Source of the DNA: Burkholderia sp. USMB20
GTDB lineage: Bacteria; Pseudomonadota; Gammaproteobacteria; Burkholderiales; Burkholderiaceae
Reading direction: 5' to 3'
NCBI RefSeq assembly: GCF_000949135.2
Contig: NZ_JTAN02000002.1
Location: 1 to 64,000, forward strand
DNA length: 64,000 nucleotides
Positions 1 through 64,000 of this stretch are shown here, piece after piece. The notes beneath the pieces are model-generated. The model did not search any database. It had not been told where the DNA came from and worked only from the letters and a program-made list of their open reading frames with translations. The position numbers and the translations under genes were made by a program. Each line of letters opens with the position of its first letter. Position 1 is the first letter of the stretch.

Positions 1-1
1 G

Positions 2-547
2 GTGCTCGACGAAGTGAAGCGCGAAACCGCGCTGATCCTCGGCAGCTTCTACAGCACGATGCTGCGCAACGAGATCTTCGATTTCGCGCAGATCGGCGCG
101 TTCGTCGAGCGGGCCGACAACACCGCGCGGATCCTCGACGTGAAATACCACCTGCTGCTGCCGTCGGTGTCGCACGTGGGCACGATCCTCGATACCAACC
201 ACTGGGAATCGATCCTGCGGTCGGTCGAGGCAAACAACTCGTACCGCTGGGTGTACGGTGTGCAGTACAAGCCGCTGAACATCGCGGACTACCTGGTCCT
301 GAACGGCCGCATGCCGCGCTCGCTGCGCTATTGCTACGGACGCGTCATGTCGAGTCTCAATTTGCTCGTGAAAGAGCATGGCATCGCTCACGCGTGCCAC
401 GGGACCGCCGCACAGACGCTCACGATGCTTTCCGACAGTACGATCGAACGAGTCTTCAAGAACGGCCTGCACGAGTTTCTGACCGGATTCATTCGGCGCA
501 ACCAGCGACTGGGGCTCGAAATCGCCCAGGCCTACAACTTCGATTGA
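2..547 (+). CDS. alpha-E domain protein, C-terminal part
   Basis: The reading frame is open from the left edge, so the N-terminus lies outside the window; 181 residues are visible and the usual family length is about 300. The helical, Arg/Tyr-rich sequence, including a FVERADNTARILDVKYHLLL stretch, is characteristic of alpha-E (DUF403) proteins. These are typically encoded with a circularly permuted ATP-grasp protein and a transglutaminase-like protein. A transglutaminase gene follows after 8 bp, which fits that operon type. Its biochemical role is not established; it is presumed cytoplasmic and may take part in peptide-like ligation or modification. Confidence 0.85.
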   Translation: MLDEVKRETALILGSFYSTMLRNEIFDFAQIGAFVERADNTARILDVKYHLLLPSVSHVGTILDTNHWESILRSVEANNSYRWVYGVQYKPLNIADYLVLNGRMPRSLRYCYGRVMSSLNLLVKEHGIAHACHGTAAQTLTMLSDSTIERVFKNGLHEFLTGFIRRNQRLGLEIAQAYNFD

Positions 548-555
548 GTACCGCA

Positions 556-1359
556 ATGCATATCGGGATCACCCATACCCTGCGTTATACCGTCGACGAG
601 CCGTTGCAGCAGGCATTGCAGCGCCTTCGATTGCGGCCGTCGTCGAATCCCGGTCAGACGGTCGGGTCCTGGGAATTGCTTGCAAACGACATGCAGCCGG
701 CATTGTCGTACATCGACGGATTCGGCAACCATGTCGACCTTGTGTGTCACCCGAACGACCGCAAGGAGATCGTCATCGTTTCACGCGGCGAAGTGACGAC
801 GCACAACAAGGATAGTGTGTTTGGTTCTGCAGACGATCGTACGAATCCGTGGCTGTTCCTGCGCGAGTCGCCTCTCACGCGTCCCGGGGACTCGCTGATG
901 GAGCTTGCCTCTGCCCTGAAGAGCACGCAAAACCGTCTTCTGCAACTACACGAGTTGATGGACATCGTGCACGATCGCCTCGCACCCCGGTCGGAGAATT
1001 GCGACGACGCCACCGATGCAGAAGCTGCGTGGATCAGTTCCCACGGGACCTGTCGCGACCATGCTCATGTATTCATCGCCGTGGCCCGTCGGCTCGGCAT
1101 TCCCGCGCGCTTCACTTCCGGCTATCTGATAGGCGACGACGGAATCCAGGCAATCGATCATGCGTGGGCTGAAGTCTATGTCGACCATCTCGGTTGGATC
1201 GGCTTCGATCCGGCGAACAATCTCTGTCCCGACGAACACTACGTGAAACTGGCGACTGGCATCGACGCTTGCGGCGCCGCGCCGGTCACCTGCATCCAGT
1301 CGAACTCGGGCGCTGAAACGCTGACCGCGGAGATTGCGGTCACACTGTCGGCCCGGTGA
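556..1359 (+). CDS. transglutaminase-like cysteine protease family protein
   Basis: This 267-residue protein has an N-terminal beta-rich domain (about residues 1-85) of the bacterial transglutaminase-like type and a core domain with the Cys-His-Asp triad: Cys in HGTCRDHAHVF, His in IDHAWAEVYV, Asp in GFDPANN. No signal peptide is seen, so it is probably cytoplasmic. The ATG at 556 lies 8 bp after the alpha-E gene, and the pair normally forms an operon. Members may be amidases, proteases or transglutaminases; the substrate here is unknown. A longer open frame upstream only overlaps the previous gene and is not used. Confidence 0.88.
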   Translation: MHIGITHTLRYTVDEPLQQALQRLRLRPSSNPGQTVGSWELLANDMQPALSYIDGFGNHVDLVCHPNDRKEIVIVSRGEVTTHNKDSVFGSADDRTNPWLFLRESPLTRPGDSLMELASALKSTQNRLLQLHELMDIVHDRLAPRSENCDDATDAEAAWISSHGTCRDHAHVFIAVARRLGIPARFTSGYLIGDDGIQAIDHAWAEVYVDHLGWIGFDPANNLCPDEHYVKLATGIDACGAAPVTCIQSNSGAETLTAEIAVTLSAR

Positions 1360-1391
1360 GTCGATCGACGGAAATTTCAGTACTCGCACCG

Positions 1392-1530
1392 ATGACGCAA
1401 ACGACCCGCAGCCTGCTATCGGGCTGCGACTTGCCGGATTCGATCGACGCTATCGACTGCTATCGCGCACCCGCGCTCGACAAGGGCCTCGACATTCTCG
1501 AACGCCTGGCGTCGGCTACCGGTTGTAACG
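1392..1530 (+). pseudogene. IclR-type regulator, N-terminal fragment
   Basis: In frame from ATG 1392 the translation contains CYRAPALDKGLDILERLAS, which closely resembles the start of IclR-family regulators (the PALxRALxILELLA segment leading into the winged helix). After about position 1525 the similarity stops and no helix-turn-helix or effector domain follows. I found no continuation in the neighbouring 4 kb. It is best read as the stump of a deleted or interrupted regulator gene lying at the left edge of the quorum-sensing module. Confidence 0.5.
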
Positions 1531-1603
1531 CGCCTTGCCCCCCAGTGAGCAGGACCAACGCGCTGCTTCGCTATTCAGCGAGTGAGCGACGAAGCAAATG
1601 ACG

Positions 1604-2317
1604 TCAGAACAAGAGCCCCAGCATTGCCGCCTTGACCGCGGCCTCGGTCTTGTTGGCCGAATTCAATTTGCGCATCGCATTGACGAGGTGAAATTTCACG
1701 GTCCGCTCGTCGACAGACATGATCTTGCCAATCTCGGAGTAGGTTTTCCCCGCGGCGGACCATTGCAACGCCTCGCGCTCGCGTGCCGTCAACTCGACGG
1801 CATATTCGGGCGCAAGCTGCGCAAGCAGATGCATGCTCATCGCGCAGTTGGCGATGTTCGCGAGCCATGACATCTGGTATCCCTTTTCCGCGAGTTCACT
1901 CTCCTCGATCGGCTCGCCCGATCGCACCATGGTCACGAGTCCGATCGCCCCGGTGCGGCTGATGGATGGCATGCACCAGCCGTGGCGCAAGCCGAAGTGC
2001 TCCGCTTCGTCCCAGAATTCGACGTTTTGTGTCTGGCTGTCGGCGCGCCAGATCAGGGGTGTCAGGTGACTGAGCCCATGCCGGACCGTCGGATCGACGG
2101 CAAAATAGTTTTGGCTCACATAGCGCTCGACCCACGTCTCCGGATAGTTGGACTGCAGCATGAACCGCGGATGACTCACCGGCAACGGAACGCGCAGACC
2201 GAACGAACAGTACTCGAATCCAAGTGCTCGCACGTCTGCCGTGAACTCCAGAAACACGTCAGCCACGGATTTTTCCCCAGCGTATCCATTCAGATACTTC
2301 TCTGTCCAGGCCTGCAT
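1604..2317 (-). CDS. LuxR-type acyl-homoserine-lactone receptor/regulator
   Basis: This 237-residue regulator has an N-terminal autoinducer-binding domain (about 10-160) and a C-terminal LuxR helix-turn-helix (about 170-235). The ligand-pocket residues known from TraR and LasR are present with a shift of five: W62, Y66, D75-P76 and W90. The DNA-binding part (LTAREREALQWSAAGKTYSEIG) has the conserved Glu and Gly residues. It resembles Burkholderia CepR. It is transcribed away from a luxI gene 274 bp to the right, so the two form a cognate pair. The ATG at 2317 follows an AAAGG-type ribosome-binding site. No exact gene name is assigned because several Burkholderia pairs look alike. Confidence 0.93.
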   Translation of the reverse strand: MQAWTEKYLNGYAGEKSVADVFLEFTADVRALGFEYCSFGLRVPLPVSHPRFMLQSNYPETWVERYVSQNYFAVDPTVRHGLSHLTPLIWRADSQTQNVEFWDEAEHFGLRHGWCMPSISRTGAIGLVTMVRSGEPIEESELAEKGYQMSWLANIANCAMSMHLLAQLAPEYAVELTAREREALQWSAAGKTYSEIGKIMSVDERTVKFHLVNAMRKLNSANKTEAAVKAAMLGLLF

Positions 2318-2502
2318 ATCATTACCTTTTTGGTCAATCTTGTCCCTAAAGGGGCTGTATTTCGTGGTTGGTGCGCTGATCGATTTTTTATAAATTATTC
2401 AAGGATCGTCGTCAATATTTGAGATATCGAGCGGCAAGCATGGTGTCGGATACTGAATTGTTATCTGGCGGCGGGTGTTGAAGTGGCGTCCAGACGTCTG
2501 CC

Positions 2503-2522
2503 ACCTGCCCATTCGGGCAGCT
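2503..2522 (+). promoter_or_regulatory. lux box (CTG-N10-CAG) upstream of luxI
   Basis: The sequence CTGCCCATTCGGGCAG at 2505-2520 fits the CTG-N10-CAG lux-box pattern with six-base inverted arms. It lies 72 bp before the luxI ATG. If centred near -42 it would place transcription start near 2555, upstream of the AGAGAGAGGG ribosome-binding site. A run of T follows, so it also looks like a small terminator, but there is no plus-strand gene to terminate here. Confidence 0.7.
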
Positions 2523-2591
2523 TTTTCGTCTTTTCAATTTCGGGTCCAATCGCGCCTAACAATTCTGAAGATAAGAGAGAGGGCATTCGCG

Positions 2592-3233
2592 ATGCTGACT
2601 TTATTGTCGGGAAAAAGCGCTGATTTGAGTCACGAGACGATGTATCGACTTGCGAAGTTTCGGCATAAGGTCTTCATACAGGAACTCGGCTGGTCGTTGC
2701 CTACGGACGATGGCATCGAATTTGACGACTTCGATCACGCGGCCCCCCTTTATGTCGTCGCTTTCGACCGCAGCGGCGAAATCGTCGGTTGCGGCCGGTT
2801 GTTGCCGACCGACGAGCCTTATCTGCTGGGTGAGGTTTTTCCGGATTTGATGGGCGGTGCTTCCCTTCCCAGTACGCGCAATGTGTGGGAACTGTCCCGC
2901 TTCGCGATGAGCATGCCGAGCGGCGAGCCGTTGACGGCGGAAGAATCGTGGCAAAACACGCGCTCCCTGATGTCCGAAATCGTCCGTGTCGCGCACGCAC
3001 ATGGCGCCGACCGTCTCATTGCATTCTCGGTGCTCGGCAACGAACGGCTTCTGAAGCGCATGGGCGTCAATGTGCATCGCGCTGCGCCGCCGCAAATGAT
3101 CGAAGGCAAGCCGACCTTGCCGTTCTGGATCGAGATAGATCAACAAACGCGCGCAGCGCTGAACCTCGACGCGTTGGAGTACGACGTGCCGCTCAACATG
3201 TCGCGCAGTGCGCATGTGTCGCACGCGTTCTGA
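2592..3233 (+). CDS. LuxI-type acyl-homoserine-lactone synthase
   Basis: This 213-residue enzyme would join an acyl chain from acyl-ACP to S-adenosylmethionine to make an N-acyl-homoserine lactone. The invariant LuxI residues are all present: R24, F28, W34, D45, D48, R69, E100 and R103. ATG 2592 is preferred over an upstream start at 2475 because it has an AGAGAGAGGG ribosome-binding site, the N-terminus then matches CepI-type synthases, and the lux box lies between the two starts. It is divergent from the LuxR gene and is followed by a ketosynthase gene. The acyl chain length cannot be read from the sequence. Confidence 0.93.
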   Translation: MLTLLSGKSADLSHETMYRLAKFRHKVFIQELGWSLPTDDGIEFDDFDHAAPLYVVAFDRSGEIVGCGRLLPTDEPYLLGEVFPDLMGGASLPSTRNVWELSRFAMSMPSGEPLTAEESWQNTRSLMSEIVRVAHAHGADRLIAFSVLGNERLLKRMGVNVHRAAPPQMIEGKPTLPFWIEIDQQTRAALNLDALEYDVPLNMSRSAHVSHAF

Positions 3234-3354
3234 CGAGCGCAGCGAATTCGCGACGCGCATCGGGAAGGTCCAGGGTCCGCCGCGAGTCGGGCGGCCCCGG
3301 CTCTCTCCTGAAGTGGCTCGGCGCAATACAGCATTACTAAAGGTGTGCCTGAAG

Positions 3355-3414
3355 ATGAACGGCTTTAACGATGTGGGTCAGCTGGTCCTGGTCCGTGAGG
3401 GGAAGGTGAAATGA
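3355..3414 (+). CDS. possible 19-residue leader ORF coupled to the ketosynthase
   Basis: A short ORF (MNGFNDVGQLVLVREGKVK) begins at 3355 after an AAAGGTG site. Its stop codon overlaps the ketosynthase start in an ATGA arrangement, so the ketosynthase ribosome-binding site lies inside it. The same frame is open upstream to 3208. It may be a translational-coupling leader, a degenerate gene end, or chance. No homologue is recognised. Confidence 0.2.
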   Translation: MNGFNDVGQLVLVREGKVK

Positions 3415-4703
3415 CGCTTCGAGTGGTGGTAACCGGTATTGGCATTGTGTCCCCGCTGGGTTGCGGTAAGGAATTGGTGTGGCAGCGCCTGATCGGAGGC
3501 GGCTCCGGGCTTCGCCGGCTCGGTGACGACATCGTCGGTGAACTGTCCGCCAAGGTCGGCGGGACCGTCCAGGGGAAGGCCGACGATCCCGACGGCGGTT
3601 TCGATCCGGAACTCTCGGTGCCGAACAAGGAACTGAGGAAGATGGACCGCTTCATCCAGATGGCGATGGTCGCTGCAGACGAGGCGCTCGCGGAAGCCGG
3701 ATGGGCTCCGCAAGCCGAGCATCAGCGCGAGCGGACAGCGACGGTCGTGGCGTCGGGCATCGGTGGGTTTCCCGGGCTGGCGGAGGCGGTCAGGATCGGC
3801 GAGACGCGTGGCGTGCGGCGGTTGTCGCCGTTCACCATTCCGTTCTTTCTCTCGAATCTGGCGGCCGGCCAGATTTCGATCAAGCATCAGTTCCGTGGGC
3901 CCCTCGGCTGTCCGGTGACGGCCTGTGCGGCGAGCGTGCAGGCGATCGGCGACGCGATGCGCATGATCCGGACCGGTGAGGCCGATGTCGTGCTGGCGGG
4001 CGGTGCCGAAGCCGCATTCGACAAGGTCAGCCTGGGCGGATTCGCGGCGGCGCGAGCGTTGTCGACCGGCTTCGGCGATCAGCCGATTCGCGCTTCGCGC
4101 CCGTTCGACCGCGATCGTGACGGATTTGTCATGGGCGAGGGAGCGGCCATGCTCGTGGTCGAGTCCCTGGACCATGCCCTCGCACGTGGCGCCCGACCGA
4201 TCGCGGAAATCATCGGGTACGGAACCACGGCGGACGCCTATCACATGACCGCCGGTCCCGACGACGGATCCGGCGCGATGCGAGCGATGAAGCTGGCCCT
4301 GGCGATGGGCGAAATCGCCCCGGAGCAGGTCGACTACGTCAATGCGCATGCGACATCGACGCCGGTCGGCGACGCCGGCGAAATCGAGGCGCTGAAGACT
4401 GTCTTCGGCGTGGGCGCAGGCCCGGCGATTTCCTCGACCAAGTCGGCAACCGGGCATTTGCTCGGGGCGGCGGGCGCCATCGAAGCGGCGTTTTCCATTC
4501 TCGCGCTCCGGGATGGCGTGTTGCCCGGAACGCTGAATCTCGAGCACCCCGACGAAGCCGCGGCCGGACTTGACCTGATCGGGCCTTCCGCACGGCGCGT
4601 TCCCGTCGAGATCGCACTGTCCAACGGGTTCGGGTTTGGCGGCGTCAATGCATCGGTGCTGTTTAAACGCTACCCGCCGGATAGATCAGCAGGGTCGCAT
4701 TGA
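3411..4703 (+). CDS. beta-ketoacyl-ACP synthase II-like (FabF-type)
   Basis: This 430-residue enzyme condenses malonyl-ACP with an acyl-ACP in fatty-acid-type chain elongation. The full KAS II architecture is visible: nucleophile Cys172 in PVTACAASVQ, His in VNAHATSTPVGD, and the Lys/His pair in STKSATGHLLGAAGA. Length is normal for FabF. It lies 177 bp downstream of luxI on the same strand with no terminator seen, so it is probably co-transcribed. A stand-alone ketosynthase tied to a signal synthase could supply or shape the acyl chain of the signal, or serve another quorum-controlled product. Primary fatty-acid FabF is usually encoded beside acpP and fabG, which is not the case here. Confidence 0.92.
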   Translation: MTLRVVVTGIGIVSPLGCGKELVWQRLIGGGSGLRRLGDDIVGELSAKVGGTVQGKADDPDGGFDPELSVPNKELRKMDRFIQMAMVAADEALAEAGWAPQAEHQRERTATVVASGIGGFPGLAEAVRIGETRGVRRLSPFTIPFFLSNLAAGQISIKHQFRGPLGCPVTACAASVQAIGDAMRMIRTGEADVVLAGGAEAAFDKVSLGGFAAARALSTGFGDQPIRASRPFDRDRDGFVMGEGAAMLVVESLDHALARGARPIAEIIGYGTTADAYHMTAGPDDGSGAMRAMKLALAMGEIAPEQVDYVNAHATSTPVGDAGEIEALKTVFGVGAGPAISSTKSATGHLLGAAGAIEAAFSILALRDGVLPGTLNLEHPDEAAAGLDLIGPSARRVPVEIALSNGFGFGGVNASVLFKRYPPDRSAGSH

Positions 4704-4737
4704 CTGCACACCAACAGGGTTTGCGCATGCTTCTGAT

Positions 4738-4754
4738 TTCGTAAGTATTACGAA
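4738..4754. repeat. 17-bp inverted repeat
   Basis: TTCGTAA-GTA-TTACGAA is a perfect palindrome with 7-bp arms, 35 bp after the ketosynthase stop codon. No T tract follows it. It may be an operator or a recombination-scar sequence; no function can be assigned. Confidence 0.45.
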
Positions 4755-5307
4755 TAGTTAGCGTTCGACGCCATGCTATGGCGCCGCCAGCGCTCCATCG
4801 GTTCGATGGTGAGTCGCGGGCCGATCCAGCCGTGCGCCAGACGTGCTGTCCGCCCCCTCAGCCTCGCGCACCACGCCTGGATCCGCCGCAGGCGCAAATG
4901 TCGGCACGCGCTCGTGCCGATCCGGTTGGCCTTGCGCAACGTCGTTGCCAAGTGGACAGGCTCCCGGCACGCCTGGAGAAGCGTGATGCCGCAGCTTGCA
5001 TTGCTTTACCCGGAACGACTCAGCATCGGAGTCTGAGTTTTAACCCGCCTCACACACGAAATTCCGGATACCTCCCATACCAAATCACCCCGGCCGCCGT
5101 GCTGGCCGTGGCCGAGCACTCATCTGTTCGCCGTCCTGCTGGAACGGACGCCATTGGGGCAATTGGAGCGGCCCTGAAACACCGGGAATATGGCCGGCAT
5201 GTGTGCAGCGAGTGTGCACACCAGCCGTCTCGCCGTCGCGCTCCGCGACAGCCGATCGGAGGTCGGCATGGCCGCGTCGGCGAGCGAGTGGGACAGGAAC
5301 TGAAATC

Positions 5308-5347
5308 AAAAAAGGCCCCGACAATGGCCGTGAAACTTGCCGGGGCT
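5308..5347 (-). terminator. probable rho-independent terminator
   Basis: Read on the minus strand, an AGCCCCG arm pairs with CGGGGC across a loop of about 20 nt and is followed by TTTTTTG. It lies about 200 bp beyond the 3' end of the LuxR-HTH gene at 5551-6669 and could end that transcript or a small RNA in between. The stem is short and the loop long, so confidence is moderate. Confidence 0.45.
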
Positions 5348-5550
5348 AACGAACCATGCAAATTGCATGGGACGAGGAAGTATCGCGTCCATCGTATAGC
5401 CGCCAATGATTTAGCAGCACCACCGAGTTCCGACGAATTCTCATCGGGTTCAGCCAAGATCCTGCTCAAGGAACGCGGATGTCCTCCACCGACAAGCTTA
5501 AAAAATGCCAAAGCGTTTTGACCGCTGCCCCGCTCGCCGTTTTCGACGTA

Positions 5551-6669
5551 TCAATTCGTGAGCTTGTGTTGCGGTAGGACCCACAGCATCCGTCCGACCG
5601 CTTCAGCCTGATTCCGCGAGTGGGTCTTTTCATAGATCGCACGCAACTGGCTGCGAACCGTCGCAAGCGACACGCCGGCGCTCGCCGCACATTCGTCGGG
5701 CGTCTTGCCGCTGATCAACGCTTCGGCGACCGCGGCTTCGGCGCTCGACAAGCCGAACGATTGCCGCAGCTGTTGTGCGACGACGAGCGGGGCGCCGCTG
5801 CGTCGCCTGACCGTGATCAGTATCGTCGCATCGCCGAACGTGGCATGGAGCGCCTGTCCGGACAATGCCGCGATGCCGAGAAAAATCTCGTGCGCCGCGG
5901 CCAACGTGCCGGACAGGGCAAGGCTCTCGCTCTTGCGGGTCTTCGCGACGCGCGCCAGCGCCGCCTTGAGCGCCTCGTTTTGAGGCGCGCTCGTCGCGCT
6001 CAGGTGCCCGTTCTCGAGCTTGAGGCAGGTGGTGGCGCGCAGCATCGACTCGGCCGCCCGGTTGACGAACTGGACGCGCGCGTGCCGGTCCAGCGCAAAG
6101 ACGGCGAGGCCCAGTTCCTCCATCAGTTCGGCGCCGAGCGTGGCGTCGCGATGCAGCACTCGCGCGTCTTGCCACAGGTTGATCGAGCGCTGCAGATGCC
6201 CGGCCATACCGGTCAGGGTCGCGCGTTCTTCTGAAGAATAGGGTGTGCGGCCGTGCGCGCGCAGTAACCCGAGCAGAATGTTGTCGCTGCCGGGGCGCGC
6301 GAAGCGAATCCCCATCAGGTAGCGAAATCCCGACGGAATCTGATAGTCCTGGAAGAACTCGCTGCGTTCGACGTCGCGCTCGGTCAGGTGATCCTGACAA
6401 CAAACGAATTCGCCGAGCGGTGCGTTCTCGACGAAGCCGCGGCGCGGATCGAGCGCGCCGTAATACTGATCGTAGAGCGCGATGATCTCGTCGAATTCCG
6501 CGCGCGGCGAATAGATCGAGAATTTCGGGGCATTGCGCGCGACGTCCCAACTGAACATGTGAAATACGTCCGCGCCGAGCGATTCGGATACCCGGTGAAA
6601 AACTTCGAGAAAACCGTCCGGATGCAGCGCGGCCTCATAGAGGTCCCCGATGAGTTGGTCTCGTTGCAT
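5551..6669 (-). CDS. LuxR-family transcriptional regulator with N-terminal sensory region
   Basis: This 372-residue regulator has a C-terminal LuxR-type helix-turn-helix (about 305-365, SFGLSSAEAAVAEALISGKT, then GVSLATVRSQLRAIYEKT). The preceding segment (about 180-290) is PAS-like, with ALDRHARVQFVNRAAESML. The N-terminal 170 residues resemble GAF-like sensing regions of similar Burkholderia regulators. It lacks the acyl-homoserine-lactone pocket residues, so it is not a quorum receptor of the LuxI-partner kind. It is divergent from the lipoprotein gene at 6909 with a 239-bp gap and may control it. The ligand is unknown. Confidence 0.85.
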   Translation of the reverse strand: MQRDQLIGDLYEAALHPDGFLEVFHRVSESLGADVFHMFSWDVARNAPKFSIYSPRAEFDEIIALYDQYYGALDPRRGFVENAPLGEFVCCQDHLTERDVERSEFFQDYQIPSGFRYLMGIRFARPGSDNILLGLLRAHGRTPYSSEERATLTGMAGHLQRSINLWQDARVLHRDATLGAELMEELGLAVFALDRHARVQFVNRAAESMLRATTCLKLENGHLSATSAPQNEALKAALARVAKTRKSESLALSGTLAAAHEIFLGIAALSGQALHATFGDATILITVRRRSGAPLVVAQQLRQSFGLSSAEAAVAEALISGKTPDECAASAGVSLATVRSQLRAIYEKTHSRNQAEAVGRMLWVLPQHKLTN

Positions 6670-6908
6670 GTGTTCACCCCGTCGCTTCGCGATCTTCGTA
6701 TTCTGATTTTGTCTGACGATATTGCTTCGAATACCGAATTTTTTTCAGGCTAACACAGGTTATTTGCATTTCATGCCCTGTTATTTCCCGATTTTCATCC
6801 ACCTGAATGATGATCGAGAAAATCGTCTTTGCGAGAATCCTCGCCATTCAGCGTGCACGCGCAATGTATGTGACACGCATCAACCAGAAGGGGCTCGGGG
6901 GAAACGCA

Positions 6909-8990
6909 ATGAAACTCACACCTGTCGTATCCGGTATTGCAGTGCTTGTCCTGTCGGCTTGTGGCGGCGGCAGCGATTCCTCCTCGCCACCCGCACCGCC
7001 CGCCGCGCAGACGGTCAGCGGGGTCGCGGCCGCCGGCGCCGCGATGCAGGCCGCCACCGTGAAACTGGTCGATGCGACCGGCAAAGCGGTCGACTGCCCG
7101 GCCGATGCGTCGACCGGCGCGTTTCATTGCACGGTGACCGGCCTGACCGCGCCTTTCGCGTTGTCCGCATACGGCAACGTCGCCGACTCGCAGGCCACGC
7201 TGATCGCACTCAGCGCCACGGCCGGCACGCAGACGATCAACATCACGCCGATCACGAACGCGATCGCCGCCACGATCGTCGGCGACAACCCGACCAAGCT
7301 GCTGGCCGACACCGGTTTGCTGCAAAGCAAGGTCACGGCCCAGGCCGTCGCCAGCACGGTGCAAGCCTATTCGTCGGCGCTGGCCGACCTGCTGGCCGCC
7401 ACCGGCAATGCGGGCGTCGACCTGATTTCCGGCCCGTTGACGGCGGGCGCGCCGGGTCTCGACCGGCTGCTCGACCAGATCAAGATCAACGTCCTGCCGG
7501 ATGGCGGCGTCCAGATCAGCTCGGTGGCGGGCGCGTCCAGCGATACGCCGGTGCAGCTTCAGCTCGCGCCCGGCGTCGCGCCGCAGGCGAGCGACAAGGC
7601 CAGCCTGCCGGCCGCCGCGACCATCAATGGCGCGGTGGTGTCGAACCTGCCGAGCGCCAGCGATCTGGCGGCATTGCAGAGCGCGCTCAACCAGTGCTTC
7701 GCCGGTTCGACCGGCGCTGCGCGCACGGGCGGCAGCGTATCGGCATGCGGCCGGATCTTCGTCGACGACGTCGCGTCCGGCGCGCTGAATGCAGGCGTGC
7801 CTTCCGCGTACCTCAACAACGGGATGTCGGTCGACCAGGAGTTCGGCGCGCCGGCAGGCGGCACGCCGGGCATCGTGGCCGACGATGCGATGAACAACGC
7901 GAGCTTCAGCTTGCCGGAAGTCATCCGCGTCGTTGCCAGCGACACGATGTGGGTCAAGCTCGCGTGGACGCGCAGCGACGGGATTCGCGACGGCATGCAG
8001 CAGCATGTACAGCTCGCGGTGCGGGCGGGCAGTCTCGCAAACGGCGATACCGGCTGGCGCGTGGTCGGCAATCAGCGCGCGGTACTGAGCAAGGTCAATG
8101 CGAACGCACAGAAGTGGGACTGGCTGAATCCGGCCAATCCGTCGACGGGGACCAACGCGTTCGTCGATTCGCTCAACCTGCAGGTGGGTGCCGTCGACGC
8201 GGCCGGCACCGCGGTGGACTTCGCGATCGTCAACGGCCCCGGCTTGCGCAACGGCGTGTTTCTCCAGCCGTCGAGCGGGACCTGCGACACGCTGAACATC
8301 CGCGCGCAGATCGCAAGCGGGCAGACGCCGGCGCAACTCGCCGCACTGGCAAAGAACCCGCAGTGCCGCAACAACTTCCGTCTGGCCGGCGTCGCGCAGG
8401 ACCCGGCCAACCAGGGCCTGTTCACGTGGCCCGGCGACGCGCCGCGCAACAATACCGCATGGGCGAAGCCGCAACTGAGCACCGCGGAGCTGGCCGACAT
8501 CAAGCCGTTCAGCGCCTATACGATCGACATCTACCAGAACGGCAACACGTCGACGCCGGCCCGGCACTACACGGTCCGGCTGCGTACGCCGTCGCCGTCG
8601 CCCGACGCGCTGCGCCAGTACGCGTGGCACGATCTGGCGCAGTCCACGCGCGACAAGCTGACGCCGGGCTCCGCCAGCACGTTCGCGGGCGGCGCGACCT
8701 TCCCGCTCGGCTGGACGTCGAAATCGGGTCTGCCGTTCGTCAAACGCGGCAACGTGCAGATTCGCGCAACCGCGGCCGGGCAGCCGGCGGCGACGTTCGT
8801 CAACGGTTCGGCATCGGCGTCGCCGGTCCAGCCGGGCGCCTCGGTCACGCTCAACGTGCCGGGCGACCAGGGCGTCGCGTTCCCGTCGGTGGCCGGCTGG
8901 ACGGGCAGCGCGGACTTCTCGTTCGTGAACTTGAGCTGGTCCGACCCGGTCGACACGCTCTTCACCGAGGCCTTCGAGTACGACCGGTAA
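6909..8990 (+). CDS. secreted lipoprotein of unknown function
   Basis: This 693-residue protein begins with a lipoprotein signal (MKLTPVVSGIAVLVLSACGGG), with the lipobox Cys in LSAC followed by a Gly/Ser-rich linker. It is therefore predicted to be lipid-anchored in the envelope. Residues about 35-105 look like a carboxypeptidase-regulatory/Ig-like module (VSGVAAAGAAMQAATVKLVDATGK). The rest is Ala/Asp-rich with no recognised enzyme motif. ATG 6909 is chosen over an upstream in-frame start because it follows a CGGGGG ribosome-binding site and gives a proper signal peptide. It is divergent from a LuxR-type regulator. Confidence 0.85.
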   Translation: MKLTPVVSGIAVLVLSACGGGSDSSSPPAPPAAQTVSGVAAAGAAMQAATVKLVDATGKAVDCPADASTGAFHCTVTGLTAPFALSAYGNVADSQATLIALSATAGTQTINITPITNAIAATIVGDNPTKLLADTGLLQSKVTAQAVASTVQAYSSALADLLAATGNAGVDLISGPLTAGAPGLDRLLDQIKINVLPDGGVQISSVAGASSDTPVQLQLAPGVAPQASDKASLPAAATINGAVVSNLPSASDLAALQSALNQCFAGSTGAARTGGSVSACGRIFVDDVASGALNAGVPSAYLNNGMSVDQEFGAPAGGTPGIVADDAMNNASFSLPEVIRVVASDTMWVKLAWTRSDGIRDGMQQHVQLAVRAGSLANGDTGWRVVGNQRAVLSKVNANAQKWDWLNPANPSTGTNAFVDSLNLQVGAVDAAGTAVDFAIVNGPGLRNGVFLQPSSGTCDTLNIRAQIASGQTPAQLAALAKNPQCRNNFRLAGVAQDPANQGLFTWPGDAPRNNTAWAKPQLSTAELADIKPFSAYTIDIYQNGNTSTPARHYTVRLRTPSPSPDALRQYAWHDLAQSTRDKLTPGSASTFAGGATFPLGWTSKSGLPFVKRGNVQIRATAAGQPAATFVNGSASASPVQPGASVTLNVPGDQGVAFPSVAGWTGSADFSFVNLSWSDPVDTLFTEAFEYDR

Positions 8991-9256
8991 CAGGCAGCCG
9001 GGTGAATGCGTCCGGCGAGCGTCGGCCGGCGGGGCGATGCGTCGTCCCGCCGGCGGGCAACGATCAGCCTGGCCGAGCGCGACGTGTTTTCGTTCGACGG
9101 AGAACGCCGCGACCGGATCGTGGGCGGCGTGCCGGCGAGAATCGGTTCGGCCTGACGCGCGGCGGCGGCGCCGACAACCGACAGGCTGCCGATCGTGTCA
9201 AATCGAACCGGACGAGATACTGCGCGACGACGGATGCCGCCGATCATGCTCGCCCG

Positions 9257-10342
9257 TTACGTTCCTGCACCCGGCGGCACCGTGCCGGCCGGCTTTGCCA
9301 CGCTCCCGGCTTCCATCACGCGCAGCACCGGCCGGCCGCCGACATCCTTCAGCGGAAAATACGAGCGATGCGTGCCCGGATCGACAGCGACGACGTGCGC
9401 ATTCGGCCCGAGCCGGCCTTCACCGATCTTGGCAACGCTCCGGCCCCGGACGCTGAACATCGAAACGATGCCGGCTTCACCCGCAACATAGAGCACGTCC
9501 GACGCCGAATCGAACGCCAGCACGTCCGGGCCGCCGCCGATGTCGAACGCGCGGACGATGTGCCGTGCGCGCATATCGAAGACGAGGAGCGCGTCGTTGT
9601 CCTCGCACGCGATGAAGGCGAGGCCGGCGCGCGGCTCGATCAGCAATCCGTGATTGCCTTTCGCACCCGGCAAGTCGAAACGGTCGACGACACGGTCGGT
9701 CGCCGGATCGATTTCGACGAGCTGGCGCCGCGTCTGAACGTTCACGAAGATGTGTCGGGAAACCGGGTCGTACTGCGTGTTGCCGGCTTCGCCGTCGAGC
9801 GGGATCGTCGCGACGCGCCGGTTGCTCCGGACATCGATGACCGTCTCCGTTTTTCCGTATTCGTCGGATACGTACAGCTTGTGCAGGTCGGCCGCATAGG
9901 CCATGCCGTCGGGATAATGCCCGCCCGGCATGCGCGCGACGATTTTCAGCGTCGCGGCGTCGATCGCGACGATCTCGTCGGAGCCGGTCGCAGACGCGTA
10001 GATGCGCGACAGCGCCGGCACGGCAAGCACGCCATGTACCGACGATACGCCTGCGATCCGGGCGGTCACGCGCGATGCATGCGTATCGAAAGCGATCACT
10101 TCGCCGTCGCCGAGGTGAGCGATGAAGAGCAGGTTGCGGCTCGGGTCCAGGCTTGCGTAGTCGAGTCGTGTCGCGCGGCCCGGCAACGCGATGTCCGCGA
10201 CATGCTTCAGCGGCAGGGCGCCGGTCGAGGCGTCTTCGCCCGCGGCGAAGACCCGGTGAATCGGCAGGCCCGACGTGCCGAGCCCGCCTAATAGCGCGAC
10301 GAGCAGCGGCAGGCCGTAGCGCCAGCGTCCAGGATCCTTCAT
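9257..10342 (-). CDS. YVTN/YncE-type beta-propeller protein
   Basis: This 361-residue protein has an N-terminal hydrophobic signal segment (about 8-30) and repeated beta-propeller blades with the pattern DPSRNLLFIAHLGDGEVIAFD, including YVSDEYGKTETVIDVRSNRRV. It is predicted to be periplasmic. ATG 10342 is chosen for its GGGAGG ribosome-binding site; an upstream start would lose the signal peptide's position. It is the last gene of the minus-strand chromate operon, 91 bp after the MFS gene. Its role in chromate or metal handling is only suggested by context. Confidence 0.85.
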   Translation of the reverse strand: MKDPGRWRYGLPLLVALLGGLGTSGLPIHRVFAAGEDASTGALPLKHVADIALPGRATRLDYASLDPSRNLLFIAHLGDGEVIAFDTHASRVTARIAGVSSVHGVLAVPALSRIYASATGSDEIVAIDAATLKIVARMPGGHYPDGMAYAADLHKLYVSDEYGKTETVIDVRSNRRVATIPLDGEAGNTQYDPVSRHIFVNVQTRRQLVEIDPATDRVVDRFDLPGAKGNHGLLIEPRAGLAFIACEDNDALLVFDMRARHIVRAFDIGGGPDVLAFDSASDVLYVAGEAGIVSMFSVRGRSVAKIGEGRLGPNAHVVAVDPGTHRSYFPLKDVGGRPVLRVMEAGSVAKPAGTVPPGAGT

Positions 10343-10433
10343 GATTGCCTCCCGCGACGGCCGCCACCGCATTGGCGCGGCGGCATCGCTTTGCACGGTT
10401 CCCCGCTCGTTCGCTGTTCGACGGTGGCCGCGC

Positions 10434-11693
10434 TTACCGTGCCCGGCCGTCGTCCGGTTCGACGTGGCGAAACGCTGCGAGCAGCGAAAGGTCGTACGCG
10501 ATCTTCAGCGCGCCGCATGCGACCAGCGGCGCACCGAGCCAGCCGAGACCGAACAGGCCGCCGGCCAAGGTCGGCGCGACAGCGGCCGCGAGGCTGCGCG
10601 GGACGGATGTAAAACTGGCCGCTGCCGGTCGCTCCGCCGGCGTGACGACCGCCATCACATAGGCGGTTCGGGTCGGGACATCCATTTGCGACAGCGCGCT
10701 TCGCATCAGCAACAGCGTCAACGTCAGCGGCAACGACGGCGCGAGCGCGGCGCCGATCAGGCAGACGCTCGACGGAATATGCGTGAACACCATCGTGTTC
10801 AGCAGGCCGATCCTGCGCGACAGCGGCGCGGCCGCGAGCTGCGAGCCGGCCGAGAGCAGGCCCGCCCAGAAGAAGAACTGGCCGGCAGCCGCGATCGAGA
10901 GCCCGAAGCGCTGCATCAACCACAGCGACAGCAGCGAGTTGACGACGAGACCGCCCGCGAATGCGTCGACGCTGAACAGCATCGCCAGCCGCACGACGAT
11001 CGGGCGTGACGGGCCGAGCGGGGGCGCTGCCTGCGCAGCGCGAACTGCCTGGCGCGGCAGCCGCCGATACAGCATGCAGACGACGACACCGGTGGCCGCA
11101 TAGACCAGAAACATGCCGCGCATCGCGCCCAGCGTCGAGATTCCGGTATGTGACGCAACCGCGATCGGCAGGCCTGCCGCGAGGGATCCGAGCGCTGCCG
11201 ATACGGCGCCGACGAGGCTGTAGCGGGCGAACAGCGCCGTGCGAGCGTCGCCGTCGGCGGCTTGCGCCAGGCGCGACTGTTCGAGCGGCAGAAACACGCT
11301 GACGTCGCCGGAACTCGGATTGAGCGTGCCGGCGAAGGCGACGACGAACAGCGGCCACCACGTGGAGACGCTCGCGAAGCCGATGCCCGTCGCCGCCATC
11401 AGTGCCGCCGCGAGCGTCAGCATGCGGCGCTGCGTGAAGCGGCTCGCGAGCATGCCGACCGCGATCGTCGCGATCGCGGAACCCGTCAACGTCGTGGTGC
11501 CGATCAGGCCGACATCCAGTTGCGACAGCCCGAGCGACAGCAGATACGCGGGCAGCAGCACGGCAATGAATCCATCGCAGAAACCGCGCATGCCGCGGCT
11601 GGCGAGGATGAGCCATGCGGCCTTGTCCGCGCCCGCCGGCAGCATCCGGCTGGCGAGCGTCGACGCGCGGCGGCTGCTAGGGACGTGCATCAC
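10434..11693 (-). CDS. MFS transporter in the chromate operon
   Basis: This 419-residue protein has about 12 hydrophobic helices in two halves and the organisation of a major facilitator. Translation probably starts at GTG 11693 or ATG 11690; both overlap the 3' end of the short ChrB-domain gene by 14-17 bp, which suggests translational coupling. It follows chrB-chrA-chrB' in the same direction. Substrate is not evident; efflux of a metal-related or oxidative-stress compound is one possibility, but the sequence does not show it. Confidence 0.85.
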   Translation of the reverse strand: MMHVPSSRRASTLASRMLPAGADKAAWLILASRGMRGFCDGFIAVLLPAYLLSLGLSQLDVGLIGTTTLTGSAIATIAVGMLASRFTQRRMLTLAAALMAATGIGFASVSTWWPLFVVAFAGTLNPSSGDVSVFLPLEQSRLAQAADGDARTALFARYSLVGAVSAALGSLAAGLPIAVASHTGISTLGAMRGMFLVYAATGVVVCMLYRRLPRQAVRAAQAAPPLGPSRPIVVRLAMLFSVDAFAGGLVVNSLLSLWLMQRFGLSIAAAGQFFFWAGLLSAGSQLAAAPLSRRIGLLNTMVFTHIPSSVCLIGAALAPSLPLTLTLLLMRSALSQMDVPTRTAYVMAVVTPAERPAAASFTSVPRSLAAAVAPTLAGGLFGLGWLGAPLVACGALKIAYDLSLLAAFRHVEPDDGRAR

Positions 11694-12105
11694 GCCGGCA
11701 CCACGCGTAGAGCGCGTCGTACATCACCATGCCGTGCCGCAGTTGCTCGTGATCGTCGGCGAAGTGTCCGGACAGGCCGATCGAGATCGCGTACAGCCCG
11801 GCCGATTCCGGCGCAAGATCGAGCCGTCCGGTATCGGCGCCGCGCACGATCGCGGCGAGCTTGAGCAGCGCCGGGGCGTCGAGCCGGTACCGGTCGAGAA
11901 ACGCATCGAAGCTGCAGCGTTCACCATGGTGGCCCAGCTCGACGCCCGGCACGTCGTAGGGCACCGCGCCCGTTTCGTCCGCCAGTCGCAGGACGTCCGG
12001 ACCCGGGACGTAGAGAAATTCCGGCGCATCGTCGATGAACCGCGCAATCAGCCACGGACATGCGATGCGGTCGACCTTCGGCCGTTCGCGCGTAATCCAT
12101 TTCAC
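11677..12105 (-). CDS. short ChrB C-terminal-domain protein
   Basis: This 142-residue protein (VKWITRERPKVDRIACPWLIARFID at its start) corresponds to the C-terminal domain of ChrB alone; compare MWVDRVASAWLIRRFIDARARFVW in the full-length ChrB encoded at 13347-14324. GTG 12105 is chosen because AGGAGG lies seven bases upstream. It lacks the N-terminal regulatory half, so it is unlikely to bind DNA. Separate ChrB-domain proteins are found in other chromate operons; their chemistry is not settled. It lies 66 bp downstream of chrA. Confidence 0.85.
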   Translation of the reverse strand: MKWITRERPKVDRIACPWLIARFIDDAPEFLYVPGPDVLRLADETGAVPYDVPGVELGHHGERCSFDAFLDRYRLDAPALLKLAAIVRGADTGRLDLAPESAGLYAISIGLSGHFADDHEQLRHGMVMYDALYAWCRRDARP

Positions 12106-12171
12106 GGCACGCCTCCTGTATGGCGGACGAACGTCGTCCGATGCGTCATGGCCGCCTCCCGGCAATGCGGC

Positions 12172-13350
12172 TCAATGATGGAGCAGCGGGTAGGCCACGA
12201 GCCCGACGAGCGCGGCAGCCGTGACGACGACCGGCTCCTGCAACTTCTTGAAACGCCACAGCAGCAGCACGGTCGCGACCGCGAGCAGCGCGGTCGGCAG
12301 GTCGACGATCGAGCGTTTCGCGATGACGAGGACGGAGCCGGTGATCGCCCCGACGGCTGCGGCGGTGATGCCGTCGACGAACGCCTTGACGCCCGGACGG
12401 TGCCCGTACTTCTTCACGTAAGGCGCGGGGATGACCGTGAACAGATAGCAAGGCAGGAACGTGCCGAGTGCGGCGACGAGTGCGCCCGGGAAGCCCGCCA
12501 CCAGATACCCGATGAAGCCGACCGTGATCACGACCGGGCCGGGCGTGATCATCGCGACCGCCACGGCATCCACGAACTGCTTGTCGTTCAGCCAGTGATG
12601 TTCGGTGACGACGCCGCCATAAAGGAACGGCACGATCGCCAGCCCGGAGCCGAACACGAACGCGCCGGCCTTCATGAAGAACGCGCCGATCTGAACGAGC
12701 TGCGGCAGGTCGATGCCGCTCAATATGCCGCTGGCTGCCGGCAGGTTGGCGGCGGCAACCGCGTTCAGCCCGCCGCGCTGCAGCCACTTGGGCGGGGCAC
12801 GCCACAGCCAGCCGACCAGGCCCGCGACCACGAACAGCCATGCGATTTCCGATTCCGTGATGAAGGTCACGGCGGCAAGCGTGACGAAGATCGCCCAGAG
12901 CAGCTTGTCGTGGCCGACGGTTTTCGTCGTGAGCTTGTAGGCGCTCATCGCGATGATGCCGACCACCGCGGCGCCGACGCCGTAGAAGACGGCCTGCATC
13001 CAGGACAGCCCGCCGAAATGTGAGTACGCGAAGCCGAGCGCAACCACCATCAGGAACGACGGCAGCACGAACGCGAAGCCGACGAGCGTCGCGCCGAGCA
13101 GGCGGTAGTGCACGAAGCCCAGATAGATCGCGAGCTGGGCCGCCATCGGCCCCGGTGCGAGCTGGGCCAGCGTGAGCCCTTCCTTGTAGTCGGCTTCCGT
13201 GATCCAGCCGCGACGTTCGACCAGGTCTCGACGCATGTAGCCTGCGAGCGCGACCGGCCCGCCGAAGCCGAACGTGCCGAGACGCAGCATGTAGGCGACC
13301 AGCTGGCCAAGCGAGTAGGTCGGTTCGGTGGTGGCGATGGAGGTGGTCAT
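12172..13350 (-). CDS. chrA: chromate transporter ChrA
   Basis: This 392-residue inner-membrane protein belongs to the CHR family, which exports chromate. Both homologous halves are visible, each with the family signature: FGFGGPVALAGYMRRDLVERRGWI with LAQLAPGPMAAQLAIYLGF in the first half, and FGSGLAIVPFLYGGVV with AVAMITPGPVVITVGFIGY in the second. ATG 13350 overlaps the chrB stop by 4 bp (ATGA), showing translational coupling with the regulator. The length is typical of long-chain ChrA proteins. Confidence 0.96.
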   Translation of the reverse strand: MTTSIATTEPTYSLGQLVAYMLRLGTFGFGGPVALAGYMRRDLVERRGWITEADYKEGLTLAQLAPGPMAAQLAIYLGFVHYRLLGATLVGFAFVLPSFLMVVALGFAYSHFGGLSWMQAVFYGVGAAVVGIIAMSAYKLTTKTVGHDKLLWAIFVTLAAVTFITESEIAWLFVVAGLVGWLWRAPPKWLQRGGLNAVAAANLPAASGILSGIDLPQLVQIGAFFMKAGAFVFGSGLAIVPFLYGGVVTEHHWLNDKQFVDAVAVAMITPGPVVITVGFIGYLVAGFPGALVAALGTFLPCYLFTVIPAPYVKKYGHRPGVKAFVDGITAAAVGAITGSVLVIAKRSIVDLPTALLAVATVLLLWRFKKLQEPVVVTAAALVGLVAYPLLHH

Positions 13351-14324
13351 GATCTGGCCGCGGTGTGGTTTTTGCCGTTCGACGTGAAGTGTGCGTACAG
13401 GGCGTCGAGCACGGCGCCCATCTGCTCGAGCAACCGGTCGTCGTTCTCTGCCTGCTGGCGCGTGCCGGCCATCACGGCCTCGAAGCCGATCGCTTCGGGC
13501 GCCGCGGGGCCGCCCACGTCGAGCGCATGCACGATTTCGCCGAGCCGCATCAGCGCGGGGTCGTTGTCGAGCCCGAAACTCGCCAGCAGCACCTCGAATG
13601 TCACGCGCTCGCCGACATGCGTAAACGTCGCGCCGTCGAAATCGAAGCCCAGCGCGTCGGCCGGGCAATCCGCCGGCGACGCGAGCCAGACGAAGCGGGC
13701 GCGCGCGTCGATGAAGCGGCGGATCAGCCAGGCACTGGCGACGCGATCGACCCACATTCGCTGCCGCGTCGCCCAGGTGCGGCCCTGAAATTCGCCGATC
13801 GCCAGCGGCCGGATCGCGCGGTCCGCGGCGTGCGGTTCACCCGGCGACAGCACGGTGTCGACCAGCGCGACGAAATCCTGCAGCGCGACTTCGGCGCGGG
13901 TGGCCGAGTCGCCCGGGAAATAGTCGATCGCACGGATGGCGTCGAAATCCTTGCGCATGCGGCGCAGCAAGCGCGTCAGTTCCGAGGCCGACTGTCCGGC
14001 GAGGGTCTTGCGGGCGTCCGCAAGGGCCTGGATAAAGGCGGCGTCGTCTTCCCCGCGATCGAAGAGCGCGCGGAATTCCCGCTCCTGCGACGCATCGAGA
14101 CTCGGCGCGCGCAACAGGTGAGCGCTGCCGCCGCTGTCGGCAATCGCGTCCGCGAGCTCGCGCAGCATCCGTTCATGCGCTTCCGACTGGGGCAGCAGGT
14201 AGACGCCGTCGCGCAGCACCGCGCAGCCTTTTGCCTTGAGCGCGCGCCAGAACCGCATGCGAGCCGTCGCGTTCTGCGTGGGAAGGGTCAGCACGAGGAG
14301 CGACCAGGTCGTGAGTGAATTCAT
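13347..14324 (-). CDS. chrB: chromate-responsive regulator ChrB
   Basis: This 325-residue protein has the two-domain ChrB layout. The N-terminal half (about 1-160; WSLLVLTLPTQNATARMRFWRALKAKG) contains a DNA-binding-like region. The C-terminal domain (about 190-320) begins at MWVDRVASAWLIRRFIDARARF. ChrB proteins act as chromate sensors that repress chrA. The ATG at 14324 gives the family N-terminus. No ribosome-binding site precedes it, but a good promoter places the transcription start at or next to the ATG, so the message may be leaderless. It is the first gene of chrB-chrA-chrB'-MFS-propeller. Confidence 0.93.
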   Translation of the reverse strand: MNSLTTWSLLVLTLPTQNATARMRFWRALKAKGCAVLRDGVYLLPQSEAHERMLRELADAIADSGGSAHLLRAPSLDASQEREFRALFDRGEDDAAFIQALADARKTLAGQSASELTRLLRRMRKDFDAIRAIDYFPGDSATRAEVALQDFVALVDTVLSPGEPHAADRAIRPLAIGEFQGRTWATRQRMWVDRVASAWLIRRFIDARARFVWLASPADCPADALGFDFDGATFTHVGERVTFEVLLASFGLDNDPALMRLGEIVHALDVGGPAAPEAIGFEAVMAGTRQQAENDDRLLEQMGAVLDALYAHFTSNGKNHTAARS

Positions 14325-14360
14325 GTAGCAAATGCTACTCATGCATTACGACTTCTACAA
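14325..14360 (-). promoter_or_regulatory. chr operon promoter and inverted-repeat operator, probably leaderless
   Basis: On the minus strand a -35 TTGTAG (14360-14355) is separated by exactly 17 nt from a -10 TAGCAT (14337-14332), with the chrB ATG seven bases later. The -10 lies inside the inverted repeat GTAGCA-AA-TGCTAC (14325-14338), the natural site for ChrB to block transcription. Confidence 0.55.
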
Positions 14361-14442
14361 GTTAACTTTGGCGGCGGCTGCGGTGACTGGCGGCGGGGCG
14401 GCCTGCGAGGCGCGCGTCATTCGTCTGGTTTTTTCCGGAAAA

Positions 14443-14497
14443 TACCCCCTCCCCCTATAGGGAAACGCGATTTGATATATAGTCCCCCCCGGTATAT
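14443..14497 (+). promoter_or_regulatory. paired C-tract operators for the DmeR/RcnR repressor
   Basis: Two TA-flanked C runs precede the repressor gene: TACCCCCTCCCCCTATAG at 14443-14460 and ATATAGTCCCCCCCGGTATAT at 14477-14497 (the core is AGTCCCCCCCGG). RcnR/DmeR repressors recognise G/C tracts flanked by TA-rich inverted repeats. A palindrome TTTTCCGGAAAA lies just upstream at 14431-14442. The second tract ends 12 bp before the ATG, so a bound repressor would cover the promoter. Confidence 0.65.
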
Positions 14498-14509
14498 GAA
14501 AGGACCACC

Positions 14510-14782
14510 ATGAGCCACACCATCCAGGAAAAGCAGAAGCTGCTGAACCGTGTCCGCCGGATCAAAGGGCAGGTCGAAGCGATCGAACGCGCGCTCGAGG
14601 ACGAGCGCGGTTGCAACGAAATCCTCCGCCTCATCACGAGCGGTCGCGGCGCAATGAACGGCCTGCTCGCGGTCGTGCTCGAGGATCACATCCGCAGCCA
14701 TCTGGTCGACGCCGAAGGTCACGACGACGAAGGCAGCGCGACCGAACAGCTGATCGAAGTCGTGCACAGCTACTTCAAGTAA
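14510..14782 (+). CDS. dmeR: RcnR/DmeR-type metal-responsive repressor
   Basis: This 90-residue, all-helical CsoR/RcnR-family repressor carries the nickel/cobalt ligand set His3, Cys35, His60 and His64, the RcnR pattern rather than the CsoR copper pattern. Such proteins bind C-tract operators and release DNA when they bind Ni or Co. It lies 11 bp upstream of a DmeF-type efflux gene and downstream of two C-tract operators, so it probably represses its own two- or three-gene operon. The ATG at 14510 has AAAGGA upstream. Confidence 0.93.
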   Translation: MSHTIQEKQKLLNRVRRIKGQVEAIERALEDERGCNEILRLITSGRGAMNGLLAVVLEDHIRSHLVDAEGHDDEGSATEQLIEVVHSYFK

Positions 14783-14793
14783 CCGGAGGCGGA

Positions 14794-16077
14794 ATGAACA
14801 GCTTCAGCAATGACGCCTTCGGCGCAGGGCACGACCACATCTTTCTCGGCGCCGCGCACGAGCAGAACGAACGCCGGACCTGGATGGTCATCGCGCTGTG
14901 CGCGGCGATGATGGTGGCGGAGATCGTCGGCGGGTCCCTGTTCGGTTCGCTGGCACTGATCGCGGACGGCCTGCACATGTCGACGCACGCGGGCGCGATG
15001 CTGATCGCCGCGCTCGCCTATACCTACGCGCGCAAGCATGCGCGCGACCCGCGCTTCGTGTTCGGCACGGGCAAGCTCGGCGATCTCGCGGGTTTCACGA
15101 GCGCGATCGTGCTCGCGATGATCGCGCTGCTGATCGGGTACGAGGCGGTCGCACGCCTGCTCGCGCCGGTCCCGATTCATTTCGGCGAGGCGATTCCGAT
15201 CGCGGTTGCCGGCTTGCTCGTCAACATCGCGAGCGTGTGGCTGCTGAGCGGCGACCATCATGGCCACGGTCATGGTCATCATCACGGGCATGGTCATGAC
15301 GATCACGACGATCACGCGCACGACCACGAACAGGAAGCGCACCAGATCTTCGATCAGCAGGGCGTATTCGTCGTGTCGGTGTTCGAGGAGGGCGTTCCGC
15401 CGGTGTTCCGCGTCGCGCCTGCGACGCGCGAGACGAAGCTCGTCGATTCGAGCACGGTGTCGGTGACGACGATCCGCCCGGACGGCAGCCGTCAGGTGTT
15501 CGCGATGCAAAGTCGCGGCGGCTATCTGGAGTCGACCGAAGCCATTCCCGAGCCGCATGAATTCAACGCGATCGTCCGGCTGAACGGCCGCGAGCACGAA
15601 CTGGCGTTCGAGGAGCACGACCACGGCACGTCCGCGGCGGCGGCGCGCGATCACAACATCCGCTCCGCGTACATCCACGTGATCGCCGACGCGGCCGTCT
15701 CCGTCCTGACGATCGTCGGGCTGCTGCTCGCGCGGGCGTTCGGCTGGGTCTGGATGGATCCGCTGGCCGGCATCATCGGCGCGCTGGTGATCGCGAACTG
15801 GTCGTACGGCCTGATGCGCGATACGGGCGGGATCCTGCTCGACATGAATTCGGATCGCCGCCTGACGGACAACGTGCGCGGTGCGATCGAAGGCACGGGC
15901 GACCGGGTCGGCGACCTGCATGTGTGGCGGCTCGGGCCGGGACACATGAGCGCGGTCGTGTCGGTGGTGACGGACGATCCGAAGCGCGATGCGCGCTTCT
16001 ATCACGGCGTGCTGCAGCGGTTCAGGAACCTGTCGCACGTGACCGTCGAAGTCGTGCCCGCGACGCGAGGGCGATGA
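14794..16077 (+). CDS. dmeF: cobalt/nickel efflux CDF transporter DmeF
   Basis: This 427-residue inner-membrane cation-diffusion-facilitator has about six transmembrane helices. A long His/Asp-rich cytoplasmic loop (about residues 153-180, HGHGHHHGHGHDDHDDHAHDHE) is typical of DmeF/ZitB-like exporters. The loop continues into a roughly 100-residue insertion (about 180-285) before helices 5-6, longer than in ordinary CDF proteins. The metal-binding HMSTHAG segment in helix 2 is present. ATG 14794 has a CCGGAGGCGG ribosome-binding site; a longer frame upstream overlaps dmeR and is not used. Partnership with an RcnR-type repressor supports Co/Ni export. Confidence 0.92.
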   Translation: MNSFSNDAFGAGHDHIFLGAAHEQNERRTWMVIALCAAMMVAEIVGGSLFGSLALIADGLHMSTHAGAMLIAALAYTYARKHARDPRFVFGTGKLGDLAGFTSAIVLAMIALLIGYEAVARLLAPVPIHFGEAIPIAVAGLLVNIASVWLLSGDHHGHGHGHHHGHGHDDHDDHAHDHEQEAHQIFDQQGVFVVSVFEEGVPPVFRVAPATRETKLVDSSTVSVTTIRPDGSRQVFAMQSRGGYLESTEAIPEPHEFNAIVRLNGREHELAFEEHDHGTSAAAARDHNIRSAYIHVIADAAVSVLTIVGLLLARAFGWVWMDPLAGIIGALVIANWSYGLMRDTGGILLDMNSDRRLTDNVRGAIEGTGDRVGDLHVWRLGPGHMSAVVSVVTDDPKRDARFYHGVLQRFRNLSHVTVEVVPATRGR

Positions 16078-16256
16078 GCATGGCGGTCAAGTCCCCTTGC
16101 GTCGACGTGTGTTCGTTCGACGGTCGCACCGGCTATTGCGTGGCATGCCTGCGAACGCGCGACGAAGCGCGCGACTGGAAGAAGATGACGGATCACCGGC
16201 GCCATCAGATCGTGAACGACCGCGCGCGGCGGCATGCGAAGCTGACGCGGGCTTGA
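16074..16256 (+). CDS. DUF1289 family small protein
   Basis: This 60-residue protein has the DUF1289 pattern of conserved cysteines: SPCVDVCSFDGRTGYCVACLRTRDE, then W, then a basic tail. Its ATG overlaps the dmeF stop codon (ATGA), so it is the third gene of the cobalt/nickel operon. The four Cys residues suggest metal or Fe-S binding, but no function is established. Confidence 0.8.
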   Translation: MSMAVKSPCVDVCSFDGRTGYCVACLRTRDEARDWKKMTDHRRHQIVNDRARRHAKLTRA

Positions 16257-16531
16257 AGTCGAGGTATGCGCGAAGTCGCGCGTACGGCTGCAGCAGATTG
16301 AACGCGCGGCGGACGGGACGAAGGATCGGGGCGATGCGCGTGCCGACCGCGTCGCTTGCTTCAACCGGCCCCGCCACGCCGGTGCATGCCCGACGAACGC
16401 GTTTGCCGGACGATGTACGCCGTCCGCGCGCCGTCACGCGGATCAGGACGCTCGTGATCCGATATTGCCGAGGCGGCGGTCGGTGACGGTCGTCGATCCG
16501 CCCGGCACGCCTCGTCGGAACTGCGCCGCTT

Positions 16532-18679
16532 CTACATCTCGTATCGCAACGTCGCCATGACGCTGCGCGGCGCCCCCGGCATGTTGAGGTTCGGGTTCGA
16601 GCCGTGGGCCGACACGATATAGCCCTTGTTGAACAGGTTGTAGAGGTTCAACTGGAGCGACATCGGTCCGTGCGCATACCAGGCCATCATGTCGGCCGTC
16701 ACGTAACCCGGCAGCGTCACCGTGTTCTGCGGATCGGCCATGCGCGCGCCGACGAGGTTCAGGCCGCCGCCAATGCCGAAGCCGCTGCCGAGATTCTTGG
16801 TGAGCCACAGGTTGCCGGAGTGGCGCGGGGTCAGGGTGGCGCGCTTGCCCTGCAACGCGGCCGTCGACTGGGTGACGGTGGCATCGAGGTAGGCATAGCC
16901 CGCGAGCACGCGCCAGCCGTGGCCGAGTTCCGCCGCCCCGCTGAGTTCCACGCCGTCGGTCCGCTGCTCGCCGATCGGAATCAGCGCTGTGTTGCTTGCA
17001 TTGGCGACCTTGATGTTGCTGCGGTCCAGCCGGAACACCGAGATCGTCGTGGTGGCCTTGCCGCCGAGCCAGTCGTACTTCGCGCCGATCTCGGTGTTGG
17101 TCGTGGTTTCCGGAGCGAGTTCGGCATTGTTGGCCGCCAGCGAGAACGCTTCGCCGGAAGGCTGGAACGAGCGGCTCCACGACACGTAGTACGACTGCGT
17201 TCGGGTGGGCTGCCAGACGAGACCCACGCGCGGGCTCCACGCCGTATCGGTGCGCGACAGGCCCGGCTGCTTCGGACGGCGGTCGAGCGTCTCCTGCTCG
17301 AAGCGATCGTAGCGGATGCCGAGCAGCGCCTTCCACTGCTCGTTGAAGCTGATCAGGTCCTGCGTGTAGAACCCGAGGGTCTTGAAGATGCCGAGGTTGT
17401 TGGCCGTCGGCGTGGTCGACGTGTGCAGCGGCAGCGTCGGAAGGGCGGGCGCGAACAGGTCGAAATTCATCGGCTTGCCGTTCGCGCCGGTGACGGGCGC
17501 CGAGTAGCTGACGAGATCCTTGTTCTGCTGGCCGAATTCCATCCCGTACAGCAACTCGTGCTTCATGCCGAACAGCGTGGCCTTCTGCGTGAGATCGGTC
17601 TGGTTGAACCAGCCGTGTTCCTCGCGATAGACGTTGCCGTGATTCAGCGTGAACGTCCGGGCCGCCTCGTTGACGCTGCCGACCAGCGTGTTGTTCCGGT
17701 CGAGCGAGTAGTGATAGTAGCGGGTGGCGTTCCGGATCGACCATTGGTCGTTGAACTCGTGCTTGATCGTCGCGGTACTCGAATAGACCCGCGATCGCGT
17801 ATAGTCCACGTCGCCGGCGTTCGCCGCGCCGTAATACGCGGATGCCGGCACGTCGACCGGTCGTCCGTGATAGGCCGGAATGCCGAAGTCCGTCACGCGA
17901 CGATCTTCGAGGTAGTCCGCCTGCAGCAGGACCGTCGTCTTCGGCGCGATGCGAAACTCGAACGACGGCGCGACCGCCGTGCGATTCAGGAACTGTTGCG
18001 AGCGATAGCTCTTCGCTTCCTCGTGTGCCCCGGTGATCCGGAAGGCGGCCGCGCCGTTCGCGAGGACGCGCCCGACGTCGGCCTCCACCCGGCGATCGGC
18101 CCACGAACCGTAGCTGATCCCGAAGTTGGTCACGTCGATCCCGGGTTTTTTCGTCACGCGATTGATCAGTCCACCTGACGATCCGCGGCCGTAAAGAACG
18201 GCAGCCGGGCCCTTGACCACTTCCACCCGGTCGACGTTCGAGAGATCCCGGAAATACAGGGCATCGTCGCGAATGCCGTCGACGAACTGGTCGGCAATCG
18301 CGGAGAAGCCGCGAATGGTGACCTGGTCGCGCTGGCCGTCGCCGGTCGAGAACCCGACGCCCGCGACGTTCTTCAGCACGTCCTGCAGCGAGTTCGCATG
18401 CTGGTCGCGCATCACTTCGGCCGTGACCACGTTCACCGTCTGCGGGATATCGCGCAGCGGCGCGTCGATCCTGGTGGCGCTGACCGCGTTCGTCGGGTTG
18501 TAGCCTTCGCCCGGATCGCGGAGCGCGCTGGCGTTCACCGACACCGCCGGCAACACGTCGGTGGCCGTGCCGGTCGGTGCACTTGCGTTTTCCTGTGCGA
18601 AGGCCGCGCCGACCATGATCGGCTGGCACGCGATGGCGGCCAGAATGGCCCGTCGCGCCGGGTGCAACACGTGTTTCAT
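16532..18679 (-). CDS. TonB-dependent siderophore receptor
   Basis: This 715-residue outer-membrane protein begins with a signal peptide (residues 1-28, ending AAFA). A plug domain follows (about 60-165; VEVVKGPAAVLYGRGSSGGLINRVTK), then a 22-strand barrel with the usual aromatic-rich strands. It resembles the Fiu-like catecholate receptor class. It transports ferric siderophore with energy from TonB-ExbBD encoded elsewhere. A possible Fur site lies about 50 bp upstream. No siderophore-biosynthesis genes are adjacent, so it may take up a foreign siderophore. Confidence 0.93.
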   Translation of the reverse strand: MKHVLHPARRAILAAIACQPIMVGAAFAQENASAPTGTATDVLPAVSVNASALRDPGEGYNPTNAVSATRIDAPLRDIPQTVNVVTAEVMRDQHANSLQDVLKNVAGVGFSTGDGQRDQVTIRGFSAIADQFVDGIRDDALYFRDLSNVDRVEVVKGPAAVLYGRGSSGGLINRVTKKPGIDVTNFGISYGSWADRRVEADVGRVLANGAAAFRITGAHEEAKSYRSQQFLNRTAVAPSFEFRIAPKTTVLLQADYLEDRRVTDFGIPAYHGRPVDVPASAYYGAANAGDVDYTRSRVYSSTATIKHEFNDQWSIRNATRYYHYSLDRNNTLVGSVNEAARTFTLNHGNVYREEHGWFNQTDLTQKATLFGMKHELLYGMEFGQQNKDLVSYSAPVTGANGKPMNFDLFAPALPTLPLHTSTTPTANNLGIFKTLGFYTQDLISFNEQWKALLGIRYDRFEQETLDRRPKQPGLSRTDTAWSPRVGLVWQPTRTQSYYVSWSRSFQPSGEAFSLAANNAELAPETTTNTEIGAKYDWLGGKATTTISVFRLDRSNIKVANASNTALIPIGEQRTDGVELSGAAELGHGWRVLAGYAYLDATVTQSTAALQGKRATLTPRHSGNLWLTKNLGSGFGIGGGLNLVGARMADPQNTVTLPGYVTADMMAWYAHGPMSLQLNLYNLFNKGYIVSAHGSNPNLNMPGAPRSVMATLRYEM

Positions 18680-18721
18680 TTCCCAACCTGCCCTGTGTAA
18701 TGATTCGTAATCTCGAAACGC

Positions 18722-18740
18722 GACGCATTATCATTTGAAA
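18722..18740 (-). promoter_or_regulatory. candidate Fur box
   Basis: The minus strand reads AAATGATAATGCG, matching most of one half of the Fur consensus (GATAATGATAATCATTATC) about 50 bp upstream of the TonB receptor ATG. The second half is poorly conserved. Confidence 0.35.
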
Positions 18741-18759
18741 GGAAGTAAGGGTCAACAAG

Positions 18760-19298
18760 TGTTGCGCGATAACCGGGATTCTTGTTTTTGTCTGATGTTT
18801 GCTGACGCCGAAGGATGCGTTCGTGCCGGATCCGGACGAGCACGGCGTGCGGCCAGGCAATGACGGCGACTGAAGCGCCAGCGGGGCGCGTCGCGCGGGG
18901 AGGTTCGTCGGGATTGATCCGGCACGGTCATCGAACCGTTCGGTATTGCGAGTCTGTCGATCCGACTACGAGGTGGTGACCGGCGGGGCGGCGCGCGTGC
19001 CGGTCTGGCATGGCGCGCTGTATCCTGAAATCTTCCGGCGGCCGTGGCATCTCGTCACGGTCGGTGTCACGAAGCGGTCGGATACTGCCGGCGTGCGCGG
19101 CCTGACGGAACGGGCAGCGGCCGCGCCGCGTGTCGAGGTCGCGGACGGCCCGGGCAGTCGGCACAGTCACGCGAGTCCTGCCGCGCGGTGTGCCGATTAC
19201 CGGCGCTGACGTGTTCCCGCGCCGCGGCGCGCCTGTCCTGTCGGGACAGGGAACCCCGTGGCAAGTCGCACCGCCCGCAACCTCGATGCAGATCGATC
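18760..19298. other. intergenic region, nothing recognised
   Basis: About 540 bp separate the receptor promoter from the plus-strand MFS gene. Open frames here (for example 18946-19209 plus) have no recognised features or good ribosome-binding site. The MFS promoter presumably lies in this stretch. Confidence 0.4.
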
Positions 19299-20504
19299 AT
19301 GAGCGCTCCAACCCCGATTGCCGGCAAGCCTGCGATTCCACGGACCGTGTGGGCCCTGGGCCTCGTGAGCCTCTTCATGGACCTGTCGTCCGAACTGATC
19401 CATGCGCTGTTGCCGATCTATCTGGTGTCGACGATGGGCATGAGCGTCGCCGCGCTCGGCGTGCTCGAAGGGGCGGCCGAAGCGACGGCGATGATCGTCA
19501 AGGTGTTCTCCGGCGCGATCAGCGACTGGCTCGGGCGCCGCAAGGGGCTGCTGCTGATCGGCTATGGCCTCGCGGCGCTGACCAAGCCGTTGTTTCCGCT
19601 GGCGTCCACGCCGGCCGTGGTCGTGACGGCCCGTCTGCTCGACCGCGTCGGCAAGGGAATTCGCGGCGCGCCGCGCGACGCGCTCGTGGCCGACGTCGCA
19701 CCGCCCGAAATCCGCGGCGCCTGCTTCGGCCTGCGTCAGTCGATGGATACCGTGGGCGCGTTTCTCGGGCCGATGCTCGCGATCGTGCTGATGCTCTGGT
19801 TCGAGGACCGCATCCGGACCGTGCTGTGGTTCGCCGTGGTGCCGGCCTTCGTCGCGATCGCATTGATCGTCTTCGGCGTACGGGAGCCCGAGCAGTCGAA
19901 ACCGGACCGGCGCTTTCGCTCGCCGTTGCGCTGGAACGCGCTGCGCGAGTTTCCCCGCGGTTACTGGTTCGTCGTCGCGGCCGGCGCGACGTTTACGCTC
20001 GCGCGCTTCAGCGAGGCATTCCTGGTGCTGCGTGCGCAGCAGACGGGGCTCGATGCGGCATGGATCCCGGGCGTGATGGTCGCGATGAGCGTCGCCTATT
20101 CGGCGTCCGCCTGGCCGGTCGGCATCCTGTCGGACCGGCTCGATCGCCGCGTGCTGCTCGCGGCCGGCATGGTGCTGCTGATCGCGGCCGACCTGCTGCT
20201 CGGCATCGGCACGTCGACGCTCTCGATGTTCGCCGGCGTGGCCGTGTGGGGGCTGCACATGGGCTTCACGCAGGGCATCCTCGCCGCGATGGTGTCGGAA
20301 ACCTCGCCGGCCACGCTGCGCGGGACCGCGTTCGGCGTGTTCAACCTGGTGAGCGGCATCTGCATGCTGCTCGCGAGCAGCATCGCCGGCGCGCTGTGGG
20401 CGCGTTTCGGCGCGTCGGCCACGTTTCTCGCCGGCGCGGCGCTGGTCGTGGTGCCGCTGTGCCTGTGCCGGTTCATGCCGCGACCCGGCACGTCGCCGGC
20501 GTGA
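19299..20504 (+). CDS. MFS transporter
   Basis: This 401-residue protein has about 12 transmembrane helices. The MFS motif between helices 2 and 3 reads SGAISDWLGRRKGLLLIGYG. RLLDRVGKGIRGAPRDALVAD in the first half is characteristic of a group of Proteobacterial MFS proteins of unknown substrate. ATG 19299 is chosen because the upstream in-frame stretch is a non-hydrophobic, shadow-like sequence; its ribosome-binding site is weak. It stands alone between two intergenic regions and could export a drug or a siderophore-related compound. Confidence 0.88.
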   Translation: MSAPTPIAGKPAIPRTVWALGLVSLFMDLSSELIHALLPIYLVSTMGMSVAALGVLEGAAEATAMIVKVFSGAISDWLGRRKGLLLIGYGLAALTKPLFPLASTPAVVVTARLLDRVGKGIRGAPRDALVADVAPPEIRGACFGLRQSMDTVGAFLGPMLAIVLMLWFEDRIRTVLWFAVVPAFVAIALIVFGVREPEQSKPDRRFRSPLRWNALREFPRGYWFVVAAGATFTLARFSEAFLVLRAQQTGLDAAWIPGVMVAMSVAYSASAWPVGILSDRLDRRVLLAAGMVLLIAADLLLGIGTSTLSMFAGVAVWGLHMGFTQGILAAMVSETSPATLRGTAFGVFNLVSGICMLLASSIAGALWARFGASATFLAGAALVVVPLCLCRFMPRPGTSPA

Positions 20505-20570
20505 TGCGTCACGCCGGGGGTTCGCCGACGCCCCGCACAAGGCCGAACTGACGGGCGGGCGCGACGGTGC

Positions 20571-20653
20571 CCGAAGCACGAAGCCCGAAGCCCGAAGCCC
20601 GAAGCCCGAAGCCCGAAGCCCGAAGCCCGAAGCCGAGGCCCGAAGCCCGAAGC
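20571..20653. repeat. heptanucleotide tandem repeat (CCGAAGC)n
   Basis: Seven perfect tandem copies of CCGAAGC occupy 20585-20633. Before them are one perfect and one variant copy (ACGAAGC); after them are a 6-base imperfect unit and two more perfect copies. The tract is intergenic, 66 bp past the MFS stop codon and 242 bp before the symporter ATG. Unit number can vary by slipped-strand mispairing. Confidence 0.9.
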
Positions 20654-20895
20654 CCCAGACCGGCGAAGCCCCACTCCGCCTAGTTCCGCGCGTCGCATTC
20701 CGCCCTTAGCTTTCAGATTTGAAAGATTGTCCGGCGTTTGCGATAGAATGCGTCCCCTGTTCGCCGTGGCCATGCCCACGGACGGGCTCCGGCATTCGAA
20801 AACGGCGCGCACCGCGCTCGCGGAATTCCATCCCCGTTTCAATGCCGGCGATCGACCTGCCGTTGGAAACACCCGTTCTGTAATTTGGATTGCTA

Positions 20896-22203
20896 ATGAA
20901 GAAGAAGCACAACATCACCAAGTACATCGTCATCGCGATGGTGCTTGGCATTGCCGTGGGCTACGCCTGTCATAGCGCGTTTCCCGACCCGAAAATGGCC
21001 AGGGACGTCGCCGGCTACGTGTCGCTGCTGTCCGACGTGTTCCTGCGCCTGATCAAGATGATCATCGCGCCGCTGGTGTTCGCGACGCTGACCGTCGGCA
21101 TCGCGCAGATGGGCGACAGCGGGTCGGTCGGCCGCGTCGGTGTGAAGGCGTTCGGCTGGTTCTTCATCGCGTCGTTCACGTCGCTGCTGCTCGGCCTGAT
21201 CACCGCGACGATCCTGAAGCCGGGCAGCCACCTGAGCCTGCCGCTGCCGGCCGCCGATGCGGCGCTGAACCTGAAGACGGGCGCATTCACGCTGAAGGAT
21301 TTCGTCGTCCACCTGGTGCCGAAATCGATCGCCGAGGCGATGGCGAACAACGAGATCCTGCAGATCGTCGTGTTCTCGATCTTCTTCGGCACCGCGCTGT
21401 CCGCGCTCGGCGACGCCGGCAAGCGCCTGACCGGCGTGATCGACGATCTCGCGCAGGTCATGCTCAAGGTGACGGGCGCGGTGATGTGGTTCGCGCCGGT
21501 CGCGGTGTTCGCGGCGCTGGCGTCGACGATCACGACGGAAGGGCTCGGCATCCTGCTCACGTTCGCGAAGTTCATGGCGAGCTTCTACCTGGCGCTGGCG
21601 CTGCTGTGGGGCGTGCTGACGCTCGCCGGCGTGGCGTTCCTCGGCAAGCGCGCGTTCACGCTGATCCGCCTGATCCGCGAGCCGTTCCTGCTGTCGTTCG
21701 CGACGGCGAGCTCGGAAGCCGCGTATCCGAAGCTGCTCGACGCGCTCGACCGGTTCGGAGTGAATCGCAGGATCTCGAGCTTCGTGCTGCCGATCGGGTA
21801 CTCGTTCAACCTCGACGGCTCGATGATGTACTGCACGTTCGCGGTGCTGTTCATCTCGCAGGTGTACGGGATCGACCTGCCGCTCGGCACGCAGATCACG
21901 ATGCTGTTGATGCTGATGGTGACGTCGAAGGGGATGGCGGGCGTGCCGCGCGCATCGCTGGTCGTGATCGCGGCGACGCTCGGCCAGTTCCATCTGCCGG
22001 AAGCCGGACTGCTGCTGATCATGGGCGTCGACATGTTCCTCGACATGGGGCGCTCGGCCACCAACGCGGTCGGCAACTCGATCGCGGCTGCGGTGGTCGC
22101 GAAGTGGGAAGGCCAGCTCGGCGATTCGCGCGACGACACGGATCCGGACGGCGGCGGCGAGATCAGGCAGGTGGAAGTGCGGGAGACGGCGACGTCCGCG
22201 TGA
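20896..22203 (+). CDS. dicarboxylate/amino-acid:cation symporter (DAACS family)
   Basis: This 435-residue inner-membrane protein has the DctA/GltP fold. The signature segments are the serine-rich reentrant loop LSFATASSEAAYPKLLDAL, the NMDG-like PIGYSFNLDGSMMYCTFAVLF, and MGVDMFLDMGRSATNAVGN near the C-terminus. It imports C4-dicarboxylates or glutamate/aspartate with protons or Na+. The ATG at 20896 begins MKKKHN; a TTG six bases upstream is possible. The gene is followed by two strong hairpins and is monocistronic. Confidence 0.93.
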   Translation: MKKKHNITKYIVIAMVLGIAVGYACHSAFPDPKMARDVAGYVSLLSDVFLRLIKMIIAPLVFATLTVGIAQMGDSGSVGRVGVKAFGWFFIASFTSLLLGLITATILKPGSHLSLPLPAADAALNLKTGAFTLKDFVVHLVPKSIAEAMANNEILQIVVFSIFFGTALSALGDAGKRLTGVIDDLAQVMLKVTGAVMWFAPVAVFAALASTITTEGLGILLTFAKFMASFYLALALLWGVLTLAGVAFLGKRAFTLIRLIREPFLLSFATASSEAAYPKLLDALDRFGVNRRISSFVLPIGYSFNLDGSMMYCTFAVLFISQVYGIDLPLGTQITMLLMLMVTSKGMAGVPRASLVVIAATLGQFHLPEAGLLLIMGVDMFLDMGRSATNAVGNSIAAAVVAKWEGQLGDSRDDTDPDGGGEIRQVEVRETATSA

Positions 22204-22228
22204 TTTCCCCGTTTCAAATGAAATGATC

Positions 22229-22305
22229 TGCACCGGCCTGGATTCGACCTGGATACAGGCCGGTGCAATATCTGCCGGCAATACCCGCCGGCAGTTGTTC
22301 CTTTA
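22229..22305 (+). terminator. tandem hairpins after the symporter gene
   Basis: TGCACCGGCCTG (22229-22240) pairs perfectly with CAGGCCGGTGCA (22256-22267). CTGCCGGC (22272-22279) then pairs with GCCGGCAG (22287-22294), and TTGTTCCTTT follows. The T tract is imperfect, so termination is likely but not certain. Confidence 0.6.
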
Positions 22306-22658
22306 CCTGCCTGTGGCGATTTTCCCGATTCGCCGAAAAACCTCCCCATTCCCGATACGCCGCATTCGGACCCGCGGTGATATTCCCGTCGGCGAACGCC
22401 GGATTTCCTCGATATCAAGGTACGCGCGTAAGTGGTCATTCACTCTCGCGCAATCGCGTGCGCCGTCTGCGCCGTCGGTCCGCAATTTTTTTCGATTTAT
22501 ATAACGCTATTCTCGCTGCAGCCGATTATCGAATGCGCGCGCGATGTAATAGCGACTGCACCGGATGATTTAGGCGGCAGTATTTACGCACTGCCGATTT
22601 CAAACCATCCGGCCGCCCCATCATGTGAATGATTCCACCATTCAGGAGAGCATCAGCC
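22306..22658. other. intergenic promoter region, no gene seen
   Basis: This AT-richer stretch of about 350 bp between the terminator and the secreted propeller gene has no convincing ORF. It presumably carries the promoter of the downstream gene; AT-rich segments around 22485-22510 are candidates, but no clear -35/-10 pair is claimed. Confidence 0.4.
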
Positions 22659-24593
22659 ATGGTCGCCGGAAAACCGATTCAGGCCGTGCTGCTCGCCGCC
22701 GCGATCGCCACGATTGCGCCGGCCGGATACGCGGGCAACACCACCGACTGGCTGGCGAACACGTACGGCACGCTCGCCGCGCACGTCGGCAACGTCGCGC
22801 GTTCGATGTGGGTCGCGCCCGAAGGCGTGATCTACACCGCGTCGATGTGGGACGAGGACGAGGGCGGCGTCGCGATCTACCAGAACGGCAAGAGCGCCGG
22901 CTCGATCGGCACGCATTCCGAATTCCAGGGCAGCGCGATCACGGGCAACGCGACGTCGCTGTTCGTCGCGCTGCAGCCCGGCAACGGATACGGCAGCGGC
23001 GCGGTCGGGCGCTACAACCGCGCGACGCGGTTCCGCGACAAGCTGATTCAGGTCACGACGGCGACCGACCAGCCGCGCATCGACGTCGTCACCGGGCTCG
23101 CCACGGCCGGCTCGCTGCTCTATGCGAGCGACTTCTACGGCAATCGCGTGCGGGTGTTCACGACCGACGGCGTGTGGCAGCGCCACATCGGCGTATCGGC
23201 GCCCGGCGCGCTCGCCGTCGACGGTGCGGGCAACGTCTGGGTCGCGCAGAAGAGCGCGGGCGCGGTCGTCGAGTTCAGCCCGGCCGGTGCGCTGCTGAAC
23301 ACGATCCGGCTGGCCGCCGGGTCGCAGCCGTCTGCGCTCTGTTTCGATGCGGCGACGGGGCAGCTGATGGTCGGCGACGAAGGCCCCGACATGAACATCA
23401 AGCGCTATACCGTCGCGGGCCGGCCCGCGCTGGCCGGCACGTTCGGCGTGCGCGGCGGTTATCTCGACACGACGACGGGCACCAAGGGGCAAGTCGGCGC
23501 GCAGCGCTTCACCCGCGTGGCCGGCATCGGCAAGGACACGGCCGGCAACCTGTACGTGCTCAACAACCCGTGGGGTGGCAGCTGGGATCTCGGCCGCAAC
23601 GGCGCGACCGACATTCACGCGTACGGCAGCACCGGCAGCCTGCGGTGGACGCTGCAGTCACTCAATTTCGAAGGCATCGCCGCGCCGGACCCGGTCACCG
23701 ACGGCGCGCTGTTCTACAGCGCCACGCACGTCTACAGCGGCACCGCGGGCGGCACCTTCGTCGCGAACACCGTCGATCCGTTCACGTATCCGTCGGACCC
23801 GCGCATCAATATGGGCGACACGCAGCGCGACGAGCACTTCGGGCTGCTGACGTCGGTCGGCGCGAACCGGATCCTCGTCGCGGCGGGGCAGAATCCGCCG
23901 GTCTATTATTTCTTCCACTTCAACGCGGCCAACGGCTACGTCGCGATTCCGGACGGATCGATCCCCGGGCCCGCGTTCAACACGACCCGGCGCGTGTCGG
24001 CCGGCTTCAGCCTCGACAGCAACGGCGGCGTATGGGCCGGCCTCGACAAGACCGGCGCCATTTATCACTATCCGCTGACCGGTTTCGATGCGAGCGGCAA
24101 GCCGTCGTGGGGGCCGGGCGTGCCGACGCCGGTGCCGCCCAGCATCCAGCCGCTCACGCGCATCGTCTATCTCGCCGACAGCGACACGATGGTGCTCGCG
24201 CAGGGCGTCGTCGGCAGTACCGACTGGACGTCGATCGGCACGCGCATCGAGGTGTATCACGGCTGGCGCGCGGGCAACACGACGAAGCCGAACCCGGTGA
24301 TCACGCTGCCGCACAGCGGCGCGAAGTCGATCGATGCGGCCGGCAACCACCTGTTCGTCGGCTACTGGTTCAGCAGCAGCGGGCCGCTGTGGCCGAACAT
24401 CGACGCATTCAATCTCGACACCGGCAATCTCGACACGACGCTCGTCAACGCGAGCCCGGCGACCGTGGATACCAGCAGCGCGATCGATGCGATGTACAGC
24501 GTGCGTGCATACCGTCGCGCGAACGGCGAGTACGTGGTGACGAAGAACAACGTGAAAGGGAACAGCATCACCGTTTACCGGTGGACGCCTTGA
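22659..24593 (+). CDS. secreted NHL/SMP-30-like beta-propeller protein
   Basis: This 644-residue protein has a signal peptide (MVAGKPIQAVLLAAAIATIAP, cleavage after AGYAG). Repeated propeller blades such as GLATAGSLLYASDFYGNRVRV, GALAVDGAGNVWVAQKSAGAV and GKDTAGNLYVLNN make up most of the rest. It is predicted to be periplasmic or extracellular. ATG 22659 is preferred over 22629 because it follows TTCAGGAGAG and begins the signal peptide. No catalytic motif is recognised. It precedes another propeller-containing secreted protein in the same direction, 268 bp away. Confidence 0.83.
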   Translation: MVAGKPIQAVLLAAAIATIAPAGYAGNTTDWLANTYGTLAAHVGNVARSMWVAPEGVIYTASMWDEDEGGVAIYQNGKSAGSIGTHSEFQGSAITGNATSLFVALQPGNGYGSGAVGRYNRATRFRDKLIQVTTATDQPRIDVVTGLATAGSLLYASDFYGNRVRVFTTDGVWQRHIGVSAPGALAVDGAGNVWVAQKSAGAVVEFSPAGALLNTIRLAAGSQPSALCFDAATGQLMVGDEGPDMNIKRYTVAGRPALAGTFGVRGGYLDTTTGTKGQVGAQRFTRVAGIGKDTAGNLYVLNNPWGGSWDLGRNGATDIHAYGSTGSLRWTLQSLNFEGIAAPDPVTDGALFYSATHVYSGTAGGTFVANTVDPFTYPSDPRINMGDTQRDEHFGLLTSVGANRILVAAGQNPPVYYFFHFNAANGYVAIPDGSIPGPAFNTTRRVSAGFSLDSNGGVWAGLDKTGAIYHYPLTGFDASGKPSWGPGVPTPVPPSIQPLTRIVYLADSDTMVLAQGVVGSTDWTSIGTRIEVYHGWRAGNTTKPNPVITLPHSGAKSIDAAGNHLFVGYWFSSSGPLWPNIDAFNLDTGNLDTTLVNASPATVDTSSAIDAMYSVRAYRRANGEYVVTKNNVKGNSITVYRWTP

Positions 24594-24613
24594 GAGCGAG
24601 CCCCTCACGGCCA

Positions 24614-24639
24614 CGATGACACCGCGATGGCTGTCATCG
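24614..24639. repeat. inverted repeat CGATGACA/TGTCATCG
   Basis: Perfect 8-bp arms (24614-24621 and 24632-24639) are separated by 10 nt, 21 bp after the propeller stop codon. CTGTCAT followed 20 nt later by CTGTAAC overlaps it and faintly resembles spaced PhoB-box units. No T tract follows, so it may be an operator for the next gene instead of a terminator. Confidence 0.4.
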
Positions 24640-24861
24640 AAATGCCTTCGCTGTAACGATGTGTAAGAAGCCGGCCCGCAACGGAGCCGGTCATCCGCTT
24701 GACATTGGGCGGCGATGTAATGCCGGCACGTCGGCAATCGTCGACGCAATGCACTCGATCGATTGGCAAGGGCCCTCGCCGCCGCGCGACACGGGCAGAC
24801 AACGCCAGGATCATGCCGGACACGTCAGACGGTAATCGCCCCATCAGTACAGAGGATTCCT

Positions 24862-27747
24862 ATGAAAAATAGCCAGGTCAAGCGCGCGCTCCGGCTCGGA
24901 GCCGTCATGTCGGCCGTGTTGCTTGTGTCGCACGCGCATGCGGACGGTTTCGACGCCGCCGATGCCGCCCGCGTGCCGAGCGGTCAGTTCGTCACGCCGC
25001 TCGCCGTGCGCGGCGCAGTCCAGCAATTCCTGAATCCCGGGCTGCCGGCCTATCCGCATTTCGTCGCGGGAGAAGCCGTGCGCTCGCAACTGAGCCCGGA
25101 CGGCAAGACGCTGGCGATCATCACCGCCGGCCAGAACTCGCTGTACAAGCCGGACGGTTCGGTCGACACCGCGGCCTCGACGCAATTCATCTTCCTGTAC
25201 GACGTCGCGGGCGCGAACAAGACGCGCCCGGTGCTCAGGCAGGTGCTTCAGCAGACCAACGCGTTCGTCGGCCTGGCGTTTTCGCATGACGGGAGCACGC
25301 TCTATGCGACCGGCGGCAGCGACGATGCGGTCTACGTCTACGCGCAGCAGGGCGGCGCGTGGGCGCTGTCGACGACGATCGCGCTCGGCCACGCCGGCAA
25401 GGGCGTCGGCATTCGCGTGCAGCCGAACGCGGCCGGGCTCGCGCTGTCGGCCGACGGCAAGACGCTCGTCGTCGCGAACAACTACAACGACTCGATCAGC
25501 GTGATCGATACCGCGACCCGCAACGTGCGCTACGAGCACGACCTGCGGCCGTTCTTCTCCGGCAACGAAGGCCGCAGCGGCGACGCCGGCGGCACGTTCC
25601 CGTTCGCGGTCGCGATGAAGGGCAACGGCGTCGCGTACGTGTCGTCGGATCGCGATCGCGAGATCGTCGCGATCGACGTGTCGTCGCCGTCCCGCGGCCG
25701 CCTGCTCAAGCGCATCAAGCTGGACGGCAATGCGCTCGGCATGACGCTCGACGCGTCGCAATCGAGGCTGTTCGTCGCGCAGGACAACGCCGACCAGGTC
25801 GCGGTGATCGACACGAACACCAACGCGGTCGTGACCCGGATCGACGCGCGCGCGCCGGCCGGCGTGCTGGCGCACGGCCAGGCGCACACGGGCGCGGCGA
25901 CGTACGCGGTCACGCTGTCGCGCGATGGCCGCACGCTGTATGCGACCAATGCCGGCGCGAACGAAATCGCCGTGATCCCGCTCGTCGGCGAGCGCGCGTA
26001 TCGCGTCACCGGCCTGATTCCGACCGCGTTCGAGCCGCACGACGTGACGTTCAGCGCCGACGGCACGTGGATGTACGTGGTGAACGGCAAGAGCACCACC
26101 GGCCCGAACCCCGACCACCTGTTCGGCGCGACGCCCGCGCAGGCCGCCGCGTCGCGCGCGTCGAACGAATACCAGTTCCAGCTCGAGCGCGCGTCGCTCG
26201 TGAGCGCGCCGGTACCGGCGGCCCACGAGCTGCCGACGCTGACGCAGCAGGCCGCGCGCAACAACTTCTATCGCCCGGAAGACAACGACAGGGACAACGA
26301 AGTGATGGGCTTCCTGCGCCGTCACATCAAGCACGTGATCTACGTCGTGAAGGAAAACCGCACGTTCGACCAGGTGCTCGGCGACATCGGCAACGGCGCC
26401 AACGGCGATCCGAAGCTCGCCCAGTTCGGCCGGAACATCACGCCGAACTTCCATCGCCTGGCGAGCCAGTTCGTGACGCTCGACAACTTCATGAACCCGG
26501 GCGACGGCAGCATGGACGGCTGGTCGTGGGCGCTGCAGGGGCGCGTCACCAACACCGAGACGATCACCCAGCAGATCAACTACGCGGCGGTCAATCGCGG
26601 CCTGTCGTATGAGAGCGAGGGCACGAACCGCAACGTGCCGGTGAACTGGGAGACGGTGCAGCAGCGCGATGCGGCGGCCGGCCCGGCCGGCACCACGAAC
26701 TACAGCAACGCGGCCGCCGCCCTGCCGGGCGGCGCGGCGAACCTGCTGCCCGGCACCGGCAACCATGCGTCGTCCGACGCGCCGTTCGGCCGCCAGCGCG
26801 GCTACATCTTCGACGCGGTGCTGGCCGGCGGCGGCACGGTACGCAACTACGGTTTCCTCGTGAACAACGTCGGCAGCATCGGCACGGCCGCGAACCCGAT
26901 CGTCGATCCGCACGCGGCCGGCGTCGTCCAGGCCGCGGCGCTCGACCCGCGGCTCGCGTCGATGACGGACGTGTATTTCCGCGGGTTCGACCAGAACTAT
27001 CCGGACCAGTGGCGCCTCGACGAGTGGAAACGCGAGTTCGACCAGTACGTCGCGGGTGGCAACCTGCCGACGCTGTCGCTGGTGCGCCTGTCGCACGATC
27101 ACATGGGGGCGTTCGGCACGGCGCTCGCCGGCGTGAACACGCCGGAGACGCAGCAGGCGGACAACGACCTGGCGGTCGGCCGGCTGCTCGAAGCCGTCGC
27201 GAAAAGCCCGTATGCGAACGACACGCTGATCGTCGTGACCGAGGACGACGTGCAGGACGGCCCCGACCACGTGGATTCGCATCGCGGGCCCGCGTACATC
27301 GTCGGGCCGTACGTGAAGCAGGGCGCGGTGATCCGGACGCGCTACAGCCAGGTCAATGCGCTGCGCACCATCGAGGACGTGCTCGGCACGCAGCACATGA
27401 ACCTGAATACCGCGTACCAGCGGCCGATGACCGACGTGTTCGACGTGCACGGCCCGGCGTCGTGGACCTACACGGCCGTCGCGTCGACGGCGCTGAAGGG
27501 CACCGGGCTGCGCCTGGCCGACGGGGCGGGCGAGAACCTGCTGCACTACGCGGCCGGGCCGGACGTCACGCCGAAGCATGATGCGGCGTACTGGGCGAAG
27601 GTGACGGCGAAGTTCGATTTCGACGATGCCGACGAGGTGCCGGCGGATCAGTTCAACCGCGTGTTGTGGAAGGGCATGATGGGATCGCAGCCGTATCCGA
27701 AGCTCAGGGGCGTGACGCAGAAGGTGGCGAGCCGCGACGACGACTGA
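24862..27747 (+). CDS. bifunctional YncE-type propeller / alkaline-phosphatase-superfamily phosphoesterase
   Basis: This 961-residue secreted protein has a signal peptide (about 1-27, ending AHA). A YVTN/YncE beta-propeller (about 60-440) has repeats such as TLVVANNYNDSISVIDTATRNV. A phosphoesterase domain (about 480-870) carries IKHVIYVVKENRTFDQVLGD, the metal-binding segment VVTEDDVQDGPDHVDSHRG, and H in HDHMGAF. The domain belongs to the phospholipase C/acid phosphatase branch, so it probably hydrolyses phosphomonoesters or phosphodiesters in the periplasm. ATG 24862 follows AGAGG. A strong terminator lies 25 bp past the stop. Confidence 0.92.
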   Translation: MKNSQVKRALRLGAVMSAVLLVSHAHADGFDAADAARVPSGQFVTPLAVRGAVQQFLNPGLPAYPHFVAGEAVRSQLSPDGKTLAIITAGQNSLYKPDGSVDTAASTQFIFLYDVAGANKTRPVLRQVLQQTNAFVGLAFSHDGSTLYATGGSDDAVYVYAQQGGAWALSTTIALGHAGKGVGIRVQPNAAGLALSADGKTLVVANNYNDSISVIDTATRNVRYEHDLRPFFSGNEGRSGDAGGTFPFAVAMKGNGVAYVSSDRDREIVAIDVSSPSRGRLLKRIKLDGNALGMTLDASQSRLFVAQDNADQVAVIDTNTNAVVTRIDARAPAGVLAHGQAHTGAATYAVTLSRDGRTLYATNAGANEIAVIPLVGERAYRVTGLIPTAFEPHDVTFSADGTWMYVVNGKSTTGPNPDHLFGATPAQAAASRASNEYQFQLERASLVSAPVPAAHELPTLTQQAARNNFYRPEDNDRDNEVMGFLRRHIKHVIYVVKENRTFDQVLGDIGNGANGDPKLAQFGRNITPNFHRLASQFVTLDNFMNPGDGSMDGWSWALQGRVTNTETITQQINYAAVNRGLSYESEGTNRNVPVNWETVQQRDAAAGPAGTTNYSNAAAALPGGAANLLPGTGNHASSDAPFGRQRGYIFDAVLAGGGTVRNYGFLVNNVGSIGTAANPIVDPHAAGVVQAAALDPRLASMTDVYFRGFDQNYPDQWRLDEWKREFDQYVAGGNLPTLSLVRLSHDHMGAFGTALAGVNTPETQQADNDLAVGRLLEAVAKSPYANDTLIVVTEDDVQDGPDHVDSHRGPAYIVGPYVKQGAVIRTRYSQVNALRTIEDVLGTQHMNLNTAYQRPMTDVFDVHGPASWTYTAVASTALKGTGLRLADGAGENLLHYAAGPDVTPKHDAAYWAKVTAKFDFDDADEVPADQFNRVLWKGMMGSQPYPKLRGVTQKVASRDDD

Positions 27748-27771
27748 TCGTCCGGCTGGACGGTCTGCAAG

Positions 27772-27806
27772 CGGGCCCTCCCGGCGGGAGGGCCCGTGTT
27801 TTTTTT
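27772..27806 (+). terminator. rho-independent terminator
   Basis: The stem GGGCCCTCCC pairs with GGGAGGGCCC around a GGC loop, extended by one more C-G pair, and GTG plus eight T residues follow. It ends the propeller-phosphoesterase transcript. Confidence 0.93.
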
Positions 27807-27880
27807 GCGAGGTGTGCGGCGGGGGGCTGCGTCGGCGGCGTCCGGTGCGCTACGTGAGTGGCTGGCCGGGCCGCACGGCG

Positions 27881-28330
27881 TCATGCGTGCCATATCAGGT
27901 TCGCGCTGCTGTCCGTTTCGGAACGGAGCCGGAACCCGAGCCGTTCGTAGAGGCGCCGCGCCGGGTTGCCGTGCAGCACGCTGAGCGATACGGGCACGGG
28001 CTCGTGCGCGGCTTCGCTCAGCAGTTCGCGCAGCACGGCTTCGCCGATGCCTCGGCCTTGTCGCGACGGGAGGATCTGGATCTGGTGGACGTGCCATTCG
28101 TCGGCGGCGCGCGTCACCTTCAGCAAGCCGATCGAGTCGGCATCGGCATCCGTGCCTTCGCAGACGATCATCGCATCGTCGAAATTCGCCACGATGCGCT
28201 GGTGGTGCGCTGCGTCGTCGGTGGGCGCGCCGACGCGTTGCAGATGCTCGGTCATCGTGAGCCGGCGCAGCCTCAGCAGGAACGGCAGGTCGGCGGCAGA
28301 CGCCGGGCGCAGGCGGATCGCAGGGGGCAT
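27881..28330 (-). CDS. GNAT family N-acetyltransferase
   Basis: This protein of about 149 residues has the GNAT acetyl-CoA-binding motif A, QIQILPSRQGRGIGEAVLREL, followed by the C-terminal NPARRLYERLGF segment. It is cytoplasmic with unknown acceptor. ATG 28330 (MPPAIRLRPA) is the likely start; GTG 28381 would add 17 residues. It lies convergent to the phosphoesterase gene and 68 bp from the following minus-strand gene. Confidence 0.85.
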   Translation of the reverse strand: MPPAIRLRPASAADLPFLLRLRRLTMTEHLQRVGAPTDDAAHHQRIVANFDDAMIVCEGTDADADSIGLLKVTRAADEWHVHQIQILPSRQGRGIGEAVLRELLSEAAHEPVPVSLSVLHGNPARRLYERLGFRLRSETDSSANLIWHA

Positions 28331-28397
28331 GGTCGGAGCGCGTTCGAGAGCGGGTTCGATGGCATGCAGCGCATGATTCACGAGCGCGGCATGCCGG

Positions 28398-29297
28398 TCA
28401 AAGGCCGGGCAACTGGATTTGCCGCGCGGCCGGACGATGCTCGAGGACGTTCGTGACCTCGTATTCGGTCTTGGCTCCGTCGGCGGTCTGCCACTGCTGT
28501 ACGCGCACGCTGCAGACGAGTACGTCGCCCTTGCTGAAGCTGATCTGGTTGTTGTCCACGCGCGTCAGGAAATTCGCATCGGTGATCGCGGCGTGGATCG
28601 TGGCGGCACCGTCGTAGAGACGCCATTTGTTGTCGTCCTTGAACGCGAGCGACACGATCGAAAACGCCATCTTGCGATACTCGTCGAGGATCGGTACGTT
28701 GGCTTGTTCGGGTACGCGGAACCAGTCGACCTCGTCCCGGGTGACGGTCTCGAACACGTCCGTGTCGGTGCCGGCCGAGAAAATCGTCACGCCGTCGCGC
28801 GAAAGCGGCATGAGCGCACGGGTGGTCGCCTCGCGGACACTCACGTCCCGCAGCAGGGTGAGGACGGACAGTTCGATCTCGAGCGTTTCGCCATCGACGT
28901 GCAGCGCGGCGGTGCGCTCGTTCATCCGAACGCGCTGGATCGGGCGGTCGCGTAACCACTTGAGTACCGCGAACAGGCCCTTTCCGACTTTCGGGCCGGC
29001 AATGCCGAGCGCGGTCAGAATCGTGACGGCATTGGCGAGTGCCGCGCCTTCGCTGCCGCTCAGCATGTCGCGCATTCTGCCGAGGAGCGAGTTCGCGAGC
29101 GTGAAGTCGATGCCGAAGCTGCCGGTCTTGAAGCTGCCCCGGACGTTCACCTGTGGCCGAACCTGGTCTCCGCAGAGCGCCTTGGCCGAGGCCTCGAGCA
29201 AGTCGCCGACGGCGAGAAGGGCGGGGGCGAGTTCCCGCACGTCCATTTCGGACGATTCGAGTGCCGGCCCGTCATAGGTAATGCGAAAGTGGCTCAT
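28398..29297 (-). CDS. hypothetical protein
   Basis: This 299-residue protein starts MSHFRITYDGPALESSEMDV. It has one helical, partly hydrophobic segment (about residues 85-125, GSEGAALANAVTILTALGIAG) and otherwise soluble alpha/beta character. No domain is recognised with confidence. The frame is open 59 codons further upstream, but that part looks non-coding. It is transcribed in the same direction as the sugar-acid operon, about 180 bp from its last gene. Confidence 0.7.
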   Translation of the reverse strand: MSHFRITYDGPALESSEMDVRELAPALLAVGDLLEASAKALCGDQVRPQVNVRGSFKTGSFGIDFTLANSLLGRMRDMLSGSEGAALANAVTILTALGIAGPKVGKGLFAVLKWLRDRPIQRVRMNERTAALHVDGETLEIELSVLTLLRDVSVREATTRALMPLSRDGVTIFSAGTDTDVFETVTRDEVDWFRVPEQANVPILDEYRKMAFSIVSLAFKDDNKWRLYDGAATIHAAITDANFLTRVDNNQISFSKGDVLVCSVRVQQWQTADGAKTEYEVTNVLEHRPAARQIQLPGL

Positions 29298-29480
29298 GTC
29301 GCCAAGTGTACCGGCCGCGGCGAAGCCGGCCGTGTTTCCATTGCGGTTGATCATGCCGGATGGGTTGACTCGAAAGGCCATCGACGCGCGAAGCGCAATG
29401 CTTTCGTATACCTTTCGAATCATCCTGCGGTCAACCGGATACGTACGATTCTGGCCATCCGGCCGATGCGTCAAGCCCGC

Positions 29481-30383
29481 TCACGCGATCCGGTACACAC
29501 GCATCGCGTTGTCATGCCAGATCGCGCGGCGCGCCGCATCGTCGAGGTCTGCCATCGCGCGAGCAAACGTGCGCAGCAGCGCCGGATACGACACCCGCAA
29601 CCCCGCCACCGGAAAATTGCTCGCGAACAGGCAGCGCTGCCAGCCGAATATCGCGATCGTGTCGCGGATGATCCGCGCGTTGTCCGCGTCGTTCCACACC
29701 GCATCGCGCAAGCCGAGTTCGGAGATCTTGACGGTCGCGCGCGGCGAGGCGGCGAGCGCTTCCATGCCGCTGCGCCAGCGCGCGAGCCCCGCGTCCGAGC
29801 GGTCCCACGGCAGCCCGGCATGTTCGAGCACGACGTCGACGCCGGGCGCATCGGCCAGCAGCGCGGCCGCGTCGCCGAGATGCCAGAACGGCACGCGCAG
29901 GTCCCAGCTCAGGCCATGCGCGGCCAGGCGTTCCAGCGCGGCCGGCCAGCGCGGGTCGCGCAGCGTGCCGGGCCCGTCGACGGCCGCGTCCGGCGACGCA
30001 GCGGTGCGCGGCTTGAACCGCACGCCGCGCACGCGCGGCCATGCGGCCTGTTCGGCGAGCCGCTCGTGCGCGTCGTCGGCCAGCAGGTCGACCCACGCGA
30101 CGACGGCCGACGGCAGCCCGTGCGCGGCCGCGACCTCGTGCAGCCAGCGCGTCTCCGCGAGCGCCTCGTCGCGCGCCCGTTCGGCCTCGACGTGCACGCT
30201 CGCGACGAGCGGCGCGCGTTGCGCGGCGTGCCGGTAGTCGTCCACGCCGAAATCGCGGCACAGCGCCGCGTAGTCGCCGAACATGAAGTGCGCCGGATCG
30301 TACCGGTCCTGCAGCCACGGGTAGTGCGCGCCCGCGCCGAGCTGCCAAAGGTGGTGATGCGCGTCGACGAGCGCCGCCGGCAT
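29481..30383 (-). CDS. amidohydrolase-family lactonase
   Basis: This 300-residue TIM-barrel amidohydrolase begins with the metal-binding VDAHHHLWQL motif. It later carries VVLEHAGLPW and ending motifs like those of L-fuconolactonase and 2-pyrone-4,6-dicarboxylate hydrolase. The likely reaction is hydrolysis of a sugar-acid lactone before dehydration. ATG 30383 puts the motif at the N-terminus as in relatives; ATG 30437 is also possible and would overlap the propeller gene upstream. It is the last gene of the six-gene minus-strand catabolic operon. Confidence 0.85.
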   Translation of the reverse strand: MPAALVDAHHHLWQLGAGAHYPWLQDRYDPAHFMFGDYAALCRDFGVDDYRHAAQRAPLVASVHVEAERARDEALAETRWLHEVAAAHGLPSAVVAWVDLLADDAHERLAEQAAWPRVRGVRFKPRTAASPDAAVDGPGTLRDPRWPAALERLAAHGLSWDLRVPFWHLGDAAALLADAPGVDVVLEHAGLPWDRSDAGLARWRSGMEALAASPRATVKISELGLRDAVWNDADNARIIRDTIAIFGWQRCLFASNFPVAGLRVSYPALLRTFARAMADLDDAARRAIWHDNAMRVYRIA

Positions 30384-30414
30384 CGCGTCGGGCGGCGGTG
30401 CGTCGTCGCGCCGC

Positions 30415-31362
30415 TCAGCGCGTGCCGGCGAGCACATACGACGCATCCGGTTCGCGCAGCGTCGGCAATGCACCGACGAACCGCCACGCATCGAGATCGA
30501 GTTCGCGCACGTAGTCGTCCTGGAACGACACGTACGCGACGCGCCGCGACGGATGGAACGACAGCGCGGTCGGGTTCGCGGGCAGCGCGACGCGTTCGAT
30601 TTCCTCCAGCTGCCGTGCATCGAACACCGAGATCGACCGCTCGCCGGAATTGGTCAGCAGCAGCAGGTCGCGGCCGTCCGGCGCGGTGGTGCGGTAGATG
30701 CGGTTGGGATCGCTGCGGGTCTTCACGCGGCGGCCGCAGGTCATCGTGTCGGTGTCGATCTCGACGAGCGTGTCGTCGCCGCGATTCGCGACGAACAGCG
30801 TGCGCTCGTCGCTCGACAGCGCATTGCCTTCGGGACGCGGGCCGGGCATCACCGCACGCGGCGCGACGGTGGCGTCGCGCGGATGGAATTGCGTGACCGT
30901 GTTCGACAGCAGGTGCACGCCGTACGCGCGGCTCGCATCGCGCGTGAGCGTCACGAGGTGCGTCTTCACGCCGCCGGACGGTACGGCCATGTTCGGCACG
31001 GCCTGCCGGGTCGGCGCGTCGAACACGAGCAGCATGTCGTGCGCCTCGCTCATCGCGTACAGCCGGCCGTCGCGATCGGCCGCCATCCCGTGCGGCCGGT
31101 AGTACGGCCACAGGTCGAGCATGCGCGTGTGCGTGCGCTCGACGAGGTCAATCTCGGCGATCCGGTGATCGCCTTCATGGCCGCGCGACCACGCGGTCTC
31201 GATCCCGAAGATGCCGACGTACGCGAAGCGGTCGTTCACGTCGACGGTGAACTCGTGCGGGAAGTTTGGCAGCACGATGTGCTTGAGCGCGGCTTTCGTC
31301 TCGAGGTCGTAGAAGCTGAAGGTGTGGGCGCATTTCTGCACCAGCAACAGGATGTCGTTCAT
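30415..31362 (-). CDS. cytoplasmic YncE-like beta-propeller protein
   Basis: This 315-residue protein is made of beta-propeller repeats (FPHEFTVDVNDRFAYVGIFGIE, GNALSSDERTLFVANRGDDT, AVALPANPTALSF-type blades) but has no signal peptide. That is unusual, since most YncE-type proteins are exported. It sits inside the sugar-acid operon between the MFS and lactonase genes, so it could be a propeller-type lactonase or isomerase of the pathway. No catalytic residues can be assigned from sequence alone. Confidence 0.8.
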   Translation of the reverse strand: MNDILLLVQKCAHTFSFYDLETKAALKHIVLPNFPHEFTVDVNDRFAYVGIFGIETAWSRGHEGDHRIAEIDLVERTHTRMLDLWPYYRPHGMAADRDGRLYAMSEAHDMLLVFDAPTRQAVPNMAVPSGGVKTHLVTLTRDASRAYGVHLLSNTVTQFHPRDATVAPRAVMPGPRPEGNALSSDERTLFVANRGDDTLVEIDTDTMTCGRRVKTRSDPNRIYRTTAPDGRDLLLLTNSGERSISVFDARQLEEIERVALPANPTALSFHPSRRVAYVSFQDDYVRELDLDAWRFVGALPTLREPDASYVLAGTR

Positions 31363-31419
31363 GGTGTGTCTCCGTTGATTCGTTCGCGCGTGCGCGCGTC
31401 GGTGTCGGTGCGTGTCCGG

Positions 31420-32712
31420 TCAGTCTTCGCAGCGCCTGGGCAGCGTCAGCGCGAGCAGGCCGGCCACCGCGAGCGTGACGGCGAGGCTGTACACGCCGGC
31501 AGCCGCGCTCACGTGCTGGGTCAGCACGCCGACCGCATACGGTCCGCAGAAGCCGCCGAGGTTGCCGAGCGCGTTGATCAGGCCGCGCGCGCTGCCGGCC
31601 GTCTCGACGCTGCACAGCTTCGGCGGAATCGCCCAGAACACGCCGGCCGCCGCCTGCAGGAAGAAGCCGCAGCCGATCAGGAACGCGAACGACACGATCA
31701 TCGACGCATGCGTGAGCACCGACAGCGCGAGGCACGCGGCAAAGCCGACGAGCGGCAGCAGCACGAACAGGCGGCGCTTGCCGGTCCGGTCCGACAAATA
31801 CGACGTGGCGAACATCCCGATCACCATCGCGACATACGGCAGCATCGCGAGCAGGCCGACCTTGCCCATCCCGCCGTGCGTGAGGTTTTTCAGCAGCGTC
31901 GGCAACCACATCGTATAGCCGTAGATGCCGACCTGATAGCAGAAGTTGATCGCGATCAGCAGCCAGATCGTCGGGTTGCGCAGTATCGCGCCGAACGACG
32001 CGGCGGCCGGCGTGCCGGCGGCCTGCTTGCGCGCCTGTTCGTCGCGCAGCGCGTCGAGGATGTACGCCTTCTCGCGCGGCGACACCCAGCGCGCGGTTTC
32101 CGGGCTGTCGTCGGCGAACATCAGCCACGCGAACAGGCACAGGAGCGACAGCGCGCCGGCACTGTAGAACAGGTGACGCCAGTCGTAAGCAGCGAGGATG
32201 AAGCCGGACAGCGGCGCGGTAATCATGCCGGCGAGCGGCACGAACATGATGACCATCGCGTTCGCGCGGCCGCGTTCGCGGTCGGGAAACCAGTGACTGA
32301 CCATCGTCAGCACGACCGGCAGCATCCCGCCTTCCGCCACGCCGAGCAGGAAGCGCAGCGCCAAAAGTTGCCACGTATGGGTGACGAGCCCGGTCAGCAC
32401 CGACAGAACGGCCCAGCTCACGAGCGACCACGCGATGAACTTCTTGCCGCTGCCGAGCGCGGCGCGCCGGCCGCCCGGAATCTGCAGGAACAGGTAGCCG
32501 AAGAAGAAGATGCCGCCGGCGAGGCCGGCCATCGTCGCGTTCATGCCGAGTTCGGCGTTCATCCCGCCCGGCATCGCGAACGCGATGTTCACGCGGTCCA
32601 TGTACGAAACGATGCAGGCGAGCAGCAGCGGCGGAATCACGCGCAGCCAGCGGCGGCGCGGAATGGCATCGCCGGCTTCATAGGCCGGGGTGGCGGGGTT
32701 CAGCAGAGTCAT
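31420..32712 (-). CDS. MFS sugar-acid transporter (ACS-like)
   Basis: This 430-residue protein has 12 transmembrane helices and the anion:cation symporter-type N-terminus (RRRWLRVIPPLLLACIVSYMDRVNIAFAMP). The helix 2-3 motif reads FLQIPGGRRAALGSGKKFIAWS. Relatives import galactonate, glucarate, phthalate or tartrate. It lies in the middle of the operon with dehydratase and aldolase genes, so import of the operon's sugar acid is the natural inference. Confidence 0.9.
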   Translation of the reverse strand: MTLLNPATPAYEAGDAIPRRRWLRVIPPLLLACIVSYMDRVNIAFAMPGGMNAELGMNATMAGLAGGIFFFGYLFLQIPGGRRAALGSGKKFIAWSLVSWAVLSVLTGLVTHTWQLLALRFLLGVAEGGMLPVVLTMVSHWFPDRERGRANAMVIMFVPLAGMITAPLSGFILAAYDWRHLFYSAGALSLLCLFAWLMFADDSPETARWVSPREKAYILDALRDEQARKQAAGTPAAASFGAILRNPTIWLLIAINFCYQVGIYGYTMWLPTLLKNLTHGGMGKVGLLAMLPYVAMVIGMFATSYLSDRTGKRRLFVLLPLVGFAACLALSVLTHASMIVSFAFLIGCGFFLQAAAGVFWAIPPKLCSVETAGSARGLINALGNLGGFCGPYAVGVLTQHVSAAAGVYSLAVTLAVAGLLALTLPRRCED

Positions 32713-32810
32713 GGTGTCTCCGATCCATGTGATGAGCGGCGGCGGCCTTCTGTCGGGCCGCCGTCACGCCGATGCGCAACGCAACGCGCGTTGCGGGTAC
32801 GAAACGATGG

Positions 32811-33728
32811 CTAGCGGCCCCAGCGCAGCACGAGCGGATCGAGCCGCCGTGCCGCGTCGAGCAGGCCAGCACGCACCTGCGGATGCAGTTCGGGCCAGGG
32901 CGCGCGCGGCCGGTCGCACGCGATCACGCCGCCTTCCTTCAGCAGCGCCTTCGCGGTCAGGAAGCCCGACTGGCGGTTCTCGTAGTTGATCAGCGGCAGC
33001 CAGCGCGCGTATTGCTCGCACGCTTCGTCGCGGCGTCCGGCGAAATACGCGTCGGTGATGCGGCGGATGCCGTCCGGATAACCGCCGCCCGTCATCGCGC
33101 CGGTCGCGCCGGCATCGAGGTCGGCGAGCAGCGTGATGCCTTCCTCGCCGTCCCACGGCCCTTCGATCGCGTCGCCGCCGAGCGCGATCAGCTCGCGCAG
33201 CTTCGACGCGGCGCCGGGCGTCTCGATCTTGAAGTACGACACGGCGTCGATCTCGCGCGCGAGCGTCGCGAGCAGCGACGCCGGCAGCGCGACGCCGCTC
33301 GCGGGCGCGTCCTGGATCATCAGCGGAATGTCGAGGCCGTCGGCGACTTCGCGGAAGAACGCGCGGATCGAGGCGTCGGGCACGCGGAACGTCGCGCCGT
33401 GATACGGCGGCATCACCATCACCATCGCGGCACCGAGTGCCTGTGCGCGGCGGTTGCGTTCCGCGCAGATCCGCGCGCTGAAGTGCGACGTCGTGACGAT
33501 CACCGGCACGCGGCCGGCGACGTGCTCGAGCGTCGTGCGCGTGATGAGGTCGCGTTCGTCGTCGCCGAGCGCGAACTGCTCCGAGTAGTTCGCGTGGATG
33601 CAGATGCCTTGCGAGCCGGCATCGATCATGAAGTCAAGGCAGCGGCGCTGGCCGTCGAGGTCGAGCGCGCCATGCGCGTCGAAGATCGTCGGCGCGACCG
33701 GAAAGACGCCCTGGTAGCGTGCGTTCAT
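32811..33728 (-). CDS. dihydrodipicolinate synthase/N-acetylneuraminate lyase family aldolase
   Basis: This 305-residue class I aldolase has the Schiff-base lysine in DAVSYFKIETPGAASKL, the substrate segment MVMPPYHG, and a C-terminal helical tail. It would cleave or dehydrate a 2-keto-3-deoxy sugar acid made by the neighbouring dehydratase. The ATG at 33728 lies 8 bp after the dehydratase stop, so translation is tightly linked. The GTTGE-type motif of true DHDPS is replaced by ICIHANYSEQF, which argues against a lysine-biosynthesis role. Confidence 0.9.
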   Translation of the reverse strand: MNARYQGVFPVAPTIFDAHGALDLDGQRRCLDFMIDAGSQGICIHANYSEQFALGDDERDLITRTTLEHVAGRVPVIVTTSHFSARICAERNRRAQALGAAMVMVMPPYHGATFRVPDASIRAFFREVADGLDIPLMIQDAPASGVALPASLLATLAREIDAVSYFKIETPGAASKLRELIALGGDAIEGPWDGEEGITLLADLDAGATGAMTGGGYPDGIRRITDAYFAGRRDEACEQYARWLPLINYENRQSGFLTAKALLKEGGVIACDRPRAPWPELHPQVRAGLLDAARRLDPLVLRWGR

Positions 33729-33736
33729 GGGCGCCC

Positions 33737-34909
33737 TCACTCGACGATGTCGAACTGGTCGAGGAACTCGGTCTTCAGCGTGAGACCGAGGCCCGGGACG
33801 TCGTCGCGCAGCTGCAGGAAGCCGTTCTCGGCCACCGGCTCGCCGTCGAAGATGTAATAGAACAGCTCGTTGCCGACTTCCACGTCGAACATCGGGAAGT
33901 ACTCGCTCATCGGCGACGCGAGCGTGCTCATCGTCAGGTGATAGTTGTGCATCTGGCCCGCATGCGGAATCACCGGCACGCTGTACGCCTCGCACAGCGC
34001 GTTGATCTTGTGCGCCATCGTGATCCCGCCGACGCGGTTCGTGTCGTACTGCACGACCGACACGGCCTTGCGGTCGAGCAGCTGCTTGAAGCCGTACAGC
34101 GAGAACTCGTGCTCGCCGCCCGAGATTGGAATGCTCGTCAGCCGGTTCAGCTCCGCGTAGCCGTCGATGTCGTCGGCGATCACCGGCTCCTCGAGCCAGC
34201 GCGGCTGGTACTTCTCGAGCTTCGGCAGGATGCGCTTCGCATACTCGAGGTTCCAGCCCATGTAGCACTCGAGCATCAGGTCGTTGTCGTAGCCGATCAC
34301 CTCGCGGATCGCCGCGACCGACTTCAGGTTCTCCACCACGCCCTGCTGGCCGTGCGCGGGCCCGTAGCCGAAGCGCATCTTGAACGCGCGGAAGCCTTCC
34401 TTCAGGTATTGCCGCGCTTCCTCCTGCATCGCCTTCAGGTCGGTGCGGTAGAGCTTCGAGTAGTAGCAGGGGATCTTCTCCTTGGTGCGGCCGCCGAGCA
34501 GCTTGAACACCGGCTTGCCGACGCTCTTGCCGAGGATGTCCCAGATCGCGATGTCGACCGCCGAGATCGCCGCCATGCCGATGCCCTTGCGGCCCCATGC
34601 ATGGGTCGCGCGGTACATCCGCTGGTTCAGGTACTCGTAGTCCCACGGGTCCTGGCCGATCACGAGCGGCGCGAGGTACTGGTCGATGATCGCCTTCGCG
34701 ACGTGCGGCGCGAGCGCGACGTTGCCGAGGCCGACGATGCCGTCGTCGGTCTCGACTTCGACGACCGTCCACGCATGGAAGCGGAACGTGCTCATGGTTT
34801 CCTGCGGCGCGTACAGCAGGTCCATCGCGTTCGAGCAGAAGTTGCCCTGCGGCGGAACGGTCTTGCCTTTCCACTGGAATACGCGGGCGCGCACGGAGCG
34901 GATCTTCAT
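33737..34909 (-). CDS. enolase-superfamily sugar-acid dehydratase
   Basis: This 390-residue mandelate racemase/muconate lactonizing enzyme-type protein has a capping domain (about 1-130) and a barrel. It carries the metal-ligand carboxylates in LECYMGW, WLEEPV and ISGGEHEF and the catalytic His in [13 protein letters not shown]. The arrangement is closest to L-rhamnonate/galactarate-type dehydratases. The expected reaction is loss of water from an aldonate to give a 2-keto-3-deoxy acid, the substrate for the downstream aldolase. ATG 34909 follows GGAGACACC. Confidence 0.9.
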
Positions 34910-34968
34910 GTAGGTGTCTCCTGGAATCGATGTTGTCGTGTGTGTCGTGTGCGGCTGGCGCGCGAGCG

Positions 34969-36045
34969 TCACGCCGAAGCGGTGGGGGTGCGACGCGCGG
35001 CGCCCATGCGGCACGCGATCTGCAGCGCCTGCCAGGTCGCGCCGACGTCGGCCGTGCCGCGGCCCGCGATGTCGTACGCGGTGCCGTGCGCGGGCGTCGT
35101 GATCGGCACGGGCAGCCCGCCCTGCACGGTCACGCCGCGCGAGAAGCCGAGCAGCTTGATCGCGATCTGCCCCTGGTCGTGGTACATCGTGACGATCGCC
35201 TGGTAGTCGCCGGCCTGCGCCTTCAGGAAGATCGTGTCGGCGGGGAACGGGCCGTGGAACGGCGCGTCGGTCGGCCAGTCGCGCGACTGCAGCTTGCGCA
35301 CGGCCGGCTCGATGATGTCGACTTCCTCGCGGCCGCAGCTGCCGCCGTCGCCGCCGTGCGGGTTGAACGCGGCGATCGCGACCTTCGGCGCCGCGACGCC
35401 GTTCGCGAGCAGCGACCGGTAGATCAGTTCGGATGCCTGTTCGATTCGCTCGACACTCAGCTGGGCCGCCGCATCCTTCAGCGGAATATGCGACGAGATG
35501 CGCGCGGTCCACAGCTCGCCGAGCGTGTTGAATTCGCAGAAGTAGCCGGTCACGCCGAGCGCGGCGGCGAAGTGGTGCAGCTCGTCGTCGTGCCGGAGCC
35601 CGCCGAGCTTCATCGCGTACTTGTTCAGCGGCGCAAAGCAGATCGCGTCGATGTCGCCGGCGAGCGCGGCGTCGAGGCAGCGGTCGAGCACGGTCAGCGT
35701 CGAGCGGCCGCCGGCCGCGCCGGGCTGGCCGACGGTGACCTGCGCGCGATCGATCGTGTCGAGCGCGACGAACGCGGCGCGCGCGGTGGACGGCCGGCCG
35801 CGCACGGCGGCGAGCGACGCGACGGGTTCGACGTCGACCGTCACGCCGGCGACGCGCTGGCCGGCTTCCCACAGCCAGCGGTCGCCGATCAGCACGAGGT
35901 TCGCGCGGGACGTCGCGTCGGGCCGCGCGAGCAGTTTCGCGATCAGTTCGGCGCCGATGCCGGCGGGGTCGCCGAGGGTCAGCGCGACGACGGGCAGTGA
36001 AGCGGCGGGCAGTGCAGCGGCGGGCACGGCGGCGGCGGTCGTCAT
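34969..36045 (-). CDS. PdxA-family dehydrogenase
   Basis: This 358-residue protein belongs to the 4-hydroxythreonine-4-phosphate dehydrogenase family. It has [16 protein letters not shown] near the start and metal-binding His residues in [19 protein letters not shown] and [16 protein letters not shown]. In place of the usual GHTE motif it has DDELHH, a feature of PdxA2-like proteins in sugar-acid operons. It therefore probably oxidises a four-carbon or sugar-acid intermediate and is not the vitamin B6 enzyme. It is the first gene of the operon, divergent from a LysR gene. Confidence 0.88.
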
Positions 36046-36159
36046 GCGGCGTCTCCGTGGCGGGCGGCGGGCGGTTGCATGTTCATGCGGTGTCTCCGGT
36101 GGCGGCGTGTGGCCGTTGGTGTATGGGGTTCATGCTAGGTAGACGGAATGAGTCGGTAA

Positions 36160-36189
36160 ATTGAAAACTCTTGATGAATCGATAACCTG
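36160..36189. promoter_or_regulatory. candidate LysR operator, copy A
   Basis: A 30-bp block starting ATTGAA and ending AATCGATAACCTG lies between the PdxA-like gene (minus) and the LysR gene (plus). It matches 24 of 30 positions of copy B at 38685-38714, upstream of the second MFS gene, in the same orientation relative to the minus-strand genes. It overlaps the likely divergent promoters. Confidence 0.65.
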
Positions 36190-36200
36190 GAGTAATCGAA

Positions 36201-37145
36201 ATGGGCTCGATCGATCGACGAGACTCGACTCCCCAATTACTGAACCGGCTGCGGATGCGGCAGATCGCGCTGCTGCTCGCGGTGGATGAATGCTCGACGC
36301 TGCGCGCGGCCGCCGGGCAGCTCGGCCTCACACAGCCGGCCGCGACGAAGATGCTGGCCGAACTGGAAAGCGCGCTCGGCCAGCGCCTCTTCGATCGCGT
36401 CGGGCGCGGGCTCGTGCTGAATCCGGCCGGCGAGCGCGTGCTCGGCTATTTCCGCGGGATTCGCGGCAGCATGGAGGCGCTCAATCGCGAGCTCGGCGAG
36501 CTGCAGCTCGGCAGCGCGGGGCGGCTCGCGATCGGCAGCATCATGGCGGCGTCGCCGGGGCGGCTTACCGAGGCGCTGGTGCAGCTGAAGGCGCGCTATC
36601 CGCTGCTGGCGATCGACATCGCGGTCGATACCAGCGACCGGCTGATGCCGCAGTTGCGCGAAGGCGTGCTCGAGGTGGTGATCGGCCGCAACGTCGGCAC
36701 CGATTGCGACTTCCGCGTGGTGGACGACGAGGCGCTCGCGATCATCGCGGGCCGCGACCATCCGCTCGCGGGCGCGGGGCCGGTCGAATTCGACGCGCTG
36801 CTCGACTACACGTGGATCCTGCAGCCGGCCGGCAGCCCGGCGCGCGAGGTGGTCGAGCGCGAGTTCCGCGCGCGTCACCAGCCGATGCCGCGCGGGCTCG
36901 TCGAAACGGGGTCGATCCTGACGACGATGAACCTCGTCGACCGTTCGCGGATGCTCGGCGTGATTCCGTTGACAGTTGCGCAGCGCAACGCGGAGCACGG
37001 GCTGGTTGCGATCATCGATTACGAACTCGACCAGAAGCTGCCGTCGTATGGCAGCCTCGTGCGGCGTGATCGGCCGCTGAGCATTCCGGCGCAGCAGTTT
37101 CTGGCGCTGTTCCATCGGGAAGGCGGCCAGGGCGCGGGCGATTGA
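36201..37145 (+). CDS. LysR-type transcriptional regulator
   Basis: This 314-residue regulator has an N-terminal winged helix (RMRQIALLLAVDECSTLRAAAGQLGLTQPAATKMLAELE) and a C-terminal periplasmic-binding-like effector domain (about 95-300). It is divergent from the sugar-acid operon, 155 bp away, the classical arrangement for a LysR activator that also controls itself. It is also convergent with the minus-strand MFS gene, whose promoter carries the same 30-bp element. The inducer is presumably the operon's sugar acid or an intermediate. Confidence 0.92.
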   Translation: MGSIDRRDSTPQLLNRLRMRQIALLLAVDECSTLRAAAGQLGLTQPAATKMLAELESALGQRLFDRVGRGLVLNPAGERVLGYFRGIRGSMEALNRELGELQLGSAGRLAIGSIMAASPGRLTEALVQLKARYPLLAIDIAVDTSDRLMPQLREGVLEVVIGRNVGTDCDFRVVDDEALAIIAGRDHPLAGAGPVEFDALLDYTWILQPAGSPAREVVEREFRARHQPMPRGLVETGSILTTMNLVDRSRMLGVIPLTVAQRNAEHGLVAIIDYELDQKLPSYGSLVRRDRPLSIPAQQFLALFHREGGQGAGD

Positions 37146-37291
37146 TGGAAGGCGGGGCGGCTACGTTGCGGCGTCACGCACCGGCGAGCTTCGCTCGCGG
37201 TGCGTGATGACGGCGATCAGGGCAGGTCGGGACAATCCACGCCGAGCAGGACCAAGCCCGATACCGCGCGGCGAACCGCCGCCACCCCGCG

Positions 37292-38596
37292 TCAGCGTGC
37301 CGACGGCGCGGCCGGCGCTTCGGCGAGCGACGGCGTCGATGCCGACAGCGCACGATCCGGCCGGATCCGCAGCGCGGCGACGATGCCGATCACGAGCATC
37401 GCGACCGACCCGACGAACGGCACCGTCCAGCTTCCGGTGTGGTCGACGAGATAGCCGAACAGGATCGGCGACAGGATCCCCGCGATCGCGGAACCCGCAT
37501 TCATCATCCCGCTCGCGATGCCCGCGTGCGTCGGCGCGATGTCGCTCGGCACGGCCCAGATCGGCCCGATCGTCAGTTCGAGGCACAGGAACGACCCGGA
37601 CAGGCATAGCGTGATGCCGGCCGTCGAATGCACGAACGCGAGCGGCAGCATGCAGGCGAGCGCGCCGGTGAAGCTCGCGACGATCACGCTCTGGCGCGAC
37701 AGCGCGAGGTTGCCGGTCTTGCGGTAGATGCGGTCGCACAGCCAGCCGCCGAGCGTGTCGCCGACGACGCCCGCGAAGAACACGCCGGACGCGAACAGCG
37801 CGGTGGACTTCAGGTCGAGGCCCTTGCCGTTCAGGAAGAACGTCGGCAGCCACGTGAAGAACAGCCAGGCGGTCCAGCCGTAGCAGAAGTACACGAAGAT
37901 CGTCGGCGCCATCCGGCGGAACAGCGGGCCCCACGGCGTCGGACCCGGCGCCGGTGTCGGCCGGGCGGCGATGGTGGCGGCGGCGGTGGCGCGTGCGCGG
38001 TGCGCGTCGTGGTCGCCGCTGCCGCCGACCGGATACTCGCGAAAGCCGACGATCCACCACACGAGCCACACCAGCGTCACCGCGCCGATCACGAAGAACG
38101 CCGCGCGCCACGACAGCCACGTCATCAGCGCGGCGACGATCGGCGGCGTGACCGCGTTGCCGAGCCGCGAGAACGAATGCGTGAAGCCCTGCACGACGCC
38201 GCGCCGTTCGCGCGTGAACCAGTGCGTGATCGCGCGGGCCTGCGCGGGCAGCGTCGCGCCTTCGCCGATCCCGAGCAGCAGGCGCGCGGCGAACAGCAGC
38301 GCGAGGCTGTGCACGAGCCCGGTCATGAAGGTCGACGCGACCCAGATCAGCCCGCAGCCGATCAGTGTGATGCGGGCGCCGAAGCGGTCGGCGATCCAGC
38401 CGCCGAAGATCTGGCAGATCGCGTACGAATACGCGAACGCGGAGAACGCGATGCCGAGTTCGGTGTTCGACAGCCCGAGTTCGGCCTTGATCGCACCGGC
38501 CGCGGTCGCGAGGTTCACGCGGTCGACGTAGAGGATGAACGAAAGCGCGCACAGCAGCCACAGCGTGTGGCGTCGTTGACGGTGATCGGTCGGCAT
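37292..38596 (-). CDS. MFS transporter (ACS-like), probable sugar-acid uptake
   Basis: This 434-residue protein has 12 transmembrane helices, an N-terminus with CALSFILYVDRVNLATAAGAIKAELGL, and the motif FGGWIADRFGARITLIG. It resembles the MFS protein encoded at 31420-32712 and glucarate/galactonate transporters. ATG 38596 is chosen for the GGAGTGA ribosome-binding site; GTG 38605 lies three codons further out. The promoter carries the operator shared with the sugar-acid operon, so this appears to be a second transporter of the same LysR regulon. Confidence 0.9.
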   Translation of the reverse strand: MPTDHRQRRHTLWLLCALSFILYVDRVNLATAAGAIKAELGLSNTELGIAFSAFAYSYAICQIFGGWIADRFGARITLIGCGLIWVASTFMTGLVHSLALLFAARLLLGIGEGATLPAQARAITHWFTRERRGVVQGFTHSFSRLGNAVTPPIVAALMTWLSWRAAFFVIGAVTLVWLVWWIVGFREYPVGGSGDHDAHRARATAAATIAARPTPAPGPTPWGPLFRRMAPTIFVYFCYGWTAWLFFTWLPTFFLNGKGLDLKSTALFASGVFFAGVVGDTLGGWLCDRIYRKTGNLALSRQSVIVASFTGALACMLPLAFVHSTAGITLCLSGSFLCLELTIGPIWAVPSDIAPTHAGIASGMMNAGSAIAGILSPILFGYLVDHTGSWTVPFVGSVAMLVIGIVAALRIRPDRALSASTPSLAEAPAAPSAR

Positions 38597-38684
38597 GTGT
38601 CTCACTCCATTCTTGTGCGCGTCGTTGCAATGACGCCGCGTTCACTGGCCGGGCCAGCATCGCGCGCCGGAGGAGGCATCGTCT

Positions 38685-38714
38685 ATTGAATCTTTTGGAT
38701 CAATCGATAACCTG
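38685..38714. promoter_or_regulatory. candidate LysR operator, copy B
   Basis: A 30-bp block (ATTGAA, then ending AATCGATAACCTG) lies 89 bp upstream of the MFS ATG at 38596. It matches copy A at 36160-36189 at 24 of 30 positions, including an unbroken 13-base run. Confidence 0.65.
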
Positions 38715-38902
38715 CGGTGTTCGGTTTCGCCGCATTCGGGTGCCGGCTCGGGGCGCCGTGCGGGTTTTCCACGAACGGTTGCGGCATGATGCGGGATGGC
38801 CGCGCACGGACACGACGCACGGCATGGGTCGAACGCGTTTCGACGCCGGTGCCGTCATGATGCAGTGACGCGGCGCAATCGCACAGTCGGGAATGGACGG
38901 AC

Positions 38903-39583
38903 ATGGAACAACGACTTTCACGCCACCGGGACAACCGCTTCTGGCAACTCCAGCCGGTGAAATGGTGGATCCAGGGGCACGGCCGCGACGGCTATTCGTT
39001 CCGGCTGCTGCTGATTCCGCTGCTTGCCGTGTTCGTGCTCGAGTTCGTGTGCGTGATGCTCGACGCGCTGTTCAGCGCGCTCATCGTGAGCGGTGCGATG
39101 ACGCTGTTCCTCGGGATCGCCGGGTATTACGGCGCGAAGCGCGAATGGCTGGTGCCGTCCGCGCCGGCGCGCGCGCTCGTGAAGGCGCGTACCAAGCAGG
39201 CGGCCGAGCGCTTCTCGTCGCTCGGCGCGGGCGCGACGGTGCTCGCGATCTTCGTCAGCGCGACCTCGCTGTCGCGCGTGCTGTCGGGCCAGCCGGTGCT
39301 GGACAGCGCGTCGAAGGACACGGTGTCGATCTTCATCGCGCTCGTGTTCCTGCCGGTGTACGTGTCCGGCGCGGTGCGCAAGCTCGCGATCACGCGGGTC
39401 GAGGAGCTGGAAGCGCTGCGTCAGGTGAGCGCCGGCACGCGGCTGAAGTTCGACCGGGCCGGCGCGGTGCGTGCGGTCGTCGTGAAGGGGCCGGCGGGGC
39501 AATCGACGGTGTCGGTCGCGGAGTACACGCTGCTGGAATTCGAGCCGCCGCTCGAACGCGTGGGGCGTGACCCGAACGCGTGA
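38903..39583 (+). CDS. membrane protein of unknown function
   Basis: This 226-residue protein has four likely transmembrane segments, at about 33-53, 56-76, 107-127 and 138-158 (for example LLLIPLLAVFVLEFVCVML and TVSIFIALVFLPVYVSGAV). A soluble C-terminal stretch rich in basic and acidic residues follows. No domain is recognised. It is convergent with the sensor-kinase gene. Confidence 0.75.
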   Translation: MEQRLSRHRDNRFWQLQPVKWWIQGHGRDGYSFRLLLIPLLAVFVLEFVCVMLDALFSALIVSGAMTLFLGIAGYYGAKREWLVPSAPARALVKARTKQAAERFSSLGAGATVLAIFVSATSLSRVLSGQPVLDSASKDTVSIFIALVFLPVYVSGAVRKLAITRVEELEALRQVSAGTRLKFDRAGAVRAVVVKGPAGQSTVSVAEYTLLEFEPPLERVGRDPNA

Positions 39584-39646
39584 CGAACAAGGCTGCGCGT
39601 GCAGCCATTCGATGCAATGGCCCGGCGGGCGGGGCTCCGGGCCGGA

Positions 39647-40786
39647 TCAGTCGCTTGCGCCCGGAAGCGGGTTCGACGGCGCGGCCGACTGCGCCGGAAA
39701 GCGCCGTTCATCGGGTGTCGGCTCGAGATGGTCGGGCCAATACACCTCGAACCGCGTGCCGCCGCCGGCCGCCGGCGTGCAGACGGCCCCGCCGCGATGC
39801 GCATGGGCGATCGCCGCGACGACCGCGAGCCCGAGGCCGCTGCCGCCGGGCTGCGCATCGTCGACGCGCCGGAACGCCTTGAACACGTGCGGCGCGAAGT
39901 CGGCCGGAATGCCGGGGCCGTCGTCCTCGACCCGCAGCCGGCACATCCCGCCCTCGATGCGCGTCTCGATCCGGATCGCACCGGGCACCGCATGGCGGCG
40001 CGCATTTTCCAGCAGCGCGAGCAGCGCCTGACGGATCCGCACCGGGTCGCAGCGCATCGGCCGCGCGTCGAGATCGAGCACCGGATGCTGGCCGGCGGCC
40101 TGCAGCGCGTGCGCGAACACGTCGACGACCGCGCGGATGTCCGCCGCGAGATCGGCTTCGCGGATCTCGATGCTCAGGTGGCCGCTGTCGGCGAGACTGA
40201 CCACGCGCAGATCCTCGATCAGCCGCGTGAGCCCTTCCACTTGCGTGAGCAGGCTGCGGAACTGCGCTTCGCTCGGCGTGAACACGCCTTCGGCGAGCCC
40301 CTGCAGGCGGCCGCGCAGCACCGTGACCGGCGTGCGCAGTTCGTGCGCGATCGCGGCGTTCCAGAAGGTCTGTTCGTCGGTCACGCGCTGCAGCTCGCTC
40401 GCGAGCGCATTGAAATTGTCGGCGAGCAGCGCCGCTTCGTGCAGCGAACGATCGCCGGCGACGGCACGCGCGCCGAGATCGCCGCGCGCGACGCGGCGGA
40501 TGCTGTCGGTCACCGAGTTCAGCGGCACGAGGATGCGGCGCGCCAAGTGGATCGCGACGACAACCGACAGCACGAGCCCGACCGCCGTGGTGGCGATCAG
40601 CCACACCCATTCCGGGCCGGTCGGGATCCAGTTCGTCTGCTCGAACGACGCGGGCTGGTACAGGTACAGCAGGTAGTAGAACCCGTAGGCCGTCAGCACG
40701 ACCAGCAGCGTCACCGCGAACGCCATCGCGCCCATCGTCAGCGCGATCTGCCGGCTCAATCCGTCGAGCTTCACTCGCCGCTCCAC
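39647..40786 (-). CDS. sensor histidine kinase
   Basis: This 379-residue kinase has two transmembrane segments (about 17-42 and 58-82) enclosing a very short periplasmic loop. HAMP and DHp regions with phospho-acceptor His148 (AIAHELRTPVTVL) follow, then an ATPase domain with N box (LALLENARRHA), G1 (DDGPGIPADF) and G2 (GGSGLGLAVV). It resembles the BaeS/CpxA-type group. The small loop means it probably senses membrane state or a protein partner. Its gene overlaps the response-regulator gene by 16 bp. Confidence 0.93.
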   Translation of the reverse strand: MERRVKLDGLSRQIALTMGAMAFAVTLLVVLTAYGFYYLLYLYQPASFEQTNWIPTGPEWVWLIATTAVGLVLSVVVAIHLARRILVPLNSVTDSIRRVARGDLGARAVAGDRSLHEAALLADNFNALASELQRVTDEQTFWNAAIAHELRTPVTVLRGRLQGLAEGVFTPSEAQFRSLLTQVEGLTRLIEDLRVVSLADSGHLSIEIREADLAADIRAVVDVFAHALQAAGQHPVLDLDARPMRCDPVRIRQALLALLENARRHAVPGAIRIETRIEGGMCRLRVEDDGPGIPADFAPHVFKAFRRVDDAQPGGSGLGLAVVAAIAHAHRGGAVCTPAAGGGTRFEVYWPDHLEPTPDERRFPAQSAAPSNPLPGASD

Positions 40787-41499
40787 AGCTTGTAGCCGAC
40801 GCCGCGCACGCTGACGGGCACGCCGTTGATGCCGAGATCGTCGAGCTTCTTGCGCAGCTTGCTGACGTGGCTGTCCACCGTGCGTTCGAGCGTGTCGCCT
40901 TCCGGCAGACAGGTGGCCATCAGCTCGGCACGGCTGAACACGCGCCGCGGCGTGCGGGCGAGCTGCGCGAGCAGCTTGAATTCGGTGAGCGTCAGCACGA
41001 GCGTGTGCCGCGTGCCGTCGACCTCGACCGTCGCTTCGTGATGCTCGAGATCGATCTCGAACGGGGCCGCGCGCAGCACGCGCTGTTCTTCCTGGCGCGA
41101 GCCGGCCATCGAGCGGCGCAGCACGGCCTGCGCGCGCGCGACGACTTCGGCGGGGTTGAACGGCTTGACCACGTAGTCGTCCGCGCCGATGCGCAGGCCG
41201 GTCAGTTTGTCGATGTCCTGGTCGAGCGCGGTCAGCATGATGACCGGCGTATCGCCGCGATGGCGAATCTCGGCGAGGACTTTCCAGCCGTCGACGTGCG
41301 GCATCTGCACGTCGAGCAGCACGAGGTCGGGCTTCAGCGACAGGTGCAGTTCGAGCGCGCGGCGGCCGTCGGCCGCGTGCACGGTGCGCAGGCCGCTGCG
41401 CGCGAAATACGCGGTGAGGATCTCGGCGATCTCGGGTTCGTCCTCGGCGATCAGGACGAGCGCCTGGCCGGCGCCGGGAGAGGAGGAAATATCGGACAT
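40771..41499 (-). CDS. OmpR/BaeR-type response regulator
   Basis: This 242-residue regulator has a receiver domain (phospho-acceptor Asp63 in DLVLLDVQMPH, Lys in DDYVVKPFNP) and a winged-helix output domain ending DSHVSKLRKKLDDLGINGVP and VRGVGYKLW. ATG 41499 is chosen because residues upstream in the same frame look non-coding and the receiver then begins in the usual place. It is upstream of and overlaps the kinase gene. Its start faces the amine-oxidase gene at 41890. Confidence 0.95.
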   Translation of the reverse strand: MSDISSSPGAGQALVLIAEDEPEIAEILTAYFARSGLRTVHAADGRRALELHLSLKPDLVLLDVQMPHVDGWKVLAEIRHRGDTPVIMLTALDQDIDKLTGLRIGADDYVVKPFNPAEVVARAQAVLRRSMAGSRQEEQRVLRAAPFEIDLEHHEATVEVDGTRHTLVLTLTEFKLLAQLARTPRRVFSRAELMATCLPEGDTLERTVDSHVSKLRKKLDDLGINGVPVSVRGVGYKLWSGE

Positions 41500-41645
41500 G
41501 GCCGCTTGTTCAGGTGCATCGGGGTTCCATCGAATCGCAATACTACCGTACCGCCCATGCCGTCGACCGGAGACGGGAAGCGGCCGGCCCGGGCCGGCCA
41601 TGCCGGCTGTCCGGCGCCTTTCAGGACGGCTGCCATCGCTCGCGC

Positions 41646-41720
41646 GACAGGGGAATACCCTGTCTTTTTTTCTCGATCCAGTTTTATGTATCATGACCTA
41701 TCTTTTGCAACATTTACTAA
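41646..41720 (+). promoter_or_regulatory. shared regulatory element, copy 1 (upstream of amine oxidase 1)
   Basis: It holds ACAGGGGAATACCCTGT followed by TTTTTTT, then at 40 nt past the ACCC the block TATCATGACCTA, a TTTTGCAACAT stretch and TTTACTAA. Three further copies occur at 45571, 56442 and 62978. Here there is no plus-strand gene upstream to terminate, so the hairpin-plus-T structure is not simply a terminator. Confidence 0.7.
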
Positions 41721-41889
41721 TTAAGCGAGCCGACGAATCCTTATCGTGACGGGGACCTTCGGCACGCGGCGAGGCAGGCGTACGCACCGGCCTCGACGCA
41801 TTCGGTCGTCGGATTTCGCGCGGACGAAAGTCGCGTGCCGCCGGGCACGCGGTCGTTCGCGCCCTTTTGCAGGCAGGAACCCAACCATC

Positions 41890-43374
41890 ATGTCCAGCAA
41901 GTCATCCTCCCGCGGGTCGGCCGACCCGCAGCGCAGGCAGTGGCTGAAGATCGCCGGCGCGTCCGTCGCGGCCGGCGGCCTGGCGCTCGGCGCGGCGCGC
42001 GCCGGTGCCGATACCGCACCGGTCGCCGGCACCGACGGCGACGTGCTCGACGTCGCGATCGTCGGCGCCGGGCTCGCCGGGCTGACCGCCGCGCGCGACC
42101 TGCGCTACGCGGGCTGCGAATCCTTCGTCGTGCTCGAGGCGCGCGATCGGGTCGGCGGCCGCACGCTCAACTACGACATCGGCGGCGGCCATGTGTCGGA
42201 AGTCGGCGGCCAGTGGATCGGCCCGGGTCAGACGGCCGTCGCGGATCTCGCCCGCGAACTGGAAGTCGGCACGTTTCCGAGCTACTACGCGGGCAAGACG
42301 GTCATCCTCGGCGGCGACGGCCGCGCCGAGATCGACCTGGACGGCACGTTCGGCACCGACGAGGCCATCGCCGCGAAGCTGAGCCGGCTGTCGCGCGACG
42401 TGCCGTCGGGCGCGCCGTGGATGTCGCCGAAGGCGGCCGAACTCGACCGGCTGTCGGTCGGCGACTGGCTCGCGCAGCAGGGCATCAAGCCCGAGGACCG
42501 GATGGGCTGGAACGCGTCGATCTCGCTGTCGGGCGGCACCGCGCCGGCGAAGATGGGGCTGCTGCATTTCCTGTCGATGATCAACTCCGCCGCTTGCGAT
42601 TACGCGCAGCTCGACTCGATCCGGCACAGCGCGCAGGAAACCCGCTTCGTCGGCGGCTCGCAGATTCTCAGCATCCGGATGGCGCAACAGCTCGGCGACA
42701 AGGTGCGGCTCTCGTCGCCGGTGCGCCGGATCGTCGGCTGGGATCGCGCCGTCGTCACGCTGCAGACGGATCGCGGCACGGTGCGCGCGCGCAAGGTCGT
42801 GATGGCGCTGCACCCGGCGCTGTGCCAGCAGGTGCAGTTCGATCCGCCGCTGCCCGACAAGCGCGGCGCGCTGCAGCGCGCATGGCCCGCGCATTCGCCG
42901 GCGCGCAAGACGGCGATGGTCTATCGCCGCCCGTTCTGGCGCGACAAGGGCCTGAACGGCCACATCTTCCAGACCGACGGGCCGATCTTCTGGGCCTACG
43001 ACAACTCGCCGCCGGGCGGCGAGATCGGCGTGATCAACGCGTTCGTGCGCAATGCGCTGATGCCGTCGGACCCGCAGGCCGCGAAGCAGATGCACATGGA
43101 CCTCTATGCGCAGGCGTGGGGCGACGACGCGCGTGCGCCGGTGTCGTACCACGATCGCGACTGGGGGCTCGCCGACCCGTGGACGATCACCTGCGTATCG
43201 GCGATTCCGCCCGGCTTCTGGACCGCGCACGGCGACGCGCTGCGCGCGCCGTGCGGCAACCTGATCTGGTCGGGCACCGAGACCGCGAACATCTGGGCCG
43301 GCTACATGGACGGCGCGGTGCGCTCGGGCCACCAGGCCGCGCTTCAGGCGCTCAATGCACTGCGTCGCGCGTAG
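41890..43374 (+). CDS. Tat-exported flavin amine oxidase 1
   Basis: This 494-residue FAD enzyme oxidises an amine to an imine. A twin-arginine signal (DPQRRQWLKIAGASVAAGG) predicts periplasmic location. The FAD site is seen in VAIVGAGLAGLTAARDL and EARDRVGGRT, and the substrate-domain motif NLIWSGTETANIWAGYMDGA near the C-terminus is typical of the monoamine-oxidase group. ATG 41890 has AGGAA upstream; a start at 41746 would add only a basic stretch. A di-haem cytochrome gene follows after 10 bp, so electrons probably pass to cytochrome c and not to oxygen, as known for NicA2. It is a paralogue of the gene at 54255. Confidence 0.9.
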   Translation: MSSKSSSRGSADPQRRQWLKIAGASVAAGGLALGAARAGADTAPVAGTDGDVLDVAIVGAGLAGLTAARDLRYAGCESFVVLEARDRVGGRTLNYDIGGGHVSEVGGQWIGPGQTAVADLARELEVGTFPSYYAGKTVILGGDGRAEIDLDGTFGTDEAIAAKLSRLSRDVPSGAPWMSPKAAELDRLSVGDWLAQQGIKPEDRMGWNASISLSGGTAPAKMGLLHFLSMINSAACDYAQLDSIRHSAQETRFVGGSQILSIRMAQQLGDKVRLSSPVRRIVGWDRAVVTLQTDRGTVRARKVVMALHPALCQQVQFDPPLPDKRGALQRAWPAHSPARKTAMVYRRPFWRDKGLNGHIFQTDGPIFWAYDNSPPGGEIGVINAFVRNALMPSDPQAAKQMHMDLYAQAWGDDARAPVSYHDRDWGLADPWTITCVSAIPPGFWTAHGDALRAPCGNLIWSGTETANIWAGYMDGAVRSGHQAALQALNALRRA

Positions 43375-43384
43375 GAGACCGAAG

Positions 43385-44044
43385 ATGAAGAAACGCATGC
43401 TGCTGCTCGCCGCGCTCGTGATCGCCGGCGTGCTCCTGGCCGTCTACGGCCCCGCGGTGCTCGGCTTCTATCGCCTGCAGCGCCATATCGATACGACGAC
43501 GCAGGCCGACGACGCCGACGGCGGCCCGTGGCCACGCACGACCGACGTCTGCATGGGCTGTCACGGCGTGAAGGGCACGTCGCTGAGCGACGCGTATCCG
43601 AGCCTCGCCGGCCAGCCCGCACCCTACGTGGTCGCCCAGCTTCACGCATTCGCGAGCGGACGACGCGCGAACCCGACGATGGCACCGCTCGCGATGACGA
43701 TGAGCGACGCCGAGATCGCGCGACTGGCCGACTACTACGCGAAGCAGGCGCCGCAGGACAACCGCTATTTCAAGCCGGACGCGCGGCTGCGCGCGAAGGG
43801 CGAGCAACTGGTGACGGGCGGCGCGTGCGTCGCTTGCCACGGCGCGCGGCTGACCGGCCAGGCGCAGTTTCCGCGGCTCGCGGGGCAGGGCGCCGACTAC
43901 CTGCGCGCGCAACTCGACGCATTCGCGAACGGTGTCCGTATCGAGGCCACCGGCACGATGCAGCGCGTCGCGCAGGCGATGTCGGCGGACGATCGGGCGG
44001 CGGTCGCGACCTATCTCGCGAGCCTCGGTCCCGGCACACGGTGA
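43385..44044 (+). CDS. di-haem cytochrome c, partner of amine oxidase 1
   Basis: This 219-residue cytochrome has an N-terminal hydrophobic signal/anchor (about 5-27) and two haem-binding motifs, CMGCH and CVACH, in a c4-type tandem arrangement. It acts in the periplasm as an electron carrier. It lies 10 bp after amine oxidase 1, with AGGAGACCGAAG upstream of the ATG, and is a paralogue of the cytochrome at 55734. The obvious role is to accept electrons from the periplasmic flavoenzyme and pass them to the respiratory chain. Confidence 0.92.
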   Translation: MKKRMLLLAALVIAGVLLAVYGPAVLGFYRLQRHIDTTTQADDADGGPWPRTTDVCMGCHGVKGTSLSDAYPSLAGQPAPYVVAQLHAFASGRRANPTMAPLAMTMSDAEIARLADYYAKQAPQDNRYFKPDARLRAKGEQLVTGGACVACHGARLTGQAQFPRLAGQGADYLRAQLDAFANGVRIEATGTMQRVAQAMSADDRAAVATYLASLGPGTR

Positions 44045-44085
44045 ATCAACGTCAACGGCAGCAATCGACCTCGGGAGTTCGAACC

Positions 44086-44760
44086 ATGGATCACAGATCA
44101 CTTGTCCTTTGTCTTGCCAGCGCGACGCTTGCGGCGACGACCGGCGTGTACGGCTTCAAGTTCGTCCGCAAGCGCAACTTCCTGCTCGGCTTCGAGTGGT
44201 GGATCGTGACGATCTCGGCATCCAATGCCGTGATCTTCTTCGCGACCGAATCGCCGGTGTCGTACTTCGTTTCGCACTTCCTCGACGCGTTCTCGCGCGG
44301 GTTCGGGATGCCGGTGATCGCGGTCGCGGGCCTGATGGCCGTCACGCACGGCTACCGGCCATCGGTGCGGCAGGACGTGACGCTGTTCGTGCTCGCGACG
44401 CTCGGGACGATTGCGCTCGTGGCCGGCGCGTTGCAGCACGCGCTGCCGTACTTCTACGTGACGATGTGGACGCTGATGTCGATCTATCTCGCGGGTTTCG
44501 TGTTGCGGCTCGCGCGTGCGGGCCACGCGTTCCATGCGCTGACGACGACGATCGCGCTCGTCGCTTCGCTGGCGATCGCGTGCATCTACGACTTCTACAA
44601 GATCCCGGGCGAGGAAACCAACGTCGTGTTCAATTTCTACGTGCTGGCATTGCTCACCTGGTCGTACCTGACCGCCGCGCTTTATTACGCGTATTGCGCA
44701 CTTGAGCGCGACGCCGGACGCGGCACGGCGAGCGCAAACGTATTGTCGTATCCGAAATGA
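44086..44760 (+). CDS. multi-pass membrane protein of unknown function
   Basis: This 224-residue protein has about six to seven hydrophobic segments, for example VLCLASATLAATTGVYGF, MPVIAVAGLMAVTHG and LFVLATLGTIALVAGALQ. The ATG at 44086 follows TCGGGAGTTC. It is the third gene after amine oxidase 1 and its cytochrome. I do not recognise the family; a transporter or an anchor for the redox pair is possible. Confidence 0.82.
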   Translation: MDHRSLVLCLASATLAATTGVYGFKFVRKRNFLLGFEWWIVTISASNAVIFFATESPVSYFVSHFLDAFSRGFGMPVIAVAGLMAVTHGYRPSVRQDVTLFVLATLGTIALVAGALQHALPYFYVTMWTLMSIYLAGFVLRLARAGHAFHALTTTIALVASLAIACIYDFYKIPGEETNVVFNFYVLALLTWSYLTAALYYAYCALERDAGRGTASANVLSYPK

Positions 44761-44833
44761 GTAGTTATGCAAAGGAAGCGCTGACGGCTCGCGATGTGCG
44801 GCGGGCCGGCCGCGACGCTCATGGAGCGTACGG

Positions 44834-45457
44834 ATGGCCCCGGCTCGCCTGACCCGCGCGCAGCGGCGCGATGCGACGCGCGAACGCCTGCTCGGCGCCG
44901 CGCGTGTGATTTTCGCGGAGAAGGGCCATGCGGCCGCGAGCGTCGAGGACATCGCGGCGGCGGCCGGGCATACGCGCGGTGCGTTCTATGCACACTTTGG
45001 CAGCAAGACGGAGATGCTGTTCGAGTTGCTGCGGCGCGATCACGACGACACCGCGACCGCGCTGCAACGGCTCGCCGGATTGCCGGCGGGTTCGGCCGAG
45101 GACGCGCAACGCGCGATGCTCGCGTATTGGCGGCCGGGGGCCGCGCGGCATGCGTCGCGGCTGATGTGGCTGGAGGCGCAGTTGCAGGCGGCGCGCGATC
45201 CGGCATTCCGCGCGCAGTTCGGCGCGTTACTGCGCGAGCGGCAGGCGCTCGCGACCGCGTGCATCGACGCGTTCGCGGCGCGCGTCGACGTGTCGCTGCC
45301 GCTGCCATCGCAGGTGCTGGCGCTCGGCCTGACCGCGCTGGGCGACGGCATGCAGTCATGCTGTGCGGCCGACGGGCGGCGCAACGCCGACACGCTGGCC
45401 GATGCGGCGCTGGTCGGTTTCCTCACGCACGCGGTGTTCGGCCGCGGGTGCGAATGA
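44834..45457 (+). CDS. TetR-family repressor 1
   Basis: This 207-residue regulator has the TetR N-terminal helix-turn-helix (GAARVIFAEKGHAAASVEDIAAAAGHTRGAFYAHFGSKTEM) and a helical C-terminal ligand domain. ATG 44834 follows GGAGCGTACGG. It lies at the end of the first amine-oxidase unit and just before the second copy of the shared element, so it is a candidate controller of the regulon. Its ligand is unknown. Confidence 0.9.
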   Translation: MAPARLTRAQRRDATRERLLGAARVIFAEKGHAAASVEDIAAAAGHTRGAFYAHFGSKTEMLFELLRRDHDDTATALQRLAGLPAGSAEDAQRAMLAYWRPGAARHASRLMWLEAQLQAARDPAFRAQFGALLRERQALATACIDAFAARVDVSLPLPSQVLALGLTALGDGMQSCCAADGRRNADTLADAALVGFLTHAVFGRGCE

Positions 45458-45570
45458 CGTAACGGCGAAGCGCCGGGCGCGCTTCGTCGCCGGGTTGTAT
45501 GACGGCTGAAAGCGGTTTGTCATGGCGGAGCGGCCAGCCGTCGTGACGGACCCGCGAACATGCAGACGAA

Positions 45571-45642
45571 ACAGGGAATACCCCGTCTTTTTCTTTTCTT
45601 TATTTTTGTCATGATGACCTAACATTGTCACCATGTTCTACT
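45571..45642 (+). promoter_or_regulatory. shared regulatory element, copy 2 (upstream of the dioxygenase operon)
   Basis: It holds ACAGGGAATACCCCGT followed by a T-rich run, then 38 nt past ACCC the block TTTGTCATGATGACCTA, with the perfect inverted repeat GTCAT-G-ATGAC. A -35-like TTGTCA (45606-45611), a 17-nt spacer and CACCAT follow, then TGTTCTA. It lies 62 bp before the dioxygenase ATG. Confidence 0.75.
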
Positions 45643-45703
45643 GAAGGCGTCGGCAGTGAGCGATCGCTGGCCGGCAGTGGTTGGACGAATCAGGAGATCT
45701 ACG

Positions 45704-46537
45704 ATGGATGCACTCATGCGCAAGGCCTTTTTCGAGGACGGCGCGGTTCTCGTCGAAGGCGCACTCGACGCGGCGCAGCTCGCGCAATGCCGCGCGGTGT
45801 TCGACTGGGGGATGGAGAACCCGGGGCCGATGGCAGCGGCGTTGCTCGACGGCACCGAATACCGGTCGCACAACGACAACGCGAACCCGTATGCGAAGGC
45901 GCGGCTCGACGAACTGGTCGCCACGCTGCCGTTCGGGAAACTGTTCGCCGACCTGTGGGGCTCGAAGCACGTGTGGTACTTCGCCGAGGAGCTGTTCATG
46001 AAGGCCGGCGGCAAGAGCGCACGCTCGCCGTGGCACCAGGACACGTCGTACCTGCCGTGGCAAGGCATGCACTTCGGCAATGCGTGGATCAGCTTCGAGC
46101 ACGTGCCGAAGCGCAACGCGCTGGAGATCGTGCGCGGCTCGCATCACGGCGTGCGCCATGACGGCACCACGTTCCAGAACGCCGAGGACCCGACCGACCC
46201 GCTGCATGGCGGCGACGTGTGGCCGCGCCTGCCGAACATCGAGGCGGAGCGGCGCGTGGCGCCCGATGCGTACGACATCGTGTCGTGGGAAACCAAGCCG
46301 GGCGACGTGCTGCTGCTGCATCCGGGCGTGCTGCACGGCGGCGGCGCGGTCGATGCCGCGTTCCCCGATCGCCACACGCTCGTGCTGCGCTTCTTCGGCG
46401 ACGACGCCGTGTTCAGCCCGCTGCCCGATGAAAGCCGCTCGGGCTTCACGCCGGCCGGCGTGCTGTTCGTCGAGGAACTCGCCGGGCTGAAGGCCGGCGA
46501 CCCGTTCCGCGCACCGTGTTTCCGTCAACTCGTCTGA
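45704..46537 (+). CDS. phytanoyl-CoA dioxygenase (PhyH) family protein
   Basis: This 277-residue Fe(II)/2-oxoglutarate oxygenase has the metal-binding HxD in SPWHQDTSYLPW and the distal His in VLLLHPGVLHGGG. Family members hydroxylate lipids, acyl groups or natural products. ATG 45704 follows CAGGAGATCTACG and is preferred to an upstream start at 45656. It is the first gene of the large second unit, so hydroxylation or N-dealkylation of the substrate may be an early step; the substrate is not known. Confidence 0.9.
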   Translation: MDALMRKAFFEDGAVLVEGALDAAQLAQCRAVFDWGMENPGPMAAALLDGTEYRSHNDNANPYAKARLDELVATLPFGKLFADLWGSKHVWYFAEELFMKAGGKSARSPWHQDTSYLPWQGMHFGNAWISFEHVPKRNALEIVRGSHHGVRHDGTTFQNAEDPTDPLHGGDVWPRLPNIEAERRVAPDAYDIVSWETKPGDVLLLHPGVLHGGGAVDAAFPDRHTLVLRFFGDDAVFSPLPDESRSGFTPAGVLFVEELAGLKAGDPFRAPCFRQLV

Positions 46538-46554
46538 GCAAGGAGTTTTTCATC

Positions 46555-46968
46555 ATGTCAGCCAACCCGAAGCGGCAATCGATCGTTCCGCCTCCGTTCC
46601 AGCCGTGGTACGACGCGTACCACTTCTCGCCGGCCACGCGCGTCGGCGACACGATCTGGGTGTCGGGCCAGGTCGGTCTCGACGCGCAGATGCAGCCGGC
46701 GGACGGCGTGGCGGCGCAGGCGCGGATCGCATTCGAGAGCCTGAAGATGATTCTCGAAGCGGCCGGCGCGAGCCTCGCCGACGTCGTCGAACTGACGACC
46801 TTCCACACCGATCTTCAGCAGGACACGCAGGGCTTCGCGGCAGTCAAGGACGTGTATTTCCCGACCCGCTATCCGTCCTGGACGGCAGTCGGCGTGTCGC
46901 AGCTGGCGCTGCCGGGGATGTGCGTCGAAGTGCGTGCGGTCGCGGTGGCCGGGTCGGGCAAGGACTGA
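46555..46968 (+). CDS. RidA-family imine/enamine deaminase
   Basis: This 137-residue RidA (YjgF/UK114) protein has the family pattern DTIWVSGQVGLD near the start and the conserved Arg in MCVEVRAVAVAG that binds the carboxylate of imino acids in active deaminases. RidA proteins hydrolyse reactive imines or enamines. An imine hydrolase in a cluster with flavin amine oxidases is a chemically sensible pairing. ATG 46555 has AAGGAG upstream and lies 17 bp after the dioxygenase stop. Confidence 0.88.
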   Translation: MSANPKRQSIVPPPFQPWYDAYHFSPATRVGDTIWVSGQVGLDAQMQPADGVAAQARIAFESLKMILEAAGASLADVVELTTFHTDLQQDTQGFAAVKDVYFPTRYPSWTAVGVSQLALPGMCVEVRAVAVAGSGKD

Positions 46969-47056
46969 ACCCGGCGGCAGCACGTCATTCCTTCTCGACG
47001 AGCGTGCATCATGAATCGCAGTCCTGAGGAATGACGAAATCGTATCGGAACAGGCA

Positions 47057-47086
47057 GGCGGCCGGCCGTCATCGCGGCCGGCCGCC
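47057..47086. repeat. strong GC hairpin between ridA-like and DUF1329 genes
   Basis: GGCGGCCGGCCG (47057-47068) pairs perfectly with CGGCCGGCCGCC (47075-47086) across a TCATCG loop. No T run follows, so it may be a pause, processing or attenuation structure and not a full terminator. A second inverted repeat, GTCATTCCT/AGGAATGAC (46984-46992 and 47027-47035), lies just upstream. Confidence 0.7.
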
Positions 47087-47182
47087 ATCAGGGAGCGACG
47101 CGATCGTCGGGTGACGAGCGCGGGCGGAGTGAATGCGCGGGGCCCGTGTCGGGCAAACGAACGCGCGGTGGGAAGGAGAACC

Positions 47183-48550
47183 ATGATGATCAAGCATCGA
47201 TTCTGGGCCGTGTCCGCACTCGCGGCCGCTGCGTGTCTCGCGATCGGCACGGCCGTCGCGGCGGACGACCTGACGCCGGCGGGCGCCGATCGATCGGCGA
47301 GCAAGGACGGCACGGTGCCGGCCTACGCCGGCAAGCAGTCGCCCGACGCGGGCTGGGAGTGGGGCAAGGTACGCGCCGATTTCTGGAAGCACCGCAACGA
47401 GAAGCCGCTGTATTCGATCGACGCGGCGAACGTCGACAAGTACGCGGACAAGCTGTCGCCCGGGCAGGTCGCGCTGATCAAGCAGAAGAAAGGCTACCGG
47501 ATGGACGTCTATCCGTCCCATCGCGAATGCCAGCTGCCGGACGCCGTCGAGCAGAATTCGAAGGCGAACCTCGCGGCCGCGAAGCTCGGGCCGGCCGGCG
47601 AGACGCTCGGATCGGCGGTGCTGCCGGGCGTGCCGTTCCCGCAACCGAAGAGCGGGATCGAGGCGATCCTCAACTACGAGATGCGCTATCGCGGCGAAGG
47701 CGTCGATTGGGCGCAGATGGCGACGACCGTGTCGCCGCGTCCGGGCAGCAGCGAATGGATCGACGCCGTCGGCCCGCAGACGTACTACTTTCCGTCGGGC
47801 AAGCTCGGCAAGCTATCGCCGCAGGACGTCGACCAGTTGAGCGCCGCCGTGTACTTCCAGATGAATTCGCCGGCCGCGCTGGCCGGCCAGGCATTCGTGC
47901 AGCGCCAGTACTTCGACAAGGCATCTGAGACGTACTACTACTTCCCCGGCCAGCGCCGCGTGCGCCGCATGCCGGCCTATACGCACGATGCGCCGCTGAT
48001 CGGCTTCGAGAACCAGTACCTGATCGACGAAGGCAACATGATCAACGGCGCGCTCGACCGCTTCAACTGGAAGCTGGTCGGCAAGAAGGAAATGATCGTC
48101 CCGTACAACGCGTTCGGCCTGTACAAGTTCAAGAGCAAGCTGCACGACGTCGCGACGCCGGACGGCATCGCGGCCGCGAGCCGGCGCTACGAGACGCACC
48201 GCGTGTGGGTGGTCGAGGCGACGCTCAAGCCGAGCGCGCGGCACGTCGCATCGAAGAAGACCTTCTATCTCGACGAGGACAGCTGGCTCGCGCTGGTCGG
48301 CGAGGACTACGACGCGCAGGGCAAGCTGTGGAAGGTGCGGGAGAGCTATCCGATCCCGGTCTGGGAGCTGGGCGGCACCTGCGACAACGAACCGCTCGCG
48401 CAGTACGACATGAACAACGGCCGCTACGTGCTCGATGCGACGTCGATCGGGCAGGGCAAGGACGTCCGCTGGCTCGAGCACGCCGACGATCCGCGCTTCA
48501 AGCAGGATTCCTACACGGCCGAATCGCTGCGCTCGGTCAGCGAACGGTGA
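47183..48550 (+). CDS. DUF1329 outer-membrane/periplasmic protein
   Basis: This 455-residue protein has a signal peptide (about 1-26, ending AVA) and the DUF1329 pattern: ADDLTPAGADR at the mature N-terminus and HRVWVVEATLKPSARHVASKK and SYPIPVWELGGTCDN later. Proteins of this family accompany DUF1302 and MMPL genes in clusters for steroids, terpenes and other hydrophobic compounds and are thought to aid passage through the envelope. ATG 47183 follows GGAAGGAG. Its neighbours DUF1302, MMPL and YCF48 follow in order. Confidence 0.9.
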   Translation: MMIKHRFWAVSALAAAACLAIGTAVAADDLTPAGADRSASKDGTVPAYAGKQSPDAGWEWGKVRADFWKHRNEKPLYSIDAANVDKYADKLSPGQVALIKQKKGYRMDVYPSHRECQLPDAVEQNSKANLAAAKLGPAGETLGSAVLPGVPFPQPKSGIEAILNYEMRYRGEGVDWAQMATTVSPRPGSSEWIDAVGPQTYYFPSGKLGKLSPQDVDQLSAAVYFQMNSPAALAGQAFVQRQYFDKASETYYYFPGQRRVRRMPAYTHDAPLIGFENQYLIDEGNMINGALDRFNWKLVGKKEMIVPYNAFGLYKFKSKLHDVATPDGIAAASRRYETHRVWVVEATLKPSARHVASKKTFYLDEDSWLALVGEDYDAQGKLWKVRESYPIPVWELGGTCDNEPLAQYDMNNGRYVLDATSIGQGKDVRWLEHADDPRFKQDSYTAESLRSVSER

Positions 48551-48630
48551 TCGCCGTCGACTGACGGACCACAAGGGACCGGCGCGCGCAACGACCGCGC
48601 GCCGGCGTCGGACAGGGGCGGAGAAGGATC

Positions 48631-50475
48631 ATGGAACCGGCACGATTGGTAAGGAATACTACAGTATTGATTGCGCTCGCGGGTGCCGCGGCGTCGAATG
48701 CATACGCTTACGACTTCACGACGGGTATCAATGGCCTGCAGGGCTCGTGGGTCACGAACCTGACGGCGGGCGCGGGGATCCGGACCAAGAGCCCGAGCTG
48801 CTCGCTCACCGGCGACCCGAACGCATACGGCTGCGGCGCGGCTGCGAACACCAATCAATGGGGCTACGCGGACAGCGGCGACCTGAACTACCGCAAGGGC
48901 CAGCCGTTCAGCACCTATCTCAGCGCGACCAGCGAACTGCTGCTGAAGATGCCGAGCGAAGGGCTGAAGTTCATGGTGCGCGGCACCGGCATGTACGACT
49001 TCCTCGCCGGGAACACGGCGAGAACGCCGCTGTCGAGCACCGCGTCCGCGCAGGTGGTCTACAACGCGCAACTGCTCGACCTGTGGGCGCAGAAGGATTT
49101 CACGATCGGCGGGCGCAACGCGCACGTGCGGCTCGGCAACCAGGTGATCAACTGGGGCGAGAGCATGTTCGCGCAGAGCGGCATCAACGCGACCAACTCG
49201 CTCGACGTGCAGAAACTGCTGATCCCCGGCTCGCAGCTCAAGCAGGCGCTGCTGCCCGCGCCGATGGTGAGTTTCGCCGCCGACCTGTCGCACGGGTTCA
49301 GCACCGAGGGCTATTACCAGTTCCAGTGGAACGGCAACCGCTACCCGCCGGTCGGCTCGTACTGGTCGGTGACGAACGGCTTCGGCCGCGGCGCCGAGCC
49401 GTTCACGCTGAACACCAACAACCTGAACGTGGCCGGCCCGAGCGCGGGCACGATCGCGAACGCGATCGGCGGCGGGGCGGCCGCCGGCAACCAGGGCACG
49501 CTGGATACGATCAGGAACGGGCTCGTGAACGGCGACTTCGCGGGGCCGCCGTTCAACAGCATCGGCCTGCCGTCGGTCACGAACCTGCCGGCGAAATACC
49601 GGCCGCAGTTCGGCGTGAAGTTCAACTACTCGCCGCGCTCGTTCGACGCGAACTTCGCGTTCTACTACCTGAACTACACGGACAAGTCACCGGTGCTCGC
49701 GTCGCTCGCGAACGGCACCGAGCAATGGTCGTATCTCGGCCGGCGCCAGCTGTTCGGCGTCAGCGCGAACTTCGGGCTCGGGCCCTGGGCGATCGGCACC
49801 GAACTGTCGTACCGGCCGCGCGACGCGGTCGCGCTGTCGAGCTGCTACGGCGCGGGCGGCCCGCTCGACCTGAACACGAACGGCGTGGCCGGCATCAATT
49901 GCTCGCAGTGGGTCGACAAGAAGAAATTCCAGTACGACATCAACGGGCTGCTCGCGCTCACGCGCAGCGAGTATCCGTTCCTGAAATGGCTCGGTGCCGA
50001 TTCGGCCGCGCTCACCTGGGAACTCACGTGGATCTACTACCCGGGGCTCAAATCGAGCGGCGTCACGCGCACGATCGACGGGCAGACCGTCACGCAGGTG
50101 CCGCAGGCCGGCTACCTGCCGTGGCTGAACAACGGCTCGGCGCTCGGCTATCCGATCGGGATGGGCCAGGGCACCGCGAGCTCGGTCGGCGCGACGATCG
50201 ACTTCAACTGGACCTATGACGGCACGCTGATTCCGGGCTGGCAGGTCACGCCGGGCGTCACGTTCTCGGACGGCCTGTACGGCTATACGCCGACCTTCAC
50301 GGCGAACTACATGCAGGGCGCGAAGTCGGTGAACGTCTACGTGCTGTTCAACCAGAACCCGCCGAACTGGCAGGCCGGCATCAACTTCACCGCGTTCTTC
50401 GGCGGCCACAACACGGTCGGCCAGCCGTACGCGGACCGCAATTTCGTCGGGTTGTTCGTCACGCGGAATTTCTGA
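48631..50475 (+). CDS. DUF1302 outer-membrane protein
   Basis: This 614-residue protein has a signal peptide (about 1-24, ending NAYA) and DUF1302 features. These are an N-terminal YDFTTGINGLQGSWVTNLTAG-like stretch, a Cys-containing loop, and repeated amphipathic strands ending NFVGLFVTRNF with a C-terminal aromatic residue typical of outer-membrane barrels. It probably forms a channel or barrel for a hydrophobic substrate. It lies 80 bp after the DUF1329 gene with GGGGCGGAGAAGG upstream of its ATG. Confidence 0.9.
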   Translation: MEPARLVRNTTVLIALAGAAASNAYAYDFTTGINGLQGSWVTNLTAGAGIRTKSPSCSLTGDPNAYGCGAAANTNQWGYADSGDLNYRKGQPFSTYLSATSELLLKMPSEGLKFMVRGTGMYDFLAGNTARTPLSSTASAQVVYNAQLLDLWAQKDFTIGGRNAHVRLGNQVINWGESMFAQSGINATNSLDVQKLLIPGSQLKQALLPAPMVSFAADLSHGFSTEGYYQFQWNGNRYPPVGSYWSVTNGFGRGAEPFTLNTNNLNVAGPSAGTIANAIGGGAAAGNQGTLDTIRNGLVNGDFAGPPFNSIGLPSVTNLPAKYRPQFGVKFNYSPRSFDANFAFYYLNYTDKSPVLASLANGTEQWSYLGRRQLFGVSANFGLGPWAIGTELSYRPRDAVALSSCYGAGGPLDLNTNGVAGINCSQWVDKKKFQYDINGLLALTRSEYPFLKWLGADSAALTWELTWIYYPGLKSSGVTRTIDGQTVTQVPQAGYLPWLNNGSALGYPIGMGQGTASSVGATIDFNWTYDGTLIPGWQVTPGVTFSDGLYGYTPTFTANYMQGAKSVNVYVLFNQNPPNWQAGINFTAFFGGHNTVGQPYADRNFVGLFVTRNF

Positions 50476-50530
50476 CGCCGATGTGCTTAAGGGCGGCGTG
50501 CGCCGCCGCCAATCATGAAGGGGTAATGTC

Positions 50531-52891
50531 GTGCTCAATCGTCTGGTCAGCCGCCTCGAACGGCTCTTCTTCGGTCATCGCGCGATCGTGCTCGCGGCGA
50601 TCGCGTTGTTCACCGTCGCGATGGCCGTGTTCGCCGTGCAGTTGCGCATGGATGCCGGCTTCGAAAAGCAGATGCCGATCGGGCACGAGTACATCCGCAC
50701 GTTCCAGCAATACCGCAACGACCTGCTCGGGGCGAACCGGATCACGGTGGTCGTGCGCGCGAAGCACGGATCGATCTGGTCGAAGGAAGGGCTCAGGCGG
50801 CTGTACGACGTCACGCAGGCCGTCACGTATCTGCCGAACGTCGACCGCATCGGCGTGCGCTCGCTGTGGACGCCGAACGCGTTCGTCAACGAAGTGACCG
50901 ACGAGGGCTTTCGCGCGGAACCGATCATTCCCGGCACGATCACGCCTGACCAGCTGACGCCGGACGTCGTCGCCCGCGTGCGCCGCGCGACGACGCTCGG
51001 CGGCTACGTCGGCACGCTGGTGTCGCACGGCGAGGACAGCGCGATGATCACCGCCGAGCTGAACGAGCGCGACAGCGCCGGCAAGGTGCTCGACTACGTC
51101 GCGTTCAACCATCTGCTCGAACAGAAGGTGCGCAAGCCGTTCGAGGACGCCGGCTACGAAATCCAGGTCATCGGCTTCGCGAAGCAGATCGGCGACATCG
51201 CCGACGGCGCGACGGCCGTGCTCGGCTTCTGCGCGGTCGCACTGCTGCTGACCACGCTCGCGGTGTACTGGTATTGCCATTCGGTGCGCTTCACGGTGCT
51301 GCTGGTCGCATGCTCGCTGACGTCGCTCGTCTGGCAGTTCGGCACGCTGAAGCTGCTCGGCTTCGGCCTCGATCCGCTCGCGGTGCTGGTGCCGTTCCTC
51401 GTGTTCGCGATCGGCGTGTCGCACGGCGTGCAGCAGGTGAACTTCATCGTCCGCGAGATCGCGCACGGGCAGAGTTCGTTCGACGCGGCGCGCCACAGCT
51501 TCAACGGGCTGCTGATCCCCGGCGTGTTGGCGCTGATTACCGCGTTCGTGTCGTTCGTCACGCTGTTGCTGATTCCGATCCCGATGGTGCGCGAGCTGGC
51601 GATCACCGCGTCGCTCGGCGTGGCGTACAAGATCGTCACCAACCTGATCCTGCTGCCGGTCGCCGCGTCCTGCTTCAACTTCACGAAGACCTATGCGGAC
51701 GATTCGCTCAGGCGCGCGCAGCAACGCGCCAGGCCGCTGCGCGTGCTCGCGCGGGTGGCCGAGCCGAAGTACGCGGGCCTCACCGTCGCGCTGACGGTCG
51801 GGATCTTCGCGCTCGCCGCGTGGCAAAGCCGCGATCGCGTGATCGGCACGCTGCAGCCGGGCGCGCCGGAACTGCGTGTCGACGCGCGCTTCAACCGCGA
51901 CGCGACGTCGATCGCCGGCAACTACGACATGGGCCTCGACTGGCTGACGGTCGCGCTCGAATCCACCGGCAAGGCCTGCGACAACCCGGCGGCCGGCCTG
52001 TACGAGGACGACTTCTCGGCCGCGATGCGCACCGAACCGGGCGTGGTGTCGGTGCAGTCGTACTCGGCGATGCTGCGTACCTACAACCAGGGCTACAACG
52101 AGGATTTCCCGAAGATGAACGTCGTGCCGATCGATGCCGAGAACTACGGCGCGGTGTCGGTCGACGTGTCGCGCGTGAAGGGCTTCATGAGCCGCGACTG
52201 CGGGATGACGGCCGTGCACCTGTTCCTGACCGATCACAAGGCGACGACGATCAACCGGATCCTCGACGACGTGAAGCAGTACCGCGCGGCCAATCCGTTC
52301 CCGGGCATCACGGTCCGGCTCGCGGCCGGCAATGCGGGCGTGCTCGCCGCGACCAACGACGAAGTCGCGAAGAGCGAGCTGCCGATGATGCTCTACGTGT
52401 ACGCGGCGATCCTGATCCTCGTATTCCTCGCGTACCGCGACTGGCGCGCGATGCTCGCATGCTGCGTGCCGCTGTCGGTCGCGACCTTCATCGGCTACTG
52501 GTTCATGAAGGAACTGCAGATCGGGCTGACCGTCGCAACGCTGCCGGTGATGGTGCTGGCGGTCGGGATCGGCGTCGACTACGCGTTCTACATCTACAAC
52601 CGGCTGCAGGTGCATCTGGCGGGCGGGCAGGACATCGTGAAGGCCGTGCAGCACGCGATGCTCGAAGTGGGCGTCGCGACGATCTTCACGGCGATCACGC
52701 TGGCGATCGGCGTCGCGACGTGGAGCTTCTCCGCGCTCAAGTTCCAGGCCGACATGGGCAAGCTGCTCGCGTTCATGTTCATCGTGAATCTCGTGATGGC
52801 GATGACCGCGTTGCCGGCGCTCGCGTCGCTGCTCGAACGCTGGTTCCCGCGCCGCAAGCCGGCGCGCGCGCCGGGCTTGTTCAGTCACTGA
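50531..52891 (+). CDS. MMPL/RND-family transporter
   Basis: This 786-residue inner-membrane protein is of the MMPL branch of the RND superfamily. Two periplasmic loops and two groups of helices are visible, with FVSFVTLLLIPIPMVRELAI and LPVMVLAVGIGVDYAFYIYN as family segments. It begins with GTG 50531, 55 bp after the DUF1302 gene. In comparable clusters this protein works with DUF1329 and DUF1302 proteins in moving lipids or hydrophobic substrates; direction of transport is not known. Confidence 0.92.
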   Translation: MLNRLVSRLERLFFGHRAIVLAAIALFTVAMAVFAVQLRMDAGFEKQMPIGHEYIRTFQQYRNDLLGANRITVVVRAKHGSIWSKEGLRRLYDVTQAVTYLPNVDRIGVRSLWTPNAFVNEVTDEGFRAEPIIPGTITPDQLTPDVVARVRRATTLGGYVGTLVSHGEDSAMITAELNERDSAGKVLDYVAFNHLLEQKVRKPFEDAGYEIQVIGFAKQIGDIADGATAVLGFCAVALLLTTLAVYWYCHSVRFTVLLVACSLTSLVWQFGTLKLLGFGLDPLAVLVPFLVFAIGVSHGVQQVNFIVREIAHGQSSFDAARHSFNGLLIPGVLALITAFVSFVTLLLIPIPMVRELAITASLGVAYKIVTNLILLPVAASCFNFTKTYADDSLRRAQQRARPLRVLARVAEPKYAGLTVALTVGIFALAAWQSRDRVIGTLQPGAPELRVDARFNRDATSIAGNYDMGLDWLTVALESTGKACDNPAAGLYEDDFSAAMRTEPGVVSVQSYSAMLRTYNQGYNEDFPKMNVVPIDAENYGAVSVDVSRVKGFMSRDCGMTAVHLFLTDHKATTINRILDDVKQYRAANPFPGITVRLAAGNAGVLAATNDEVAKSELPMMLYVYAAILILVFLAYRDWRAMLACCVPLSVATFIGYWFMKELQIGLTVATLPVMVLAVGIGVDYAFYIYNRLQVHLAGGQDIVKAVQHAMLEVGVATIFTAITLAIGVATWSFSALKFQADMGKLLAFMFIVNLVMAMTALPALASLLERWFPRRKPARAPGLFSH

Positions 52892-52922
52892 AGCTCACGA
52901 ACATCCTGACGGAGATTCGATC

Positions 52923-53207
52923 ATGGTCAAGACGCTGGCGGCGTGCGCCGCACTTTGCATCGCGGCGGTTGCCTTCCCGCGATTTCACGAAGCGGCCGCG
53001 GACCGGAACGCGTCGGCTCATGCGTTCGCTGTCGACGCGAGACGCATCGGCGTGCGCAACACTGCGGCCGACGAAGCGCGCGTCGCGCCGTCGTCGACCG
53101 ACGGCAACGCCGGGCGACAGGCAGCGGCCGCGCGGGGTGCCGACCAGCCACCGGCCGTTGCGCTCGGCGTAGCGAATGCCGGCTGGTCGAATCTGTTCAA
53201 CCACTGA
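52923..53207 (+). CDS. small secreted protein, paralogous signal peptide
   Basis: This 94-residue ORF has an ATG with ACGGAG upstream and a signal-peptide-like start (MVKTLAACAALCIAAVAF) nearly identical to that of the next gene (MIKTLIACTALCAAVTAF). The rest is Ala/Arg-rich and disordered, with no domain. It lies in the operon between the MMPL and YCF48 genes. It may be the remnant of a duplicated YCF48 gene or a real small periplasmic protein. Confidence 0.5.
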   Translation: MVKTLAACAALCIAAVAFPRFHEAAADRNASAHAFAVDARRIGVRNTAADEARVAPSSTDGNAGRQAAAARGADQPPAVALGVANAGWSNLFNH

Positions 53208-53237
53208 TGCCCGCGTACACCACTTCAGAGACTCACG

Positions 53238-54209
53238 ATGATCAAGACGCTTATTGCCTGCACCGCACTCTGCGCCGCCGTGACGGCCTTTGCGCAGTCG
53301 CAGGACGGAGGCACGGTCGCGGCCTGGGCCGCGAAGCCCGCCCATTCGTGGGCCGCGCCGACGCACATGATGCTGACGGATGCGACACGCGCCGGCTCGC
53401 GCATCGTCGCGGTCGGCGAGCACGGGATCGTGCTGCTGTCGGACGACGACGGCAAGACCTGGCGCCAGGCGCGCCGGGTGCCGGTAGCGGCGACGCTGTC
53501 GGCCGTGTCGTTCGCGGATGCGAAGCACGGCTGGGCCGTCGGCCAGTGGGGCGCGATTCTCGCGACCGACGACGGCGGCGACACATGGGTCACGCAACGG
53601 CTCGATACGTCGGTCGACCAACCGCTGTTCTCCGTGCTCTTCACGAGCGTGCAGGACGGCATCGCCGTAGGCCTGTGGTCGCTGATGCTGCAGACGCACG
53701 ACGGCGGCAGGACCTGGACGCGCACGACGCTGCCGAAGCCGCCGGGCGGCGGCAAGGCCGACCGCAACCTGTACCGCGTGTTCGCCGACGCCGCGCATGC
53801 GCTCTACATCGTGTCGGAGCAGGGGATGGTGCTCAAGTCGACCGACGCCGGCGCGAACTGGACTTATCTGCCGACCGGCGGCAAAGGCACATTGTGGTCC
53901 GGCGTCGCGATGCCGGACGGCCGGCTCGTGGTTGGCGGGCTGCTCGGCAGCCTGTTCGAGAGCCGCGACGGCGGCGCGACGTGGACGGCCTTGAAGACGG
54001 GCACGCGCAGCTCGATCACCGGTCTCGTCGCGACCGGCGGCGGGCTGGTCGGCGTGGGGCTCGACGGGCTCACGCTCGCGCAGCGCGTCGCGGATGGCCC
54101 GTTCGACGTCGCGCAGCGCGCGGATCGCGCGGCGCTCACCGCCGCGCTGATCGATGCGCGCGGCAGGCCGATCCTGTTTTCGCAAGACGGCGTGCTGGCT
54201 GCGCCATGA
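53238..54209 (+). CDS. YCF48-like periplasmic propeller protein
   Basis: This 323-residue protein has a signal peptide (about 1-19, ending AFA) and repeated BNR/YCF48 blades with DDGKTWRQA, DDGGDTWVT, DGGRTWTRT, DAGANWTYL and DGGATWTAL. In chloroplasts YCF48 assists photosystem assembly; bacterial relatives sit in clusters with DUF1329/DUF1302/MMPL genes, presumably as scaffolds or binding proteins. It lies 30 bp after the small secreted ORF and 45 bp before amine oxidase 2. Confidence 0.9.
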   Translation: MIKTLIACTALCAAVTAFAQSQDGGTVAAWAAKPAHSWAAPTHMMLTDATRAGSRIVAVGEHGIVLLSDDDGKTWRQARRVPVAATLSAVSFADAKHGWAVGQWGAILATDDGGDTWVTQRLDTSVDQPLFSVLFTSVQDGIAVGLWSLMLQTHDGGRTWTRTTLPKPPGGGKADRNLYRVFADAAHALYIVSEQGMVLKSTDAGANWTYLPTGGKGTLWSGVAMPDGRLVVGGLLGSLFESRDGGATWTALKTGTRSSITGLVATGGGLVGVGLDGLTLAQRVADGPFDVAQRADRAALTAALIDARGRPILFSQDGVLAAP

Positions 54210-54254
54210 ATCGAATCCGCTGACAGAAAAGCAAGGAAGGATGGAGTACTTATC

Positions 54255-55733
54255 ATGAATCGCAAGCACAAGCCGGACGCGCACACCCGGCGACAGATTT
54301 TGCGTCTCGCGGCGGCGGGCGCCGCGTCGCTCGCGGCCGGGGAGATGTCGTTCGCCGACGGTGCAATGCCCGCCGCGGCTGCGAACGGCGTCCTCGATGT
54401 CGTGATCATCGGCGCCGGCCTCGCGGGGCTCACCGCCGCGCGCGACCTGAAGCGCGCCGGCTGCGACGCGTTCGTCGTCGTCGAGGCGCGCGACCGCGTC
54501 GGCGGGCGGACCTACAACCACGATCTCGGGCACGGCGTCGTGTCCGAAGCCGGCGGCCAGTGGATCGGCCCCGGCCAGACGGCGATCGCCGACCTGGCGC
54601 GCGAACTCGGCGTCGACACGTTCCCGACCTTCTACGCGGGCAAGACGGTCGTGCTCGCCGGCGACACGCGCGTCGCGCAGGATCTGCACGGCGGCACGGG
54701 CGGCGACGACGCGATCGGCGCGAAGCTCGGCGCGCTCGCGCGCGGCGTGCCGTCGCGCGAGCCGTGGACCGCACAGCACGCGGCGGAACTCGACAAGCTG
54801 ACCTACGGCGACTGGCTGCGCCGACAGGGCGTGACCTACGAGGACGGCTACTTCCTCGCCGTCGCGGCGAAGCTGTCGCTCGGCGGCGCGCCGGCGCAGC
54901 TCGGGCTGCTGCACTACCTGTCGATCATCAACAGTGCCGACTGCGACTACGCGAAGCTCGAGTCGACCAAGGGCGGCGCACAGGAAACGCGCTTCGTCGG
55001 CGGCTCGCAGGTGCTGAGCCTGCGGATGGCGAGCGAGCTCGGCACGAAGGTGCAGCTGTCCTGCCCGGTGCGCAGGATTTCCGGCTGGGATCGCGACGTC
55101 GTCGACGTGCAGACCGATCGCGGCGTGCTCCGCGCGCGGCGCGTGATCGTCGCGCTGAATCCGGCGCTCTGCGAGCAGATCGTGTTCGATCCGCCGCTGC
55201 CGGCCGGCCGCGCGCAACTGCAGCGCAACTGGCCCGCGAATGCGCCGATGCGCAAGACGGTCCACGTGTACGACCGACCGTTCTGGCGCGGCGACGGCTA
55301 CAACGGACAGATCTTCGAGGTCGGCGGCCCGGTCTTCATGGCGTACGACAACTCGCCGCCGGACGGCTCGGTCGGCGTGCTCGCCGCGTTCGTCGCGCCG
55401 GGCGCGCTGCCGGCCGAACCGAAGGCCGCCGAACGGACGCTGTCGGCCATCTTCGCGCGTGCGTTCGGCGACAAGGCGCTGCATCCGACGCAGTTTCACG
55501 ACTACGACTGGGGGCGCGTCGATCCGTGGACGCTGCAGTGCATCCATCCGCTGCCGCCCGGCTTCTGGACGAAATGGGGCAAGTACCTGCGCCCGGAGGC
55601 CGGCCGGCTGATCTGGTCGGGTACCGAGACGGCCGACCTGTGGCCCGGCGCGATGGACGGCGCGGTGCGATCCGGGCACCGCGCGGCATTGCAGGCGCTC
55701 GGCAAGCTGGCCGGCCGCGGCAGGGAGGCGTAA
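54255..55733 (+). CDS. Tat-exported flavin amine oxidase 2
   Basis: This 492-residue FAD amine oxidase is paralogous to the one at 41890. It has a twin-arginine signal (HTRRQILRLAAAGAASLAAG), the FAD motif VVIIGAGLAGLTAARDL, EARDRVGGRT and GRLIWSGTETADLWPGAMDGA. It should act in the periplasm. Its stop codon TAA is followed immediately by the ATG of a di-haem cytochrome, so the two proteins are made together; cytochrome c is the likely electron acceptor. Two diverged copies in one regulon suggest successive oxidations or two related substrates. Confidence 0.9.
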   Translation: MNRKHKPDAHTRRQILRLAAAGAASLAAGEMSFADGAMPAAAANGVLDVVIIGAGLAGLTAARDLKRAGCDAFVVVEARDRVGGRTYNHDLGHGVVSEAGGQWIGPGQTAIADLARELGVDTFPTFYAGKTVVLAGDTRVAQDLHGGTGGDDAIGAKLGALARGVPSREPWTAQHAAELDKLTYGDWLRRQGVTYEDGYFLAVAAKLSLGGAPAQLGLLHYLSIINSADCDYAKLESTKGGAQETRFVGGSQVLSLRMASELGTKVQLSCPVRRISGWDRDVVDVQTDRGVLRARRVIVALNPALCEQIVFDPPLPAGRAQLQRNWPANAPMRKTVHVYDRPFWRGDGYNGQIFEVGGPVFMAYDNSPPDGSVGVLAAFVAPGALPAEPKAAERTLSAIFARAFGDKALHPTQFHDYDWGRVDPWTLQCIHPLPPGFWTKWGKYLRPEAGRLIWSGTETADLWPGAMDGAVRSGHRAALQALGKLAGRGREA

Positions 55734-56423
55734 ATGAAACGAACCTGGATGATCGGCGTCGCGCTCGCGATCGCGGGCGTGGCGGCCGCCGGCACGCTGT
55801 ACGGCCCCGACCTGATCGACGGCATGCGTTACGAGAAGTCGATGACCGCGATCGGCAGCGAGGACCAGGCGAACGGCGGCGCGTGGCCGCAGCAGCAGGA
55901 GACCTGCTTCTTCTGCCACGGCACGCGCGGGCAGTCGCGCAACGCGTGGTATCCGTCGCTGTCGGGCCAGCCGGCGAGCTACATCGCCGCGCAGCTGCGC
56001 GCATTCGCGAGCGACCAGCGCCGCAACGCGTACATGGGGCCGCTGTCGCGTGAACTCGACGACGCGAAGATCGACGCGCTGGCGACCTATTTCGCGCGGC
56101 AGGCGCCCGCGCGCAACGAGATGGTGGCGGCCGACACGGCGCTCGCGCAGCGCGGGATGGCGCTCGTCACGGCCCGCAGCTGCCAGGCCTGCCACGGCGC
56201 GGCGCTGACGGGCAAGGACCACGTGCCGCGCGTCGCGGGCCAGGGCCAGCTTTACCTGGAAGCGCAGCTCGCGGCATTCCGGTCGGGCCAGCGCCACGAT
56301 CCGACCGGTGTGATGAACGGCGTGGCCGCGACGCTGTCCGGCGACGACACGCGGGCCGTTGCGCACTACCTGGCCGGCCTGTCGCCGGACGGTGCGGGTG
56401 GCGCAGGCGTTGCGGCCCGATGA
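55734..56423 (+). CDS. di-haem cytochrome c, partner of amine oxidase 2
   Basis: This 229-residue cytochrome has an N-terminal signal/anchor (about 4-24) and two haem motifs, CFFCH and CQACH, with the tandem layout of cytochrome c4. It starts directly at the stop codon of amine oxidase 2 and is paralogous to the cytochrome at 43385. It probably carries electrons from the flavoenzyme to the respiratory chain. The gene ends the second unit, 18 bp before the third copy of the shared element. Confidence 0.92.
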   Translation: MKRTWMIGVALAIAGVAAAGTLYGPDLIDGMRYEKSMTAIGSEDQANGGAWPQQQETCFFCHGTRGQSRNAWYPSLSGQPASYIAAQLRAFASDQRRNAYMGPLSRELDDAKIDALATYFARQAPARNEMVAADTALAQRGMALVTARSCQACHGAALTGKDHVPRVAGQGQLYLEAQLAAFRSGQRHDPTGVMNGVAATLSGDDTRAVAHYLAGLSPDGAGGAGVAAR

Positions 56424-56441
56424 TGCGGACGACGCGCCGCG

Positions 56442-56513
56442 CTCGGGAATACCCTGCCTTTTTCTTCGTCGTTTACTTTGTCATAGTGACCTAAGATTGG
56501 TAATGTGTTCTAT
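56442..56513 (+). promoter_or_regulatory. shared regulatory element, copy 3 (upstream of the CoA operon)
   Basis: It holds GGGAATACCC and TTTTT, then 39 nt past ACCC the block TTTGTCATAGTGACCTA (GTCA-TAG-TGAC inverted repeat). TTGTCA (56478-56483), a 17-nt spacer and TAATGT (56501-56506) form a good sigma-70-like promoter, followed by TGTTCTA. The GGG/CCC stem is too short for a terminator here, although the core is kept, which favours a binding site. Confidence 0.78.
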
Positions 56514-56594
56514 AAAAAGCACCCGAGTGTGAAGCAGCAGTAGCGAACGTCCGACCGACCCGATTTTCAACAACTCACGTTTCAGGAGACAACC

Positions 56595-57725
56595 ATGGCC
56601 AAGCACCCCGTCGTCGTTTACGGCGCAAGCGGTTACACCGGCATGTTGATCATGGACTGGCTGATCGACCAGAACATCCCGTTCACCGCGATCGCGCGCA
56701 ACGCGGGCCGCGCGAAGGAAATGATGGCGCAACGCGTCGTGCGCCTCGAATCGGCGCAATACGAAATCATCGAGGCGGAGCACAACGTCGATTCGCTCGT
56801 GAACGCGTTTCGCGGCGCGAAGGTGGTCTGCAATACCGTCGGGCCGTTCTCGAGCTTCGGGCTCGTCGGCGTCGAGGCCGCGCTGAAGGCCGGCTGTCAC
56901 CACCTCGATACGACCGGCGAGCAGTCGTACATCCGCGCGGTGCGCGACCAGTTCGGCGAGCTGTACCGCCAGGCCGGGCTGCTGGTGTCGTCGTCGAACG
57001 CGTACATGTACACGTTCGCCGAGATCGCCGCCGAACTCGCGCTCGAAACGCCGGGCATCGACGCGCTGGAGACGGCCACGCTGACCCGCGGCCCGCGCGG
57101 CGCGGCCGGCGTGAGCATCGGCTCGACCGCGACGATCTTCGACGGCGCGCGCCACGAGTCCTGCTACCTGTGGGAGAAGGCGCTGGTGCCGCACGCGGCC
57201 GATGCGTCGTTCACCGTCGCGACGCCGGAACTCATGCAGCCGGTGTTCTGCCTGCCGTGGGGCGGCACGTCGCTGCCGGTCTATTTCGAGCGCGACCCGC
57301 GCGTGCGCAGCTGCATCTCGTGCGTCGGCTTCTACGACAACAACGTGATGAAGCTCGTGCACCAGTTCGGGCAGAAATGGGAAGCCGAATACAAGCATCT
57401 GCCGCGCGAGCAGCAGGACGCGATCCTCAAGCAGGTCGTCGATTCGACCACGCCGACGATGCCGCCGCGCGAGCGCACGACGATCCAGCGCAGCGTCGAC
57501 TTCGCGATTGGCCGCGGCCAGCTCGCGTCGGTGCGCGCGACCGTGCACGGCATCACGCCGTACATCTCGACCGGCGCGATCCACGCGGCGGGCGTGCTCA
57601 AGCTGCTCGACGGCGACGTCGCGCGCACGGGCTTCGCGTCGGGCTCGAAGGCGTTCGGCCACCGCTACCTGCTCGGCTTCCTCGAACAGCGCGGGCTCGC
57701 GCGCGCGACGGTCACGCAGCTGTGA
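56595..57725 (+). CDS. saccharopine-dehydrogenase-like NAD(P) oxidoreductase
   Basis: This 376-residue protein has a Rossmann NAD(P) site at the N-terminus (HPVVVYGASGYTGMLIMDWL) and the saccharopine dehydrogenase/trans-acting enoyl-reductase type layout, with VVCNTVGPFSSFG and CHHLDTTGEQSY. It is too short and diverged for lysine metabolism. Reduction or oxidation of an acyl or imine intermediate is likely. ATG 56595 follows CAGGAGACAACC. It begins the third unit and precedes the acyl-CoA synthetase gene by 39 bp. Confidence 0.87.
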   Translation: MAKHPVVVYGASGYTGMLIMDWLIDQNIPFTAIARNAGRAKEMMAQRVVRLESAQYEIIEAEHNVDSLVNAFRGAKVVCNTVGPFSSFGLVGVEAALKAGCHHLDTTGEQSYIRAVRDQFGELYRQAGLLVSSSNAYMYTFAEIAAELALETPGIDALETATLTRGPRGAAGVSIGSTATIFDGARHESCYLWEKALVPHAADASFTVATPELMQPVFCLPWGGTSLPVYFERDPRVRSCISCVGFYDNNVMKLVHQFGQKWEAEYKHLPREQQDAILKQVVDSTTPTMPPRERTTIQRSVDFAIGRGQLASVRATVHGITPYISTGAIHAAGVLKLLDGDVARTGFASGSKAFGHRYLLGFLEQRGLARATVTQL

Positions 57726-57764
57726 CGGCCGCCGCGCCGATCTTCATTCAACGGAACACGTGAC

Positions 57765-59318
57765 ATGGCCATTATCGATTTCTACGACCGCGGGTGGCGC
57801 ATCAATCCCGACGGCATCGCGTATATCCAGGACGAGCGCAGCTACACGTTCCAGGAGATCGGCGAGCTGTCGTGCCGCATCGCGAACGGGCTGCTCGCCG
57901 CCGGCTTCGCGAAGGAGGCGAAGGCGGCGGTATGGGCGGACAACGACGTGACCGGCTGGAGCTGCGCGCTCGGGATGTGGCGCGCGGGGCTCGCGTATAT
58001 CCCGGTCAACGGCCGCAACGCGCCGGCCGAGAACCAGTACGTGCTCGACGCGTTCGACTGCGAGGTGCTGTTCTTCCACCACGCGTTCGCGGCTGCGATC
58101 GACGCGCTGCGGCCGAGCCTGCCGAAGGTGCGGCTGTGGGTGTGCATCGACGCCGACCTGCCGTGGGCGCCGTCGCTCGCGACGTGGAGCGAAGGACGGC
58201 CGGCGACGCCGCCGGTGGTCGACTACGGGATGGACGACGTCATCACGCTGTCGGCGACCGGCGGCACGACCGGCTTGCCGAAGGGCGTGATGAACACGCA
58301 CCGCTCGTTCCAGACGTACTTCGCGAACTTCATGATCGCGATGTCGTATGGCGCCGAGCGGCCGGTCAATCTCGCTGCCGCGCCGATGACGCACACGGCC
58401 GGGATGATGTCGCTGCCGTGCACCGCGCGCGGCGGCACGGTGGTCGTGCTGCCGAAGCCCGACCCCGCGCTGCTGCTCGGCGCGATCGTGAAGCACCGCG
58501 TGACCGAGTTCTTCCTGCCGCCGACCGTGATCTACCGGCTGCTCGACATTCCCGGCATCGACAAGGTCGACTTCTCGTCGCTGCGCTATTTCCTGTACGG
58601 CGCCGCGCCGATGTCGGTCGAGAAGCTCAAGCGCGCGATCGACGTGTTCGGCCCGGTGATGACGGGCGGTTACGGGCAGACCGAAGCGCCCGCGTCGATC
58701 TCGTACCTGACGCCGGCCGAGCATTTCGTCGACGGCGCGCTGGCGCCGGACGAACGGCTGGCGTCGGTCGGCCGCCCGAGTCCGCTGGTGCGCGTCGAGA
58801 TCGTCGGCGAGCGCGGCGACGTGCTGAAGCAGAGCGAAACCGGCGAGATTTGCGTGCGCGGCGACCTCGTGATGAAGGGCTATTACCGCGCGCCGGACAA
58901 GACGGCCGAGACGATCGTCGACGGCTGGCTGCATACCGGCGACATCGGCCATCTCGATCGGGACGGCTACCTGCACATCACCGACCGCAAGAAGGACATG
59001 ATCATCAGCGGCGGCTTCAACGTCTATCCGAGCGAAGTCGAGCAGGTGATCTGGGCGCATCCGGCCGTGCAGGACTGCGCGGTGATCGGCGTGCCCGACG
59101 ACAAGTGGGGCGAGGCCGTGAAGGCCGTCGTCGAGCTCAACGCGGGCCAGCAGGTGAGCGCCGAGGAACTGATCGCGCTGTGCAAGGCGCAGCTGGGCTC
59201 GGTGAAGGCGCCGAAGAGCGTGGACTTCATCGCGGCGCTGCCGCGCAGCACGGCAGGCAAGGTGCTGAAGAAGGACCTGCGTGAACAGTACTGGCAAGGC
59301 CGGCAACGCCGGATCTGA
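57765..59318 (+). CDS. AMP-forming acyl-CoA synthetase
   Basis: This 517-residue enzyme activates a carboxylic acid to its CoA thioester via an acyl-adenylate. The motifs are LSATGGTTGLPKGVMNTHRS, GGYGQTEAPASIS, TGDIGHLDRDGYLHITDRKKD with IISGGFNVYPSEVE, and the C-terminal catalytic Lys in PRSTAGKVLKKDL. The substrate-binding part resembles medium/long-chain or aromatic acid ligases, but chain length cannot be read. It is followed by a thiolase 25 bp downstream, so the acid is probably made by upstream oxidations of the amine carbon chain. Confidence 0.93.
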   Translation: MAIIDFYDRGWRINPDGIAYIQDERSYTFQEIGELSCRIANGLLAAGFAKEAKAAVWADNDVTGWSCALGMWRAGLAYIPVNGRNAPAENQYVLDAFDCEVLFFHHAFAAAIDALRPSLPKVRLWVCIDADLPWAPSLATWSEGRPATPPVVDYGMDDVITLSATGGTTGLPKGVMNTHRSFQTYFANFMIAMSYGAERPVNLAAAPMTHTAGMMSLPCTARGGTVVVLPKPDPALLLGAIVKHRVTEFFLPPTVIYRLLDIPGIDKVDFSSLRYFLYGAAPMSVEKLKRAIDVFGPVMTGGYGQTEAPASISYLTPAEHFVDGALAPDERLASVGRPSPLVRVEIVGERGDVLKQSETGEICVRGDLVMKGYYRAPDKTAETIVDGWLHTGDIGHLDRDGYLHITDRKKDMIISGGFNVYPSEVEQVIWAHPAVQDCAVIGVPDDKWGEAVKAVVELNAGQQVSAEELIALCKAQLGSVKAPKSVDFIAALPRSTAGKVLKKDLREQYWQGRQRRI

Positions 59319-59343
59319 CCGGAATAGATATGGACTCCAGACG

Positions 59344-60585
59344 ATGAGCAAAATCTACATCGCCGGCATCGCAATGACCGTGTTCGGCCGGCACCCCGAC
59401 CGCAGCGTCGACGACCTCGCGCGCGAGGCGCTGCAGCGCGCGTTGCGCGATGCCGGTTGCCATGCCGACGCGATCCGCGCGGCGTTCTACTCCGGCATCA
59501 CCAACGGCGCGTTGCAGGGGCAGCTATCGATCCCTGGCCAGGTCGTGTTCGGCAAGATCGGGCTCGACGGCATTCCGATGTTCAACGTCGAGAACGCGTG
59601 CGCGTCCGGCAGCACGGCCGTGCACCTCGCGGTGCGCGAGCTGCAGTCGGGCGCGTGCGATGTCGCGCTCGCGCTCGGCGCGGAGAAGATGAACGTCTCG
59701 GACAAGGCGAAATCGTTCGCGCTGTTCGAGGCCGGCTGGGACGTCGCGCGCGTCGACGAGAACTTCGCGACGCTCGCGCGGCTCGGCGAGGGGATTGAGC
59801 CGCCGCCCGGCTCGGAATCCGGGCGGCCGTACAGCCGCTTCATGAAGATCTACGCGGCGCTGTGCCGGCATCACATGCGCACGTACGGCACGACGCAGCG
59901 GCAGATCGCGGCCGTGTCCGCGAAGAACCACGCGCATTCGGTGCACAACCCGTACTCGCAGTTCCGCCAGCCGTTCACGATCGACGAGGTGCTGGCGGCG
60001 CCGCCGATCACGTACCCGATCACGCTGCCGATGTGCGCGCCGCTGTCGGACGGCGCGGCCGCGGCAATCCTCTGCACCGAGGGAGGGCTCGCGCGCATCG
60101 GTGCCGATCGCAGCCGTTGCATCCGCGTCGCCGCGAGCGTGATCCGCAGCTTCTCGCGGCGCCGGATCGACGAGCCGCACAAGCACATCGGCCGGCTCGC
60201 CGCATTGCAGGCGTACGAGCAGGCCGGCGTCGGGCCGGAGGACATGGACGTCGCCGAAGTGCACGACGCGTCGGCGATGGGCGAGATCATCCAGGCCGAG
60301 AACCTCGGCTTCGTGCCGCTCGGCGAAGGTGGCCCGGCCGCGGAGCGCGGCGAGTTCACGCTCGGCGGGCGAATCCCGATCAACACGTCGGGCGGCCTCG
60401 AATCAAAGGGTCATCCGCTCGGCGCGACCGGCATCGGGCAGCTTTACGAACTGGTCACGCAATTGCGCGGCGAGGCCGGTGCGCGCCAGGTGCAGGGCGC
60501 GCGCCACGCCATTCAGGAAAACGGCGGCGGCCTGCAGGGCATCGAGGAAGCGGCGCTGGCGATTCACATACTCAGCAGGGATTGA
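59344..60585 (+). CDS. SCP-x-type thiolase
   Basis: This 413-residue thiolase has the nucleophile Cys in NVENACASGSTAVHLA and GGLESKGHPLGATGIGQLYEL. The C-terminal ARHAIQENGGG is the lipid-transfer (SCP2/SCP-x) thiolase pattern and replaces the usual CxG motif. Enzymes of this group cleave beta-ketoacyl-CoA of branched or cyclic substrates. ATG 59344 is chosen because it gives a normal N-terminus (MSKIYIAGIAMTVFGRHPDRS). It sits between the acyl-CoA synthetase and a DadA-type oxidase. Confidence 0.9.
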   Translation: MSKIYIAGIAMTVFGRHPDRSVDDLAREALQRALRDAGCHADAIRAAFYSGITNGALQGQLSIPGQVVFGKIGLDGIPMFNVENACASGSTAVHLAVRELQSGACDVALALGAEKMNVSDKAKSFALFEAGWDVARVDENFATLARLGEGIEPPPGSESGRPYSRFMKIYAALCRHHMRTYGTTQRQIAAVSAKNHAHSVHNPYSQFRQPFTIDEVLAAPPITYPITLPMCAPLSDGAAAAILCTEGGLARIGADRSRCIRVAASVIRSFSRRRIDEPHKHIGRLAALQAYEQAGVGPEDMDVAEVHDASAMGEIIQAENLGFVPLGEGGPAAERGEFTLGGRIPINTSGGLESKGHPLGATGIGQLYELVTQLRGEAGARQVQGARHAIQENGGGLQGIEEAALAIHILSRD

Positions 60586-60596
60586 CGGAGGCGGAC

Positions 60597-62102
60597 ATGA
60601 GCGACGCATACGGTGCGACGACGGCCGGACAGACGGACCCGACAGCGCGGCAGCCCGGCGCGCGCGCGGCGGGCCGCGTGAGCGGCGTGGGTGGCGTGGG
60701 TGCGGCGGCGGCGATGCAGGCAGCCGGCGCGGATGCGGCGAGCCCGCTCGCGCGGTGGGGCGAGGAAGTCCGCGCGGATGCCGCGTTGCAGAAATACCGG
60801 CCGGTCGGCGGCTGGATCGACGCGCCGGCCGATCTGCAGCCGCCGCTCGAGGGCGACGTGCGCGCGGACGTGATCGTGGTCGGCGCCGGTTTCGCCGGCC
60901 TGTCGACGGCGCTCGAGCTGGCCGCGCGCGGCGCGAGCGTCGTCGTGCTCGAGCGCGAGTTCGCGGGGTTCGGCGCGAGCGGGCGCAACGCCGGCTATCT
61001 CGCGGGCGGCCAGGGGCTCGAGTACGAATTGTTTGTCAAGCGCGTCGGGCACGACCAGGCGAAGCGAATCGTCGGTTTCTACGACGAAGGCGTCGCGTAC
61101 GTCGAACGCAAGCTCGCCGATTACGCGATCGATTGCGACTACCGTGCGTCGGGCATCATCCGCGCGGGCGTGCATCCGTCGCAGGAGAAGCGCTTGCGCG
61201 AGAGCATGGAAACCGGCATCGCGCTCGGTTCGCCCGCGCAGTTCCTCGACGGCGCCGCGATGCGTGCGCGCGGCATTCCGCCGGCCTTCCTGTTCGGCGC
61301 GTACGTGCCGGGCGGCGGCACGCTCGATCCCGGCAAGTACGTGATGGGGCTGCGGCGCGCGGCGCTCGCGGCCGGCGTGAAGCTGTACGAGAACACCGCG
61401 CTGCTCGGCTTCGACGAAGGCGAGCACGTGCGCGTGCGCACCGCGCGCGGCAGCGCGAGCGCGCCGGTGCTGGTGCTCGCGACCAACGCGTACACGCCGC
61501 AACTCGGCCTGCTCGGCGACAAGGTGATGCCGTTGCGCGTGTCGGCGCTCGAAACCGAGCCGCTGTCCGACGCGCAACTCGACGCGCTCGGCTGGCCGAA
61601 TCGCGAGGGCATCGTGACGCCGCACCTGACGATGGAAAGCCACCGCCTCACCGCGCGCAACACGCTGCTGCTGACGACCAAGCGGCTGCACTACGTGTAT
61701 GGTTCGCAAACGCCGAACGTGCCGGACGACGACGCGTATCGCGCGCTCGCGAAAACGCTGCATGCGCGTTTTCCGCAACTGGGCAACGTGCCGGTGCGCG
61801 CCTGCTGGAGCGGCTACATTTCGTTCGCCGGCGACGCGTTGCCGGTGGTCGGTGCGGCCGGCACGCACCGCAACGTGTTCTACACGGCCGGCTGCTCGGG
61901 GCATGGCGTCGGCACGCAGTCGCTGATCGGGCGCGTGCTGGCCGAGCGGATTCACGACGGACGATCGCCGCTGCTCGACACGCTGACACACAAGACGCCG
62001 TCGGTGCCGCGGGAGCCGCTGCGCTGGTGCGCGATGACCGCGATGCTCGGCGTCGCGAACCTGCTCGACGAACGCGTGAACCGCAAGGTGCGCGCGACCT
62101 AG
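60597..62102 (+). CDS. DadA-type FAD-dependent amine/imino-acid oxidoreductase
   Basis: This 501-residue DAO-family flavoenzyme has a long N-terminal extension (about 1-80) before the FAD motif VIVVGAGFAGLSTALELAARG. GAGASGRNAGYLAGG-like and CSGHGVGTQSLIGRVLAE segments follow, as in gamma-glutamylputrescine oxidase (PuuB) and relatives. It probably oxidises a secondary amine or amino acid. ATG 60597 has GGAGGCGG upstream and lies 11 bp after the thiolase stop; no signal peptide is evident, so it is cytoplasmic, in contrast to the two Tat-exported oxidases. Confidence 0.88.
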   Translation: MSDAYGATTAGQTDPTARQPGARAAGRVSGVGGVGAAAAMQAAGADAASPLARWGEEVRADAALQKYRPVGGWIDAPADLQPPLEGDVRADVIVVGAGFAGLSTALELAARGASVVVLEREFAGFGASGRNAGYLAGGQGLEYELFVKRVGHDQAKRIVGFYDEGVAYVERKLADYAIDCDYRASGIIRAGVHPSQEKRLRESMETGIALGSPAQFLDGAAMRARGIPPAFLFGAYVPGGGTLDPGKYVMGLRRAALAAGVKLYENTALLGFDEGEHVRVRTARGSASAPVLVLATNAYTPQLGLLGDKVMPLRVSALETEPLSDAQLDALGWPNREGIVTPHLTMESHRLTARNTLLLTTKRLHYVYGSQTPNVPDDDAYRALAKTLHARFPQLGNVPVRACWSGYISFAGDALPVVGAAGTHRNVFYTAGCSGHGVGTQSLIGRVLAERIHDGRSPLLDTLTHKTPSVPREPLRWCAMTAMLGVANLLDERVNRKVRAT

Positions 62103-62171
62103 CGGCGCGCACGCTCGTCGCGGCGCGCCGGCGCGGATCCGGCCGGACCGCCCGGCAGTGGGGCGGCTCGA

Positions 62172-62227
62172 TGGAAAATGAGGCTCGCATCGGGTATAGT
62201 CGTTTGCGCTCCGTAAGGTACGGAGCG
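62172..62227 (+). promoter_or_regulatory. promoter and perfect palindromic operator of the TetR gene
   Basis: TGGAAA (62172-62177), a 17-nt spacer and TATAGT (62195-62200) form a promoter whose start falls at the perfect palindrome CGCTCCGTA-AGG-TACGGAGCG (62207-62227). A TetR dimer there would block transcription. The TetR ATG is 42 bp further on, so autoregulation is expected. Confidence 0.7.
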
Positions 62228-62269
62228 TCCATTCGACGAAGCCGAAACGCCATCTTCACGACGAACACG

Positions 62270-62944
62270 ATGACAGTGTCCAACGAGCAGCGCAGCCCCC
62301 GAAAACGGCGCACTTCGACTGCCACCGCAGCAGCGGGCAACCCCGACGGTTTGCGGGCGCAAGGCCTGCGCACGCGCAACACGATCATTCGCGTCGCGCG
62401 CAAGCTGCTGCTGGACGGCGGCCCGCTGGAATTCTCGCAGCGTGCGGTCGCCGCCGCCGCCGGCATCAGCGTCAGCAATCTGCAGTACTACTTCCCGACT
62501 CGGATCGCCGTGTTGCGGGCCGTCATCGAGCCGGTCATCGATACCTATCTCGACGACATGAAGCGCGCGCTCGGCAGCGACGCGTCGCCGCGTGACGTGT
62601 TCGACGAGATCATCCAGCGCTCGATCTCCGATGCGAAGGATGCGAAGTACAACGCACTGTTCCGGCATTTCCTGTCGTTCGCGGCCACCGATCCCGAATG
62701 CTTCAAGCTATACGACGAGTGGTATGCGACGCTGACGCACGATCTCGCGCAACTGCTGCGTGCCGTCAATCCGGAATTCGGCGCGGCCGACAGCCGGCAT
62801 GCGGCGACGATGCTGATCGCGCTCGCCGACGGCTTCGCGATGCAGTACGGCACCGGGCGCCATACGCAGGCGCTCGACACGTATTTCATCGCGACGTCGC
62901 GCGCGATCGCGTACGGCACGCTGACGGCGCCCGCGGGAAAATAA
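62270..62944 (+). CDS. TetR-family repressor 2
   Basis: This 224-residue regulator has a basic N-terminal tail and a TetR helix-turn-helix (RVARKLLLDGGPLEFSQRAVAAAAGISVSNLQYYFPTRIA). A long helical effector domain follows. It has its own promoter with a perfect palindrome at the predicted transcription start. It lies between the third and fourth units of the regulon and 34 bp before copy 4 of the shared element, so it may regulate either the CoA operon or the acyl-CoA dehydrogenase operon. Confidence 0.9.
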   Translation: MTVSNEQRSPRKRRTSTATAAAGNPDGLRAQGLRTRNTIIRVARKLLLDGGPLEFSQRAVAAAAGISVSNLQYYFPTRIAVLRAVIEPVIDTYLDDMKRALGSDASPRDVFDEIIQRSISDAKDAKYNALFRHFLSFAATDPECFKLYDEWYATLTHDLAQLLRAVNPEFGAADSRHAATMLIALADGFAMQYGTGRHTQALDTYFIATSRAIAYGTLTAPAGK

Positions 62945-62977
62945 CGACGCGCAGCGCACAGTCGATGCGGTGAACGA

Positions 62978-63050
62978 GACAGGGGAATACCCTGTCTTTT
63001 TTTTGCTTCCTGTGTTTGTCATGATGACCTATGTTTGGTATGTGTTACTA
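62978..63050 (+). promoter_or_regulatory. shared regulatory element, copy 4 (upstream of acyl-CoA dehydrogenase)
   Basis: It holds ACAGGGGAATACCCTGT and a long T run, then 39 nt past ACCC the block TTTGTCATGATGACCTA. TTGTCA (63016-63021), a 17-nt spacer and TATGTG (63039-63044) follow, then TGTTACTA. The acyl-CoA dehydrogenase ATG is about 67 bp further on. Confidence 0.78.
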
Positions 63051-63116
63051 GATGTGGGATGGCCGGGTGCGTCTGCTGCCCGGTCGACATGAATGGAGTC
63101 CAGGAGGAGAACGGAG

Positions 63117-64000
63117 ATGATTCGTCTGAACAAGTCCGCGGCGCTGCCGCTGGTCGGCCTGACCGGCTTCGAGACGCCGCTGAGCGAAGAGGAAAACGCG
63201 ATCCAGCACACGGTTCACCGCTTCGCGCGCGACGTGCTGCGGCCGATCGGGCGCGAGCTCGACCGGATGACGCCGGAGGAGGCGATCGCACCCGGCTCGC
63301 CGTACTGGGCCGCGATCGTCGAGAGCGCGAAGCTCGGGCTCGATCCGCAACTGATCGCGCAGTTTCCGCCCGAGACCGCGGTGCGTATCGAGTCGCTGAT
63401 CGGCGAGGAACTCGGCTGGGGCGATTCGGGTCTGGCCGTGTCGATCGGCGCCGCGACGATGCCGCTGATGATGGCGCATTCGGTCGGCAGCCAGGAGCTG
63501 GTCGAGATGTGCGCGGGCAAGGTCGGCTGCTGGATGAACACGCAGCCCGATCGCGGCTCCGACGCGGCGATCCTGTATCGGCAGGAGCTCGCCGGGAACG
63601 GCAGGCAGCCGGTCGGCAACGTGACCGCGAAGGTCGGCGCCGACGAGATCGTGATCAACGGACAGAGCTCAGCGTGGATCTCGAACGGCTCGGTCGCGCA
63701 GGTCGCGCTCGCGTACATGGCCGCAGACTACGGCGACGGGTTTTACGGCGAAGGCGAGCGCAGCATGTTCACCAACGGCATCGCGATGATCCTGCCGCTC
63801 GATCTGCCGGGCGTGTCGCGCGGCAAGCCGCTCGACAAGATCGGCCAGCGCTCGCTGCCGCAGGGCGAGATCTATTTCGACAACGTGAAGGTGCCGAAGC
63901 GCTTCGCGATCGCGCTGAAGGACGACTATCTCGGCAATCTCGCGTCGACGTGGTCGTATGCGGGCACGCACATGTGCCAGGTGTTCGTCGGCGTCGCGCG
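63117..64000 (+). CDS. acyl-CoA dehydrogenase, N-terminal part (runs off the window)
   Basis: From ATG 63117 (GGAGGAG a short distance upstream) the frame is open to the right edge, so the 3' end is outside. The translation carries ACAD hallmarks: an N-terminal helical domain (SEEENAIQHTVHRFARDVLRP), GEELGWGDSGLAVSIG, and a middle beta-domain with INGQSSAWISNGSVAQVALA. It should oxidise an acyl-CoA with FAD, giving the enoyl-CoA for the rest of the degradation. It begins the fourth unit controlled by the shared element. Confidence 0.92.
   Translation, partial: MIRLNKSAALPLVGLTGFETPLSEEENAIQHTVHRFARDVLRPIGRELDRMTPEEAIAPGSPYWAAIVESAKLGLDPQLIAQFPPETAVRIESLIGEELGWGDSGLAVSIGAATMPLMMAHSVGSQELVEMCAGKVGCWMNTQPDRGSDAAILYRQELAGNGRQPVGNVTAKVGADEIVINGQSSAWISNGSVAQVALAYMAADYGDGFYGEGERSMFTNGIAMILPLDLPGVSRGKPLDKIGQRSLPQGEIYFDNVKVPKRFAIALKDDYLGNLASTWSYAGTHMCQVFVGVA

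Follow-up and report, generated by a model that had tools for sequence, protein, structure and literature searches.

This locus raises the question of what is encoded by a two-part DNA element that occurs four times in the window, the 64-kb stretch of Burkholderia DNA analyzed here, and which regulator reads it. The left core of the element, GGGAATACCC, has four matches in the window, both strands counted, every one at this element (first base at 41651, 45574, 56445, and 62983), against a chance expectation of 0.02 on average and 1 at most in 100 first-order Markov windows. Profiles of both halves, built from a set including the four copies themselves, were scored over the whole window; the four copies reach 56.9 to 58.4 with the right-half profile (next best, 7.7) and 40.6 to 45.4 with the left-half profile (next best, 10.3). 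In copies 1 to 4, respectively, the T of TGACCTA lies 43, 41, 42, and 42 nt beyond the first G of the core. All four copies lie where the original prediction placed them, and the gene map agrees with its claim that each precedes a different transcription unit, all on the plus strand:

41890..44757, plus strand: unit after copy 1, flavin amine oxidase, cytochrome c, and membrane protein, with TetR_A next
45704..56423, plus strand: unit(s) after copy 2, PhyH, RidA, DUF1329, DUF1302, MMPL/RND, YCF48-like protein, flavin amine oxidase, and cytochrome c
56595..62944, plus strand: unit after copy 3, DUF5938, AMP-binding ligase, thiolase-like protein, FAD oxidoreductase, and TetR_B
63117..63998, plus strand: acyl-CoA dehydrogenase after copy 4, running past the window end

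The reading with somewhat better than an even chance, drawn from sequence comparison, is that each copy is a composite promoter of a dedicated catabolic regulon repressed by TetR_B, consisting of block R, in which tandem sites surround a predicted -10 hexamer, and an upstream part, L.

Tandem Repeat in Block R

The second half of the element is a tandem direct repeat of two 17-bp units with a period of 19 bp. The sequence blocks originally described for this half are present, but their repeat structure had been overlooked: one 17-bp unit appears twice, first as TTGTCA..TGACCTA and then as TTGG..TGTTCTA. The self-similarity of the profile is +15.5 at an offset of 19 and does not exceed 1.5 at any other non-zero offset, units A and B agree at 9.5 of 17 positions compared to 5.2 after shuffling, and one copy in genome G306 has the unit endings exchanged between the units. 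The units were assigned by profile and repeat comparison and the putative -10 hexamers by inference from comparison:

41684..41700, plus strand: copy 1, operator-like unit A, TTATGTATCATGACCTA
41699..41704, plus strand: copy 1, putative -10 TATCTT, overlapping the last bases of unit A and the first bases of unit B
41703..41719, plus strand: copy 1, operator-like unit B, TTTTGCAACATTTACTA
45605..45621, plus strand: copy 2, operator-like unit A, TTTGTCATGATGACCTA
45620..45625, plus strand: copy 2, putative -10 TAACAT
45624..45640, plus strand: copy 2, operator-like unit B, ATTGTCACCATGTTCTA
56477..56493, plus strand: copy 3, operator-like unit A, TTTGTCATAGTGACCTA
56492..56497, plus strand: copy 3, putative -10 TAAGAT
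56496..56512, plus strand: copy 3, operator-like unit B, ATTGGTAATGTGTTCTA
63015..63031, plus strand: copy 4, operator-like unit A, TTTGTCATGATGACCTA
63030..63035, plus strand: copy 4, putative -10 TATGTT
63034..63050, plus strand: copy 4, operator-like unit B, TTTGGTATGTGTTACTA

The unit falls short of a good palindrome, with the second and third pairs complementary in 0 to 4% of sites for both units; unit A shows partial symmetry and unit B hardly any. Such a poor palindrome is unusual for a TetR homodimer.

Role of Part L

Part L and the hairpins around the element were located by window search, profile, and hairpin scan or stem check:

41651..41660, plus strand: copy 1, left core GGGAATACCC, with TGTC and a T tract after it
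41646..41664, plus strand: copy 1, hairpin GACAGGG-GAATA-CCCTGTC
45574..45583, plus strand: copy 2, left core GGGAATACCC, without a stem of 5 pairs
56445..56454, plus strand: copy 3, left core GGGAATACCC, without a stem of 5 pairs
62983..62992, plus strand: copy 4, left core GGGAATACCC, within a hairpin (62976 to 62998) followed by a T tract
45647..45675, plus strand: copy 2, GC-rich hairpin in the predicted 5' leader of PhyH (single-sequence fold only)
63061..63085, plus strand: copy 4, hairpin GGCCGGGTGC-GTCT-GCTGCCCGGTC in the leader preceding the acyl-CoA dehydrogenase gene (weak covariation)

Among 91 sites anchored on block R, GGG-N4-CCC lies 36 to 49 nt from TGACCTA in 80, whereas a control window gives a single case in 91. 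It is also found in 12 of 19 sites from five clusters selected without the core; at the other 7, L is absent or decayed. The center of L lies 42.5 ± 1 bp from the -10 in 79 of 80 sites, the L-R spacing shifting by 1 to 2 bp while the intervening sequence is largely free.

The terminator look that had been noted for the left core of copies 1 and 4 is borne out by terminator-like hairpins in both, and copy 3, as described, lacks a real stem, as does copy 2. The core of copy 4 lies 38 nt past the TetR_B stop codon, and its hairpin may double as a terminator. L could be an intrinsic terminator only, which insulates each promoter and whose distance to R is inherited rather than functional. This reading, somewhat improbable on balance, draws on the hairpin and T tract that copies 1 and 4 share with 18 of 21 sites following TetR_B, on an arm pairing of 3.68 that exceeds all 2000 shuffles (mean, 3.04; maximum, 3.65), and on the compensated arms (GGCA...TGCC) of some L copies in G095 and G396, which would favor a terminator role there. 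Against it, the hairpin is independent of need, being present in 24 of 46 sites with a codirectional gene at most 220 nt upstream and in 26 of 45 sites without one (P = 0.68), and the core is retained in copies 2 and 3 without a stem. Copy 1 has no upstream gene to terminate, a point already held against a pure terminator role. A GC stem of at least 5 pairs followed by a T run occurs in 50 of 91 sites, one of which (G095) is another hairpin further upstream; terminator-like sites overall show no clear excess over shuffles (2 found and 3.1 expected; 7 found and 3.9 expected). Because of the fixed spacing and the lack of a link to upstream genes, L is better read as an upstream promoter element than as a terminator. 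The original preference for a protein-binding site over a mere terminator is supported. No activator that would act at L turned up.

Predicted Core Promoter and Operator Overlap

The -10 register that scores best and is best conserved is TAWNWT (6.63 bits), lying 14 nt past the first base of TTGTCA. A -35 hexamer is nearly missing, with a mean of 1.16 bits; two alternative -10 registers reach 5.68 and 2.72 bits, and the -35 term is better in both. The letters of the -10 coincide with operator columns, and their invariance is not independent; the sole independent column, a linker position, is A or T in 79, C in 12, and G in 0 of 91 sites. The two units flank this hexamer, which predicts an overlap of operator and core promoter. 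A sigma-70 consensus scan (at least 9 of 12) finds no plus-strand promoter at the four window copies and a single minus-strand site covering copy 2. Judged from these sequences, R is most likely a sigma-70-type promoter overlaid by a repressor operator.

The original prediction had instead taken TTGTCA as a -35, 17 nt from CACCAT, TAATGT, or TATGTG. If that promoter were real, the element would amount to an ordinary sigma-70 promoter preceded by a regulator site. This arrangement (17 nt to YANNNT) does exist in copies 2 to 4, and its -35 term is the best among the registers listed (5.36 bits), but the comparison favors TAWNWT: the -10 term of the TTGTCA register is poor (2.72 versus 6.63 bits), copy 1 carries TATGTA in place of TTGTCA, TTGTCA sits within the first operator-like unit, and the promoters of the sister clusters described below place the -10 between the units. 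The TTGTCA promoter is therefore unlikely.

The Element and TetR_B in Relatives

Two TetR-family genes in the window are candidates for the regulator:

62210..62944, plus strand: TetR_B, with TetR_N and a BetI-type C-terminal domain, last gene of the copy 3 unit, start codon uncertain
44834..45457, plus strand: TetR_A, the second TetR-family regulator

A domain search of the candidate regulator gives 28.4 bits for TetR_N (cutoff, 24) and 38 bits for TetR_C_6 (cutoff, 27). The window regulators are single-domain TetRs of 207 and 244 amino acids, neither having two TetR domains in one chain. The solved structures nearest to TetR_B include RutR (E value of 6e-5); none of the solved relatives is close in sequence.

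The composite promoter is tied to one catabolic cluster found in Burkholderia, Paraburkholderia, Caballeronia, Cupriavidus, and Pandoraea. The exact two-part pattern occurs in 38 of 398 genomes of the family, and a reversed control pattern occurs in none. The R profile, applied to the 150 best first-look candidates of each genome, yields 49 matches; they come from 15 of the 16 genomes picked by the pattern, and each lies at the cluster or at a second copy of it. The proposal of one regulon of four units is supported: in the relatives mapped, the element is placed at this gene cluster, and the wide occurrence at unrelated genes that would have refuted the proposal was not seen.

TetR_B is encoded in 43 of the 398 genomes: every one of the 38 with the exact pattern, and 5 others in which R lies at the cluster. 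No R site at an E value of ≤0.1 occurs in 15 TetR_B-negative genomes, and two of 20 TetR_B-negative genomes tested have one weak R each. Six genomes have cluster genes without a TetR_B match at an E value of ≤1e-30, two of them with a weak R before DUF5938. The weak sites are those of G291 (E value of 0.017) and G393 (E value of 0.2), and R is decayed in G252; these three clusters, without detected TetR_B, contain a double-TetR gene.

The original prediction named both TetR proteins without choosing between them. Of 30 mapped stretches that contain R sites, 28 include TetR_B and 13 include TetR_A; for the two without TetR_B, the gene lies elsewhere in the genome. Among the genes traced, TetR_B is the only regulator that stays with the element. 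Since TetR_B belongs to the cluster, this co-occurrence partly reflects mere cluster membership. The helix-turn-helix region of TetR_B is 0.91 identical, compared to 0.64 elsewhere in the protein (54 sequences), and no regulator besides TetR_B was called inside the cluster of G275. These observations point to R most likely being the operator of a dedicated TetR_B.

AraC/XylS-like monomers bind asymmetric direct repeats of this sort, and AraC-type tandem sites have a period of about 21 bp. R might be a tandem binding site for an unlinked activator of this type, with TetR_B controlling something else, as the asymmetric, head-to-tail unit and the lack of a -35 would allow. This is rather improbable: R lies over the predicted -10 and start region, a repressor position that is also occupied by the sister arrays with their clear -35, the period is 19 rather than 21 bp, and TetR_B alone among the regulators of the traced genes remains with the element. 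By-eye inspection of the open reading frames of five clusters revealed no AraC-family gene.

Very unlikely is binding of R by a fused double-TetR like Mce3R, with TetR_B as a bystander: two unlike helix-turn-helix domains would explain an asymmetric unit, such genes lie near the cluster on the same contig in G003, G005, G006, G086, G340, and G360, they are found at the second cluster in G273 and on different contigs in G002 and G275, they accompany the weak R of G291, G393, and G252, and the Mce3R operator is described as non-palindromic (PMC11667970), but G001, G007, G008, G095, G191, G243, G311, and G396 have a good R without a double-TetR match at an E value of ≤1e-15, G229 and G257 have only a 24 to 28% single-domain match, and G208 and G053 have double-TetRs without R.

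Sister Clusters with a Double-TetR

The sister clusters encode a fused double-TetR in place of TetR_B. The protein of G208 has two TetR_N stretches, and the other sister double-TetRs are 69 to 72% identical to it. The tandem array differs as well, consisting of two or three exact-match units with a 22-bp period around a TANNAT -10 with a clear -35. A look-alike upstream element is centered 41.5 to 42.5 bp from the -10 in 7 promoters, like L, and the upstream elements of the two systems, GTGTTTTCCC and GGGTATTCCC (the complement of L), are identical at 8 of 10 positions. It is possible, if tentative, that the orthologous clusters swapped the whole repressor-operator system and kept the promoter geometry, with two asymmetric sites per 19 bp for TetR_B and two or three sites per 22 bp for the double-TetR, a related upstream element at 42.5 bp serving a shared activator, and a single-domain TetR reading a non-palindromic operator.

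Proposed Mechanism

In the mechanism proposed for the TetR_B system, the -10 (TAWNWT) would lie between tandem 17-bp sites, one just upstream and the other over the start region. TetR_B would bind both and thereby block RNA polymerase. A pathway intermediate presumably releases TetR_B, upon which all four units, together with the TetR_B gene, would be induced. L, GGGAATACCC with its T tract, centered about 42.5 bp upstream of the first -10 base, would compensate for the missing -35, most likely as the site of a yet-unfound activator and/or as a T-tract upstream promoter element. Where L follows a gene end, past TetR_B, it would usually be lengthened into a terminator hairpin. Sequence comparison shows the two-part make-up, the repeat within R, the narrow spacing, the attachment to this cluster, and the joint occurrence with TetR_B; repression, TetR_B as the protein bound, the precise -10, what L does, and the inducer are inferences.

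Comparison with Known Systems

An unannotated repeat thus becomes a testable regulon with one site, one candidate regulator, and about 18 target genes. Orthologous clusters in which both regulator and operator have changed offer a natural experiment on regulon rewiring, and a non-palindromic tandem operator beside a plain TetR probes how far TetR recognition departs from symmetry. As originally stated for the regulator, a literature search found no publication on this site; it also found no description of this oxidative pathway of amine oxidases, PhyH, acyl-CoA enzymes, and RND export.

Like TetR-family local repressor regulons, the system has a TetR gene within the operons presumably controlled, a predicted operator over the core promoter, and several controlled units. 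It differs in the operator, a tandem asymmetric 17-bp unit with a 19-bp period around the putative -10, and in the upstream element at a narrow distance. Mce3R of Mycobacterium controls lipid/sterol genes and has two 25-bp sites 53 bp apart (PMC11667970). The sister clusters resemble it in their fused double-TetR and non-palindromic repeated sites, whereas the window regulators are single-domain proteins and the sister arrays have two or three units every 22 bp. The DUF1302, DUF1329, YCF48-like (COG4447), and HAE3-type RND proteins of the copy 2 unit recall the AmeABCD RND cassette of Castellaniella defragrans, a type linked to hydrophobic-compound metabolism (PMC6394551). The remaining pathway genes differ between the two, and the text examined for that cassette mentions neither a regulator nor a promoter. 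The AphR/AphS/AphT-controlled DUF1302-PF07044-COG1033-COG4447 operons of Betaproteobacteria share the transport genes and a dedicated regulator, and in one such case, PhyH is encoded in an adjoining operon (PMC6449761). The regulator families and pathway genes differ, and the Burkholderia sp. 383 operons of that report are not equated with this cluster.

Four copies of a composite element in one catabolic cluster

The original prediction placed a two-part DNA element before four transcription units, and the four copies are borne out by a search of both strands of the window. The core GGGAATACCC, which together with a T tract makes up the left part (L), occurs at 41651, 45574, 56445 and 62983 only, compared with a mean chance expectation of 0.02 per window in 100 first-order Markov windows. 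The four copies are real and beyond chance. In all of them the core lies upstream, with 41 to 43 nt from its start to the T of TGACCTA. A single cluster lies downstream of the copies, in which flavin amine oxidase and cytochrome c are each present twice. Further genes encode PhyH, RidA, DUF1329, DUF1302, MMPL/RND, YCF48-like and DUF5938 proteins, an AMP-binding ligase, a thiolase-like protein, an FAD oxidoreductase, an acyl-CoA dehydrogenase and two TetR regulators, TetR_A (44834-45457) and TetR_B (62210-62944). The cluster also contains a membrane-type protein with no Pfam family (44086-44757), found in most mapped clusters, and a 94-aa open reading frame with a signal-peptide-like start (52923-53207) between the MMPL and YCF48-like genes, a counterpart of which is present in the relative G001.

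A species-wide scan for the core, T tract and TGACCTA, in which each of 84,980 species is represented by a single genome, yields 41 stretches, all from Burkholderia, Paraburkholderia, Caballeronia, Cupriavidus and Pandoraea. Without the T tract, the two-part pattern shows one to four matches per genome in eight of these genomes and is found in 38 of 398 family genomes, with no match in the reversed control of either search. Every match listed from the 398 genomes spans 47 to 50 nt, though 37 to 62 nt was allowed. Gene maps show that the place of the element within the same cluster varies between relatives, the mapped sites preceding amine oxidase, PhyH, RidA, DUF1329, DUF5938, acyl-CoA dehydrogenase or ETF genes. 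Among genomes sampled from the class, TetR_B (E≤1e-25) is found in 1 of 369 and DUF5938 (E≤1e-40) in 2 of 274; this sparseness points to the bacterial family as the place where the system occurs.

The right block as a tandem repeat

The right block (R) has the consensus TTTGTCATNATGACCTA-NN-WTTGGYANNNTGTTCTA in 81 distinct copies. These had been picked for exact matches to GGGAATACCC and TGACCTA, and the invariance of those letters is therefore not a result. Matched against itself, the R profile scores +15.5 at offset 19 and at most +1.5 at any other non-zero offset. The two 17-bp units, A and B, agree at 9.5 of 17 positions, compared with 5.2 for shuffled units, and one copy in the Cupriavidus genome G306 has its unit endings swapped. 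The outer bases of the unit form no palindrome.

A search profile of R, 36 nt long and built from 24 diverse copies, was scored on the best 150 first-look candidates per genome. Of 16 genomes picked by the pattern, 15 give hits, 49 in total. All of these lie at the cluster, counting with it a second cluster that G273 has on a different contig and additional cluster contigs in G002. By eye, a copy in G004 (stretches L049 and L078) shows an apparent third unit in the right block; this copy is unscored by the profile, which finds no R in that genome at E≤0.1. The 91 R-anchored sites analyzed below rest on a profile from copies picked by the core and TGACCTA, and mostly on loci fetched for that pattern; 29 of these sites lack an exact core within 50 nt.

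TetR_B as the candidate regulator

TetR_B is present in 43 of the 398 family genomes, including all 38 pattern-positive ones; the other five all carry R at the cluster. No R is found at E≤0.1 in 15 TetR_B-negative genomes. Of 30 mapped stretches that contain R sites, 28 include the gene, and the two remaining stretches belong to G002 and G273, which both carry TetR_B elsewhere in the genome. Across 54 sequences, the helix-turn-helix region is 0.91 identical to that of the window, and the remainder is 0.64 identical.

Because TetR_B itself belongs to the cluster, clusters without it were sought. DUF5938 occurs in 63 of the 398 genomes, and orthologues of at least 82% without TetR_B at E≤1e-30 are found in G053, G208, G252, G291 and G393; G232 has one at 67%. 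The profile at E≤1 does not find R in G053, G208, G252 or G232. A weak R lies directly before DUF5938 in G291 (E 0.017) and G393 (E 0.2), and one of the clusters in G252 shows a decayed R. The 2 of 20 TetR_B-negative genomes with a weak profile R, together with G252, are thus exceptions to a strict coupling of TetR_B and R.

Other regulators were rejected. TetR_A is found in 13 of the 30 mapped stretches with R, the OmpR-type two-component pair (39647-41499) adjoins only some clusters, and a LAL/MalT-type activator is not constantly at the cluster. Full-length LAL/MalT-type (LuxR) genes are close to the cluster in G001 (L063) and G004 (L078), and a relative of 28% lies near that of G086. Searches of seven further genomes with the G001 protein give near-full-length matches of 27 to 33% identity, none of them at a mapped cluster except that of G004. 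A sigma-54 or ECF promoter was set aside on by-eye judgement.

A sister system with a double TetR protein

Orthologous sister clusters in G053 and G208, one G252 cluster and the second G306 cluster carry, beside the pathway genes, a divergent gene for a chain of two TetR domains, assigned by Pfam on the G208 protein, to which the other double-TetRs are 69 to 72% identical. The fused proteins comprise ∼473 to 489 aa (L195-L202, L209). Seven sister promoters contain tandem NGGCC-N6-ACG, a 22-bp period array of two or three exact-match units surrounding TTGNNT-17-TANNAT. On visual inspection, the spacer holds one unit and the following one covers the start region, and the array appears to occupy the position where a repressor would sit. 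A search for it finds none in the remaining G252 cluster, G291, G393, G232, the window, G001 or G007, so not every double-TetR is accompanied by it. The double-TetR with its array looks like an uncharacterised Mce3R-like repressor and its operator.

Promoter and left part

By analogy with the sister promoters, whose -10 lies between array units, TAWNWT, located between the two units, is the putative -10 of the window element. Scored on the 91 R-anchored sites with an approximate sigma-70 matrix, this is the best register, at 6.63 bits (next, 5.68). Its T, A and last T are present in 91 of 91 sites, in columns shared with the operator units. There is hardly any -35, the mean being 1.16 bits versus 6.17 in the sister promoters by a similarly approximate matrix.

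In 80 of the 91 sites GGG-N4-CCC precedes TGACCTA by 36 to 49 nt, whereas a comparable control window ∼100 nt further upstream has it in 1 of 91; it is also present in 12 of 19 sites of five clusters chosen without the core. The distance from the center of L to the first -10 base is 42.5 ± 1 bp in 79 of the 80. Sister promoters carry GGTGTTTTCCCTA or a variant, a look-alike of the L complement spotted by eye. Aligned to that complement, its center is 41.5 or 42.5 bp from the -10 in all seven, two of which have 3 and 4 mismatches to the consensus. R sites without L also occur, for example on contig 16 of G273 and in G360. L with at most one mismatch is found in 43 of 43 TetR_B-positive versus 0 of 13 TetR_B-negative genomes, mostly by selection, since only G095, G191, G275 and G396 were chosen without the core.

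A hairpin of at least 5 pairs is present at 50 of the 91 sites (in G095 one of these is a different hairpin, further upstream). Its presence shows no relation to the end of a gene upstream, but it is found at 18 of 21 sites after TetR_B. L is read as a putative upstream promoter element that would double as a terminator after TetR_B. Compensated hairpin arms in some copies leave some weight with the reading of L as purely a terminator.

In L107, L109, L113, L115 and L117, the TetR_B gene is followed by the hairpin GACAGGGCATG(C/T)CCCTGTC with a T tract and no R; this form with altered core letters is a plain terminator-like version of L. L-like sequences such as GGGAATACCCGGCCTTTTT also lie off R sites (genome:contig:position G191:C72:2910, G243:C85:47757, G311:C1:317972, G306:C8:88766 and G311:C3:546503) and are perhaps ordinary terminators.

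Leader hairpin

Many leaders contain a GC-rich hairpin shortly after unit B, and it precedes the acyl-CoA dehydrogenase gene in most clusters folded. In the window it is predicted twice:

63061-63085, predicted 5' leader GC-rich hairpin
45647-45675, predicted 5' leader GC-rich hairpin

In all 20 leaders, comprising the acyl-CoA dehydrogenase class, ETF and one similar gene, pairing holds in 80% of cells versus 17 to 49% when slid. Double changes occur at 5 of 10 pairs, not clearly above shuffles (65/500). A first count of 16 leaders, which looked stronger, omitted G006, G243, G311 and G397 of the same class. The pairing hints weakly at an RNA element.

Proposed switch and comparison with known systems

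On balance, we lean towards a dedicated repressor switch. Here, TetR_B would sit on two tandem sites around the -10, the upstream element would take the place of the -35, and a single signal would switch all units. TetR_B would also regulate itself, as it is the last gene of the copy 3 unit. It is doubtful, if conceivable, that orthologous clusters have swapped the whole repressor-operator system while keeping the geometry and a shared activator site. Confidence in both proposals is tempered because the support from L and the leader hairpin weakens when selection is discounted.

The literature searched yields no description of the element; matches for GGGAATACCC and GTCATGATGACC are unrelated to it, going by their titles and the opening of their abstracts, and no paper was found there for DUF1302, DUF1329 and LuxR together. 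The transport genes of the copy 2 unit resemble the Ame cassette (PMC6394551), and the fused TetR of the sister clusters resembles Mce3R (PMC11667970).
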